Shown piece after piece: positions 1 to 64,000 of a stretch of DNA of 64,000 nucleotides (positions are counted from its first letter, which is position 1; each line of letters starts with the position of its first letter). Both the position numbers and the translations under genes were made by a program. The stretch comes from Cinnamomum chago (taxonomy: Eukaryota > Streptophyta > Magnoliopsida > Laurales > Lauraceae). The notes under the pieces were generated by a model. It saw only the letters and a list, made by a program, of their open reading frames with translations. It did not search any database and had not been told where the DNA came from. Location: assembly GCA_038049695.1 (NCBI GenBank), contig CP142452.1, positions 54,518,501-54,582,500 on the forward strand, read 5' to 3'.

Positions 1-473
1 AGCTTGAGCTCGAGCTTTGCCTTGGCTCGCCTTGTCGATTAGTGCTTTCACAGCGACTATGGGGGTCCGAAGGAGGTTCTTTCGAAGCTTGCTCGAAAGG
101 TGCAAGGGCCGCGGTTGCGGGCCCTGGTATCAACAAGGGATGGGTCTTCATCATTATCGCTGTCGCGACCCACTTGGTGGAGGAGATGACGAGACCCGGC
201 TGTTGCTGGAACTTTCGCTCCGTAGGTGAGTCTCCAGCAGGACAACACTCTGTTGGGGGTGCTCCGGTGGAGGAGTGCTCTGCCGAGGAGATGTTGTCGC
301 CTCCTTTGCTGATGAACTTGTCTGAGATACAGGTCATCCCACGCCTAACGTATCAGACTTTCCCTAGAACTGGTTCGACAGGGAGTCGTCGATGATGGTG
401 GCTGGGCTTTGCAGATCCTTTGCCGCTGCTAGAGGCACGGTTTTGTTGATCATTTCCCACAGACAACGCCAAT

Positions 474-1315
474 TGTGGGTGCCTAAAAGTTCAGGACCCA
501 GATTAGGTTAGTGTGAGACTGGTAATTCACTGTTTAAGCTTCTTCGGGGAAAATAGATCGCCTTAGGACCTAAAAGGAGAGAAGAAATAGAGATCAGAGA
601 CCCTGGCTACCGTCAGCTGAAGGCTCTCCGATGCCTGAGTTAGTGCTGTCACTGAACAAACGATGGAGATGAGAGGCGAGTATGCTCTTATGCAAGGCGT
701 TCTATATCGCGCTTATGCAATGTATGATGAACATAACATTAGTCTATTCTTGCCTCATGATGCGTATATTTGCATACCTTAGAAGGGATTGGTGTTCCCT
801 TATGAGTAGAGATTTCACCTGGCGCACCCTTAGTGGGGGTAGGTGGAAATACTGTCAGGTCGAATCAAGAGATGACCCCTGGTATTAATGCGGATGTGAT
901 TGATTAAGGCGATACTTGATCTCCATCCGGCGCCTGTCTTGTCTGTCAGCACGTTCAACAACGTAGCCATAACTTCATGGAAGTACAATGATGGCCTAGT
1001 ACCTACCCCTGCGGACGGACTGAGCTGAGGATGGTACTGAGGCCAGGTTCGGATGCATCCCGACACTATTGCCGAGGTGCCTTATACCGAGACCGAGATG
1101 AGCCTAGTTTAGTTGGTACTCTTTACCGAGACTGGCTCAAGCTTGGCGCAAGCTGGCACTGTTTGCCAAGCTGAGAAGGGGTGTCTAGCTGGTACCGTTA
1201 CCGAACTAGACGGATCTTGGCGTTGTGGCCGAACTTGGATACCGAGATCGGGATGCACAGAGCTGGTACTGCTACCGAGACCAATGTAATCCTACTCTTA
1301 GGAAAACACCCCACA
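474..1315 (-). repeat. 5' LTR of the left-edge Gypsy element (842 bp)
   Basis: The ends form a perfect 6-bp inverted terminal repeat (TGTGGG at 474, CCCACA ending at 1315). The primer-binding-like site starts one base outside the left end. Sequence to the right of 1315 is recognisable as the LTR of copy A, which fixes the outer boundary. Confidence 0.75.
1075..1290. repeat. Degenerate TACCGAGA-type repeats within the LTR
   Basis: Loosely repeated words (GCTGGTAC followed within a few bases by TACCGAGAC or TACCGAACT) recur about five times at irregular 40-55 base spacing. They are in the outer part of the LTR, where plant Gypsy elements commonly have promoter-proximal repeats. The regulatory role is inferred. 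Confidence 0.45.
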
Positions 1316-1456
1316 CAGAAACTAATCCTAATTACAATCTTTGCTAAAATTAGGAGCTAATAAAAATCAGAAACTAACAACAATAAAAATCAATTCCTTG
1401 GGACCCACATGTGGCCCACAATATATCTCCCATGGAATTGTGGTGTGGCTGCATCA
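1316..1456 (-). repeat. Remnant of copy A 3' LTR
   Basis: On the minus strand the LTR begins with TGATGCAGCC directly after a G-rich polypurine stretch, as in copies B and D. It aligns with copy B 12320-12447. The distal part is displaced by the left-edge element beyond 1315. Confidence 0.65.
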
Positions 1457-2016
1457 TTCCCCCAATCCCCAGGTTGGAAAAGAGTTCGACCTCGAACTCG
1501 GTTCTTCTTGATGTTGCTTTTGTAAACATGTGTACTTGAAGTGCTTCCTAGGTGATACGAGAACTTGATTCTTACTTTGGTGGTGCCGGCTTCATAGGAC
1601 CGTGTGACTTGCTTGTTACCCTGCATGAATGTGTAGGTATTGTCACGTATGCCATTAGTTCCATTCTTGTCATACATCCATGGGCAACCTATGAAGCACG
1701 GACACGGATACGATACGATACAAATACGCAGATACGTCATTTCTCAAAAAAGTAAGATACGATACATCGGGTAAGATACGATACATCGGGGATACGCTGA
1801 AGTTTTTTTTTTTTTTATAAATATTTTTATATGACTATGTAATGAAAATCTAACATTATTTCAATCAAAATAACCATAAAATATGCACTTTCATTGATTT
1901 AATCAGCATTAAACATTAGATTCGATACTTCCCAGTTCCAAGTTCAAAATCCAAGTCTCACCAACTACTACAGAAAACATAAGCATATAACTCAAACAAA
2001 CAAACAGTGCATCCAC

Positions 2017-4264
2017 TTAAACTTTAATTGCCTGACCACCGGGTCCACCACCATCACCTCCATCACCATCTTCCCGAAAGAGCACTGCCTCCAATTCCGG
2101 TTCATCAAGGGAGAGTTGTGCAATCTCAAGCTCTCCAACATCCTCAAACGAATCAAAAGCATCACCAGCAATATCCCACATCTTGGTTTCACCTTTCATA
2201 TATTGTGGAGTTCTTGAAAGAAGGCGAAGATTGCTATGAATGAAAACCAAGTCTTCAGCATGTTTTGGTGTCATCTTATTCCTTCTCACCAAGTGCACAA
2301 AGGAATAAGTACTCTAATTCCTCTCTGTACATGACGACGAAGAAGGTTGCACAAGTAGCTTGAAAACTAGAGTTTGAAGCAAAGGCTCACACGCACCATA
2401 GGTGACCCACCAACTTTTAGGATCCATTTCATAGCAATCACGAATGGAATCAACACCCGCAAACTCTCCGACTTGCTAGAGAAATCAACAAATTTTGTGA
2501 TTACCTTTTTGCGCTCCTCCGAATTAGGAAAATATTTTTTAAGGATTTTCATTATTTCTCTAGCAATCTCCATATCTCTATGTGGAGCAACTCGACTAGG
2601 ATCCTCATGAAGCCAATGCTTGCTATAGTACCTTGAATAGGAAAAAAAAAAGAATCAAGAATAAGTTTATGATTAAGACTATGAGGGAGAAAATAAAGTT
2701 CAAGACTAGAAGTCACCTTGGATTTGGTGAATGAGCTAAGCAATGGAGAGGAGTGTTCTTGTTCCAACGAGCCATAAGAATTCTATGCACCACTTCATAA
2801 AAGGTAGATGTCTCATTGAGTCTCTTTCCTTCATGTTCCTTCATGCCTATATATCGCACCCTTCACTTTTTCTATCATGGTATCCTACATGTCATACACC
2901 AAGTGAAGACAAGGCCTATCCGTGTCACAAACCATTAGCATATCATATAAAGGAGCCGTAAAAGAAAGTATGTAAGTCATTTTGTCCCACCAAATGTCAT
3001 CTAACACAGACTCTTTCACAGCCTTGGCTCTCCTTATCATCCTCTCTGTAGGAATTCCACCTTTCACTAATGACCATGGCTTGAAGACTACCTTTTATGA
3101 GCTTGAATATCTTAAGCATGACAAGGACTGAAGCAAAAATGTGTACTTGCAGGTGCAGCCGAAAGCAACGTCAAAGGGACAAATTTATTAAAAATAACCA
3201 ATCTCATGGAGTGATTCATGATAAAGTTCTTAAAAAACACAACATCCTCAGCCAAGTCCGTGCTCATATGTTAGTTAATTGTTTTCAATATTCTTTGCCA
3301 TACAAATGTTTTGCAAGGCAAAGTTGAGTGTATGAACCACACATGGTGTCCAAACAATATTTTCAAGTTGTTCTTCAATGAGATGCCCCGCACCCGCACA
3401 ATTCTTAGCATTATCCGTTATCACTTGAATCAGATTTTGGGGACCAACCTCTCCTATCACTTCTTTCAACAAACCATAAATGAAGTACTTATCTTTAATT
3501 TCACCCAAACAATCCACAGCTTTAAGGAACATAGGCCCACTTTCCGTTACCGCCATAAAATTAATCAACGGCCTCCTCTGTGAGTCACTCAATCCATCAC
3601 TCACAATGCTTATACCTTTTTCTTTCCACGTGCCTTTAATTGGTTGTACCAATCTATGAATGTGAGCCTTTTCTTGTTGGAGTAGATTTGTCCTCAACTT
3701 ATTGTACCCCGGTGGCACATAACCTGCAATAGCATTGTTTGCGGAAAATTGGATACAACTCACATAATAAGGGCTCCTTGCTAAGTGTAATGGTAAGCCC
3801 GATGCATAGAACATTCTAGCAATCTCCGCATCCATTTGGTCACGCAACTTCAGGTTAAATGCCTTCCCAATAGCTGTATTACTGTCACTTCCACTCCAAC
3901 TTCCACTTCCACACACCTTCCTTTTTTTTAAATCATAATCCACAGTAGAAGTTGGCAATGGTACTTTCTTGGGTGCATTTTTCCTCAATCTCTCGTTGCA
4001 TTCAGCCTCTAACCTTTTCATCTCCGCAATATCACTGTTCTTAACTGTTGGACAGAATACAACAGCATGACCAAGCTTGTGTATCAAATGAGCCATCACC
4101 CTTGTGTATGAGCTTTTCTTAGTTTGATGGAAAAAATTGCATTGCCACGACACATTTCCCCCTCCATCACCAAGTTTTTCCTGTTTTGTAACATTCCTCC
4201 AAAGAGGGTCGTGAGCGTCTTCTTCAATGGCTGGAGAAGACACACTACCAAGAGTAGAATCCAT
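2017..4264 (-). pseudogene. hAT transposase (BED finger, DUF659, hAT dimerisation domain), decayed
   Basis: The longest open piece starts with ATG at 4264 and runs to 3275. It has an N-terminal BED-like zinc finger region (WRNVTKQEK, then a Cys/His motif), a basic linker, and the DUF659 block with SDGLSDSQRRPLINFMA. Downstream pieces in shifted frames continue the same family: MLKIFKLIKG near 3100, DDIWWDKMTYILSF near 2990, HREMEIARE-like sequence near 2560, and the C-terminal dimerisation block (RNKMTPKHAEDLVFIHSNLR, then GETKMWDIAGD and LSLDEPELEAV) ending at 2017. Several frameshifts and stops separate the pieces. Such transposases bind the element ends and cut and paste DNA in the nucleus. 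Confidence 0.85.
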
Positions 4265-4675
4265 ATGACCTAGGCTAATATAAACAAAAAATTTAATGTG
4301 TGTAAAAAAAAATCTGATGTGTAAAAAAAAGAACAAAAATTCGAATGTTTTCCACACTCACTTTTTTTTTCTCAGCAGTCAGCACTTAGCAAGTCTTTGT
4401 GGGAACAGGCCCACATGCCCCAAACACAGATGAACTAGCGAATGAATTAAGATGAACATAGCCCCTTTTTCTTCAATCTGAAAAAACAGATGAACCCAGC
4501 CCCTTCAATCTGCAAAAATGATACGGCAGTGGACGAACGGTGCCCAGATTTTCCGACGAAGCCCAGAGAGCACTGGCGAATTGCTGCCCTCTATTTGCTG
4601 CACTGACGAACAGATCCAGGGCCCGGAGAGGACTAACGAATTGCTGCTCTGTCCGCTGCAAACCGGTGCAAGGTA

Positions 4676-4678
<3 letters not shown>

Positions 4679-4722
<44 letters not shown>
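4679..4722. repeat. (CT)n microsatellite
   Basis: About 21 uninterrupted CT dinucleotides within the hAT element, about 30 bases from the copia insertion site. Confidence 0.95.
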
Positions 4723-4725
<3 letters not shown>

Positions 4726-4754
4726 GCGACCGATGTTGGTGTTGGAGAAGATAT

Positions 4755-5030
4755 TGTCAGATTCAGAACTTTGAGATTAAGAGAAGAATCTTTGGAATAT
4801 TGGATGATCTCAACGATCAGTCCTTTGCTTTACTTATAGATTTAATGGCCTTAATCAAGGCAAATTACAATCTCTATGAGAGGAAAGAATATAAAGAATA
4901 TTGATACAGTTTGTATACATGGAAAGAGAATTAAATAGATTGATGAGTCACAGTCAACTAATCCACGTGATGTATGAGAATGGGCCAGTGGGCCTATTGT
5001 ACATGGGTCTTGGATCAGCTATTGTTAACA
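4755..5030 (-). repeat. 3' LTR of the copia element (276 bp)
   Basis: TG...CA ends. Same sequence as 9907-10182 as far as I can compare. A G-rich polypurine tract abuts it at 5031-5039, and the polyprotein stop codon lies a few bases inside the LTR, a common copia layout. Confidence 0.95.
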
Positions 5031-8000
5031 TCCCCCCTCAAATTGATGCTGGTCAAACAGGAGCAATTTGCGAATCAGGAACTCATGACGTGGCCGAGGC
5101 AGTCCTTTGGTGAAGATGTCTGCGAGTTGAAGTTCACTTGAAACATGTGGAAGACTAATGACCTTGCGATCATATGCATCGCGAATGAAGTGACAATCTA
5201 CCTCAATATGCTTTGTACGTTCATGAAAAACTGGATTCTCAGTGATACGGATGGAACTAGTATTGTCTGCATGAAGTGGGGTAGCTGATGTCTGAGAAAA
5301 ACCAAGATCTGTAAGTAAGCCACGAAACCAAAGGATTTCAGAACAGGCAGTGGACATAGCACGATATTCAGATTCAGTGGAAGATCTAGAGACCCTTTCC
5401 TGCTTTTTGCATTTCCATGAAATGAGTGATTCACCCAAATACATACACCAGCCCGTGGTGGATCTGCGAGTATCCGGGCATCCTGCCCAGTCGGCATCAG
5501 AATATGCAGTAAGTGTCAGAGGTGTGCCAACCGGAAAAAACAATCCTCGAGTCGGAGAACCAAGAATGTACCGAATGATCCGTTTGACTGCAGCCATATG
5601 GTGATGCCTTGGAGCTGTCATGAATTGACTAACAACATTTACCGCATAGGAGATGTCTGGTCTAGTGATGGTTAAGTAGATCAGACTGCCGACCAATCGT
5701 CTGTAGAATGTGGGATCGGAGAGGAGATCCCCATCATCTTTCTTGAGTTTCACATTGACTTCTAATGGAGTGTCCACAAGAGTGGCATCGGTTAAGCCAG
5801 CAAGGTCATGAAGGTCAGTAGCATACTTATGTTGATGTACAAACAGTCCATTCCGAGACTGTTGGACCTCAAGTCCCAAGAAGTATGTTAATGGACCCAG
5901 ATCTTTCATATGGAATGCAGCTTGAAGTGAGGATTGAAGATTTTGAATCATGTTACTGTGAGTGCCTGTGATGATGATATCATCCACATTTACAAGAAGT
6001 ATAGTGGTAGCTTGAGCAGTTTTATTCAAGAATAATGAAGGATCATAGGGACTTTGAGTAAAACCAAGGTTCAGCAGAGTAGTGCTAAATTTTTCAAACC
6101 AAGCTCTGGGTGCTTGTTTAAGTCCATACAACGAGCGACGGAGTCGTGCCACTTCATTTTTAGATGAAGACTCATATCCTTGAGGAAGACGCATGTATAC
6201 TTCCTCGTGAAGATCCCCATGGAGGAAGGCATTCTTCACATCCATCTGATACAGTGGCCAAGAGCGTGATGCTGCAATAGCAAGAATAGTACGCACGGTT
6301 GTCATCTTGGCGACCGGAGCGAATGTTTCATCATAGTCGATACCATACTCCTGACGGTTGCCAAGAGCCACTAACCGAGCCTTATGACGTGCCAGAGTAC
6401 CATCAGGATGCAGCTTGATAGAGTAAACCCACTTACAGCCAATGGGTTTGATGGACGGAGGACATTGAACCACATCCCATGTGTGATTCTCTTTGAGTGC
6501 GTCGAGTTCTTCCTGCATGGCCTGCCGCCAACACTCATGTTGCACTGCTTGGGAAAAGTGATTAGGTATATGAACAGAAGACAAGGTAGCAAGTAATGAT
6601 GTATGAGTAAATCCAAACCTATCAGGGGGGCGGGAAAGCCGAGATGATCGACGAAGATGAACTGGTGGGGAAATGTCAGGAGCAGGAGCAGGGTCAAGTG
6701 CCGAGGAAGTTGACAAATCAGGAGGCTCAGATGCAATCGTGTTTTCCCGTCTACGCTTTTCATACACAATAATAGGCTTGGTAATTTGCGTAGGTAGATC
6801 CGGAGAATCACCAAAAGCAGGAACAAGAGAAACCATAGGAGATGGATCATGATCTAGATGATGATGGAAAAAATATTCATTTTCAAAAAACACAACGTTA
6901 CGAGAAATCCGGATACGTTTCACCTTGGGATCATAACAGAGAAATCCTTTTTGGTCATTCGCATAACCTAAAAAGGCACACTTTGAAGATTGAGCCGATA
7001 GTTTTGTTCGTTCAACCGGTGGAAGAAGAACAAAACAGACACACCCAAAAACATGGAGATGGGAAAAAGTAGGATGCTTATTAAATAAACGAAAATAAGG
7101 TGTTTCATGGTTAATGCGTGGTGAGGGTAGCCGATTTATAACATGAACTGCTGTGGACAGAGCTTCAGGCCAAAATTTTGGTGGAACAGATGATGTTAAA
7201 AGGAGTGAACGAACAATATCCAAAAGATGTCTGTTTTTCCTCTCAGACACACCATTTTGTTGGGGTGTATAAGGACATGATTTTTGAGAAATTATCCCTT
7301 TGTGTTGCAAAAAGGTTTGAAACTCATTAGAAACATATTCACCACCTGAATCTGTACGAAGTGTTTTAATGGATATGGAGAAATGATTTTCCACATAGGC
7401 TAAAAAAATTTTAAACGAAGCAAACACCTCAGATTTTGAATGCAAGAAATATATCCATGTAAAGCGACTATAGTCATCAATGAATGTAACAAAATATTTA
7501 AACTGAGAATGGGATATGATAGGTGCTATACCCCATACATCACTATGAACAAGATCAAAACATTTCAATGATAAGGAAGTACTGATGGGAAAAGGAAGAG
7601 TCTTGCTCTTGCCCATTTTACAACTAAAGCAATTAAAAGAAACATCATTAAGAGAAATTTTATCATGTAGCAATCCAGATTTAAACAAAGATAACAAAGT
7701 ACGAGAATTAGGATGGCCTAATCTTTTGTGCCATAAGTGGCTCTTATTTGAACTAGAAGCAGAAAACAAGGCAGAAGCAACCAAAGTCCTATCCTGTGTA
7801 GATAGTTGTAGCGGAAAAAGACGACCACACTTAGGTCCCTTCGCTATCACCTTCCCCGATGCTTGATCCTGTATAACACAACCAGAACGAGAAAAAGAGA
7901 CAGAACAGTGATTATCAACTAGTTGGCCAACAGATAATAAATTGGTAGATAACTGAGGAGAAAGGAAAACATGACTCAAAGGTAAGGGATGTGAGATCTC

Positions 8001-9119
8001 ACCGATGGCAGTAATGGGTATACTGCCACCATCTGCTGTATTGATTCGGAGACTTCCATCATAAGGTTTTATTGTAGAGAGATTTCCAGACGAGTGGGTC
8101 ATATGATTAGAAGCCCCCGAATCCATATACCAGGTAGAGGTTGGTTGTTTGGATTTACCTGAGAGGCCAAGGGCAGAAAAAGCATTTACGATCATTTGTT
8201 GAACTATTTCCGGGGTAAGAGAGGATGAAGAAGCAGTTGGAGCAGGCATCATTGTAGGGGCAACAGGACTAAATGCAGGAGTAGACACATCCAGAGTTGC
8301 CAGATTTGCTTTCTGAGAAGAGCTTTGAGCGCGGCGCCGACATTCAGGAAGAACATGGCCCTTGCGTTTGCAGTATGAGCAGTATTTTTGGTTGCATTGG
8401 GTGGCAACATGTCCATATTTCTGACACGAGTAACACTGTACTTTAGTCATGTCTCTATTTTGCTGGTGGGAACGGGCAACATAAGCAGTAGTTAATGGAC
8501 CGGTGGAAACTGCATTTTGAAGAGTAGCCTGGGTTGTTAAACGCTGTTCCTCACGAAGAAGCTCTCCGAAGCAAGAATCAATAGATGGGGAGGGCACCCT
8601 GCTCATCAGATTTGAACGAAGTTGTTCAAATTCAGGCCTAAGTTTCATCAGGAACTGATCTCTCTGACTAGTAGAGTGGATATTTTGAACCACTGCAATC
8701 GAGGCTTCAGGGAGATTGGAGTAAATGATCTCAGTATAGTCCGTCCATAAACGAATAAAATTAGAGTAATATTCTTGAATGGACATAGTTCCCTGCGTAA
8801 ACTGAGAAAGCTCATGTTCCAGATGGAACCGCCGGGCAGAGTTATCCTGTTTGAGGTATTCCCACATGCCTTTGGCTGTTTTGTAAGGTCTGAGATTCAT
8901 GATGTATTGGGGATCCACTGATCCCAGAAGCCAAGTCATGATTTGGGCATCTTTAGTTTCCCATTTTGAGCCTGCCTTTACATCTTCTAAAGGCTTTGGA
9001 TCAGTCCCATCTATATGACCCCATAGTTCTTTTCCTTTAAGGTAGATCTGAAACTGGAAGGCCCAGGATGTGTAATTTGTCCCATTGAACTTAATCAGCG
9101 AAAGTTCACTTTTGTCCAT
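5025..9119 (-). CDS. Copia gag-pol polyprotein (1364 aa)
   Basis: Single open frame in copia order. Residues 1-200 are a UBN2-like gag N-terminus (FNGTNYTSWAFQFQ). Two CCHC-type knuckles lie at about 229-260. The aspartic protease motif YMDSGASNHM is at about 331. Integrase follows at about 460-720, with the HKRLGHP zinc-binding start and VTFIDDYSRFTW. Reverse transcriptase is at about 870-1110 (RHKARLVALG, QMDVKNAFLHGDL). RNase H is at about 1190-1330 (AYSDADWAG, ERTKHIEVD). Length and order fit plant copia. Products would package element RNA, copy it to DNA and integrate it. The integrase-before-RT order excludes Ty3/Gypsy. Confidence 0.95.
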   Translation of the reverse strand: MDKSELSLIKFNGTNYTSWAFQFQIYLKGKELWGHIDGTDPKPLEDVKAGSKWETKDAQIMTWLLGSVDPQYIMNLRPYKTAKGMWEYLKQDNSARRFHLEHELSQFTQGTMSIQEYYSNFIRLWTDYTEIIYSNLPEASIAVVQNIHSTSQRDQFLMKLRPEFEQLRSNLMSRVPSPSIDSCFGELLREEQRLTTQATLQNAVSTGPLTTAYVARSHQQNRDMTKVQCYSCQKYGHVATQCNQKYCSYCKRKGHVLPECRRRAQSSSQKANLATLDVSTPAFSPVAPTMMPAPTASSSSLTPEIVQQMIVNAFSALGLSGKSKQPTSTWYMDSGASNHMTHSSGNLSTIKPYDGSLRINTADGGSIPITAIGEISHPLPLSHVFLSPQLSTNLLSVGQLVDNHCSVSFSRSGCVIQDQASGKVIAKGPKCGRLFPLQLSTQDRTLVASALFSASSSNKSHLWHKRLGHPNSRTLLSLFKSGLLHDKISLNDVSFNCFSCKMGKSKTLPFPISTSLSLKCFDLVHSDVWGIAPIISHSQFKYFVTFIDDYSRFTWIYFLHSKSEVFASFKIFLAYVENHFSISIKTLRTDSGGEYVSNEFQTFLQHKGIISQKSCPYTPQQNGVSERKNRHLLDIVRSLLLTSSVPPKFWPEALSTAVHVINRLPSPRINHETPYFRLFNKHPTFSHLHVFGCVCFVLLPPVERTKLSAQSSKCAFLGYANDQKGFLCYDPKVKRIRISRNVVFFENEYFFHHHLDHDPSPMVSLVPAFGDSPDLPTQITKPIIVYEKRRRENTIASEPPDLSTSSALDPAPAPDISPPVHLRRSSRLSRPPDRFGFTHTSLLATLSSVHIPNHFSQAVQHECWRQAMQEELDALKENHTWDVVQCPPSIKPIGCKWVYSIKLHPDGTLARHKARLVALGNRQEYGIDYDETFAPVAKMTTVRTILAIAASRSWPLYQMDVKNAFLHGDLHEEVYMRLPQGYESSSKNEVARLRRSLYGLKQAPRAWFEKFSTTLLNLGFTQSPYDPSLFLNKTAQATTILLVNVDDIIITGTHSNMIQNLQSSLQAAFHMKDLGPLTYFLGLEVQQSRNGLFVHQHKYATDLHDLAGLTDATLVDTPLEVNVKLKKDDGDLLSDPTFYRRLVGSLIYLTITRPDISYAVNVVSQFMTAPRHHHMAAVKRIIRYILGSPTRGLFFPVGTPLTLTAYSDADWAGCPDTRRSTTGWCMYLGESLISWKCKKQERVSRSSTESEYRAMSTACSEILWFRGLLTDLGFSQTSATPLHADNTSSIRITENPVFHERTKHIEVDCHFIRDAYDRKVISLPHVSSELQLADIFTKGLPRPRHEFLIRKLLLFDQHQFEGGC

Positions 9120-9893
9120 GATTTATTACTCTAAATATGGCTCCAGATTAACCAGCAGAGTATAATAGAGGAATCAGATCGACTCAAGATACTTGAAAAG
9201 AGTGCAGGAATTACAGAAAAAATTGTCTGTGAGCAATTTCACCAAAAAAGAACCCCAGGCGGCCTTGATTTTCTCTGTTGGTTCCCTGTGTGTGGCCCAC
9301 TGTTTGATCTGAGTGAGGATCAGATCCACTGGATGCAAGGTGGATCAATTTATCTTTCCAGTGGTACAAGATTTATTGAAATCCATCCATAATCCAAGAT
9401 TTTGTATGGCTAAGATCAAAACTATCTTGGAAAACTTGGAAATCACAAGATGGAGCAAATGGCCTACCTCTGATCTTGGAAAAATGCTGAAAAACTCTCC
9501 AAAAATACCAGTATAGTTGGTCGACCACTGCTATAGGGGTTGCTGAAGATGCTTTGTTGATCCGAGGTGGGCCCCTGATGAGTTGCTCCAATCGACTGAC
9601 GATATTGGTTCCCTGAACCCAAAATAATACTCAGAGTTCTCTGCCGAGTCAATACAGAGGTCCACAAGTCTCTGATTAACTGTTAATCAAGATCGAATGA
9701 TGTCCTTGATGAACTTTGATGAACTTGGACTGATCGGAGGTGGGCCACCAGTGATCAGACTTCAAGAGGTTGATGAAAAACACTCTGTTAACATGCACGA
9801 ACAGTCACAAGCAAGGTGCCTATTACTGTTATATCACCAAGATTCGACAACAAGGTCGATGAGGAAAGCTAGAAGGAGAAGAAGAAGGAGAAA

Positions 9894-9906
9894 GGCTCTG
9901 ATACCA
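9894..9906 (-). other. Primer-binding site of the copia element
   Basis: Minus-strand TGGTATCAGAGCC directly follows the 5' LTR. This is the classic plant copia site complementary to the 3' end of initiator methionine tRNA. Confidence 0.9.
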
Positions 9907-10182
9907 TGTCAGATTCAGAACTTTGAGATTAAGAGAAGAATCTTTGGAATATTGGATGATCTCAACGATCAGTCCTTTGCTTTACTTATAGATTTAATGG
10001 CCTTAATCAAGGCAAATTACAATCTCTATGAGAGGAAAGAATATAAAGAATATTGATACAGTTTGTATACATGGAAAGAGAATTAAATAGATTGATGAGT
10101 CACAGTCAACTAATCCACGTGATGTATGAGAATGGGCCAGTGGGCCTATTGTACATGGGTCTTGGATCAGCTATTGTTAACA
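9907..10182 (-). repeat. 5' LTR of the copia element (276 bp)
   Basis: Partner of the LTR at 4755-5030, no difference seen by eye; flanked outside by the GATAT duplication. Confidence 0.95.
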
Positions 10183-10353
10183 GATATAGGGGTGCGCACG
10201 TATCCGGCAAGTGTTCAAAATACAAAAAATAAAAAATAAATAAATTGCGGATACGTTTCTTTGCCTACCCCGGACGTATCGGGGCCGTATCCGTGTCCGA
10301 TATGCCCGGGATACGGATTCGTCGCCCATATCTACGTATCCATGCTTTGTAGT

Positions 10354-10925
10354 GGGCAATCTAACAAGATATCACCACTATCCATGGGTACCACATGACA
10401 CCAAACTTTATCTGTATAATCTTCACCAATAGAAAAAGTATGCATACTGTACTTGCACTTCATCACCTGTCATTAACCACCTAGGAAAATAGGGACGATG
10501 TTTTCGAACTTTCAGCTGCAATCGATCCACAAGAGCTTGAGATATAATGTTTTGACAACTGCCTCCATCAATGACTACTGTGCATTCTTAACCATTGACT
10601 GTTCCTTTTGAGCGAAAAATATTATCTCGCAACCACTTCTTCTTAGTGGCTGATGTAGTGTCGTCGATGACCATGAGAGATTCACCTTCAACTGCATGGT
10701 AGATCTCTAGTTCTTTTTGTCTCAGCTTCAGCCTCTTTCTCTTTAGGATCATCTGTTGTATCCTTCACATCACTTTCATTCTCAATGAGGTTGATGCGTT
10801 TGGGACATTCCATTGCAGGGTGCCCCTGTTATTTACAATCAAAGCATGTGATCCTATTTTGACTTTCGGGCTTGATGGAAACTTTCTCCAATGAACCACT
10901 TGGTTTAGAATCTTATATTGATGAA
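10354..10925 (-). mobile_element. Copy A segment: protease and gag C-terminal part
   Basis: Continuation of copy A after the hAT insertion. It aligns base by base with copy B at about 12680-13240, including the protease region and the CCHC knuckle area (near 10800-10850). Broken. It ends where the MITE-like element at 10926 enters. Confidence 0.75.
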
Positions 10926-11940
10926 GTGCCTGGTTGGAAAGTCTAATTTCAGCCTCTTATCCACTTAAAATGGATAGAAAACTGAAATAGAGTGTTTGGT
11001 AACTGTTTTGGGGACCTCCACTTCAAACCTCATAAAGAGGTTAAACGTCTAAAATGCACCGTCCCAAAATCAAGGAGACTTGAAACAGATGTTTCCATCT
11101 AAAGCGGAAAGACACTGTTATAGGCGGTGACTTAGCATCAACGTTTTTTGCATTTTTTTTTTCTTTTTCAAATTTGATGACCTAGATGAAGATCTAAACC
11201 ATTGAAAATATTAAGAACCCAAAGAACGGCTACAGTGTCAAATTTGATCCGTTGATGCTTCATCAATCTTGAGATATTTTGCAAAGCATTGTGAGCCATT
11301 AGATCTGGGTTTCTGGATTTTGTGGACCTCGATATGAAGATCCAAACTGTTAATCTTATTTATAAGATGAAGATCGTTTATGAGATCAAATATCACCCCT
11401 TGATTCCATGTGGATCATGATAAATTGATAAAGAAATGTTTGACCGTAGATGTATTAAAGCTTAAAAACGGACGAGTTTCCACATGAGCAACCCAGTATG
11501 GTTTTTAATTTTGGAACTTTAAATGTAAATCTGAACGGTTGGATAACTTAAAAGGATCAAACAAAGCCATCATATCAATTTTGAACCGTTGATGTTTCAT
11601 AAATATCGATATATTTATAAAAAACAGTGAACCATTGGCTCTAAATCTTTGAAGTTTATGGGCTCCTTAATCAATATCCGAACCGCTGATCCTTTTTGGA
11701 AAGTTAAAAAGGGCTAGAGGATTAAATTTTAGCCATTGATTCATCGCGATTGTTGAGAAATTTGTGAAAAAACATGAACCATCATATCCATAGAAGTGTA
11801 CAACATCCATTTCAATAAGGGTTATCGCCTTACCAAATGGTCTATTTGTAAAAAAAACATCTATTCAACACAAATCTATTTTACATAGATCTATTATCCA
11901 CGGATCTATTTCATACAGATAAGATTTGCCAAACAAGCCC
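10926..11940. mobile_element. MITE-like non-autonomous DNA transposon (1015 bp)
   Basis: Interrupts copy A; A resumes at 11941. Flanked by a 3-bp repeat GAA (10923-10925 and 11941-11943). The ends form an imperfect inverted repeat, about 12 of 17 positions (GTGCCTGGTTGGAAAGT against GGGCTTGTTTGGCAAAT from the right). No coding capacity seen. The 3-bp duplication and the GGGCTTGTTTGG end resemble PIF/Harbinger-type MITEs, but the superfamily is inferred. Confidence 0.7.
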
Positions 11941-12086
11941 GAATTCTTTTGCACAACCCATTTAGATGCATTAAATTTTCTGGCTTGATAATTTGCAATT
12001 CCTCGGTCTTGATAGCATGCTGGACGATCTCATCAACATTATCAAAATGTTTGAATGTGAGGATATGTTGTATGTCAAGTCTAAGC

Positions 12087-12447
12087 TAATGCAATCCTAG
12101 GGTTAGGATGCAAGTCCCGGAGCACAATTGGGGTTCTCACAGGAACAATCACTCGAAGAAAACAACTCTCCACGATAAACCCACGTAAGGAAATTTTATT
12201 AACTAAAAAATCACTGAGATTATTAATCTCTACAATGCCATATTTATAATAAAAGAGTCTTAAGGACTAGGAAAGTAATCCAAATTAAACTAGGAAACAA
12301 AATAAGAATCCTACCTAAGTTAGAAACTAATCCTAATTACAATCTTGCTAAACTTAAACTAATACTAATTAAAACTCAGAGAATTTCATGGGTCCCACAT
12401 GTGGCCTACGAGTTTTGTTGCAAGGCCGTGATATTGCTGCTGCATCA
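12087..12447 (-). repeat. 3' LTR of copy B (361 bp)
   Basis: Minus-strand start TGATGCAGCAGC follows the polypurine tract. The distal end is at the TAAGC duplication. A TATA-like box (TTATAAATAT) sits near the middle, around 12240-12250, as expected for an LTR promoter. Similar in length and layout to 16157-16515. Confidence 0.75.
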
Positions 12448-14062
12448 TTCTCCCCGGGTTGGAAAAGAGTTCGACTTCGAACTCGGCTCTTCTTCTGGAT
12501 GTTGTTTCTGTAGATAGTGTGCACGTGAAGCGCTTCCTTGGTGAGACGAGAACGTGGCCCTTTCTTTGGTGGCGTTGGCTTCAAAGGACGGAGTGTGACT
12601 TGCATTTCGTCATGCATGAATGTGTATGTGTTGTCGCACATGCCATTAGTTTCATTCTTGTCATACATCCACGGGCAACCCAACAAGATATCACAACTAT
12701 CCATGGGTATCACATTACACCAAACTGTATCTGTATAATCTGCACCAATGGAAATGGTAACTCGACATGCATATCGGACTTGCACTTCATCACCTGACAT
12801 TAACCATCTAGCAAAATAGGGACGATGATGCTTCTGAAATTTCCACTGGAAGAGATCCACAAAAGCTTGAGATATAATATTCCAACATCTGCCTCCATCA
12901 ATGACTACCATGCATTGCTGACTATTAACTGTTCCTTTTGAGCGGAAAATGTTTTCTCGCAGCCATTTCTTCGCAGTAGTCGATGTAGTTTCTTGGATGA
13001 CCATGAGAGACTCAAGACCCTCCTCGGGCATAATATCCTCCACTTCCTCGGTTTCATTCTCTTTAGGATCATCGGGAGTATCTTTCACAGCACTTTCAGT
13101 CTCAATGAGGTGGATACTTTTTGGACATTCTACTGCATGATGCCCTTGTTGTTTACAATTAAAGCAGGTGATCCTATTTTGACCTTCGGGTTTGGTGAAA
13201 ACTTTCTCCGATGAAGCACTCGGTTTAGAACCTGCAATTGAGGAATTCTTCTGAATAACCCATTTAGCTGCAGTAAGTTTTTGGGCTTGATGATGTGCAA
13301 TTCCCTTAGCTGTGATAGCATGCTGAATAATCTCATTAACATTATCAAAATGTTTGAATGCGAGGATATCTTGAATGTCAAGTGTAAGCCCATTAAAGTA
13401 TCTCTCAACTAATACCTCATCATCTTCATTCAAAGCACAACGTGCTTGTATGGTCAGAAACTTCTCAGAATACTCAACAACGGTTTTAGATCCTTGTTTC
13501 AAGTAATGAAAACGGGAACACAGATCTCTGGAATAATTGACATGCATGAATTTTTGCTTCAACAAATTTTTCATTTTGGCCCATGTATCAACTGGGTCAA
13601 TTTGCTAGTATCTTCTCTTCTTTTGCAACTCGGCCCACCATATCATAGCATAATTGTGGAATCGAGTTGCCACCAGTGTAATCTTATGACCATCCGTCAT
13701 TAGTTTATGTGCAAAAATATTTTCAACGCACACTAACCAATCCAAGAATTCATCTGGCTTCAATTTCACATCATATTCGGGAATCACAAGTTTAATAATA
13801 CCCAAATCTCGATCAACATTGACGGCATGTGGATCACGTTGATTCCGATTGTGCCTTCCATCATCTCGATGATTATCCTCACGCCGATTAGTTTCCAAAT
13901 TTGTTAATCGGGTTTCAATCCTATCAAGAGTTGCTTACATTTGAGCCACCGTTGCGGAAAGTTGATTAACAGTTACCGATAATTGTGCAACAGTTCCCCT
14001 CAAATCATCATCATTGTGAGAGGAAGACTCCGCGTCAACTTGCTTCTTGGGAGGCTTTTTTT
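12369..14062 (-). pseudogene. gag and protease frames of copy B
   Basis: Fossil Gypsy reading frames. The longest open stretch (12369-13574) contains the second half of the gag domain (EYSEKFLTIQARC), a CCHC knuckle (CFNCKQQGHHAVEC), an aspartic-protease-like motif (VVIDGGRCWNIIS), and the end of the protease (ILLGCPWMYDKN). It then runs through about 50 residues to RTLFQPGENDA, a C-terminal signature seen at the end of many plant Gypsy polyproteins, without any polymerase domain between. The gag N-terminus is upstream, to about 14062. Gag would form particles. This copy is broken. Confidence 0.75.
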
Positions 14063-14429
14063 TATTGCAAATTTAAAATTTTGGATTGAACTGATGTGAA
14101 GATCTACTCTTCACGATCACGTTGGTGAAAACGGATCGGAGATTGGACGGTGGATGAGCCCGATATCGTCAGAAGAAATCTCAACCGGTCGGATTGACTA
14201 GACTGCAACCCGGATATAAACCTGGCCCACCCGTGACTGAGCTGAATTGAACTCAGGCCTGGAATGGACTTGGCCCAAATTCAAACTGGGCCCAAGTGGC
14301 TGGCACGTGTGTGAGCTTCGTCATGGGATTTATGCAGAAAGGAAGAAAAAGGCTGAAGCCAATGAAGCCATATTCGGTGCTGAGAGAGAGAAGGGTTTTG
14401 AAAATCCTTGCTGCTATATGCTTACATCA

Positions 14430-15097
14430 TAAGCCCATGAAAGTATTTGTCAACTAATGCATCATCATCTTCATTCAAGCCACAACGAGCTTGCATGGCC
14501 ATGAACTCCTCAAAATACTCAAACTACTATTTTAGATCCTTGTTTCAAATCTTGAAAACTTGAATGCAAATCTCTTGCATAATTCATAGGGAGGAACTTT
14601 TGCTTCAACAGATTCTTCATCTCAACCCATGTTTCAACGGAGTCAATATTTTGGTTCCTTCTTTTCTTTTGCAACTCGGCCCACCATATCGCAGTATAAT
14701 TGCGAAATCGAGTGGCCACCAGTGTAAATTTATAACCATCCATCATTGGCTTGTGTGCGAAAATATTTTCAACACACACTAACCAATCTACGAATTCATC
14801 CGGTTTCAATCTTCCATCATATTCGGGAATCACGGGTCTAATACCTAAATCTCGATCAACATTTATTACATATGGATCTCATTGATTCCAATTATGTCCT
14901 CCATCATCTCGGTGATTATCCTCACGCTGATTATTTTCCAAATTGGCTAATCTGGTTTCCATTCTTGTAAGAGTCTCTTGGATTTGAACTATCGTTGCGG
15001 ATAGTTGATTAATATTTTCCGATAATTCCGCAATGGTTCCCCTCAAAGCCTCATTGTTGGAGGAAGACTCCACTTCTACATGCTTCTTGGGAGGCAT
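14430..15097 (-). pseudogene. gag N-terminal part of copy A
   Basis: Continuation of A's gag beyond the B insertion. It starts MPPKKHVEVESSS at 15097, followed by a short coiled-coil-like stretch (IAELSENINQLSATIVQIQE) and the Gypsy gag block (DEFVDWLVCVENIF, IWWAELQKKRR, MKNLLKQKF). It aligns with copy B at 13390-14070. Broken fossil. Confidence 0.75.
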
Positions 15098-15099
15098 TT

Positions 15100-15649
15100 T
15101 TTTAATGCAAATTTAAAAATTTTGACCGACCTGATGTGTATATCTGCTCTCCAAGACTGCGTAGCTTGAAACTGTAGATGAGGTAGTGAAACATACATTA
15201 AAAGCAGAAGAGATAGCCAACCGTCGTGCTTGCAAGCTCGCATCATATAAAGGGATCAGCCAATTGTCTCTGTCACCTTGTACAAGTATCTAAGTCAAAT
15301 CAAGCCCAAATACAATTTCTAGTTTCTGATCTAATAATTAGCTGAGGAAGGAAAATGACAATTCCCCTGTATTATCATTGTTGAGAAAGATGTCATTTGT
15401 TGTTTCAATGCTTTTAATGACTTACAAAAGCTTTGATTCATGTAAGAACAATAAGATGAGGAGAATGATGAGCTAGAATCTAAGGAGTAGTTGACCATAG
15501 AAAAAAAGAAAAGAAAAAGAAAACATAGAGCAAGTTAGGCTCCTAAGGTGACTCCAATGCCAATGTTCTGATGAGTCAAAGCATGGTTCTAGAGAGCTCT
15601 TCACCAATTGTCTCTAAGAAATGGTTACTGAATAGCATCTTTCATTTGA
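15100..15649. other. Boundary zone, little recognisable
   Basis: Contains the untranslated leader of copy A up to a possible TGATG end at 15246. Beyond that is unassigned A/T-rich sequence leading into element D. I see no gene here. Confidence 0.4.
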
Positions 15650-16515
15650 CAGGCGATGTAAATGGATAGGTTTGTAGAATTGCAATTGATGGTGGAGGCT
15701 CTGACAAAATTGCTTCAAGATCTTTTGGATTGCCTACAACTGATAATGCACAAACATCCTTGACTTGATTTGTTTGATGGTTGATGATTGGTGAAAAGGT
15801 GCAAGTGCAACCTAGGCACCAAGTTACCCGTTATCATCAGTAATGACTACAAGGAGAAAGTGTGGCACGGAGTCATGTGGATGGATGATGGGGATGGCTT
15901 ACTTGGAAGACCGTGGATGTATGATGAGAATGGAATTCATCGGATGAGAAAATAAATGTAAATTTGTTAATGATAGCAAAGTGTGCTATCATTATACAGA
16001 TATACTATCCTTTGAAGCCTCACTCAACTGCCAAAGAGAGGATCAAGGTTGAGACTCGAGAGTTATGAAGGAATCTCTTCAAGTTCAACATGTCTACCAG
16101 GACAATGCATGTACGACTTGAGCTCGAGTTCCAACTCTTTTGCAACCTGTGGGGAATGATGCAGGGCCTATGGGACGACGCACCCAGATTCATGCCCACT
16201 TGTAGGACCCAAAGAATGGGGTTTGATGATTGGATGTCCAAGGAATTAGGATTACATTTTCATCTAGGATTTTTTTTCTTAGTTATTTCTTTAATGAGTT
16301 GTAACAAGGATCTGTTTCCTAGTTTCATTAGGTGTCTTTGATTGTAGAGTTTATTCTCCTCTATATATTAGTATTGTAGGACATTAGGACCAGTTTTGAA
16401 GATGAATGAAGTTTTCCCTTTAAGGTTCATTCCTCTCTGTGAAGTCTCTTGGAGGCCTCTATTCCTTGCTTCAGCACTTTGCAAAAGCTTCCAAGACCTT
16501 TTAGGGCTTGCATCA
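15650..16515 (+). mobile_element. Element D: third gag-protease-family Gypsy fossil, + strand
   Basis: Remains of a protease (AIDGG near 15690) and of the LLGRPWMYDENGI block near 15905-15940. A decayed tail then leads into a G-rich tract and an LTR at 16157. The order protease, short tail, LTR is the same as in A and B, again without polymerase or integrase. The upstream part is not recognisable, so the 5' boundary is a guess. Old and broken many times. Confidence 0.65.
16157..16515 (+). repeat. LTR of element D (359 bp)
   Basis: Perfect 7-bp inverted ends (TGATGCA at 16157, TGCATCA ending 16515), nearly the same length as the 361-bp LTR of copy B. TATA-like CTATATATTA around 16361-16370. 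It follows a polypurine tract (GGGGAA). It could also serve as the 5' LTR of the gag remains downstream (E) if D and E are a recombined pair. Confidence 0.75.
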
Positions 16516-16599
16516 ATTGTATAAACATTGGATGTCTTGTGCTACTTCTTTGGTTGGTTTAGCATTACTTTGTGCTATCCCTTGGGGTGACTCCATGGA

Positions 16600-17960
16600 C
16601 CTCTAGGTTTATCCAGTTTGGTATGAGCGTGGTCATGAATCATGTTTCTCTTATTCAATCCCCTCTATTAGCAATCATTGCTTTCAATCTTCTGAAATTT
16701 CTATTTTTTTGAATGGTTTCTTGGCATTCTTTTCTTTCCCCCCTTGTTTATTCAAATCAAATTATTATCATAATTCTTGCTTTCTTCCATCCTTTTCTCT
16801 ATAACAGGAGGCCTAGGCTCGCTATCACTAACAACTTCATCTAAGAAGCAAGTGCTCATTTAAGTTTAAGCTATTTAATCTTGTTGCATGCAAAAAATTG
16901 GACCCATCCACACGTCTACAGGGTCCTAGGAGTTCATTTGTTTGCCTTTTATCACAAGCTACAATGGGACTCTTTTTAGATTAGAGATTTTATGGAGGAT
17001 TGTCGAAGAGTGCCTATGGCGAGTACTCACATGTGTTATGATTATAGATCTGGTTTGCCACGATGAAATTATAAGGGAATTACTCACATATGGTAGGGGA
17101 TTTGTGGACGAGTGCCTATGGAGAATTAATCATCCTCCCATCATAGATGGGTTTGAAATGAAACAGCGGAGGAATTTGATGACAGAAGTATATGCCTCCT
17201 GACTATGAAGACATTCTCTTCGTTGAGTTGGTGATGCTTTGACAAGGGTATATGATCATTGAAGAATACATGGAGGAATTTGAAGACAGAAGTATATGCC
17301 TCCTGACTACAAAAACATTCTCTTCATTGAGTTGGTCATGCTTTGACAAGGAAATATGACCCATTGAGGAATACGTGGAGGAATTTGATATTTTTTCAAT
17401 TTGTTGCAAATACTTGCAGTAATCAGAAGATGAGTAATAGATGCTTTTGTGCTAGATGGGTTTTTTCTTCAGAGCTTGAAGAAAGATGACAACACTGCAA
17501 TTTGATAGCATGGGTTATGCTTGTCAACTGGTCTTGGAGATTGAACAACAATTGTGAAATCCTTTAGTGAAGTGGTTCAAAATTTAAATCGAGATGGCAT
17601 CTACTTGGAAATGAATTGAGGCAGTGGCACCTAAAGCTAATCCACCTCGACAACCACTTTCAAATGATGGGGTTGAAGGCATTGGGGGAAGTTCATTGCA
17701 ACGAAAGCAGGGGAATGTAGTGCGAGGAAGAGGTCAGTATGCTGTGGAGTGCCCTGCTAAGAAAGTGTACAATATTGTGAAAATCAAGTTGGTAGGTCTG
17801 AGAAAGAAGATGAAGTCATCCTACTTGATGATAATTGCTTCTGTTCTTGTGAAGAAGATGGACTGTTGCTTGTTTTATAACAACTCTCTACTGCTCCTAA
17901 AAGGTGACTGAAGATTGGTTACACATCAATGTCTTCCACACATGAGCCTGATTCAAGGAT
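16600..17960 (+). mobile_element. Element E: Gypsy gag remains, + strand
   Basis: Gag-like words in order: MPPDYED near 17195, a variant of the QGxxxxEEYMEEF block near 17250, GYACQLVLEIEQQL near 17515-17550, and a knuckle remnant QYAVECP near 17740. A degenerate primer-site-like TTGGTATGAGCG at 16618 may mark the start of the internal region. Heavily broken. Ends not found. Confidence 0.55.
17169..17377 (+). repeat. 104-bp tandem duplication
   Basis: Two diverged copies, starting GGAGGAATTTG at 17169 and 17273, lie in the gag-like region of element E. Confidence 0.8.
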
Positions 17961-20129
17961 TGGTTGTATAATCTTGTTACCAACCACGGAAGTGGAATTT
18001 ACGTGGCTGCTTAGGAAGTAATATACATATTTTACATTTGCCAAAAAAAATCCAGAATTTTTGCTAGTCAGCACATGGATGATGAGTTTCTTCTTGTTAT
18101 GAAGAGATGGATGGTAGGTTTCTGAACTGAACAGGCCAACAAGATTTTGGTGTGTGATCACTATGAGGGTTGTTCACATTATACTCAATCATCTGTGGTT
18201 CTGCAGCTAGAAGGTTCATTATTATGGGTACACCAAAACCTACTACGTACCATCACTCTTCAGCAGAAAGCACATCACCCTAAAGCTGATGAAGCTGGTA
18301 CCTCCAAAGAGAACAAATCTACGTAGTGTTCTTTCCATGCAGCCTTTTGAAATAGAAGACTAAAGATGATGTAAAAGGGCAGATGAACAAGTCCAGTTGC
18401 AAGACGCAAGCGAGGAAGCAAAGCTGTAAGAAGAATGTTTATGGGCGCCAAAAAACTAACTGATGAGATGGTTCATGATTCTTCTTGAGTTGAGAATTGA
18501 TAATGACCACCTGATGGATTAAGTTTTTGATATGGTTCCAACATTGTAGACTGAGGAATCGAAAGACTCTTCCCCTGTCTTGATGAATTTTAGAGAAGAT
18601 GGTGGATGAATATGATATTATGTGGCAAATAGTGGGAAGGTCAAAATTTTGTACCCTATTTTATGGTTAGATCAAAGCCATGAGACGATTTAATGTTCAG
18701 ACGACATTATGTAGATATGAACCCTCAGAAGAAGTCACGTTGCTATTCTGAGCCCACATGGATAATTAACTACTTAATCAAAGTGGCGACATAAGCAAGC
18801 AGACAAGAGTAAAATCGTGATAGCCCAAGGTAGCAACATGAGGTTGAGTTTTTACAAGCCGTTGAGGATGATTTATTCTAATGTTTGATTGAGGAGATAG
18901 ATCATGTCCGCATGTGATGGATGGATTGAGGAAGTGCGAAGTGCAGCATAAAGAATTTGAATTGAGAAAGCCTCGGTGAAAAGTCATCTTAGGAACCCCC
19001 AACTAAGGGTTATTAGGGAGCTAGTTGTCATGGGAAATCCAAGTGGGCCCCACGGGAGGATGTTGGAAACTTACACCGACCCTGGTTGATACTAGCTGTC
19101 AAAGTCCTACGATTCATATCTTGAATCGTACAATTCGTGTTGAATTGTTAGGAAAAAGATTTGTATCTATGCAATGAATGCCATTTACAAGTGAATCTTA
19201 GGATTTAGATGTGAATCTTACAATACGATACTAGTTTTATTGAATCTTGCGATTCAAGAGATTAGTTTTGGTGGAAATAGCCACAACTGAATGGCTAATA
19301 TCAATAATTGTTTCCCTTTTGTTTGTTAACATTTCTTATTTTAACAGGGTGATTAAAGAAACCTCGTACGAATTTCTGAGGAGGTTTTAAAGATAAATAA
19401 AAAACAAGAATGCGACTTGTACAATTCAGTTATACTTAAGGGGTTTTTTGCTACTTTTTTTTTTCCGATTTTTTTCTTTAAGTGGACTTCTTTTAACTTC
19501 AAGAATAACACTGATGATTTGGTTTTTATTTTTATTTTTATTTAGAAAAAATAAAATGAATAAAACTGCAATTCCCTTTATTGTTTCTGGGACGTAATAG
19601 CATTGTTATCTTAAACATATTTACACTCAAAACATGTATCAATCTATGTCAAGGATGTTTTTCATATGCTTGTATTAGTCTTATTTATAATACTGTTGTT
19701 GCTGCTATAGATGGAAAATGGATGGCTTATGAATAACTAAGTTTCTTACTCATTATTATTATTTTTTTTTAATTTTTTATGTTTTTTTCATTTTTTCAAG
19801 AAAAAAAATTCTACGATTTGTGATATGATTCATGTTACGGTTCGATTTCAACCCCTCAAATGATTTTCGATATGATTTCAATTTTCAGAAAAATGAGTGG
19901 TATAGCACTCATAGCACGACTATGAAGATGTAATTTGTAGTTTCATGCTTACCCTTTTCTTATTAATTGTGCCTTTTGTCTTTATAAGGTTCTTCAGCCA
20001 GGTTCCCTTTGACATCCCATTAAAGTATATATGGTCTACTGTTATGGTTACTACCATGCCATGAAAACTGTATGCCTTGCTTGGGTTAGGATCTTGTATT
20101 GATTGCTTATAAATATGTGGTTGTTGCAG
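17961..20129. other. Unassigned A/T-rich sequence; upstream intron or flank of VAC14
   Basis: The first part (to about 19050) may continue element E but shows no domain I can name. From 19080 to 19925 there are repeated ATTC/GAATC words and T-runs suggestive of a decayed small transposon, without clear ends. No VAC14 exon other than the one at 20130 could be found here. Confidence 0.4.
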
Positions 20130-20198
20130 CTTCTTGAACCTGGAAGGTATATCTGGTTGTTGAAGTCCCTATATGGTCTTTTGATGTTACTGCCTCAG
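20130..20198 (+). CDS. VAC14: VAC14 homologue, third-from-last exon
   Basis: Encodes 23 residues reading LLEPGRYIWLLKSLYGLLM followed by LLPQ, flanked by AG (20128-20129) and GT (20199-20200), phase 0 at both ends. From memory of plant VAC14 proteins this is the conserved C-terminal block just before QSAAFRILRTRLKTVPSY, which the next exon supplies. VAC14 is the HEAT-repeat scaffold that joins the PIKfyve/FAB1 lipid kinase and the SAC/FIG4 phosphatase to control PtdIns(3,5)P2 on endosomal and vacuolar membranes. No earlier exon is visible in the 20.1 kb to the left. Either the upstream intron is very long and filled with transposons, or this is a 3' fragment. Confidence 0.88.
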
Positions 20199-20428
20199 GT
20201 TTGTCTCAAACTTAATCAATTGAATTGATGCCCTAGGTATGTTTATGTATTTAACATCTTAGAATGAAAAATAATAACATGCTCATTCGCATTGAGTTTG
20301 ATAAGTGAAATAATTATTGACATGTCTATATGGGTGTCTAGTAGTTTCTAACTTCCTATTTTATTTGTTGAGTCAAAATCCCGTGTTTTTAGCAATGGGT
20401 AGATTTCACGGGTCAATCGATGTCTGAT

Positions 20429-20861
20429 AGGGGTGTACAAAAAATCCGTCGATCCGTAAATCCAATCTGATCCGATCCGCGGATTTTTATCCGATCCGAA
20501 GGTAAACGGATTGGTGACGGATTGAGAATTTTGTAATCCGTTGGCAACGAATCGGGGGCGGATTCCACCCTCAATCCGCGGATTCAATCCGATACGATCC
20601 GTTGACATTAAATATAAATAAAAAAATATAAGGGGTCTAAATATAAATTAAGATGTCTAAATATAAAATAAGAAAAAAAAATTATGGGTCAAAATGTAAA
20701 TTTTTTACAACATGTTTGATATTTTTCTTTTAACATTAGATTGAACGGATTAATCCAATCCGATCCGGTCCTCCACGGATCGGATCGGATCGGATTTTAA
20801 CAGCTACGGATTGGTGATGGATTTGGCCCAATCCGCACCAATCCGATCCGTGTACACCCCT
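20429..20861. mobile_element. hAT-type MITE (433 bp)
   Basis: Starts AGGGGTGTACA and ends with its inverse TGTACACCCCT. Subterminal regions are filled with ATCCGATCCG/CGGATCGGAT repeats in both orientations, typical of hAT-derived MITEs in plants. I found no clear 8-bp target duplication. Confidence 0.8.
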
Positions 20862-20939
20862 AAATTGTTTGAATGACATGTATATTATTTAATCCAACAA
20901 GCCCAAGAATGTACTTGCATGATTTAGAGAAGCTATGGC

Positions 20940-21830
20940 CCCATTTATTGATAGGGTTTTGTCTAGTTGTGACTTCATTATGTTTTGGTTGGGAACTCTA
21001 GGGCTGGATGTCTTGTCCTCCCTTTTGTAAGGGCGTATTACATGTAATTTAAATGATTCAATGAATCTCTTCTATGTTTTCTCTCTATGTATTTAAGAAA
21101 TCCCTCTCTTGTGTATCAGAGCTGAAGCTCAAATCAACCCCGGATTCGATTCTCGGCACTCCCCCGTCACTGCTGGACCATCTTCACCATATCCGCAACC
21201 GGTAATCCCCAAATCCACCTACGGCATCATGGACGATTATCCTATTGCTACCAAACCCAATGTGTCCGAATTCTATCTAAACCCTAAACCCTAAACCCAG
21301 TCGACTTCACTGTCAAAATCCCACTCCATCTTCGTCCAAAAATCCCAAATTTCCAAAACCCCCAACTTCGCAAATCCCTAAAATCCCCACACTACTTTGC
21401 CCCAAGCCCCACCCGCAGATCTCCCAAATCCTTAAATCGATCCGACCCTATTTTCCCGAAACCCACCCCTTCATCAAACCGAAACCCCAAGTTTCTGCAA
21501 ATCCCCACTACCGAAACCATCCTTGCAAATCTCAGAACCCACATCCCTCATTCGATTCCCAATAACTGAACCCCAAATCCCCAAAAAATCATGCACTCCA
21601 ATTCCTAGCCAAACCAAATACCCAAAATCCCAATACCCCTTGAATCTGTGCCCCACATTCCAAAATCCCCGTTACTGATCCAATCGGAATCCACATTCGA
21701 AACCTAATTTGAAAAATCCCCAAGTTCCAATACCCAAGATCTCGCAAAACCCCCCATCTCTAGTCTCTCCATCTCTACCCGCCTCGCATTTGTGGTATTA
21801 AGAAATCCCTCTGTGTATGGGCTTCTTGGA
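20940..21830 (+). mobile_element. Copia-like LTR end and leader remnant, with C-rich tract
   Basis: TGTATCAGAGC at about 21111-21121 resembles the plant copia primer-binding site and follows an LTR-like segment. It leads to a short open stretch (MDDYPIATKPN). From 21290 to 21790 the sequence is a low-complexity run of CCCAAAATCC-like words. A short phrase AAGAAATCCCTCT occurs both at about 21098 and 21800. Broken fossil; boundaries not defined. Confidence 0.5.
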
Positions 21831-21971
21831 TAACCCCTTTAGTGACAACATCACTCTCAATGATGGGGACTTTGAGAAGAGCGTGTTACGAAATTCACAA
21901 TAATGGAACTGTTTTTAGTTATCCATGATGGAATCCACTGTGGGTGGGGATAAAATATAACTCTTTAGATT

Positions 21972-22033
21972 GGTTGGATGGTTCCATTCAATCTTTTGGT
22001 TTGGTTGGATGGTTCCATTCAATCTTTTGGTTT
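21972..22033 (+). repeat. 31-bp tandem duplication
   Basis: Two adjacent, apparently identical copies beginning GGTTGGATGGTTCC at 21972 and 22003, within the VAC14 intron. Confidence 0.9.
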
Positions 22034-22439
22034 GCAAATAGACTAGACAGTTTAAAGTGGTCAGAGAAGGCCAAATTTAGATAGAATTGCAGCATACTCT
22101 GCCATGGCAGGTTTCATGTAAACAGTCTGGAATCTGGATCATGTACTCTTCTCTGGGTACCTCGGAGTGGATACATATCTTTATGTATAGACCTTTTCAT
22201 TCCTAATAATGAAGAAAAATTACATTCTCCATGATGCCATCTAGAAATATGATTAGTAGTATAATCAAAGTTGGTCCTAATTTTTTATGGAATGTGTACA
22301 CTGCTGTTTCTTTTTTAACAAATAACAACTGATCCTGAGCTCTGCCTTTTGCAGACATGATTTCATCTCATATTATGTTATTCAGATCTCAAATTCAAAA
22401 TCTAGACTTCTTTATTTACTCTTTTTTTCATTGTTTCAG

Positions 22440-22736
22440 CAAAGTGCAGCCTTCAGGATATTACGAACTCGATTGAAAACTGTACCTTCTTACACTTTCA
22501 GCAGTGGGCAGTTCAGGGGAACATTTTCTGGGAATCCATACTCAAATGTTTCTCATGATATTCTAAATGGCACACAGATCATAGATGGTGACATGGACGG
22601 GGATGCAGGGAATGGACATAATGGGATCAACTTTGAGTCAAGGCTGAAGCAATTTGAGCAAATGCAGCAGCGACACCGTGTGCACTCAAGATTACAATCA
22701 CAGTCCCGGAACACTACTTCATCTTCTCTATCACAG
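22440..22736 (+). CDS. VAC14: VAC14 homologue, second-from-last exon
   Basis: 99 codons, open throughout, phase 0 to phase 0. It begins QSAAFRILRTRLKTVPSYTF, the best conserved C-terminal motif of plant VAC14, and continues into the variable low-complexity tail (GINFESRLKQFEQMQQRHR, then a Ser-rich stretch). AG at 22438-22439 and GT at 22737-22738. It joins in frame to exon 20130-20198 (LLPQ then QSAAF), the same junction as in known plant homologues. No disruption is seen, which argues for a functional gene rather than a decayed copy. Confidence 0.92.
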
Positions 22737-23588
22737 GTTTGCTGAATCCCTTTTCGTATTGTACTCTGCCATATTGTCCGCTCCATGGGAGAATTTTAGG
22801 GTGCTATGTCATAATATATGTTGGGTTTCTTCCATTCAGTATACCTTATTAACACGTGTGGATTCTCTGTTTAGGTTATGTAACAAAGGTTCGTCGATCC
22901 AGATTTTCCAAATATCATAGTCATATTCATCCTCTCTGAGTGCCCCCACAGCGCGCCCACCCCGCCACGAACTCTCTTTTTCCCTCTTAATGGACCTATG
23001 CTGTATTTTATTTCTAGAACCATCTCGGCCCACTAATTGAAGATTATCTTCCAAAACATGAGTGTTCTATTTCACTCGGCCATGGAGATGAGGGTGGTGA
23101 ACAGTGAACATTTGCCTGTCATGCAGGAACATGTAACATCTCCCTCATGGGGCATAGGAATTGAATACATAAGAATTCATAGTCACATGAACTCCACATA
23201 GGAACTGAATACATAAGAAATCATTGTCAAATGAGCTACCAAATGATTATTAAAGAGGAAAATGGTGAATGATATGGGGTGTGGGTTAAAGGATACAAGA
23301 TAGCGATGTAGATGTGGCCTGAACTTTCTAGGATTTGAATTTTTTCCTCAATTCAATTTCCATCAAAGCATAAGTTATTTGATGGTCATTTTGGATAATC
23401 ACCTTTAATTCTTGATATTTAACCACTTATATCAGTAGTCTTAGAATTCCTAGGAATTTAATTACATGAACAAACATGCTAATATCTAGATAACTTTGCT
23501 GCAAGTTATCACTTTCTCTGAGCCTCTATAACACCTTTCTTCATCCTACTTATATTCCATGGACCTTTTTTATGGTGTTTTTCTGCAG
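22737..23588 (+). other. VAC14: VAC14 last intron (852 bp)
   Basis: GT at 22737, AG at 23587-23588. It contains a MITE-like copy at about 23225-23495 that recurs in the downstream flank. Confidence 0.85.
23225..23495 (+). mobile_element. Short MITE-like repeat, copy 1
   Basis: Shares a string of words (CAAATGATTATTAAAGAG, AAGGATA, AATTCAATTTCCA, TTAACCACTTAT) with 28635-28965 in opposite orientation, and more loosely with 24660-24960. Ends are not clean; family unknown. Confidence 0.55.
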
Positions 23589-23681
23589 GAGGTGCAAAGA
23601 CTAGAAGAACCTCGCCGACCTTCAACCATGCCTGACATAAGTCGCCCTCCTTCAAGATCATCGTGGAGAACACCAGGGTAA
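23589..23681 (+). CDS. VAC14: VAC14 homologue, last exon with stop
   Basis: 30 codons and TAA: EVQRLEEPRRPSTMPDISRP followed by PSRSSWRTPG. The acceptor AG is at 23587-23588 and phase 0 continues from the previous exon. The Pro/Ser-rich tail ending in RPPSRSS matches the style of plant VAC14 C-termini. The 3' UTR should follow, but I cannot place a polyadenylation site. Confidence 0.85.
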   Translation, partial: EVQRLEEPRRPSTMPDISRPPSRSSWRTPG

Positions 23682-23867
23682 TCACGTGGACAGTCGCTAC
23701 TGTTCTTGAAATTCTTATCTCATGTCATCATATGAAAGAGTTTTATTGTGCATGTAAAATTGTATATCCCAGTAATTCTTTTTTGTCGGTGTCTTATGAG
23801 ATTATGGGAATTGGGTTCCAGGGAAGAGCTTGGGCTGTTGTTGGGGTTCTGCTCATGTGATTTTTGT

Positions 23868-23870
<3 letters not shown>

Positions 23871-23914
<44 letters not shown>
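23871..23914. repeat. (AT)n microsatellite
   Basis: 22 uninterrupted AT dinucleotides about 190 bases past the VAC14 stop codon. Confidence 0.97.
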
Positions 23915-23920
<6 letters not shown>

Positions 23921-24659
23921 TTGAAAATCATGTGGGCTAGAAGGGAATTTCGATGTGGGGTGGGCGGTTTTTTTTTTTTCCCCCCCTTTGAATCTCAATG
24001 AAAGTGAATCTGTCAGAGGAAAGGTGTACATTTGTCTTTGGATATTCTGGTGTATAGCTCATTGTTAATAGGCATTGCTTCCAGTCCTCATTCAGATGTA
24101 TGTGATCATAGAGAGTTTTATGATTGTGATCGTCCTATCAGATGTTGCTAAGTGCCAGATGGACTCATAAAAAAAATTGTCATGTTAAAAGAAAATGTAA
24201 CGTAAAACAAAAGTTCTCCATTTAAAAAACATTATTGTTAGTTGGCTGTTCAATCAGCATGGAGGCTGCTGTGGTGATGTTTCTCTTGAAAGACAGTGCG
24301 GATTGCCCTTTTTTAGGCACGTGGAACTCTCTATGATCAATCCAATGCCCTCGCTTCCCGACCATGAAACTGGCAGAAGCCTAAATTTGATGTTCATCAA
24401 GCTTTTTTTAACCCCTCATGCACTCAACAAGCTGTTACTCAAATTGGACTGAAATTATAAAATATGTTACCTTCAAAAATCAATGAACTTTGGGTCATGG
24501 AATCAAGGAGTTATAATGATATGGGGAGTTTAATTTTTGTACACTTGCAGGTTTTTATTCCAACTCTTTCTGCCCTAGGTAGGCCCACAAGGCAGTAGGC
24601 ACGGATTGTTCACATCGGAGTGCCTGCTCTAGGGCACAATCATATTAGAGAATATTATG

Positions 24660-24960
24660 AGGATAGTCCTAAGTGCTCATTTGTTTGCATGGAATAGAAT
24701 TTCTAACATTCACACTAAATGGGTTTTTGCAAAGGATTATTAAATAGATGAGAGGTGAAGGATATAAAGTAGAGATGTAAATGAGTTTCTATTCTTCTTT
24801 TCTTTAAATTTGATTATATGGGTGATTGCACTTGCATATTATATATTTCTCATCTCTTTTTATTTCATTTTCCTTTAAAGGAGGATTCTTTGATGTCCAT
24901 TTGGGGAATGTCACCCTTGTTTCTTTAATCTTAGCCGCCTTTAGGACTTGGTTTGCATAG
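24660..24960 (+). mobile_element. Short MITE-like repeat, diverged copy 2
   Basis: Shares GGATTATTAAATAGATGAG, GGTGAAGGATATAAAG and a terminal TTTGTTTGCAT word with the copies at 23225 and 28635. Boundaries approximate. Confidence 0.45.
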
Positions 24961-26116
24961 ATTTTTGTTTCTACATCCCAACGTCTCCCTCTCTATCGAA
25001 GAAAATCATTTCATTTTCCCCCATTCTCTTTGAGGATATTGTATCACACTAAAGAACATAATTGTGGGCTACATAAAAAATCAAAATAATTTTCCTCTAT
25101 CGTGGAATCCTCTCTGCATAAATGTACTCTTAGAAATAAATATCTTAAAGTTCCTAAGATTTCAATACATGCAAGCAATTGGACAAGGTGGACATTGTGG
25201 ATGCAAACGATGTTGTCCTAAATACCATCCTCCTATTCCAAAATGTGGTGATAGATTATTTGTTGTTTTGAAGTTCCCATGTCCTCTTTATGTGGGGCAC
25301 CCACTCGCCGCCCCTTTATCATTGTCATTATTTGAGTTACATCGTCCATAAGCTTCTTGGTCTTTTGCCTTTGGAATACAGCAGTGTGATCCACCATCAT
25401 AAAGAGGTGAAGGTTAATTAACATTTCCACTGCTATAACAGGTAGGATTTCATGTGGCCCTTCTACTACTGTGGTTTTCATTATATTTCATCACCGATGT
25501 TTCCATGATCAAGTAAATAAGAGGAGACTGGTTCCTGCTCAAGACCTTTTGCTTCCTTTGGAATCAGTATGTGAAAATAGTCTAGTACTCGCAGCATTTT
25601 CTGTGGCCTTTGCTTATTCATTTGCCAAAATCTATCCAACAACTAATTCAAAAATGGTGTTGTCGTCTTCATCATGAAGTTAGAGGACAGCTTCGAATAT
25701 ATAATACAAATAAATGGATAATAATAATCAGGATCACTTTCACCTCCCTTCTTACTATGCCTCTTCGTCAATCTCATGTTGTAATGGAGTATAGCAATGT
25801 CCCTATCTTATGTGATTCATGATAATCAAGGCCGGTGAGATAAGAGATGGAAAGATCCACTGCTGTGCAAAAACTCAACACCATAAGATCATCCTAATCC
25901 ATTGATCTTCAGCCCTCAAATTTAAGTAGCTTTTATCGTCATATTTTGGATTTGATCCTACAATTAGCAAGAGTCACTTGTGGTGCCTTTTCAAATCGAT
26001 AATGCAACTAGATCTTTCCATCCCATGAATCTCTCATGATTGTCATATCCGGTGCAGCCCAAAATCTAGGTCCCTATCTAAGTTATGCTAAGCAATTTGC
26101 TTAGTGGATATAGCCC
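24961..26116. other. Intergenic sequence, nothing recognised
   Basis: Short open stretches exist on both strands, such as 25064-25351, but none has a domain or composition that supports a gene. Confidence 0.5.
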
Positions 26117-26314
26117 CAGGGCCGGCTCTACCATGAAGCAAGGAAAGCCCTTGCTTTAGGCCCCAAAAAATATGGCCTCAAAAATGCAAAACATAAGGCC
26201 CCATAAAAGCAACTGGTATCTTTTCAAATTCCAAAATAACAATTGACTTTATTTTATTTTTCTCTAAAAATAACACCCCATGATAACTTTCTCTTGAGAA
26301 GATCTTCATTTCCA

Positions 26315-26352
<38 letters not shown>

Positions 26353-26632
26353 TTGCCTCTCTCTGTCCACTTTAGAAAGATTTGACTGAAGCTTTAGCTT
26401 ATGAGAGAGTTATGACTTAATTACTAATAGCAAAACATAAGGCCCCATAATAGCAACTGCAATCTTTTCAAATTCCAAAAAAAAAAAAAAAACTGACTTA
26501 ATTAGTAATTCTACATAAAAAAAAGCAAGAAAAATATATTTTAAATAAAATATTTATACTTATATTAAAAAATAAAAAATGCCTCATTTAGAATTTTTGC
26601 TTCAGGCCTCAAGTTGTCTTAAGTCGGCCCTG
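26117..26632. mobile_element. Non-autonomous hAT-type element (516 bp)
   Basis: Inverted ends CAGGGCCGGCTCTA (left) and CAGGGCCGACTTAA (read from the right), next to 8-bp flanks TATAGCCC (26109-26116) and CATAGCCT (26633-26640), 6 of 8 matching. The subterminal GGCCTCA/GGCCCCA words and the CAGGGCCGG end are typical of a widespread hAT group. It contains an internal duplication (ACATAAGGCCCCATAA near 26190 and 26435) and a CT/TA microsatellite at 26315-26353. Confidence 0.75.
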
Positions 26633-26775
26633 CATAGCCTTTAGATATGATACCACCGATCAGACTACTGATAATGCTGATGATGATACGATGATACTAC
26701 CACTGCCACAACCTTGGCTGTTAAGAGAATTAGGAGTTTTATGGAGAGTTTGCCTCAGAAAAAGTATTTGTATTA

Positions 26776-26960
26776 CGCCTGTCAATTTAACCCGTTAAAA
26801 TGGGTACCCGGCCCGTCTCAAGCCCAAAAACACAGGGCTTTAAAAAAAAATTGAGCCCACTTGGACAATTTTTTGAAAGCCTGGCCAAAATGGGACTAGG
26901 ATTGGGCAGAGCATGCCTGGCCCGTCCAGGCCTAGCCCGGCCCGGTTGCAAGATAGATTA
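26776..26960. mobile_element. Fragment of GCCCGGCCC-rich MITE-like element
   Basis: Dense repeats of GCCCGGCCC-like words with T- and A-runs between, as in hAT-derived MITEs. No clean ends. Confidence 0.4.
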
Positions 26961-26999
26961 ATTAATTTTTTTATATTTTTACCGAAACTGGCCCCTCTA

Positions 27000-27780
27000 A
27001 TAGTAAAAAAAGGACGTTGGGTATCTGGAGTATCTCAGAGATGAACATGGCTTGGATGGTTCTTCAGGGGTGGATGCAGCGTCTTCAAATTCTATTTGGG
27101 CCTCTTTGCTCAGGTCATGATATAGCAAAAGACCAAATTTGGTCCCCAATTTCTCCTTCTGTTGGTTATTTTTTTATAGAGGAAAGTCAGGTCAGTGGCT
27201 CAATTTCTTCTCCAATGCAGTAAATGGGTAATGGGTAATGGGAAATGGTATATCTGCAAGTCTGTGATATGATAAGTGGGTGACCAAATTGCCACTTGCT
27301 ATCTTCTTCCCTCTTTAAATCCTCAGCTCCTCTGATAGTCTGCAATCTAACTGTTAATGGCCTCTGGGTCGTCCCGGATTCTGTTCCTCTAGATATCAGG
27401 TTATGTTTAATGCAGGACATTTCCAATCTACCCTCACCGAACTTTCTGAAATCTGACTCTCTTGTTTGGAGCAAGGCTACTGGTGGGGATCTTTCACTCA
27501 AAAATGTTTCGAAGTTGATTTGTTCAGAGCACTAGGACACCTTGGTGCCAATTGGTATGGAATAGCATAATGCAACCTGATACAGCCTGTTTTGTCTGGT
27601 GATTGTTTCATATGAAAAATCCAACCTGTGTTTGGGTCGAGTGTCGGTATTCAGACAGCCGCTGGCTGCCTTCTTATTCTTCAGCAGGAAGAATATGAAG
27701 ATCATCTCTTCTTCAAGTGCTCATATGTGCTTTAATCATTCTTTAAACTGTTTTTTTTTTTTAAGTTGATTAAAAGGACA
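27000..27780 (+). pseudogene. LINE (L1-type) 3' fragment with zf-RVT region
   Basis: Residues DSLVWSKATGGDLSLKN near 27460-27510 match the motif D-x-L-x-W-x-x-x-x-x-G-x-F/L-S-x-K found after the reverse transcriptase in plant L1 LINEs. About 200 bases on, in another frame, EYEDHLFFKCSYV at about 27690-27730 matches the zinc-binding tail of the same module. Frameshifts separate the pieces and no reverse transcriptase core is present. This is a 5'-truncated, decayed copy. No poly(A) tail or target duplication was found. Confidence 0.6.
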
Positions 27781-27954
27781 CAGAATTATTTGTTGGGCCC
27801 GCTGGACACTGGTATCTAACCGTTTAAAGAAATTTTGGCTGAGTGAATGTTACAAGTTAAATTTAGTTGACTTTATCGCAATGGGAAGGGAGCTGCCCGG
27901 TGACCGTATATGAATAATTAGTGAATGTTGATCTTATGTTCAAGATCGTGCTAA

Positions 27955-28150
27955 AGCCTAGGTCCGGCTCGGGCCCAACTCGAGCCCACATGGGATGGGA
28001 TTTGACATACGCCCGCTTAATTTAGGGTCGAGATTGGACAACCCTCGATAGGCTCGTCCAATATTCAAGACGAGATTGGATAACCCATACCGAGGCACAC
28101 GGCCTGTCCCATTGAGAGGCCTAACTTGTATGCCCAATACATGTATAGGG
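27955..28150. mobile_element. Fragment of GGCTCGGGCC-type MITE-like element
   Basis: Starts with CTAGGTCCGGCTCGGGCCC and carries short inverted words (GAGATTGGACAACC, GAGATTGGATAACC). Resembles the hAT-derived fragment at 26776; ends unclear. Confidence 0.35.
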
Positions 28151-28278
28151 TGTAATTTTAGTGGGTTCCAATAAATCCTGTCAGGCTTTGGGTTTCTCGT
28201 GATTCTCAATATATGGAAAAGAAACAGTTGACTGGAAAGTCAATCAGTGGTGGAGCATAAGTCTGGAAACAACTGGCA

Positions 28279-28626
28279 TTAGAAAAAAGGAGGCATGAGG
28301 GAGAAAGTCTCTACTACCCGTGAAAAGTAGGCTTGCAAATTGGAGAATTTTCCTAGTTTTCTTTGAATTGTGTGGGAAATCCCTGAAAGGTTTTCTGAAC
28401 TGCTCAAAGCCCTTCTCTGCTCTGCTGTTTGGCCATCATATCCTGATGTCTTGTGTAAACGAAGACCTCCAGTGGCCCAAATTGCATCAACAAGATGGAT
28501 ATGGTCGTTAGAGGCTTGTTGATATGTCATGTAGTTCCCTCCACATCCACTTGCACACATTACATGGGTAAAGAATGGATATGGAGATTGCTTCTCCGAA
28601 TTAGAGATTATGGAACAACCTAGCAA
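28279..28626 (-). other. Unrecognised 115-residue open stretch
   Basis: The minus frame is open for 115 codons, and one + frame is also open over much of the same stretch. I recognise no family. Features: three Cys within the first 35 residues, a Tyr/His-rich middle (NDHIHLVDAIWATGG), and no clear signal peptide or membrane segment. Openness on both strands makes this weak evidence for a gene. Confidence 0.2.
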
Positions 28627-28634
28627 GAAATCTA

Positions 28635-28965
28635 TTCCTTTTTTTTTTCTTTAAAAAAAAGAATAAACCTTTTTGTTTATTCGTAGGAATTGTTCTATGG
28701 TAATCCATAGGAATTTTTAAGACCTTGTATTTTTATAAGTGGTTAAAAAATGAAGAATCAAAGGTGAATATAAAAATGAATTGTCCAGCAAATAACCCTT
28801 TACTGGAAATTGAATACCGAACCATCACCTTAGTAATTTAAATCATAGGAATGTAAAACTCCTATCTAAATTCAAATCCTTCACCCCTTACCTCATATCC
28901 TTCAACAATCTGCTCTTTAATAATCATTTGGTCTTATATATTCTATGCAAATAAACTAGTGAAAA
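28635..28965 (-). mobile_element. Short MITE-like repeat, copy 3 (reverse orientation)
   Basis: Reverse complement aligns with the copy at 23225-23495 over most of its length (ATGATTATTAAAGAG, AATTCAATTTCC, TTAACCACTTATA). Confidence 0.55.
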
Positions 28966-29739
28966 ATGTTGGTTGGATCACCTCCAAAATATGGATCACA
29001 CATGACAAGTGTGGATGTCCACCTACAAATTAGAAAGGTGTTTACATATCATGAATCCTTCAATATGCATTTTCACTTTAGTCGGAATCTTATACACTGT
29101 TGAATTGATCACTATATAAACAAATGAAATTTACAATTGAGTCAAAATTAAAGTTGGAAAGCTTAGTAAGTTGACTGTTTACTTTGTTGAATCACCACAT
29201 TTTAACAAAAAGACTTACCAAAATATAGGGTAAATTTGGCCAAGTCAAATATATGTAATTAATGCTTGAGGTTTGCAGTTAGCAACTTAAAATAATTTAT
29301 TGAAATGTACTAAATTTACTACTTTAAATTTATTATTAATAATACATGTAAATAAAAACATATCTAAATTTTATAAGTATTTGATCTAATTTAAAAATAT
29401 CTTTTTACAAAAATGAGTCTCCTGAATCATCGAGTTCTCCAAGTAAATATTTTAGTTGAACGAATTGAGTCCTAGTAGTGAGTTTTCCATCATTACTTAA
29501 AACTTTTCATTTGTTTTAGGGGCACTCGGCGACACGTCCCTAACTTTATGACCTTAGATCCACAATCTTTTTCATAGTGTGATACGTTCTTTTTCCAAAT
29601 TTGAAGATCTAAAATGTCTAATTTACCCTTTCTTTAAATCATATTACATGATTAGTGGGATATGCCATTAAAAATGGTCAACTACCATTTAATTAACTAC
29701 GATTAATGAAATCTCATTAATGAGATTTTCAAATATATT
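28966..29739. other. A/T-rich intergenic sequence
   Basis: Nothing recognised; no supported open frame. Confidence 0.5.
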
Positions 29740-30730
29740 CTAAAAAAATGAAAATAATTTTAAAAAATGAAAATAAATTTCAAAAGAACGCAAATAAATT
29801 TCAAAAAATGGAATAATTTCAAAAAATACCATAAATTTCAAAAGAACGCAAATAAATTTAAAAAGATACAAATAAATCTCAAAAGATCCAAATAAAATTT
29901 AAAAAATGTAAATAAATTTCAAAATATCCAAATAAAATTCAAGAAATACAAATAAATTTCAAAAGACACAAATAAATTTCAAGAAAATACATTAATTCCA
30001 AAAAAAACGCAATAAATTTTAAAAGAATGCAGATAAATTTAAGAAGACGCAAAAAAATCTCAAAAGATCCAGATAAATTTTAAAAGACGCAAATAAATTA
30101 CCAATGATCCAAATAAAATTAAAAAAATGTGAATAAATCTCAAAAGACACAAATAAATTTCAAAAGAAATAAATAAAATTCAAAAATACAGATAAATTTC
30201 AAAAAGCACAAATACATTTGCCAAAACTAAGATAAACCAATTTTCCAAATTTTAGAAGATTTTTCCAAAAAAACTCAAGTATTTTTTCGAAAATTCAGTT
30301 AAATTTAATTTAAAAAATGCAAATAAATTTAAAAATATGCAAATAAACTTCAAAAGAAAAAAATAAAATTAGAAAATGCAAATACATTTCAAAAAATGTA
30401 AATAAATTTTCCAAAAAACTCATATAGATTTTCCAGAAATTTAGATAGATTTGTAAAAAAATTTAAATAAATTTGCCAAAAACACAGAAAGGTTTGTTAA
30501 AAAAACTCGGTTTAAATTTAAAAATGGAGATAAATTTGTCAGAAACTCAGATAAATTTGCCAAAAACTCAGATAGATTTTCTAAAAACTCAGTTAAAATT
30601 TTCAAAATGGAGATAAATTTTTCAGAAACTTAGATATATTTGCCAAAAAAACTCAGATAAATTGCCAAAAACTCAGATAGATTGGCAAAAAACTCAGATA
30701 AAATTTTCAAAAACTGAGATAAATTTATCA
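29740..30730. repeat. Degenerate A/T-rich minisatellite (about 1 kb)
   Basis: Dozens of imperfect units built on CAAATAAATTTCAAAAGA, spaced about 17-22 bases. In the right third they drift towards CAGATAAATTTGCCAAAAACT. Unit length and sequence change gradually along the array, as expected from repeated local slippage. Confidence 0.85.
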
Positions 30731-31067
30731 AACACTTAACGAAGGCCGGTGGGTGGCGAGTGCTACGGCGATCTCTAGCCAATCTTCTTCCTCGGTCGCG
30801 GCGGCAAGTGGGCGGCAACGATCATAGAGACCGGATGGCCTGCATTTTAAGTAGTTTTCTTTTTTAATAGATTCTTCCACTTGCGTGGTTTAGATTTTGA
30901 AATGTGCCGCTCAGAAAATCCAGACTCTGAAGAAGTAAACAATTCTATTCCTTGAAATATCACTTCAAAGAGTTTATCATTCAGTGATCTCCTAAAAGGA
31001 AATATGGAACGGTCTACGTTCAGATATTTGACTTTGACTAGGGTGTAGGAACTACAAAAAAACTTAT

Positions 31068-31132
31068 GATTCATCATTCAAGTTGTTGCCTTTTCTTATC
31101 ATTCATCATTCAGGTTGTTGCCTTTTCTTCTT
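31068..31132 (+). repeat. Short tandem duplication (about 30 bp unit)
   Basis: ATTCATCATTCAAGTTGTTG at 31071 recurs with one change about 30 bases on. Confidence 0.8.
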
Positions 31133-31155
31133 CTTCTCCGGTGGGACGGACTTCT

Positions 31156-31303
31156 GCCCAGAACCACTTTCCCAACGACATGCACCAACGGCGACGGGTG
31201 ACAGCAGTGATGGGCGGCGATTCTGGGCTGCCCAGAACCACTTTCCCAACGACATGCACCAACGGCGACGGGTGACAGCAGTGATGGGCGGCGATTCTGG
31301 GCT
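31156..31303 (+). repeat. 74-bp tandem duplication
   Basis: Two adjacent copies starting GCCCAGAACCAC at 31156 and 31230, apparently identical, in a local G/C-rich patch. Confidence 0.93.
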
Positions 31304-31394
31304 CCTGAGGAGTACGAATAAGAGATAACATAGCAGATCCAGCAGCTCGAGAAGAGAAGAAGCAGAGGAGGAGGAAGAAGAAGATGATGACTAT

Positions 31395-31790
31395 GAATAT
31401 ATGGTGACGCTCCCGAGGAATACGAATAAGATCGAGCCAAGGAAGTGAAGGATTTTGACGAGTCAAAGATTGGATGCCGAGGACACAATCACAACCATCC
31501 ACCAGATTCGCCACGCCTCCCACACCTGGGGCTTCTTCCAAGTCATCCATTACAACATCCCTATCTCCGTCCTCGAAGACATAATCTCATAACAGTAAAT
31601 CCTTCAACGAGCTTCCCACTGACATTGAATCACAGCACTACCACCGCCACGCCTCCCACACCTGGGGTTTCTTCCATGTCATCCATCACGACATCCCGAT
31701 CTCCGTCCTCGAAGACATAATCTCATAACAGTAAATCTTTCAACGAGCTTCCCACTGATAGTAAATCACAGCACTACCATAATGTCTCCT
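31395..31790 (+). pseudogene. 2-oxoglutarate/Fe(II) dioxygenase exon-1 pseudogene (ACC-oxidase-homologue type)
   Basis: Reading along the + strand gives DRAKEVKDFDESKIG (about 31424-31470), then RHASHTWGFFQVIHYNIPIS with VLEDIIS (31509-31590), then SFNELPTDIESQHY. These are the N-terminal blocks of the plant 1-aminocyclopropane-1-carboxylate oxidase homologue group (DIOX_N region), whose enzymes oxidise small molecules in the cytosol using iron, oxygen and 2-oxoglutarate. A 136-bp tandem duplication repeats the WGFFQV to QHY block. Both copies have an in-frame TAA after VLEDIIS, and TAA also precedes DRAKE. The iron-binding His-Asp-His core would be in later exons that are absent. A dead duplicated fragment. 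Confidence 0.75.
31509..31780 (+). repeat. 136-bp tandem duplication inside the dioxygenase pseudogene
   Basis: Units start CGCCACGCCTCCCACACC at 31509 and 31645 and differ at a handful of bases. The shared stop in both copies suggests the defect came before the duplication. Confidence 0.9.
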
Positions 31791-32071
31791 TCGTGCACAG
31801 TTATAGTCCACCCCCCTGCTTCTCAACCAGAACCCTTTTGTGATGGGTTCTGCAAACCCAAATCTAACCCGATCTGATCGCGCAACTCCAAGCCCTGTGA
31901 AATCCCTGGCCCCACCATCTTTTTCTCCTCTGATGACAAAAAATGAAACCCAATCCGGAAGAACTGATCCAATCTTCTCAGATGACAACAAAGGCAAACA
32001 GAAAATGAAAGAGCAAGAGAGGGGTTTTACCTTCCCAAGGAATGAGGGGGAATGAAAGATTTGAAATTTTA
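31791..32071. other. Flank of the dioxygenase pseudogene
   Basis: A 71-codon open stretch at 31840-32055 has no recognisable family. Confidence 0.3.
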
Positions 32072-32452
32072 AAAAGGGTCAGCTTTTCTAAGCTCAAGCT
32101 TAGGATAAGGTAAGCTCAAGTGTGTGGTTGGGCCCACCTGGGGACCCACATGGAGATGGGGGTGGGGGGGATTTCAAGGACTCCCTTGGATCTTCCTCTC
32201 TACAAAAAATCAGCCCCAAATGAGATTTATATCATCTCCATATGGGCCTAAAAGTTTAATGGTCAACGGTCCATTTGGATTGATACATAGTCAATCCAAC
32301 GGTCAAATAAATTTGGATCTGATCGAAAGTTGGTGGACATGTGTAATTTAAGGAAGTCATGTGTTTGGTCCATTTAGATTAACCAAAGGTGGGCCCCACA
32401 AGCATGAGCTTACGAAATTTTTTTTCTAACCTTGAGCTTAGGAGAGCCTTTT
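32072..32452. mobile_element. MITE with long imperfect inverted ends
   Basis: Left end AAAAGGGTCAGCTTTTCTAA and right end (read inward) AAAAGGCTCTCCTAAG both continue into CTCAAG and TTAG. About 380 bp, no coding capacity. The target duplication is unclear because of flanking T/A runs. Confidence 0.7.
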
Positions 32453-32902
32453 CAAACTTTTAAGCCTAAATAGTTAAAAGGGCAAATCAGTCGTGAAAAT
32501 GTTATCTAGGGACTTCTTGCCAAAAAATTTCTAGTTGCGTGGACTACCGCCCTTAAATAAAATTTGTGTGGGCCAGAGCGTTTAAACGTTCCATTTTAGG
32601 GATCTTTCGCTAATTTGCTCTTTTTTTATTTACAAAATGATCAATTCAAGAGGTCAACCACTCATCCACATGAAATATCCTATATGGACACCATATAAAT
32701 GTTTCTTCAAAATCTCCACATGGAAGATCATGGCGTGCTAATTCACTTTACATGGGTGGCCCATTTTTGCTTGATTAATTACTTCAAAATAAAATAAAAT
32801 AAAACAACCACATGTGTACTTATGTAACACTAAATTTATAAATTGTGTATACTACTTTTTTCATAATCACTGCAGTGAAGAAAGAAAAACTTATATATAT
32901 AT

Positions 32903-33277
32903 GGAAAATATTCGTGCACATCCATCCCTCACCATATTACGGTGATGGACACCATAGTGGGGCCTTTATGATACATCCGAGCAATCTACACACATAGGAC
33001 CCCCCTTAAGTACACTAGATCTATCGAGTTTTCACCTATCTGAATGGATTGGACCATTGGATCGATAATAGGTTTTTTTTCTTTAATATAAAATTATTAA
33101 ATTTGTGGGTCACAGATGAAAGGGTTAGAAGCATGGGATTGACCCCAAACTTAATATATGAGCACATCCAAAATATCTCTTTCCATCCCCCAAGTCCCAT
33201 GATCCGTGGGGCCCTATACGGCCCCATTAAGTTTGCCCCTCACCATATGGTGAGGGAAGGCTGCACATGAATATCCC
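32903..33277. mobile_element. MITE with TCCCTCACCATAT inverted ends, in TA repeats
   Basis: Left end GGAAAATATTCGTGCACATC and right end (read inward) GGGATATTCATGTGCAGC both run on to CCCTCACCATAT, over 30 bases of imperfect inverted repeat. Both sides are flanked by TATATA, so a TA or short TA-rich duplication is likely but cannot be proven. About 375 bp. Confidence 0.75.
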
Positions 33278-33984
33278 ATATATATATATGTCAAAACCAA
33301 TTCGCATGAAGGACTCTAATCTGTTTTTGAGTTGTACACAAACACTTGCACTTCTTTGCCATACCAAAAAAAAAAAAAACTGCACTGCAACTCTGCAACT
33401 ACTAATCCGTTTCAAGTGTCTAAAGGCATTTGCATTATTTATTGAAACTCCAAGTCCAAACGACCGGACTAACCAACAGTAACTTTAACTTCTCTAACCA
33501 ATGGGAAATTCTAAATACACCCACATAACTTGCTGGCCACACCCACCTTCTGAGTTCACCACACAAAAAATATAAAAGATCTTTTTTTGCTGAGCCCACC
33601 CACAGTAATTTCCAAACTGCCCCTTCCCCTCTTTCTCCTCTTCTCTCCTCTTTCTCATAAAAAACGAAAGCCATATTCTCCTCTTCTTCATTGTCTTTCT
33701 TCTTCAGAAAAGGAAGCCCCTCCAACGTTTTTCTTCTCCCCCAGAGGTAAACTCATCATCTTCAAGTTCTTCCTTCTTTATTCTTCTTCTATTCTTAGCT
33801 TTGTTAAGTTTTTTCCAACTAAATAAATATTTTTCTAGGAAAATAGGTTGTAATCTATGCAAATGGAATGGTGGGTGGGTTGCAATTGGGAAGGAAACAC
33901 CATTTAATGGAAGGGATGGGAGAGAGGAGAAGGGAAATCCCGAACGGAGTGAAACCCGAAAAAAAAAATTGTTTGTGTTATGCA
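33278..33984. other. CT-rich tract and flanks
   Basis: From about 33600 to 33800 the sequence is strongly pyrimidine-rich (CTCTTTCTCCTCTTCTCTCC). GGGAAATTCTAAATACACCC at 33504 resembles the start of a MITE-like unit also suspected near 60010. No gene seen; the open frames here are low complexity. Confidence 0.4.
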
Positions 33985-34187
33985 CAGAAACCCAGAGCCG
34001 TGTACATAAAAACGTGCACGGCGACTCCAAGTCGTGCAAAATTTTCTTGCACGGCGTATAAAAAACGTGCAGGTTGCATATGCATGGAGTTTCACAACTG
34101 TGCATATGTGACATGCACGGCTGAGGAAAATCATGCACATCTCATATGCACAGCTAATGAAAACTGTGCAGTTTCAAAGATGCACGT
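33985..34187. repeat. Array of GTGCAC-type short inverted repeats (continues at 37054-37100)
   Basis: GTGCA, TGCAC and GTGCAC words recur about a dozen times in 200 bases, often paired in opposite orientation 8-15 bases apart (CGTGCACGGC near 34014, TTGCACGGC near 34050). Solo LTR F inserted in the middle of it; GTGCAC and ATGTG words continue for about 50 bases on the far side. Confidence 0.7.
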
Positions 34188-37053
34188 TGTTAGACCCCGA
34201 CCCAGACTAAGTCGATTAGTGTGCGATTAGTATGTGTTTAGTCCTAAGTGAGCTTAGTTGTTGTTGGGTTAGAAGTAATTAGTTTTAGTCTTGACATAGC
34301 TTTGGGAATTTTGAGAACGTTCAGTATTAATTAGACACACTCAGGAAGGCCTGAGTGCACGTGTAAGCTTGGGAAGATCGTATCGATTTCCGTGTGAGTG
34401 TGATTTTGATTTCATTTGAATGATGTTTCGACATGTTGCAACTTTCGTTTTAAGCACATTCATGTTTGAAGCCCAAAAACCTATGTTTTGGCCCAAAGAG
34501 GGTAAAATTGTCTTTCTTGCACAAATCTGGACACAATTTTCGAGATCTCAAAATCATGTCAAAATTATACTTTTTGGAAACTAGATATTTCGACGATCGT
34601 TTTATCCTTCTTCGTCGAAGTCATCCGAGGCCCACAAGACCATGTTTTAGTCATTTCAAGTTCAAGCCAAATGGGGCCCTTTGGGTCATCACTTAATGCC
34701 TTTTCCCTCTCTTCCCATTCACTTTACCAAAATCCTGCAACTTCTTAACCTAGGGCAAGGAAGAGTCTCTTTTTCTCTCCATCTTCCCCATCTTGTTTGA
34801 TCTAGCTAGAGAGCTCCAAAGAAGATTTCAAGACTACCATTTTCTTCATCTCCTTGCAAGCTTCCTATTGATACAATCTTCTTGAGGTTTCAAGTTGGGA
34901 AAGCTCTCCATTCTCTCCCATCTCTCTTGTTTGGCCATCTCTAGGTAAGAGTTTCAAACCATGTTTTCCATGAAGTCTTTTTAGTCCTCAAAGATCATGT
35001 TTTTCATATTTACAAACCCTATTTGTAAAATGGGTTTCTTATTTTCAAGCTTGACTGAGTTTTGTGTGTTTTCTTGGTTTTTCTTGTAGTGTGGGATTAG
35101 CTTGTGAGAAGTGCTTGGAGGAGTATTTTTAGCATTTGGGCAAGGCAAGTAATCTCTATAGGACCATCGTGCATGTGTATTTTAAGCTACATTGTTGTTT
35201 TTGGAAATTTTGCATATGAAAATGTTTATAAGCTTCATGATCATGTTTTCCTTGGATTGGATGTTTGGGATTGTAGAAATGTGTATTTTATCCCTTGGAG
35301 AGCATGGAGGCTCAGGGAGTGCAGGTGGAATGAAAAACAAGAAGAAGAGAAGAAGGAAATATGGAAAATCTGCACTGAACTGTACTTCCCGTGCAGTTTC
35401 GGTCAGCTGGCGGCTAGCCGTAATTCCCATTTCGGCTAACCGCGAGCCAACCGAAATCAGCGGTCCCTTTTCCAGTAGCTGACTTTTGCTTCAGGGTCCT
35501 GCGGTCAGCCTTGCGGTTAGCTCACGGCTAGCCGCCAGTTCCCTTGCGGCTAACCGTAAACCAACCGAAATTATTACGGTTCCTTTTCCAGATAGCAACA
35601 TCAGACCTGGGTTTTCAGCGGTCAGCCCTACGGTCAGCTTACGGCTAGCCGCCAGTTCTATTTCGGCTAGCCGCCAACTGACCGCAAGCTGACCGAAATT
35701 GACCAATTCCTAGTTTTGAAGAAGTTTTGCAAGAGTGAAAACTAGAACATGTTAAGTGACCTTTAGCTTGATATTGTGCACTCGAAACCCAAGATGTCTT
35801 TAAACTTCTGGGGCACCAATTTTATTTAATTTCCAACATCTGGGCTTCGATTACACAACGACCATCCAAAGGTCCTTGCTCGTGCTTGATAAGCTTTGTG
35901 TTCGGACTTCGATTTTTGGATATAATGAATATCATCGTGAACGTGTTTTGAAATGTTAGTACAAGCTCGTTTTGAAGTTTTGTTTCAAGAAAAAGGGGAT
36001 CACTCCATAAGCGTGTTATGCATATTAATTATGCCTCTTGCTAGTCGTGCTCGTCGTGTTTTGATAAGTGATTTCCCCCTTTTTATCTTGACGTGTTTTG
36101 ATCGTGCCTTGCGTGTTTTGTGCATTCATGAATTAAGAAAACACCACTGAGCTTAGACTGCCCTTTCGGTTTGATCCGCTGTCTGGGGGTCTTTAAACAT
36201 GTGGACTATCTGCAGACTGGTCGTGTATTTATTACACATCGTGCGTGTCCGGTTCTGCGGCCGGAATTCCCATCTTTGTGGGAAATCGTGTCGTGCTTAT
36301 ATTATGTATATCGTGCTTGTCGTGCGTGCTTGCTCTTTTCATTATATAAATGATAGAGAAATGATGGGCTCTTTGTGGATTGTAACTATTCATGATATAT
36401 TATGTATTCATGCTAGTTTGTTTTGGTATCTCAGCTTGTTCGCATTCTTGAAAATGTACTTCAGTTCTGATAGTATTTCATATCAAGGATTTGTTTATAT
36501 GTTTTCTCTAAATGTTATTATTCATGTTCATGCCTAAATTGATTACCTGCCAAACCGTCGTGTTTGACCCTTGTTTGTTGGTGCCCAGGTGCAGGAGACG
36601 TTACCTTTGAGGAGGAGCGTCAGGAGGAGGCTTGTGAGCCAACCCCTGTGAGAGAGTGGCAGCCCGACGATGTCATCTAGACGTCGGGCGGGGTCTCGAG
36701 TTTCGTCACCTTTTGTCTTGGGTTTCTTTTGTCGTTTAAGGAGTGTATTGGCCTCTATTGGCCTCTCTTGGAATTGTAATAAAACTTAACTTGTTTTAGT
36801 ATTAGTCCTATAACTTGAATATTAATGGGAATGCTTGTTAGCTTCTTTCTTTGATACTATGTTTTGATATTAATTGTCATGAGCACTTAAACATCGTATT
36901 GGTGCTCATCTTGATGTGTTTTGCTACACGCTTCCGCATACGTGATTGTGTGAGTCAGATTCCGCGTGTCTTAGGGAATCCTCACCGCGGGAACCTGTGG
37001 GAAAGTATCATCTACTGCGTCGCGGGCCCGGGATCCGTTCCAGGGTCGCGACA
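34188..37053 (+). mobile_element. Solo LTR F, long-LTR Gypsy family (2866 bp)
   Basis: Starts TGTTAGACCCCGACCC and ends GGGTCGCGACA, flanked by a perfect 5-bp duplication CACGT (34183-34187 and 37054-37058) with no internal region, so it is a solo LTR. It shares its start, a GTCATCCGAGGCCC-like word near 34620, a GAGGAGGAGCGT-like region near 36610 and its end with LTRs G, H and I. A CT-rich leader-like stretch at 34690-34930 precedes a palindrome array. Age unknown, but the four family members are strongly diverged. Confidence 0.88.
35398..35702. repeat. Palindrome array in LTR F (GGCTAGCC motif)
   Basis: Four GGCTAGCC and two GGCTAACC words, plus five CGGTCAGC/CGGTTAGC words and four ACCGAAA words, within 300 bases. 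Motifs come in pairs about 10-12 bases apart with similar spacers (CAGTTCCCTTG, CAGTTCTATT). It starts 1210 bases from the LTR start. Confidence 0.9.
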
Positions 37054-37058
37054 CACGT

Positions 37059-37191
37059 CTCTGAGTTTCCATGCAGATATGTGCACTATCATGTGTAGCC
37101 GAGCATAGTTAAATTTGTAATCAATGGGTTTGTTTACTTATGTGCTAATCAGAATGATATATATATTTTAAGTATTGAAACAAATTAGCGG
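37059..37191. other. Flank right of LTR F
   Basis: End of the GTGCAC array, then A/T-rich sequence without a recognised feature. Confidence 0.4.
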
Positions 37192-37915
37192 ACATGCCGC
37201 AAAGACGAATTCGTCGTGGTAGTTCTTCAACGCCAGGCCGCAGAGGCGTTGTTAGTATTCCATTGACCTCGCGTGGTCGGAGTGGTGTTGTAAGTTCATT
37301 GGCTTCGCATGGACAAGGTCATGTTGAGAGCTCATCCACTTCAAATTGTCATCGGCCAATGACGTCATAGCGGAGACGCAAGGCGCGGCAATATCCACTT
37401 TTGGATCCGATAGAGGAGTCAGAGGAGGAGTTAGCCTCTTAAGAGGCTACAGATGATGAGATGACTGATGAGGAGGCACAGCCGATCATTTCAGAGGAGA
37501 GTGGCTAAGGATCGCCCGACGGGTCATTTCAGAAGGGAGTGGGTGGCTAAGGATCGTCAGGCATGGGACTGTGCCCCAGATTACCTTGAGTGGTTTCGGA
37601 AGATTTTGCATTTACGGGTCTAGAACCCAGAGCGTCATTCACATTATGACCCCCACCAAGGCGCTGGTGACCATACTCCCACGACGATGAGATTAGCTAA
37701 TTTGTTCCACAAAAATTAAAATTGATGGCATTTGCATGTTTTCCCCATTTGTTAAATTTGTATCTCTGGTGGATGATATAGGTCTACTAAGCTGTGAACT
37801 ATCTTCGTGCCACGATTGCGCGACCTGGACAACCAGCTAAAGTGTATTACCGGGTGTTACAAACTACACTCGAGATTCTAGATGACTTGCCAGTTACATA
37901 TAAGTGTCGTTTACA
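37192..37915 (+). pseudogene. Unrecognised coding-like remnant
   Basis: ATG at 37194 opens a basic, Arg/Ser-rich stretch (MPQRRIRRGSSSTPGRRG) of about 58 codons. Later pieces in other frames read DYLEWFRKILHL (near 37580), HSHYDPHQGAGDHTPTTMR (near 37640) and, after a T-rich gap of about 130 bases, VYYRVLQTTLEILDDLPVTY (near 37840). G/C content and protein-like wording are higher than in the flanks. The overall look is similar to the C-terminal part of plant mobile domain or MULE-associated proteins, but I cannot confirm this. Stops interrupt it. Confidence 0.3.
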
Positions 37916-39884
37916 GGGACCGTAGTCGTGTTTTGTGGGTGTGAGATGTATTTTTTTGGGGTTGATGGATGTGTTGTGGATGATTTGTATTGTGGATGCA
38001 TTTGTTATGAAGTTTTTGGATTTCAGATGTACTATTTTATGGATTATGGATATACCTTTTTATCAGTTTTTATTAGGGCTGCACAAAAAATCCAGTATCA
38101 CCGCAAGAACGAATCAATCCGAACCGGGTGGTTCGGATCGGCTTTAATGTAGATCGATTCAGTCAATGGTTTGAAAATCATAGAAACTGCCTTACATCGG
38201 TCGGTTAACCGCCTAAACCGAACCGACTATATGTATTAACTTGAGTATTGAGTTTTGATGATTTTAGCCTTAGAGGAAGTGTAGGGACCCAACCTCTTAA
38301 CCCTAGGATTTTTCGCTAGTAATTATATGGTTAGGATTCTAAGTGGATATTAGAGGCCATTTGTAGTGTAATCTGTGTTAGGATAATCTTTGATCAGCTT
38401 TGCGACGTTTTGAGAGTCTCTACGTCTAGTTTGACCTCCCTTTGGAACTGTCTGTGATTTCGTGTGAAACCGGGACATTATTCTTGAATTCTGAAAAAAA
38501 TATTATTTTAATCTCATTTGATCGAGGTCATCATTCCAGACAACCTTTGTATTCAACTTGAATCGATTTGAGACCTAAAACCCTTCGCTTGACAATTTCC
38601 GTCATAATTGATAGGCTTTGACTGGACAATTGACTTTTTCCTTGGAACCCTAAATTGAGTAACTCTTGTGCTCAAAATCTAAATCTCGACCTGCCTAGCT
38701 ACTTTCATTTTCAGCTCGAACTCATCCGAGGCCTAGAAAGCCCAATTTGACCCGGCACTCCTTTCGAGGCAAATACCGTAGTTTGGAAAATATCAGTTCC
38801 TATCCCCGATCTCAGAAAATTATGATTATTGGCTTGTAGGAAAGCCCTTCTCTAGACCTGTAATTCTTCTTCTTTGACTCGATTCGTCCGAGGTCTCGAA
38901 GATCTTCGTTATCGCATCTCAAGTTCGGCCTAGGTGGTAGCAAACTCACATCATAAGCATTGCAAAATATCCCAACTACCACCATCTACCACATTGAATG
39001 CCACCTACCACCACTACTTAACATTACAACTTTTATTCTCAGCTCATTTGCAACCGGCCAGCAAACTTGAGAAAATTTCTCTCTTCCCTCTTCCTTTCTT
39101 CCCTTCTCGTCTCCTTCCATGGCTTGTTGGAGAACATCTTCTCGGAGGCTTTTCTTGTCCGATCCAGTCCGGCTAATCAACTCCCCGTTATCTCTTTCGC
39201 AATATATTTTGTTTTGGTTTGAATCCGACGGTGGCAGTTCCTCATGCAACCACCTTCAATCTTCTTCCTTGATCTACTAAGAAGTAGGCCCTTTTTCTCC
39301 TTAGCTAGGACCCATCTTCTTCTTCTTTGTATTTTCTGTTTTTGGATGTGGTTTTGACTTGTGAGTGGGTTTTTCTTGTTAGGATGGATTTTTGTTTGGA
39401 GAGATAGTTTCCGGTTGAAGCTTGGCTTGACCGAGGTTTGAGGTTTGATTTCGCTTCCAATTAGAGGCAAATATTTAATTTAAATTGCATCCTTTGGATG
39501 GTTAATCTTGATTTGATTTGATCTGTCATGTTAATCTTGTTTAAGGAAATAAATCTGTTTTTGTTTGCCTCTGCCATGATTGGATTTGTTTGGGAAAAAT
39601 CTGATTTCTAATGGTTTAGATTAAATCTGTTTTATGGGTTCATTAATGGAAATATGGATTTTTTCCCCTCTAGCTTTATGAAGCCTGCCCTTACCCATTT
39701 TACTGTGAAACCTCATCGGAAGAGGTCACCCCCATATGCAGGGTCCACCTTGGGGCCCTGCCTCCTTGGATTCAGATCAGCCACATCTGAGGTGGGTCAC
39801 ACCTCAGCCCATTGGTAATTAGGCCCAGAGGCCTTAGCCTTTCTTTCTTTCCTCTTCCTGCTTCCCTCAGCCACTGCTTCTTCA

Positions 39885-40160
39885 CTAAGTCAGCCGCCAT
39901 TGCCCAGTTCTTCTTCTCCTTGCCTTCAGCCCTCCTGCAAATCAGATTAGCCAAGCGGCCATCTTCTTCCCTTGATCCCGCGGCCACAGACAGCCAGCGG
40001 CCACCATTCCCTTGCACCTGTACAGCCAGCGGTCACCCCTCATTTCCCTGCACAGCCCAGCAGCCACTAGCCAAGCCCCTGTCCCACCGGCCAGTCCACC
40101 TGCAAGAGCAGCAAGACTACTCTTGGCCACTTCACTTCCTTCCCTTGCCTTGTAACTCTC
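39885..40160. repeat. GGCC-core array of LTR I, part 1
   Basis: AGCGGCCA, AGCGGTCA, AGCAGCCA and CCGGCCA words recur every 20-40 bases in C-rich sequence with CCCTGCAC spacers. Cut by the insertion of J at 40161. Confidence 0.75.
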
Positions 40161-40824
40161 TGTGTGGGGTCACTTCCTAGTAACAGATTTGTGTGGGGCC
40201 GTCCCCCAATGACGGGATAATCCTTGGCCTCGGTGTCACCCAGCTCGGTAGAAGCGCCAGGTCGGGAAAGCTCGGAGCCCATCTCGGTGACCACGTCTAC
40301 AGGTGCCCACCTCGGTCTCAGCCTTAGCTTGATCTCGGTCCTCCTGTCATTCAGCCATAAATGCAACCATAAATGTAATGTCATGGTGGTAAACGACGAA
40401 CTGACAGAAAGAGTGGGCGTTGGTCCTAGGTAAGTGGCAAGCCTTATCTCGAGGTCACATCCGCAGACATAGGGGAATGGCCCAATGGAACGTTCCCTTT
40501 TTACCTACCTCCACTTAGGAGGGAAAGTACAAGTCGATGGGACTTTCATCTCCCCCTAAGGGGGCCCAGTCTGATGATGACTCTCACGTCTATATAATGC
40601 ATAAAGAAAAACGACGGGAGGTATGCAACAAATCTGCCCTCTATACTCTTTCTTCTTCAGTTACCAAACTAACTCAGGCATTGGAGTGCCTTCGGCTGCC
40701 TACAGCCAGGGGCTCTGACCTTTGTTTTTCCTTTCAGATTCCCAGAGGCAGATCATTTCCCAAAATCGTCAAATCTAGAGTCTAATCCTCTCCCAATCAA
40801 GTCTGTAAATTTTAGGCACTTACA
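40161..40824 (+). repeat. 5' LTR of J (664 bp)
   Basis: TGTGTGGGGTCAC...GGCACTTACA. TATA-like CTATATAATGC at about 40590-40600. About 7% different from its partner at 50632-51294. Confidence 0.92.
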
Positions 40825-40825
40825 G

Positions 40826-40844
40826 TTGGCGCCGTCTGTGGGAA
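40826..40844 (+). other. Primer-binding-like site of J
   Basis: TTGGCGCCGTCTGTGGGAA one base after the LTR. Same class as the site of the left-edge element (454-472). The tRNA used is not assigned. Confidence 0.7.
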
Positions 40845-40845
40845 C

Positions 40846-43800
40846 ATGATCTTTACTAAAACCAAATCTACAAAAGCCATGCCTCCAAAAACCAGGAATG
40901 GTGGCGTGGGATCGTCAAAATCCCGAAAAGCGTCGTCCTTTCCATCACTGGAACAACCACCGTTACCGTTGTTTTCGCGACCAGAGCCGCAGCCTCAGCC
41001 GCTCCAGTCGTTACCTCCAGTGGTAACCACCGGCGCCCACTCTACCCTTCTTCCACTTCCGGGTCCAACGGAGGTTCCCCCGTCCTACAGGAGCTATCGG
41101 CAATCCACCGCCAGAAAAGATCTGGAGGAAAATCCGGTCCCGTGTACGCGGAGGGTGTTTTCCAGTCGGACTCCTCGTCCCGACCTGCGACAGCACTCCC
41201 CCGGCGTGACGACCACCATATGGCTCCTCACCCCCTAGATGATCAGCCACCTAAGGGTCCACGGCAGAATGTTTCCCCGTCGGATCCTCGACGACGAGGC
41301 AAGACCCCTGTTAGGGTAAAATCTCATCACTCCCATTGTCACACTCACAATGATGCTCAGTCCTTTCATCGAGCTCATGAAGAAGATGACCCTCTGCTTG
41401 AAGAACTCAAGGCCCAAAATTGGGTCCTCCAAGAAAAAGAGGAGTTGATTCACCATCTCCAAGAGCAGCTTAAGGCAAAGGAAAGGAGGACCCTTGCCCC
41501 CACCTTTCGGACGACAGCAGAGTCATCCGGACAGTCGAGACTTGAGGCAAGTCCTCAATGACAGAAGAAGAAATCTCTGTGAAGAAGAAGGCTCGAGCAG
41601 CAACCATCTGCGCAGCAACCTCGGGGGGTCGCGTCGCGAGCCGGAGTCCCCAATGCCAGAGAACATCACGGGCCTAAGGGAACTGCTCGACCACTACGTC
41701 AAACAAGAGGTCCAGGCCCGGATGGCTGAGATTGGTTTCACCCGAGACCGATCGGAGGCCTATGATGCAGAAGACCAGGGCATGTCCCCCTTCTCCCAGG
41801 AAATAAAGAATTTCTCCATTCCCGAGAGATTCAGCGTCCCGAGGTTCGTCCTCTATGACAAGACCTCGGATCCAAAATCGTACCTCCGGCATTTCACTCA
41901 GCGGATGTCGGTTTGGGGGGACGGCGGCCACTTGAACTGCAGGGTCTTCTCCTCTAGTTTAGGCGACCTCCCCCTCCGATGGTTCTACGCGCTCCCTAGA
42001 GGGTCGGTCTCGAGCTGGCTGCAACTCCGAAGCTCCTTCGTTGAGAAGTTTCAAGCACGCCGAGTCATCCCGAAGACAGGTGGCAACCTCATGGCGATCC
42101 AAATGAAGGACGATGAAAGCATCACTACATTTGCCAAAAGATTCTGGACGATCTATAGTCAGATCACGGATGCCAAAGATGACATCGCCATCATGTGTTT
42201 TCGACAGGCTTTGCTCCCAGGCAATGAGCTCCGCAAAGGCCTGGTCCGAACCCCCATGACCACGATGAAAGCGCTGATAGCTAAGGTGAATCAATACATT
42301 GAGCAAGAAGAAGACGAAGCTCGAGGCAACGAGCAGTTCGGCCTCCCGCAGAAGGGCCAAACCCCCAGAGGAGAAGGGATGTTCCCCAAACAAAAACCAG
42401 ACAAAAGGAGGGCCACTGCCAGTTCGGCAAACTTCTCAAGCTCCTTCTCTGGAAGCAGCAAAAGGCTGAAGTTCAAGCCTGCCAAGCCGGCTGGTGATTC
42501 CTACAAGGCCGTCAATGTTATCTTCAAGGAACCCATCTACAAACTCCTCGGCAAAATCAAAGCAGAACCCTACTTCCAGTGGCTGCAGCCAATGAAGGGC
42601 GACCCATCCACCCGATACCGGAGCAAGTCCTGCTCTTACCATAAGCAGCACAGACACATGACTGAGGACTGCATGGCCTTGAAATCCCACCTCGAGAAGC
42701 TCGTCAGGGACGAGCACCTTTAGGAATACATCAAGGACGGGGAGAGGATCAACCAAGCTCAACAACACGCCCCACCCAGTGCGGATCATGACAACGACGA
42801 GCCAGCGGGTATCATCAACGTCATTCACCTGGCCCCTGCTCCCAATAAAGGAAGTACCCAAGCCCGCTCAGAGGCCAGGAGGGCCTCCCATGGTAAACAG
42901 GTGATGTCGGTCGAGCTAGAGCCTGCACCGAAGAAAGCTCGGAAGGAAAAGCCCAAGATCTGGTTCTCGGACGAGGACCTAGGAGGAGTCCAGCTCCTCA
43001 ACAACGACGCACTCATCCTCACCCTGCGGTTGAACAATTACACTGTGAAGCGCGTCCTTGTGGACCCAAGGAGCTCGTCCAAGATCCTCTACTTTAGCTG
43101 TTTCAAGCAGCTCGGCCTGTCGGAGTCCGATCTACAGGAAGCCCGCGTCCCCTTGGTAGGCTTCAGCGCAAAGACGGTGTATCCCAAGGGGAGGGTCTCA
43201 CTCGAAGTCCGAATAGGAGGCGCCACAAAGATGGCCGACTTTATGGTGGGGACACACCGTCTCCTTACAATGTAATAATGGGTCGTACTTGGCTACATGC
43301 CATGGAGGCAGTACCTTCCACCTTTCACCAGAAGCTCAAGTTCCCACTAGAGAAGGCCGGAAGGATGATCGAGATAGTAACCATATAGGGAGACCAGCAG
43401 ATGGCCAGACAGTGCCTTACGGCCGTAATGCCTGGCGAAATAGAGCCGCAACAAGTGTATATGGCCGAACTCGAGGACATCGGTTGATCGGCAGAGCAGG
43501 AGAGCATAGAGGAACTAACTGAGGTTAGAATCAATTCTGATGACCCCGAGCGATATTTCTTACTGGGAAGCCAGCTCCCCGACAACGAGAGGTCCGAGCT
43601 GCTCAATTTCCTACTGCAGAATAAGGACGTCTTTGCTTGGACCCCATACGAGATGCCTAGGATCGACCCCAAAGTCATGTGCCACAAACTAAACGTGGAC
43701 CCCGGGCACAAGCCCATAGTGCAAAAAGCCCGCAGAATAGGGGTCCCGCAAACGGAAGCGGTAGTTGAGGAAATGGACAAGCTCCTCGAAGCCGGAGCAA

Positions 43801-46780
43801 TCCACGAAGTGCATTATCCGAAATGGCTGGCCAACACAGTGGTGGTCAAGAAGATGAACGGCAAATGGAGGGTCTACGTGGACATCACCGATCTTAATAA
43901 AGCCTGCCCCAAGGACAACTTCTCGCTCCCGAAGATCGACCAGATGATCAACGCCACCGCGGGACATGATAGGATGAGTTTTCTTGACGCCTACCGAGGT
44001 TACCACCAAATCCCCATGCATGGGCCTGATGAGGAGAAAACCGCATTCATAACACCTCGAGGCATCTTCTGTTACAAAGTGATGCCCTTTGGGTTAAAAA
44101 ATGCTGGGGCGAAATACCAAAGACTGGTTACGAAAATGTTTCAAGCACAGCTCGAGAAGACGGTGGAGGTCTACATCGATGACATGATTGTCAAGTCCAA
44201 AAAGTCGCAGGACCATTTGGCTGACTTGCGCTAGACATTCGCCATCCTCAGAAAGTTCCAGCTTAAACCGAATGCCTCCAAGTGTGCGTTTGGCGTCGGA
44301 TCCGGCAAGTTCTTAGGAAGCCTGGTGACCCGGAGAGGGATCGAAGCTAATCCAGAGCAGATTACAGCAATCCAGGCGATTCAGAGCCCGACCTCGGCGA
44401 AGCAAGTTCAGAGACTCAAGGGGATGGCCGCTGTGCTCAATCGCTTCATCAGCCGAGCTTCGGACAAATGTCGCCCCTTCTTTCAACTCCTGAAGAAGAG
44501 CTCTAAATTTCAGTGGACCCCTGAATGTGATCAAGCACTGGAGAAACTCAAGGACTACCTTTCCTCACCACCACTGTTGTCCACTCCGATACAAGGTGAC
44601 CTCCTTTATCTCTATCTAGCGGTCTCAGACCACGCAGTGAGCTCGGTGCTAGTCAAAGAGGACGGCAAACAACAGCAGCCCATTTACTACACGAGCAAGA
44701 CCCTGCTTGACACTGAGACCAAATACCTTCCACTTGAGAAACTTGCGCTGGCACTCGTCAGTGCCTCTCGCAAACTCTCCCACTACTTCCAGACGTACAC
44801 AGTGGTGGTTGTCACAGAGCACCGCTCAAGTCCCTTTTTCGAAAAGCGGACTTTTCCGGAAGAATCTCCAAATGGGCAGTCGAACTGGGGCAATTCGATA
44901 TCCAATATCAACCCATGACGGCGATCAAAGCACAAATTCTGGCAGACTTCATCGTCGAGTTCACTTCTCCTAGTTCAGCACCGACCTCGCTCGATACCGA
45001 ACTGGGGGGCGATAAGGGCAATGAGGCAGCCGAGACCGACGGATTCCTTGAGTCGGCCTGGAAGGTCTTCTTCGACGGATCCTCGACATCCAGAAGGGCT
45101 GGCGCCGGTATAGTCCTCCAATCTCCAGAGGGCCTCGTCATCGAGCAAGCCCTGACCCTCGATTTCAAAACCTCCAACAATGAAGCAGAGTACGAGGCAC
45201 TGATTGCGGGTCTCAGTAGCGCAAAAATCCTGGGGGCACGTCGGCTAGTAGTCTTTAGCGACTCCTAGTTGGCGACGAACCAGCAAAGCGGAGACTATCA
45301 AGCCTGTGACGAAAGGATGGCAGCCTACTTAGCCCACACAAAGCAGCTCCTCTCCCAGTTTGAGAAAGCAGAAGTCAAGCAGATCGGCAGAGAATCCAAC
45401 TGCCATGCAGACGCCCTCGCCAACTTAGCCTCTGTCGTAGAAGCTGGAAAAAGAAGAACAGTTGACGTGGAGACGTTGAAAAAACCAAGTATAGAGCTTC
45501 TTCCACCTCGGCAAATTCTGTGCGTCGATCTCGGTCCAAGTTGGATGAATCCGATAATAACATTCTTAAAAGAAGATAAACTCCCTGAAGACAAAAACGA
45601 AGCCCACAAGGTCAGAGTGAAAGTAGCTCATTTTTTGCTATCCCCAAATGGGAAGCTCTATAGAAAGTCCTTCACAGGACCATATCTCCAATGTGTCCAC
45701 CCAAGCAAGGTTGAAGACTTCCTTTTTTAAATTCACGAAGGAATCTGCGGAAGCCACATCGGAGGGAGATCACTGACATACAGAGCCATCAGTCAGGGCT
45801 ACTGGTGGCCCCACATGCAGAAGGATGCCCAACTCTACGCCAGGAAATGTGAAAAGTGTCAGAAGTTCTCCCACTCTCTGCACCAACAGGCGCAAGACCT
45901 GAGTCCTCTCTCCAGCCCATGGCCCTTCGCTCAGTGGGGGCTAGACATCGTGGGACCTCTTCACCGGACTCCAGGAAACAAGAAGTGGCTGATAGTAGCC
46001 ACTGGCTATTTCACCAAGTGGATAGAGGCAAAAGCTTTATCCTCCATCACCGAGCGGGATACAAAGAATTTCGTATGGAAGAACATTGTCACAAGATTTG
46101 GGGTCCCCCGAGCTCTGGTCTCGGACAACGGGTCCCAGTTCGACTCCAACTTCTTTAAAAACTTCTGTCAAGAGCTCGATATCAGGAACCTCTATGCAAC
46201 CCCGGCCTAACCACAGAGCAACGGACAAACGGAGATCTCAAATAATGTGGTACTAGACGAACTCAAAAAGAGACTCAACAGAGCTAAAGGCAGATAGGTA
46301 GAGGAACTATCGAGCGTCCTTTGGGCATACAGGACTACCCCGAGACGATCCACTTCAACGACTCCCTTCTCCCTAGCCTACGGGATGGAAGGTGTAATCC
46401 CTCTTGAGGTCGGCCTTTCGACCTTGAGATCGGACTTCTTCGACCAAGGGCGAAATGAAGTAAATCTGGCCAAAGAGCTCGTCTTGGCCAAGGAGCGGAG
46501 GGAAGCAGCATCTGTCCGCCTAGCTTCCTACCAGCAACAGTTATCTAGGGGATACAATCAGAGGGTCAAATAAAGAAAGTTCTCGATCGGGGAACTGGTC
46601 TTAAAGAAAGCGCTCCCAGCAGACAAGGATCCTAACGAAAGCAAGCTCACACCGAACTGGCTTAAACCTTTTAAGGTGATCTCGGCCTCCGGGAGATCGG
46701 CTTATAGACTTGAGAGCATGGATGGTAAAGAATTGTCATGACCGTGGAATGCCGCGCACATCAAGAAATACTACTTCTAA
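40846..46780 (+). pseudogene. gag-pol region of J (fossil)
   Basis: Domains in order: Pro-rich gag N-terminus (MPPKTRNGG, about 40879); gag core with IPERFSVPRFVLYDK, LRWFYALPRGSVSSW and FQARR (41800-42400) and a short Cys/His motif near 42640; retropepsin-like region (about 42960-43260); reverse transcriptase (WRVYVDITDLNKACPKD, YHQIPMH, VYIDDMIVKSK; 43650-44230); first RNase H (44560-44830); a second, archaeal-type RNase H (FFDGSSTSRRAGAGIVL; 45060-45390); integrase zinc-binding end (CEKCQKFSH) and core (WGLDIVGPL, VSDNGSQFD; 45780-46400); integrase tail to about 46780. The double RNase H is the Tat hallmark. Broken in several places. Confidence 0.88.
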
Positions 46781-46860
46781 ATGTACTCAAATGATAAGTC
46801 AATAAAAGAAGGATCTTGTGGAAGACGTGTGCCTTGTCTCTTTCAAGTTGTGAATTAAGG

Positions 46861-47235
46861 CTTCGGTCATAGGACCAGCCTCCTCGAGTTCGGTCGTTGG
46901 ACCAACTCCCAAGCCTCCGGTCACAGGACCAGCCTCCTTGAGTTTGTTCGTTGGACCAACTCCCAAGGCTCTGGTCACAGGACTAGTCTCCTCGAGTTCG
47001 GTCGTTGGACTAACTCCCAAGGCTCCGATCACAGGACCAGCCTCCCGAGTTCGGTCGTTGGACCAACTCCCAAGGCTCCGGTCATAGGACCAGTCTCCTC
47101 GAGTTCGGTCGTTGGACCAACCCCCAAGGGTCCGGCCACAGGACCAGTCTCCTCGAGTTCGGTCGTTGGACCAACTCCCAAGGCTCCGGTCATAGGACCA
47201 GCCTCCTCGAGTTCGGTCGTTGGACCAACTCCCTG
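46861..47235. repeat. 54-bp tandem repeat, seven units, in the 3' region of J
   Basis: Units run from CTCCGGTCATAGGACCAGCC to GTTGGACCAACTCCCAAG and differ by a few bases each. One unit is about a base shorter. Each contains the palindrome-like GGTCGTTGGACC. Lies just after the integrase end. Confidence 0.93.
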
Positions 47236-47719
47236 GCCCCCCTTGAGTCAAGAACGGAATCAGCTGTCTTATTTCATTTATAAGTCCCGGAACTCGGTCT
47301 ACCTTTAAGCTCAGCCGAACTCCCCGAGTTATCAAAATCGGCAATACAACCCCAATTCGATTAAGCAAACTTGCCTCCAGCAGCAAGGTCGCACCCCGGG
47401 GTATAAGTCCGAGCTGACCACAAGGTCTTTTAGTGAAGCGGTTCCCTCGGAAGTGTATTGTTAAGTCCCGGTCTTATAGCCAGAAATTCACCGATCTCAG
47501 CCACTCAAAAGATTTGGAGAATGGGTCAAGGACAGGGCGCCTCAAATTCGTTCAATATCTTCTCAGGATTAGAACATTAAACATACACATGCTATTGCCA
47601 GAAAAGATGGAAAGACAACTGGAGAAGTAAAAGAAAATTATTATTTTTTCATTAATGGAGGAAAACAATTACATAGTTCTGTACACTTAGAAGAAAGGGA
47701 AAAATACATTATCGACAGA

Positions 47720-50231
47720 TACATTGTTTCTCTACGTTATTTCTCAGACGCCGGGGCTTTATCGACAGGAGGGACGGATGGAGCAGGGCCAGGAGCGCCT
47801 AGGGTATCGGGCAGAGGAGCCGCGGAGGAAGGTTGAGCCTGATCGCCTTCGGCAGGAGTCGGGGGCGGAGGAGTGGGGCCCAAGGCTTCAGGAGGGGCTT
47901 CCGGAGGGTTGGAGTCGGGCTCTGACTCTGGACTGGGTATGACAGATTGAAACTGGGGGAGGTTCGCGAATATGGGGTCGTCCTCAAGGACCCCCCCCCC
48001 TTATTCTCGAAGCGCTTCCCAGCACCCCATCTCGTACAGAACTGGGCTCACGTCCTTGATCTGAGCCACATACTCCACCCATGCCCAATCCACTCCTTCT
48101 TTATAAGCTTTTGCGGCCTGGGCCCGCAAAGTGGATTCGGCCTCGGCCCGCTCCTTCTTGGAAGACTCAAGCTAGGCTTCTTTCCCAGCCAGGTCAGTCT
48201 CTTTCTTTGCGAGCTCGGTCTCTAATTTGTGCACGCTCTTTGCCTTACCCTCGGCCGCGCCTTTCAAGTACTTATTTTCAGCTCGCAACTTGATGATTTC
48301 GGCCTTCGCCGTTTGTTGCTCCATTGCGAGCTCGGCGATCTTCTCCTCCGCCTTCTTTAGCTCTCCAGCACTGGCTTCCAGGGCATCTCCCATCCTCTTT
48401 TTTTCGGCATCCATCTCGATGACCCGTGAAGCTTTCTTCTCCGTCCTCTCCAGAATTATTTGAAGCCTCTGCACATTCTACAAAGAAAAAGGGGGTCAGA
48501 ACAAGCAATTAAGGCATAATACTTAAAAAGACAGAGAGGACTGAGAGTCACCTCAATCGACATCTTCATCGTGGAGTTGATCAAGTTCAGTTGCCCGACT
48601 TTATTATGCTTCTCCATATCCTTGGGGAGAGCGTAGGCCCTGGCAATTGCCGAGATCGTCCCAGCAGTGGCCCTCATCCGGTCCTCCACGTTCAGAGGCT
48701 GGTCGGGGTTGACCTCGAGGTCGGGCCTGGAGGGGGGCGTTTGACAAACTAGAGCTACGAGACCGTTCCAGAAGTCTGTTCCTTCTCGCCCCCCAAGCGA
48801 GGCCTCTTTTCAGGAGGGGGCCTCTCACCCTCCTTCCCGGCCTCGGCGACCCGTGGCCGAGTTTCCTTGGGCGGCTCCTCCGACCTCCCTCTCTTCTCCT
48901 GCTGCGGGCCTCGCGTGCCTTTGTCTTTTGCGGAGGAAGAGGCCCCAGCTGTGCCTGAAAGACCGGAGGGGGCGCTGGCCGAGGACCCCTGGGCGGCACC
49001 AGACCCGTTGGGGGCACGTCTTGGAGCAGGAGGAGCTCGGCCTTTGAGGACCAAGGCTCCCTGATCCTTCAAAGGAGGACGTTGCCCGTCCATTTCTTCT
49101 TCTTCTGGGTCTTGGGAGGAGGGATTGTCTTCACCGACCCGGGTCGGACTGGATGGCTCCGGGACTTGACCGCCGGTCTCAGCAAGGGCAAGCACGATCT
49201 GCCCTATCGGCTCAACGGGGATCTCGGCAGTCTTCTTGGTATAAGACTGGTACCTCAGTTTGTACCGAAGCAGCGAGAAGGCGGCCCGATCATTGTGGCC
49301 GTGGTACTGGTATATCTTCTCGAGCCAAGTGTCGTTCCTCTTCCAACGATCGAGGCCAGCGTCCTTCCTCCTTCGCTGAACACCTGCACAGAAGACAAAA
49401 AGGAGACATCAGCTTGGCGAATCAAAATAAAGCAACACAAATAACCCGGGGAAAACGAGTATTTACTCGGAGGGGTCCCAGGTCTCTGAGGAACCTGGAT
49501 TCTCCGCTCCACCTCGGTCTCGGTCGCCCCGAACTCCCAGTTCCCCGAGACTAGCAGACGGTCCTCCCTGGCATACTTGCTCAAGTCCTTCAGAGCGTTA
49601 ATCAGGGGCCGGCGTCTCGTCCCCCCAAGGTAATACGAATCCTCGCCCCCCGCGGATTTACAGATGTCATAAACATCCTCTATATCGTGCACGTCAAGGT
49701 TAATGTCGAGGATTCGGTTCAACTCCGCTATGCCCATAATTATTTTGACCCTGTTTGGCATTAATTGGAAGGGGCAAAGCCGCCACGAGCTGAGGCAGGA
49801 ACAGAGAAGGGGATGAACGGGGAACCTGACCACGCCTTTAATTATGAACACCAGAGGGAAAGGCATCCATTTTTTGAATCAGGTGAGACCGTCAAAGAGG
49901 CCCTGGAGGTCGTCAAGCTTCACCAGAACGTCGTCTGGTATCTCATACGCCTTCCTGAGCCCCTCCAGAGCTTAGGGGCCCTCTAGCCAATGACTGTAAA
50001 TCCACATTTCCTAAAAAGTTAGAAAGGAGCAGAGAGCAAGGGAGAAGGGACAAGACCTAGAAACCCTAGGGGACGGAAACCCTCTAGACAAAAGGCAGAA
50101 GAGGTGAAAGGAGGATAGGGAAGAAGAAAACTCACAGAGGAAATGTAAAGGGTTTCGAAAAATGAAGGTCTCCGAGTTTGTTGAGGTTCTGATCTCAGCA
50201 GAGCGTCTTCTTCAACATAGTCTTCTTCCAA
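47720..50231 (-). pseudogene. Antisense gene of J (PF04195-like, spliced), fossil
   Basis: Several minus-strand open pieces form a gene opposite to gag-pol. From its 5' end: MEEDYVEEDALLRSEPQQTR (50231), a middle piece with RFPVHPLLCSCLSSWRLCPF and RILDINLDVHDIEDVYDICK (49470-49860), a Pro/Arg/Glu-rich low-complexity piece (48755-49195), and coiled-coil pieces (KKAEEKIAELAMEQQTAKAE; 48172-48474). The middle block resembles the domain Pfam names putative gypsy-type transposase, known from antisense or extra ORFs of Tat-group elements. Splicing is known in such genes. Its function is unknown. Likely broken here. Confidence 0.65.
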
Positions 50232-50631
50232 GCAATAACAAAGGTAAGAGAAGAAAGGAGAGAGGGCATCCCTATTTTATAAAGGGATGCACCTCTTAAA
50301 TGTCATGCGTGCGAGGCGACGCTTCGGACTCTCCACGCGTTGCTTCGATCCCAATGAACAACTAGACGAAAGGTGACACGTGGCACCACCGGTTCATCTC
50401 CCACCATAACTCTGGTACATTATTTATCACATCGGGCATACGAAGCGACATCCGCGTGCCCACCTTGGTGGAATAATTATGATATCACATTTATTGCCTA
50501 GGGCAAATGAAACGGCATCATAAAGAGGATCACACGTCAGCAAGGGGCGTCAAGACAGGGGTCAGCACATCCTTTCAATCTTAGCTCCCGACCTCAAAAA
50601 GAATTCTAAGAGGTCGAGAGCTAGGGGCAAT

Positions 50632-51294
50632 TGTGTGGGGTCACTTCCTAGTAACAAATTTGTGTGGGGCCGTCCCCCAATGATGGGATAATCCCTGGCC
50701 TCGGTGTCACCCAGCTCGATAGAAGTGCCAAGTCGGGAAAGCTCGGAGCCCATCTCGGTGACCACACCTGTAGGTGCCCACCTCGGTCTCGGCCTTAGCT
50801 TGATCTCGGCCCTCCTATCATTCAGCCATAAATGCGACCATAAATGCACTATCATGGCGGTAAACAGCGAACTGACAGAAAGAGTAGGCGCCGGTCCTAG
50901 ATAAGTGGCAAGCCTTATCTCGAGGTCACATCCGCAGACATAGGGGAATGGCCCGATGGGACGTTCCCTTTTTACCTACCCCCACTTAAAAGGGAAAGTA
51001 CAAGCCGATGGGACTTTCATCTCCCCCTAAGGGGCCCAGTCCGATGATGACTCTCACGTCTATATAATGCATGAAGAAAAACTACAAGAGGTATGCAACA
51101 AATCTGCCATCTATACTCTTTCTTCTTCAGTTACCAAACTAACTCAGGCATCGAAGTGCCTTCGGCTGCCTACAGTTAGGGGCTCTGACCTTTGTTTTTC
51201 CTTTCAGATTCCCGGAGGCAGATCCTTTCCCAAAATTATCAAATTTAGAGTCTAATCCTCTCCTAACCAAGTCCGTAAATTTTAGGCACTTACA
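50632..51294 (+). repeat. 3' LTR of J (663 bp)
   Basis: Partner of 40161-40824. Preceded by a purine-rich stretch ending AGAGCTAGGGGCAAT. Sequence after 51294 is the GGCC-core array of LTR I. Confidence 0.92.
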
Positions 51295-51959
51295 CTCTTG
51301 ATGACCCTACAGTTGTTGCAGACCGGCCATCCTTTCCTCTCACAGTTCAGCGATCATTCCCCTCAACTGCAAACTCCCGGCCTTTGCTGCCTTTTCCCTG
51401 CACTTAGCAGCCACCTGCGCAACTCCAATCCCAGCGGCCAGGTGCTGCTCCTCCCCCAACGGCTAGGTGCTGCCTCCCTTCCAAGTTCCAGCGGCTTCCA
51501 CTCTTTCTTCCCCTTCTTCTACTTTCTCGACGAACTGCACATAGCAACTCCCCACTTTCTCTCCAGCGGCCACCCAGCAGCCAACATTGCTGTGCCGGCC
51601 ATTCCCTGTACTCAGCCGGCTATTTCTCTCTTCCCCTTGCTGACCGGCCATTCCCCTGCACTCAGTGGCCAGTTTATCACCCTGCAAACTCTCGACCACT
51701 GCTGCCATTTTTCCCTTCCAACAGTTTTCCCCCACCTACAGAGTCACCGGCCATATCCTCTTCTCCTCTTTCAGCGGCCAACTGATGCAAATTCCAGCCA
51801 GCGGCCATCCCTGCGCTTATTCTTCTTTCCAGCGGCTAATTCCCATTTCCACCTGCACTTGTTCCAGCAGCACCTGCACACACTCAGACCAGCGGCCACC
51901 CACTCATCTTCTTCTTGTTCAGCAGCCAGTCCACCTGCATTCTTGCCAGCGGCCACCCA
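51295..51959. repeat. GGCC-core array of LTR I, part 2
   Basis: Continues the array cut at 40160: ACCGGCCATTC, CAGCGGCCACC, CAGCAGCCA and CAGTGGCCA words with CCCTGCACTCAG spacers, at least fifteen in 660 bases. The long open stretch over it (234 codons, + strand) has a repeat-driven composition and is not taken as a gene. Cut by the insertion of H. Confidence 0.8.
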
Positions 51960-52311
51960 TGTGAGGCCCCATCCCTTTGTGGGCCCTCACTTTGATCTCT
52001 AATACTATTTAATAATATGTTAGCTTATTATACTAATAAATGGGTTAGTAAGGGTAGTTATGTATATTTTCCTAAGTTTGAGTTAGATTAGTCTAGTGGT
52101 GTTAGTAATAGAGTTAATAGGGGTCCTTTTGCAATTTATAGGGTTAGTAGTATGTTGGAGGCCTTAGCTAGATATTAGTGTTTACTATAGGGGGTATTCA
52201 CTAAAGAACTCTTCTAGAACCTTCCCACCTAAAGACCTAAATGCCCTCTACCCTAACCCTAATCCCATACAAACAAGAAGGGTATTTTAGACCCTAGCTA
52301 AACCCCCAATC

Positions 52312-52322
52312 TATAAATACAG
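52312..52322 (+). promoter_or_regulatory. Putative TATA box of LTR H
   Basis: TCTATAAATACA followed by a CT-rich stretch about 40-60 bases on. If used, transcription would start near 52345, placing the palindrome array inside the transcribed part of the LTR. Confidence 0.55.
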
Positions 52323-52810
52323 CACATTTCCCAAGCCATCTCTAGCTACTATTCATCTTCTTCATTTCCCCTGTCCTTCCTTTCTTCTAGACCTAGGCTT
52401 TGAGTTGGTTTTGTGCTGGAGAAGACCCTAGGAGCTGGGATTTCATCTTCTTGGATTGGTTCTCTCTTCTCTCTCTCTATAACCTCTCATTTCAACAAGG
52501 CAAGTGCAATATGCTTATTTAACATAGAATGTATGTTTCTATTTCCCTTGATTCTGCAATTTCAGTTCAGTTATTATTCGTGTGATAGATCTACCCTTGA
52601 GCTTAGTTTTGTTGGATTTTGGGCATTGATGGATGGGATTACCCATTTGGAAGATCAATGGCCCGTTTGGGTGTGGATGGTAGTACATTGAAGTGTTTTT
52701 ATGTTTTATATTGATTTAGTGATGTTTGGGCAAGATTGGAGGAGTTTTGGTAGAAAAATGGGTTGAAGGAGAAGAAACCTTGAAATTTGGGTTTTCTGCA
52801 GTTTGCGTGT

Positions 52811-53210
52811 GCCCGGTCGACCGACTTGCAGCCCGGTCGACCGAGCACACTGAAATTGAGAAAACCTAGGTCTCAGTTAAATTTCCTGCAGGCTTTACAA
52901 CCCAGTGTACTCGGTCGACTGAGCCCTGCTCTAGGTCGACCGAGCACACAAGACCTGCAGTGAAAAATGCCTGAGAGCTGGGACATCATTTTTTCCAGGG
53001 TTTCTGTGTATGCGGTCGACCGCCCAGGCCAGGAGGTCGACAGGACACACAGGGAACCACTGAGAACAGATTTTGTCCTCCAGGGCTGACTCAACCTTTT
53101 TCCAGTGCACTCGGTCGACAGACCAGGCCAAGAGGTCGACCGAGCACACTGCACCAGGGTCGACCTGGGGGTCAACCCCCAGTGTACTCGGTCGACCGAG
53201 CACACTGAAT
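52811..53210. repeat. Palindrome array in LTR H (GGTCGACC motif)
   Basis: Ten GTCGAC hexamers in 400 bases, where about 0.1 is expected by chance. Most sit in CGGTCGACCGAG or AGGTCGACCGAG, paired 10-16 bases apart and flanked by AGTGTACT and GCACACTG, which are near inverses of each other. Five such pairs are visible. It starts about 850 bases from the LTR start. Confidence 0.95.
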
Positions 53211-54940
53211 TCAGTGATTTTCCAGTTTTCAGTATTCTGAAGTTGTGATCATTTGTGGGGCCTATTGACCATCCAAATGGACTTCTATTGATGTGCCAAG
53301 CCAGAGTCAATGGTGTGGCTCAACCTTGACTCGTGTGGACCACCAAGTAGGGTCTTGGTTGTTTAATCTAAGATGATTCGATCCTTAAACGTTGTCAATG
53401 ATGCCCGTAACCTCAGGAGCACCAAACACAGTATCCTTTGGCATCTGAAACTCCATTTAGAAATCAAATTGCCTAAGATGGACCTGGACCTGAATGTGGT
53501 CAATTACCTAGGTTGGACTATTGTTATTTTTCCCTATTGATCATATTTGAAGTTCATACTTCACCTTTCTTATTACTGTCACTCTTATATCCTTACTGTA
53601 GTTGTTTACTGTTAATTAAATGGAAATGGATGACCTGAACCTAGGATATCTTAGAGGTGACCCGATAGTGTGATTTAGGAGAACATTGACCCGTGTCTGT
53701 GGCTAGGCGGGCCTTTTATGGCCTAAGTATGGATCTGTTTTACCCTTAGAATTGGAGAGGTGTATGGTATTAGACTTATAACTCATTATGGATAAGAATG
53801 GACTGTTTGTCAGTGGAAATGGACTTATTACCTCGTTTGGACTGTTTTAGACCAGGCCATGTGTTGATGGGCCTAGGTATGGATCCAACGAGTGGGCTTG
53901 GACTTGGATTGTAATCCATGGACTGAGTTGATATTGGAACCTCTTAGAGACATTGTTAGGACCTTGTTCACGCAAGGCAAAGCCTAGACAGACACAGACC
54001 TTTAGAGTTTCCTCGAGTCGGCATAGACATTCACTCGGTTGATTAAAGCTCAGCCTGTAGACTGATCATCCCCGGTAGGAGCTATTTATGAGTATTGAGT
54101 GAGCCATCATGATGAGCTATGTTTTAGACGGACGGTGTGATACCGAATCCAGTCTCCCCAAGTGATGAGTGTGGTGAGACTGTTGAGTGTTTTGCGGGAT
54201 TAGTTATCCCCAACATTGGTGAGATTCCCCGCCGCAACTGTGTTCAATATGGGAGGGCCGCGGCATAATATCCCGCGGTATCCAGCTCATGTGAATGTGC
54301 CATATTGTTTTCGACTAGATGCTATATTTATTCTGATTTCCATATGTTTATTTGCTCAACTGCCTAGATCATGTATCTTGATACTCTTTAACTGTATAAC
54401 TGTCTTTACTCTATTTGATATATATGTCCTATGTTACTTGTATACTGTGACTTGCCAGATCTTTAGATCTGACCCATCTTTGGTGCTTAGGTCTTGACCC
54501 CTAGTACGCGGACGACGCGCTTGCGCTCGTAGAGGCGCCTGTAGCCGGAGATTACGGTTGGGGACTGGCCGACCTAGATGTCGAGCCGGAGGGTGGAGAG
54601 TCATTACCTGGGCTTTGAGAGTTTATCCTTGTTTGGGTTTTGAGCGATTTTGTGGGGAGCTGGGTAGCAGATAATATGTAACTAATCCTTGTTCTTAACA
54701 GTTGATACTTTTAAACTAGACTACAGTTCTGCTCTTATTTGATATATTATGATACTCATTGCTTCCGTTTCAATTCTTATGCTTTCGCAATTTAACTGTT
54801 GTTAATACATTGTTCAAAAGTTTTAAATTTGACCTCACTGCGGACCTACGATCTTGGAAGTTCTCGAATTTTTCGGGAAGTAGCGCGCCAACTTCGGGTA
54901 TTCTGACGATTTTCTTAGTATCCGGAATTGGGGCATTACA

Positions 54941-55430
54941 ACCCACCTGCACAACCAGCGGCCAGTCCCATCCCCTGCATTCAGCTTAGCCAGACCTCTC
55001 CCCTACACTCAGCTCTCGGTCAGTCCCTGCACTCACCAGTGGCCAACTCATCTCCTTGCTTCTAGCCTGTAGCTTCCATGTACTGTTCCTCCCAGCTTAC
55101 AACAGACACCCACAACCACTGTCTTCCACTTGCACTGCAATTCCAGCCACTTGCTTCTCCTTCCACATGCAACTTGCTTCTCCTTCCCTGCCAAGCAGCC
55201 ACCTGCTTCTCTCCCCTCCGCTTGTAACAATTGTCCAGCCCATCTGCCACTTGTCCAGCCCACATGCAACCTGAACCAGCTCTTTCCCTGGTTTCAGCTC
55301 CACCTGAAATCAGTTTCTGCTCTCCTCTTCTTCTTCTTGTTTCGGCTCACCTGAAAATCAGTCCCACCTGATTCATCTCCACCTGAGTTCAGCCCCTTAC
55401 TCTGTACAACTTGGACCAATGGGTTCCACC
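54941..55430. repeat. GGCC-core array of LTR I, part 3
   Basis: Continues after H: CAGCGGCCAGTCC, AGTGGCCAACTC, then weakening towards 55430, with CCCTGCACTCA spacers. Confidence 0.7.
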
Positions 55431-57603
55431 TTAGGACCCGTGGAACCCTACCCTTAGGCCCTGTTTTATGACCATTTGACAACTGAATTTTAATCGGATC
55501 TTAGCCTGATGTAGACCTATTTTCAAACCTTATAGGGATTTCTGAATTTTCGAACCAAAACTTGGATATTTTAACCAATGTTTAAAGGAAACTAATAATT
55601 GCACTCCGACCTGAAAATAGGGGCTTTTGAGTTTAACCCAGGGCAATGCAAAGAGACTGTCTTTTCTTGGAAAAAGAAAGACCGAGACCTAGGGATGAAC
55701 TCAGTACCCCGACTTGCCCGATGAATAATTTATTTCTGTATTTAGACCCGAACAATTATTGATACATGTAGAGCACGGTGATTTGTATTTTTATCTGAAC
55801 TTAGTGGTTGGATATTCCCACCTTTAGAATGCATCAAGCGTATAAAAATACATCAATATCCATCCCTTTGAGCATATAGTTGGGAGAATCATCGTACTTG
55901 CATGTTTATGTTATTTAACTAGACTTGTTGATTTATTGCCTTGCCATTCCGAGTTACCTGGATCACCTTTGTTTTCTGCAACCCGTTTTTGGATCCCTTA
56001 TTTCTACCCGAAATGTTATCCGATTTTCTATAAAATTCCCGGACTTAGAAAGATACTGTCTTGAAATCTATTTTGACTCGTTTTACTGTTTTTAGCCCAA
56101 ATTGAAAAGAATACTATTTTGAAGTCTGCTTTGACCCGTTTTCTATTTTTAACATGTTTTGTCATTTTAAACCTGAACCTGAAAATACCGTCTTGAAAAC
56201 CTGCTTTAACTTGTTTTACTATTTTAAACCTGAAACGAAAAATACTATTTTGAAACCTGCCTTATCTTGTTTTACTATTTTGAGCCTGAATTACGTGGTT
56301 TCATGTTTTAAAAGCCGATTTCGCTTTGTTACGTTTTTAAGCATTCCGATTGTCTGATAACTCCTTGTACTAGCACAAGTATTTTCGAGTAATCGATTTA
56401 TTCATTAATTCTTGATTTATGCACTGAACCATTCATTCTGCATTGATTTTCAAGCGGCACCACCAAGCAGATATCCTGTATTTATTATATATAGTTATAT
56501 ATATATTGCTTGCTGCAGTTTGAGTTCCGATGTGACAGGTGTCACTATAGTACCTTCCCTGATTGGGTTAGACCATTAGGTCCCCCGTAGCAAGGCCTCT
56601 GATTTCTGAACGGCCGTGACTCAAGGGTGAGTTTTTGTGTACTCTCAGTTCTGCTTAGTTAGGGCTAGTGGTTGCTTCCTCCTCCTTGAGTATATGCCAA
56701 GTGGTTGCCAATATTTAATTATTTTAAATTAACTCATGTTTATGATTTGGTAAATCATATTTTCTTGCATCAGTCTGCTCAATTTGTCGGCATTGATTTT
56801 CTGAAATAATCACTACATTTATGTTTATGATTGATAAATCATATTTTCTTACATTAGTCTGCTCAGTCTGTCTGCATTGATTTTCTGAAAATAATCACTG
56901 TATTTATGTTTATGATTTGGAAAATCATATTTTCTTGCATCAGTCTATCTAGCTTCTTTGTTACTGTTTTCCTAATTTATAACTTGTATTTATGTTCTGT
57001 TATGTCTTGCAAACTATGCTCTTTATCTTAAATATTTTCCAGGCTTTTGTCTGATCTACGCTTGATGCCGTAGGTTTGTTTCCCCGACTCGTACCTTAGT
57101 GCGGTTTTCGAGGCGGCGGTTGCTAAGCAGTTAGCGAAGTGTGATTTTTGGGTAAAGGTTGTCATATAGATTCCACCCCTTGCACCTAAGATGCAAAATA
57201 CATAAGAGTATTATTTTAGGGTTTTGTATTCTACTTTACTAACCTGTGTTGGTCTGTTATTCTGGGAATGTAATTAATATATCTTTTGTAATTATAACTT
57301 GAATTCGGGAATAAAATCTCTAATTACTTGTCTAGCTCTGTTTATATTCTGTTATGATGTACCAGTATGAGGATGTATCATTCATATGATTCTGCTAATA
57401 AGACATTAGTGATGCAATACGGAATCCGATGTGCACCGGACTTCGGGTTGTACCACAATGCAAGCTTCCGCTAAATGTTCCATGACGGTAATTGGACCCT
57501 GTAACTCTCACCAATGCGGATCCTGTGGATAAATGAAAGATTGTGCTATAGTAATTCCCCAGTAATGGCTCCTTAATCTTACCCTAATTTTGGGGTCGTG
57601 ACA
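55431..57603 (+). other. Distal part of solo LTR I
   Basis: No coding sequence. Contains triplicated words: ACCTGAAAATACCGTCTTG-like units at 56060-56290 and TTTATGATT(T)G.TAAATCATATTTTCTT units at 56730-56940, each about three diverged copies. Ends at the GGAAG duplication. Confidence 0.7.
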
Positions 57604-57608
57604 GGAAG

Positions 57609-58313
57609 CGCTTGTATGTTCTACTTGCATGTTACATGTTTGATGAAAGCTCTACAAGTGTGCATTATTGGATTTTTAGTAGCACTACCCAGGGATTTGG
57701 TCTGACCTAAAAGAAAGTGAACTATGAAGAGACCCATCTCAATTAGTTCAAAATTGGGGCTATATTTCACTCAAACTCATCTTGTTGGCAAAAACAAAAG
57801 TAAAAAATAAAAATAAATAAAAAACTAGTTCATTTTGTGATGAGTTCATTGGTCTGGATCAAACAATGTAGTCTAGTCCAGGTTTTATGCAGAGAAATAG
57901 GTACGTATCTGACCATTTTATTGGTGTATTTTACCAGAAGATTTGAACTGCTTCAGTTCATTGGCCTGAAAAGTTGGCTGAATTTGACATGGTCCATTCA
58001 ATCACAGGACCGGATGATAGATGGAAAGAGTTTATCCATCGTTTGATGTATGCTTCCTTGGTTGAAAAGAATTATGAAATATATTTTATTGTTCATTACA
58101 ACTTCTCCTCATTCCATTTAATGAACCAAGTTTGAACTGCAGTTTTTTTGTGGAAAGAAAAAATGTAACCAAACCAAACCGAACCGGTTAGGTTCGGTTT
58201 GGTTTGGGCACCTAAGCGGTTCGGTTCGGTTTGAGAAAATAGAAAACCGATGGATTCGGTTTGGTTGATGGTTTCCCCTCTAAACCGATCCGAATAGTCC
58301 ATGTACACCTCTA
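57609..58313. other. Right part of the 911-bp hAT-type MITE
   Basis: A 69-codon open stretch (57837-58046) shows no family. The last 150 bases are packed with GGTTCGGTTTGG/CCAAACCGAACC words, the subterminal repeats of the MITE. Confidence 0.6.
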
Positions 58314-58499
58314 GTTTTTATGAACTATGGTTGTTTCCTTCAGTTTTTTTGAGTATGCATGTTGATTAAGGTGTTATTTTATCTTAAATTTTGCTTCAAA
58401 AAACTTAAATAACATTACAGTAAAAAGGCTACAAGGCTACAATAATATGATAAAAGATATTTTGCATTGACATTGGATTAACAAAGTCAATCACATGGT

Positions 58500-59340
58500 T
58501 GATGGTATCTATGTCAATTTGTATCTGATCGAGTCCGACGGACACTTAACTTCTCCTTCTTCTTTGTGATCAATATACTGCTTAACTTTGGTGAAGCACT
58601 TTCTTTGATGGAGAGTGCATACTAAAAAGCAGATGGATCTCGACGTGTAGAAGTATCCGACTTCTTCCTCCTTAATGTTGATCAACCCTGCGTATTCAAC
58701 TTGACATCCGGGTCAAGAAGATAAGTGGATAAAGGATTTGCCACTTCTTTTAGTTTTCTCAATGTCTTATTTTACCAAGTTGATCACTCTTCTAAAATTT
58801 ATTTGTGATCAACTCGAACTTGGCAGTGGTGGTCAACTCAGCATTGTAGATACTCTTCATTATAGTGGTGTTGTTCACATCCATCTGCTTCAATGTGTGA
58901 AGAATGTTCCTCGGCTTCACTAAACTATTGGACATATTAATAGAAAATTTTAATTCTTCTTTGGAAAGCCTCCCAGCATATGAGTACTCCTCAAGATGTT
59001 GTGCATTCGGATGATTGTGCACCCCACAAACCACTATTACCATCCAATCATCATTAGTTGGTAACTTTCAGCATTTCAAAGAAAAATGGCAACTACACTT
59101 CTTCATTCCCGTTGACTTATTCAGATCTTTCTTCTCAAAGACCTTCGAAGAACTCCTGTAAGTGCCACTTCTCTCACAAGAAAATACAACTCTCAGTTTC
59201 CTACCATCTACACTAGCATTTGACGTTTTGATTACAATTACTAAGCCATGTGTCTTTACAACATCTCGTGTCCATTAGATAAGGGCTTCTCGGCTTCTGA
59301 ATATAATGTTGGTAGTGAAAATGTTAGTAAAATCCAATAA
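58500..59340 (-). pseudogene. MULE (Mutator-like) transposase N-terminal fragment
   Basis: On the minus strand from about 59330: SREALI followed by VVKTHGLVIVIKTSNAS, DGRKLRVVFSCERSGTYR and KCSCHFSLK, which is the FAR1-like zinc-binding N-terminus. Then DDWMVIVVCGVHNHPNAQHL and YAGRLSKEELKFSINMSNS and LVKPRNILHTLKQMD (59043-58792). These are consecutive blocks of plant MULE transposases. At least one frame change and stops interrupt it, and the catalytic DDE region and terminal inverted repeats are not seen. A dead fragment. Confidence 0.8.
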
Positions 59341-59404
59341 GCACTCACTGACACCTGTAGAATCAATCTCCTACAAAAAATAAATAAAACATGTTTCAGT
59401 ATGA

Positions 59405-59605
59405 GACGGTCGTGCTAAACTGCCCAACATCATATTGTTCGGCTAAACTTGGCCGAGCTATATGGTATATTGCATGGAAATATAGAGTCGTGCAATACAC
59501 ATATGCGCAGTCAAGTATGGCTGTGCATTACATTATTGCATGGCTTAAGATGGATGAGCACTACATGTGATGCACGATTCTGCAATTCCGTGCAGGACAC
59601 GAACG
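59405..59605. repeat. Array of GTGCA/TGCAC short inverted words
   Basis: CGTGCA, TGTGCAT, GATGCAC and related words recur about eight times in 200 bases, similar in style to 33985-34187 but looser. Confidence 0.45.
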
Positions 59606-60124
59606 AAAAAAAAATTGAACAATGTGCCAAAAACAGGATACATTCTCTTCATAGATGGTCATTTGGTTCATATTGGGGATGACTTCTCTAAAACACAATG
59701 TGGTGCCTAAGATTGAGGTGTGGTAGCTTACATGGGAAAATGGAAAGATGGGTTGGGAGATCAGCTCTTCCAAGAGCTAATAGTTGGAGCTTTATGATGA
59801 TGAGAAGAAAAAGAAGTATAGTGATGAAGGGAAAGAAGTGCAGAAGAGGATTCTATTCTTGTCAGGAGCATCAAGTAGTTCAGAGGGAAGAAGAAGAAAT
59901 CGGCTAAAGAGGAAGATGTAGTCTTGGTACTTCTGGTATTTCACATTTGGGTATTTTGCTAACAAATTTTTTTTTAAATGGCAAGTTAATGGGTGCATTT
60001 AAAATTGGGAAGTTCTACTGGCACACAGTTTTTTACTTTTCACATACAAATTCTCTCTACACACATCACTATAATTTAAAAATTACATTAGATCTTTTCA
60101 CACACACCATAATTTTCCATACTA
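59606..60124. other. Purine-rich tract and A/T-rich flank
   Basis: GAAGAAGA-rich from about 59780 to 59920. Then a GGGAAGTTCTACTGGCACAC word at 60008 that may be the left end of a MITE-like unit. No gene seen. Confidence 0.35.
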
Positions 60125-63100
60125 CCCGTGCACGTGATTTCCCACAGGTGTCTGCGGTGAGGATATTACATCAACATAAAATATATTTAGTTAACTGTGG
60201 AAGCATGTAGCAAATCTAATTCACACATTCATATCCAAAATAGCAAGACTGATAACACATTTATATAACAGAATATCAGAGTGAGCAATGATCATTAGTA
60301 CTATCCCCAAAAGTAATGTTAAAGTTTATACAAAAGATCAATTAGTTTTTCACTCCCCAAAAGAATAAAGGCCAACATAGGCCAATACATCTCAAAACAA
60401 TAACCCAAAAGAATGGTTAATCACGATCCCCAAAATGTGACGTAACTCAAACAACCGAATGTCTAGACGATATCATCGGCATGCCACTCAACTAAGCGAT
60501 GCGGTTCACCGACCGCCTCCTCAAGCTCCGTCTCGAGATAGACAATGTCTGAACTTGAGTACCAAAGAAATGGACCAGACACGACTGTTTGGCAGGTGGG
60601 TGAAAGGATATAACAATATAACATAAATTGAATTTACATTGGAAAACATTTAAACCTGTTTAAACAATAAATTCCATGGAAGAATTAATTCATTTATTCA
60701 AAACATATATATAGTGTAAAACAAGTAAAGGTAACCAAGCAATTGAAAAACAAGTAAGATGACAACCACACGAAGCTAAGTCATCTATCACCGAAGTGAC
60801 AAGAGCATATCGATGCGTTGATCTCAGTCACACGAGGTGAGGAGATTCAACAAAATATACATATATATAATAATACGGGACATGACCACGGTATCGAGCC
60901 GAGCATCAGGAACCACAGTAGCAAGCTGGGGTATCGGGACAAGACAACGGTAATAAATCGGGTAGCGGAATCCAAACTACAACTGGCGGGACAAGAATGG
61001 GATCTCCAAGTCGGTGGATCAAACCGACAAGGTTATCCAAGCTTAGTGGTGCCGACTCATAGGTCAAATAACAGAATTAAGACATGTATAAAATACATCA
61101 AGTGCAAGTATATAAACGGGCATGATGGGAGTGCTCAAAGGCACAATTATTACTTCAATTCGGGCATGCACATTGGGGCTAGCAAAATGCTACAATTGCA
61201 ATTTCAATATTTTCGGGAACAATGAAATACTAATGAACTTTCGAAATCTTAAGACAAATATCGGGGTTCAAGACTAGTTCAAGGTGAATAGGGATCCCGT
61301 ATGTCAATATCAATAAAGACTTGGTACTCCTTGAGTTTGGGGATATTTCGGGGTCTTTATACACCTCGATGAATTTAAAAACTACAATTGATCCTTGTGA
61401 AGTGGTTTCTTTCTCAAATGGGCTTCATGCATCGTTTCTTCATACCTCCATTTCATCGGGGCTCTCAACAAACCTCTCCTAATCATTTAAACATTTCATT
61501 TTTACTCTCAAGATAGCCCCAGGTGAACAGTACCCATCACTCGAGCGGACCTGGAGTTCGCTCGAGAGGTAAGCTCTCTGGAATGATTTTCTGGGTGGGT
61601 TCGCTTGAGCGAACTCATCCAGTTCAGGTTGGCTCGAGCGAAATTTCACTTCGCTCGAGCTAACCATTCTCTGGAATGAGTTTTGGGAGAGTTCGCTTGA
61701 ACGAACTGTCCACTGGAAGGGTTCGCTCGAGCGAAGGACTGTCCAGAACTGATTCTGAGGACAGTTCTGCTCACCCCTTTCTCATCCTTTTACAACCCCC
61801 TTTGAGCCCCATTTCTACACCAAATAGGGAACTCAAAACTTCTTCAAACCATCATCAAATCTTTTACAACATCCACCCCAACCACCTCCATTCATTTCAC
61901 ATTCGATAAAAAAGAGAGAGAGATGGGAAACCACCACATACAAGAATACATTTGAGCTATAAACAAGAGATAAATGAAGGCTATAAACCAACATATTACC
62001 AAGACATTAAATGCACTAATAAAACTCTTTCATGAGCATTTATTTCAAATCGATGCAAATAAATAAACATGAATGAAAACTACAAAACCAACCACATTTC
62101 TTATAAAGCCATTTAATGCTCAAACTATCCATTCATCCACTTGCCTTAGTTCCAAGCTTAGCCAAAACAAGCTCTAATCACTCTTCCAAACCCAAGATTC
62201 AAAGCTACAAGAAAAACCCCCAAAACAAACCCTAAAAGGGTTAAACCAATGAATGGGGGAAGGAGAGGCTTCAATAGTGAAAATGAGGACTCCTATAGGC
62301 TAGGAAAACACAATATCAAAAGATGGGATTGATTACTTACATGAGAGTTCTTCAAAGACACAAGATTAGTTCAAGGAAGGTCTTGGGACGGAAGGTTTCC
62401 TCCACAAATAATATCAATAGAGAGCTTTAGTAGAAATGAAGAAGATGATGATCTTTACTTTGATATTGGTGCTAGTTTGGCGGGGATATGGAGATGGAAG
62501 AGCAAGGAAAAGAAGAGGGAAGAGAAACCCTAGCTTGGGGTTTGGTTTGAGCTGAAAAAAGGGAAAAAAAAGGAAGAAAGGTCTCTTTTTTATAACAAAT
62601 GAGATGGGCTCCACCACTTGAAATTCTTATGGGGCTGAAATCATGGCTTTCGGGACCTCGGATGAGTTCGACGAAGAAGGGAAAAACGATCGTAGAAATT
62701 TCTAATTTCTAAAAAGTATATATTTCAAGGGTTTCGGGAATATCAAATCTTGGGTACAGATTTAGTGTAAAAAGACTGTTTTGCCCTCAATGCTAGGAAA
62801 GTCGGGTTTCGGGGTTCCGGACAGGAACGGGATCAACATAAAAGTTGAAGAGATTAACAAGATAAATAAAAACGGGGTTAAAATATAAATCATAGGAATC
62901 TCAGAAAATCCCCCAAGTAAACGCAAAATCACAAAAGGAACCCCCAAAGGGTCCCACTAAGTATAATGGTACTCAAAATTCCCCAAAGCTATAACAAAAG
63001 CTACTCTAATATCAACTTAACCAGCATTCACTAATCACGCTTAGAACTAACACACGACTTAATCAGTACTAATCGAGGTCACTCGGGTCAGGGTCTTACA
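60125..63100 (-). mobile_element. LTR G of the long-LTR Gypsy family, minus strand, one end missing
   Basis: Read on the minus strand it starts TGTAAGACCCTGACCCGAG at 63100, like F. It shares the TCATCCGAGG word (near 62660), the region TCATCTAGAC/TCGTCTAGAC (near 60470), TATTGGCCT (near 60390) and ATCCTCACCGC (near 60160) with F in the same order. The last 40 or so bases of the LTR are not found, so one end is lost. TATA-like TTATAAAAAAG on the minus strand near 62590. Single LTR, no internal region in the window. Old. Confidence 0.8.
61536..61736. repeat. Palindrome array in LTR G (GCTCGAGC motif)
   Basis: Five CTCGAG hexamers and two close variants (CTTGAG, CTTGAA) in 200 bases, mostly within TTCGCTCGAGCGAA. 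Adjacent motifs are paired across short spacers. A CTCTGGAATGA word precedes two of the pairs, suggesting unit duplication. About 1360-1560 bases from the LTR start. Confidence 0.93.
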
Positions 63101-63104
63101 GTCT

Positions 63105-63210
63105 TAAAGGTCCGAACAAATGACATATGTTCGGAACTATAAGTCCGAATAGATGCATTATGTTCGGAACTATACATCCGAACATATGCCATCTGTTCGG
63201 CCCTAAAAGA
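63105..63210. repeat. Three tandem hairpin units TCCGAAC-N11-GTTCGGA
   Basis: Three units about 34 bases apart, each an inverted repeat TCCGAAC ... GTTCGGA with an 11-base loop (63111-63135, 63145-63170, 63177-63201). Directly adjoins LTR G. Confidence 0.9.
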
Positions 63211-63331
63211 CCATACATTTCGGAAACTTGCAACTCGTTCTAGGCGACTAAGAAACAGATCTTTCTACTGCTGCTTTGATTTAAAGGCACCATTTGATTG
63301 TTGTTTTCTTCCTTTATTGCACTTGAAAATA

Positions 63332-63519
63332 GAGGAATGTGAGTGAAGATGAGTTGCCCAGGAGGACAGAGGAAGTAGAGAGTGAGAAGTGGAGAGTGAG
63401 ATGAGTTGCCTAGGAAAAGAAAATCGAGGAATGTGAGTGAAGATGAGTTGCCCAAAGAAGATGGAGAAAGTGGAGAGTGAGATGGGTGGGAGAAGAAGAA
63501 GATGAGCTTGCGTGTGAAA
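63332..63519 (+). repeat. 94-bp tandem duplication, purine-rich
   Basis: GAGGAATGTGAGTGAAGATG at 63332 and again at 63426, with GAGAGTGAGATG words inside. Confidence 0.9.
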
Positions 63520-64000
63520 AGAGAATGAATTTTGAATTTTTATGGGACAATAGATATTTTGGTCATTTTATAAAAGGATAAGAATATAATTTAAAAAAAA
63601 AATAAGTAAAATTTTGTGTGCGAAAAGCAACACTCTTTAAAATTTATCCTGGCCCGTTTGGTAATTTTACTAATATAGTCAAGTGAAGTCAAGTCAAGTT
63701 AAACATTCCATCAAAAACACTTTTTATCAAAACTCTCCCCTTCTTTTTCAAAAAAAGTAAAAAAGCAACTACATTTACTCACTAAAAGACAAAAAAAATT
63801 CATTTCCCCATACAAAAAGCCAAAAAAATTCTATCACAAACAACTAAAAATAAAATACCATCATAACTCACTTATATTTTATTCATTCTTTTCATTTTAC
63901 TTCACTCCACTTTATTTTAAAAGTAAATTACCAAATGGCCTTTACGAATTGCTTTCAATAAAAGCCTTTCCACGTAAAAGAAAAGAAAAAAGGTCAAAAT
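63520..64000. other. A/T-rich flank, nothing recognised
   Basis: A GTGTGCGAAAAGCAACACTC word at 63618-63637 may be the inverted partner of the word at 60008. No gene or clear repeat to the window end. Confidence 0.35.

Follow-up and report, generated by a model that had tools for sequence, protein, structure and literature searches.

Arrays of paired palindromes, candidate stem-loops, in several LTR families of Cinnamomum chago

Repeated palindromes in long terminal repeats (LTRs) have been described for the Sireviruses, which are Ty1/Copia elements. According to Bousios et al. (2010, PMC2829016), in the part of the paper used here, Sireviruses carry RM boxes, i.e. palindromes present in several copies within the LTR; each element has a single consensus, which differs from those of other elements. 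The paper reports RM boxes from 13 Sireviruses, and the classic Copia elements used for comparison have none. They occur in at least eight copies per element and cluster shortly upstream of the TATA box, and 12 of the 13 RMs have a CGG-CCG core signature. Small-RNA hot spots at maize LTR palindromes are cited in PMC10760457 and PMC5311732. According to the excerpt of PMC10760457 used, an obvious peak of such structure is generally absent from maize Ty3 elements. Arrays of short motifs are also found in VANDAL transposons, where, according to sections of PMC5735166, VANC proteins bind motifs in non-coding parts of the element; related elements have different arrays, and these turn over in the manner of repeats. 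Finally, the RNA of yeast Ty3 dimerises through a 5' palindrome (PMC11381356, in excerpt).

Here, LTRs with paired palindromes are described from Cinnamomum chago. A preliminary description of the locus knew of no LTR feature like its motif arrays, a statement overtaken by the Sirevirus arrays described in PMC2829016. The RM boxes are the closest known feature, and the arrays found here are probably a Gypsy variant of it. A search of titles and abstract openings in the open-licence literature returned no description of such arrays in Gypsy LTRs, which is weak evidence of absence.

Palindrome arrays of separate LTR families

Four LTRs of the window, i.e. of the whole stretch of 64,000 nucleotides that was analysed, are named F, H, G and I here (Table 1). 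Based on the order of its predicted domains, the F element is a Ty3/Gypsy chromovirus, F alone having been examined for coding domains. In one F element, matches to an integrase zinc-binding domain (E 1.5e-18) and a Tf2-1-like SH3 domain (1.7e-27) lie upstream of the 3' LTR; the integrase core and Chromo matches of the same search are weaker and below the Pfam cut-offs. We take Tekay/Del to be the lineage name for chromovirus elements such as F. A primer site, TGGTATCAGAGC, follows the LTR at 10 of the 30 F-family loci, and a purine tract, AGGGGTGGAGGA, precedes it at six of these 30. Both signals are present in a full-length relative of H, and a relative of G has the purine tract before its 3' LTR, each in the orientation used here; no primer site was found within the 100 bases read at the G 5' LTR. 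The longest reading frame across five LTR stretches is 150 aa.

Table 1. Positions of the LTRs and their arrays in the window
Feature	Position	Strand	Remarks
LTR F (Ty3/Gypsy chromovirus family by predicted domain order)	34188..37053	+	solo in window; TG..CA ends; TSD CACGT
F array, three predicted hairpin units	35400..35684	+	fold z -9.26
F predicted hairpin arms	35400-35420/35433-35453, 35514-35534/35547-35567, 35631-35651/35664-35684	+	
LTR I	38280..57603	+	TG..CA ends; TSD GGAAG; interrupted by Gypsy element (40161-51294) and H
I word array, C/T-rich, word CAGCGGCCA	39861-40160, 51295-51959, 54941-55400	+	no palindrome pairs
LTR H, inserted in I	51960..54940	+	solo in window; TG..CA ends; TSD ACCCA
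H array, core GGTCGACC	52807..53208	+	fold z -9.96
H units	~52807-52850, 52905-52949, 53006-53050, 53105-53149	+	
H array end	53154-53208	+	single palindrome, then loop-less unit
LTR G	60120..63100	-	5' end at 63100; 3' end approximate
G array, units with core GCTCGAGC	61522..61752	-	fold z -7.55

The preliminary description assigned the four LTRs to one Gypsy family with copy-specific motifs. In the window comparison, F and G have one stretch in common (about 150 bp, 78%), and neither H nor I matches any of the other three at thresholds of E 1e-10 and 80 bp. The idea of four motifs within one family was therefore rejected: F, H, G and I represent different families, and the motif goes with the family and not with the copy.

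Based on whole-LTR similarity, 60 LTR copies (30 F, 15 H and 15 G) were read from the genome (1.06 Gb, 14 contigs); they are nearest relatives and no random draw, and among the 30 F LTRs six pairs lying 7.7-10.3 kb apart look like the two LTRs of one element. An array is present in all 60 (30/30, 15/15 and 15/15). The exact 8-mers never mix, with counts in F, H and G copies of 110, 0 and 0 for GGCTAGCC, 0, 120 and 0 for GGTCGACC, and 0, 0 and 60 for GCTCGAGC. As the preliminary description had expected, most copies thus carry the array, and the motifs are discrete between families; its claim of a single motif per array holds in that F, H and G do not mix, and fails in that F arrays also contain the variant or partial cores CGGCTAACCG and CGGTCAGC. 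The architecture it saw as kept while the motif is replaced wholesale is found between families. The place it called fixed is only loosely so, the arrays starting about 1212 (F), 853 (H) and 1349 (G) bases into the LTR. Separate insertions with ends of their own, which it had named as a refutation, were rejected since the flanks are collinear in the aligned copies.

Of the motif arrays it had claimed for four LTRs, those of F, H and G stand, each with one repeated palindrome. I was rejected as a fourth palindrome array: the word of its C/T-rich array forms no palindrome pairs and, in the window pieces and L059-L061, occurs 28 times forward and never in reverse. The Gypsy element and the solo LTR H, which interrupt LTR I, are located within or next to this word array. 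The Gypsy element has LTRs of 0.66 kb and contains seven copies of a 54-base tandem repeat (window 46857-47233). A stretch of about 1 kb at 29730-30738 of the window is made up of degenerate A/T-rich tandem repeats, their basic period being close to 20 bases.

Exact 8-mers occur 4 (F), 8 (H) and 5 (G) times in the window, against 0.25-0.38 expected; outside the arrays there are one GGTCGACC (position 9519) and two GCTCGAGC (8 and 41591). Genome-wide, exact pairs 2-32 bases apart number 4,480 for the F core, 36,705 for the H core and 16,231 for the G core, versus 1, 62 and 127 for the respective reversed words, and the spacers among the genome pairs listed include many further families beyond F, H and G. 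The LTR palindrome-pair array shared within a family is real, abundant and present in several LTR families.

In the F copies, the array is conserved to about the same degree as the remaining LTR, mean pairwise identity being 0.948 in the array versus 0.912 before and 0.943 after it. Unit number is variable in both H and G, as predicted by the proposed turnover through duplication and deletion. Two further observations concern the arrangement of arrays and LTRs. At about 655-690 of the reverse complement of junction L066, an F-related array with F-type cores ends beside a G-core-like word, CGCTCGAACGAACTCTTCGAGCG, two motif types adjoining. On contig C1, 18 F-type LTR/primer-site junctions follow head-to-tail every 7745 or 7873-7874 bases (39289321-39421779), and nine other such junctions are found at multiples of about 6030 bases (36922294-36982632), which gives the impression of tandem multiplication of LTR-internal units.

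Unit architecture and predicted folding

A unit consists of two inverted arms separated by a spacer of about 10-15 bases; each arm comprises a core of 8-10 bases and an outer flank. Examples are CGGTCAGCTTA-CGGCTAGCCG-N13-CGGCTAGCCG-CCAGCTGACCG for F, GTGTGCGC-GGTCGACC-N13-GGTCGACC-GAGCACAC for H (L032) and GGTTA-GCTCGAGC-GAAGTGAAATTTC-GCTCGAGC-CAACC for G (window). With mismatches allowed, 6-7 (F), 10-15 (H) and 7-12 (G) cores are present per LTR, compared to 0.2, 2.9 and 1.1 in shuffles. Complementarity of the arms extends beyond the cores: in the outer 12-base flanks, 8.64 (F), 7.24 (H) and 6.12 (G) positions match across the unit, versus 3.26, 3.57 and 3.18 after shuffling and 3.2-4.3 for symmetry about each core. 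Flank symmetry thus centres on the unit and not on single cores. A preference of outer flanks for their own partner is at the permutation maximum in H (2/120), weak in G (8/120) and absent in F (3/6). For the inner spacer the own-partner excess has p values of 0.11 (H), 0.012 (G) and 0.76 (F), among the matches listed (50 H, 50 G and 31 of 50 F, plus-strand); as this excess is not general, inner-spacer pairing was rejected as a rule.

The distance between the two core centres of a pair is mostly 22-23 (F), 20-21 (H) or 20-22 (G) bases. Among the matches listed from the start of contig C1, with 10-40 bases allowed, centres lie 19-23 apart in 43/50 H, 40/50 G and 48/50 F pairs, and G arrays also show steps of 29-30 and 42-43 bases. 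Such regularity is what DNA sites would give, the palindromes binding a dimeric protein and paired sites about two helical turns apart binding cooperatively, with a regulatory or anti-silencing role and a family-specific sequence. Most cores are near-perfect palindromes, the G steps fit as well, and inverted protein sites are complementary anyway. VANC proteins and their element-specific arrays offer a precedent (PMC5735166, in part), as do the Sirevirus motifs upstream of the TATA box (PMC2829016, in part). The centring of flank symmetry on the unit speaks against such sites, and we consider them somewhat unlikely.

Our own, tentative reading, held with slightly less than even confidence, is that the arrays of F, H and G each form a series of stem-loops maintained by selection. 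Hairpins require neither palindromic cores nor constant spacing, and both features count against them. As for predicted folding, the lowest z among 300-base tiles of five LTRs is always that of a tile over the array, where sense values are -9.4, -8.6, -3.5, -10.7 and -9.0 and antisense values -11.6, -10.3, -6.6, -11.8 and -12.2, the other tiles reaching -5.3 at the most extreme. The sense value of only -3.5 belongs to L030, of an F subfamily.

The antisense strand folds better in 59 of the 60 copies, with a mean excess over shuffles of 9-12 kcal/mol that is positive in 29/30 F, 13/15 H and 14/15 G copies. Across these copies, arm mismatches lean to A-C in sense, equal to G-U in antisense, the A-C to G-T ratios in sense being 228:19 (F), 116:46 (H) and 88:52 (G). 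The array tile of L029 has no antisense excess. At the site level in F, the G>A versus C>T asymmetry between stems and outside is not significant (p 0.27), C>T alone being rarer in stems (5/47 versus 131/468 outside, p 0.009), and H and G cores show no such asymmetry. Antisense RNA as the selected molecule was accordingly demoted to a lead. A CpG tally (28 vs 53, p 0.007) was dropped because it relied on loose core matches with chance hits.

Co-change of facing arms in the H2 subfamily

Since a palindrome array folds in any case, the distribution of changes was taken as the test. Six further LTR junctions were chosen for their differing linkers, not at random; three have such units (L066, L067 and L069) and three do not (L068, L070 and L071). 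L069 led to H2, a relative of H with 40 scored places at 89% or more, 11 of which were read. Four of the 15 H copies (L035, L037, L039 and L043), in which a unit is missing or truncated, are left out of the alignment used (A3); one H row of alignment A2, which held other units, was not reused.

In the first H2 unit, GGTTGATC faces AATCAACC (six copies) or AATCCACC (five copies; n=11). In the neighbouring unit, GGTCAATC (ten copies; GATCAATC in one) faces GTTTGACC (nine) or ATTTGACC (two). The cores are no longer palindromes in any of the 11 copies, and the arms still largely pair; in L076 the first unit folds into a stem of 10 plus 4 bp that closes a 6-base loop. When 11 H rows are taken together with 11 H2 rows, both partners have changed in 6 of the 32 cross-arm pairs (32 cells), compared to 1-3 pairs and 1-12 cells in slid controls and to 0 of 16 pairs for a within-core structure. 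Column shuffles reach six both-side pairs in 29 of 500 cases and never 32 cells, and the number of pair types, 12 vs 16.9, is below every shuffle. From H to H2, five facing pairs changed on both sides, two on one side and 25 not at all (Fisher 1e-4). Three of the five co-changed pairs stay complementary and two end non-complementary; one further pair is broken in 5 of the 11 H2 copies. Facing positions thus changed together at the sequence shift in the H lineage. The covariation of paired bases, which the preliminary description had proposed to check, is supported across arms. The both-side changes stem mainly from one lineage split, H/H2, which counts against the hairpin reading, as do the non-complementary and broken pairs and the low number of pair types.

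In the two H2 units the new sequences differ, and each fits its own partner; a shift in the specificity of a single protein would not predict this. It is likewise unexpected for DNA sites that the loss of the core palindromes is fixed although most of the arm pairing persists. As far as sequence comparison goes, the H2 pattern favours a hairpin array over independent dimer sites, the constant spacing speaking for the latter, and putative hairpin pairing is supported by this one clear subfamily case. Of the roles suggested in the preliminary description, RNA hairpins hence gain support from the pair-specific co-change; sites for a dimeric protein fit the 19-23 base spacing and do not fit the H2 cores.

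Its third suggestion, a by-product of template switching, is retained as a rival, and an unlikely one. Here inverted repeats would be made and corrected by template switching in reverse transcription and spread by unit duplication, with no selected role. Template correction would likewise copy a change from arm to arm, the varying unit number in H and G is as expected, and some units are loop-less palindromes, as deletions would give. Against it stand the constant spacing, the presence of the array in all 60 copies of three families at a similar place, and the few A>G/T>C changes in H cores (2 over 27 sites vs 173 over 267 other sites), a deficit that also speaks for hairpins and that G cores do not show.

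Possible roles and comparison with known systems

If the arrays are selected stem-loops, the folded molecule would be the RNA of the element or its minus-strand cDNA. As a cis-acting structure, the stems would serve the genomic RNA in its packaging, dimerisation or translation. Duplication, deletion and conversion of units would explain why a single motif fills an array. Any function of the arrays is one that we infer from sequence. In H, a TATA-like word at 353, the predicted TATA box, lies about 500 bases before the array, which would place the array in the transcript. In G, TATA-like words are found on both sides of the array, at 507 and 1740, and F has none before it. A GC-type splice donor-like word, AAGGCAAGT, lies 250-390 bases before the array, at LTR positions 958 (F), 956 (L030), 541 (H) and 957 (G), and the I stretch that was tested lacks it; in F, L030, H and G the array may be spanned by an intron.

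Since Ty3 RNA dimerises through its 5' palindrome, RNA pairing is a reasonable first guess for the function. As in Ty3 and retroviruses, the palindromes here may lie near the 5' end of a Ty3/Gypsy-type RNA, and CTGCAG or GGCC is found in the loops of some H units; by eye, no regular palindrome stands out in those of F and G. Unlike the single short palindrome that PMC11381356 (in excerpt) describes as exposed at a hairpin tip and required for dimerisation in vitro, the many palindromes here form stem arms, the cores lying in stems in the predicted folds of the window arrays. The VANDAL arrays are alike in consisting of short motifs that differ between related elements; VANC motifs are non-palindromic and in one orientation (PMC5735166, in part), whereas F, H and G have palindromes in inverted pairs.

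The likeness to Sirevirus RM boxes extends from the repeated LTR palindrome with one consensus per element to the motifs themselves. Among the motifs given in PMC2829016 (in part), that of Vitis, CGGTCGACCG, is identical to the H core, and that of Citrus, AATCCGGCTWRCCGGATT, includes the F core CGGCTAGCCG; the CGG-CCG signature is found in F and H and not in G (CGCTCGAGCG). Unlike RM boxes, the arrays described here belong to Ty3/Gypsy chromovirus elements instead of Ty1/Copia, as judged from the one F element with coding evidence, their cores stand in inverted pairs, and the H array is downstream of the predicted TATA box.

Two further readings touch on this shared vocabulary and on host silencing. 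Multivalent palindromic hairpins might serve as self-recognition tags that pair RNAs or minus-strand cDNAs within one lineage and not with co-resident relatives, the tag being replaced wholesale at a lineage split; Gypsy elements here and Copia Sireviruses elsewhere would then have converged on the CGG-CCG vocabulary. This idea is speculative and we consider it improbable. Even less probable is that the hairpins mainly trigger small-RNA silencing by the host, as a cost and not a tool of the element. Maize Sirevirus small RNAs are in excess at the palindrome-rich LTR region (PMC10760457 and PMC5311732, both in part), and a small-RNA trigger alone leaves unexplained why elements keep the array.

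With these arrays, a feature known from Copia Sireviruses is extended to Gypsy elements. Pair-specific co-change together with spacing gives a comparative test between hairpins and DNA sites, and with tens of thousands of units and several motif types in one genome, C. chago offers material for testing what LTR palindromes do.
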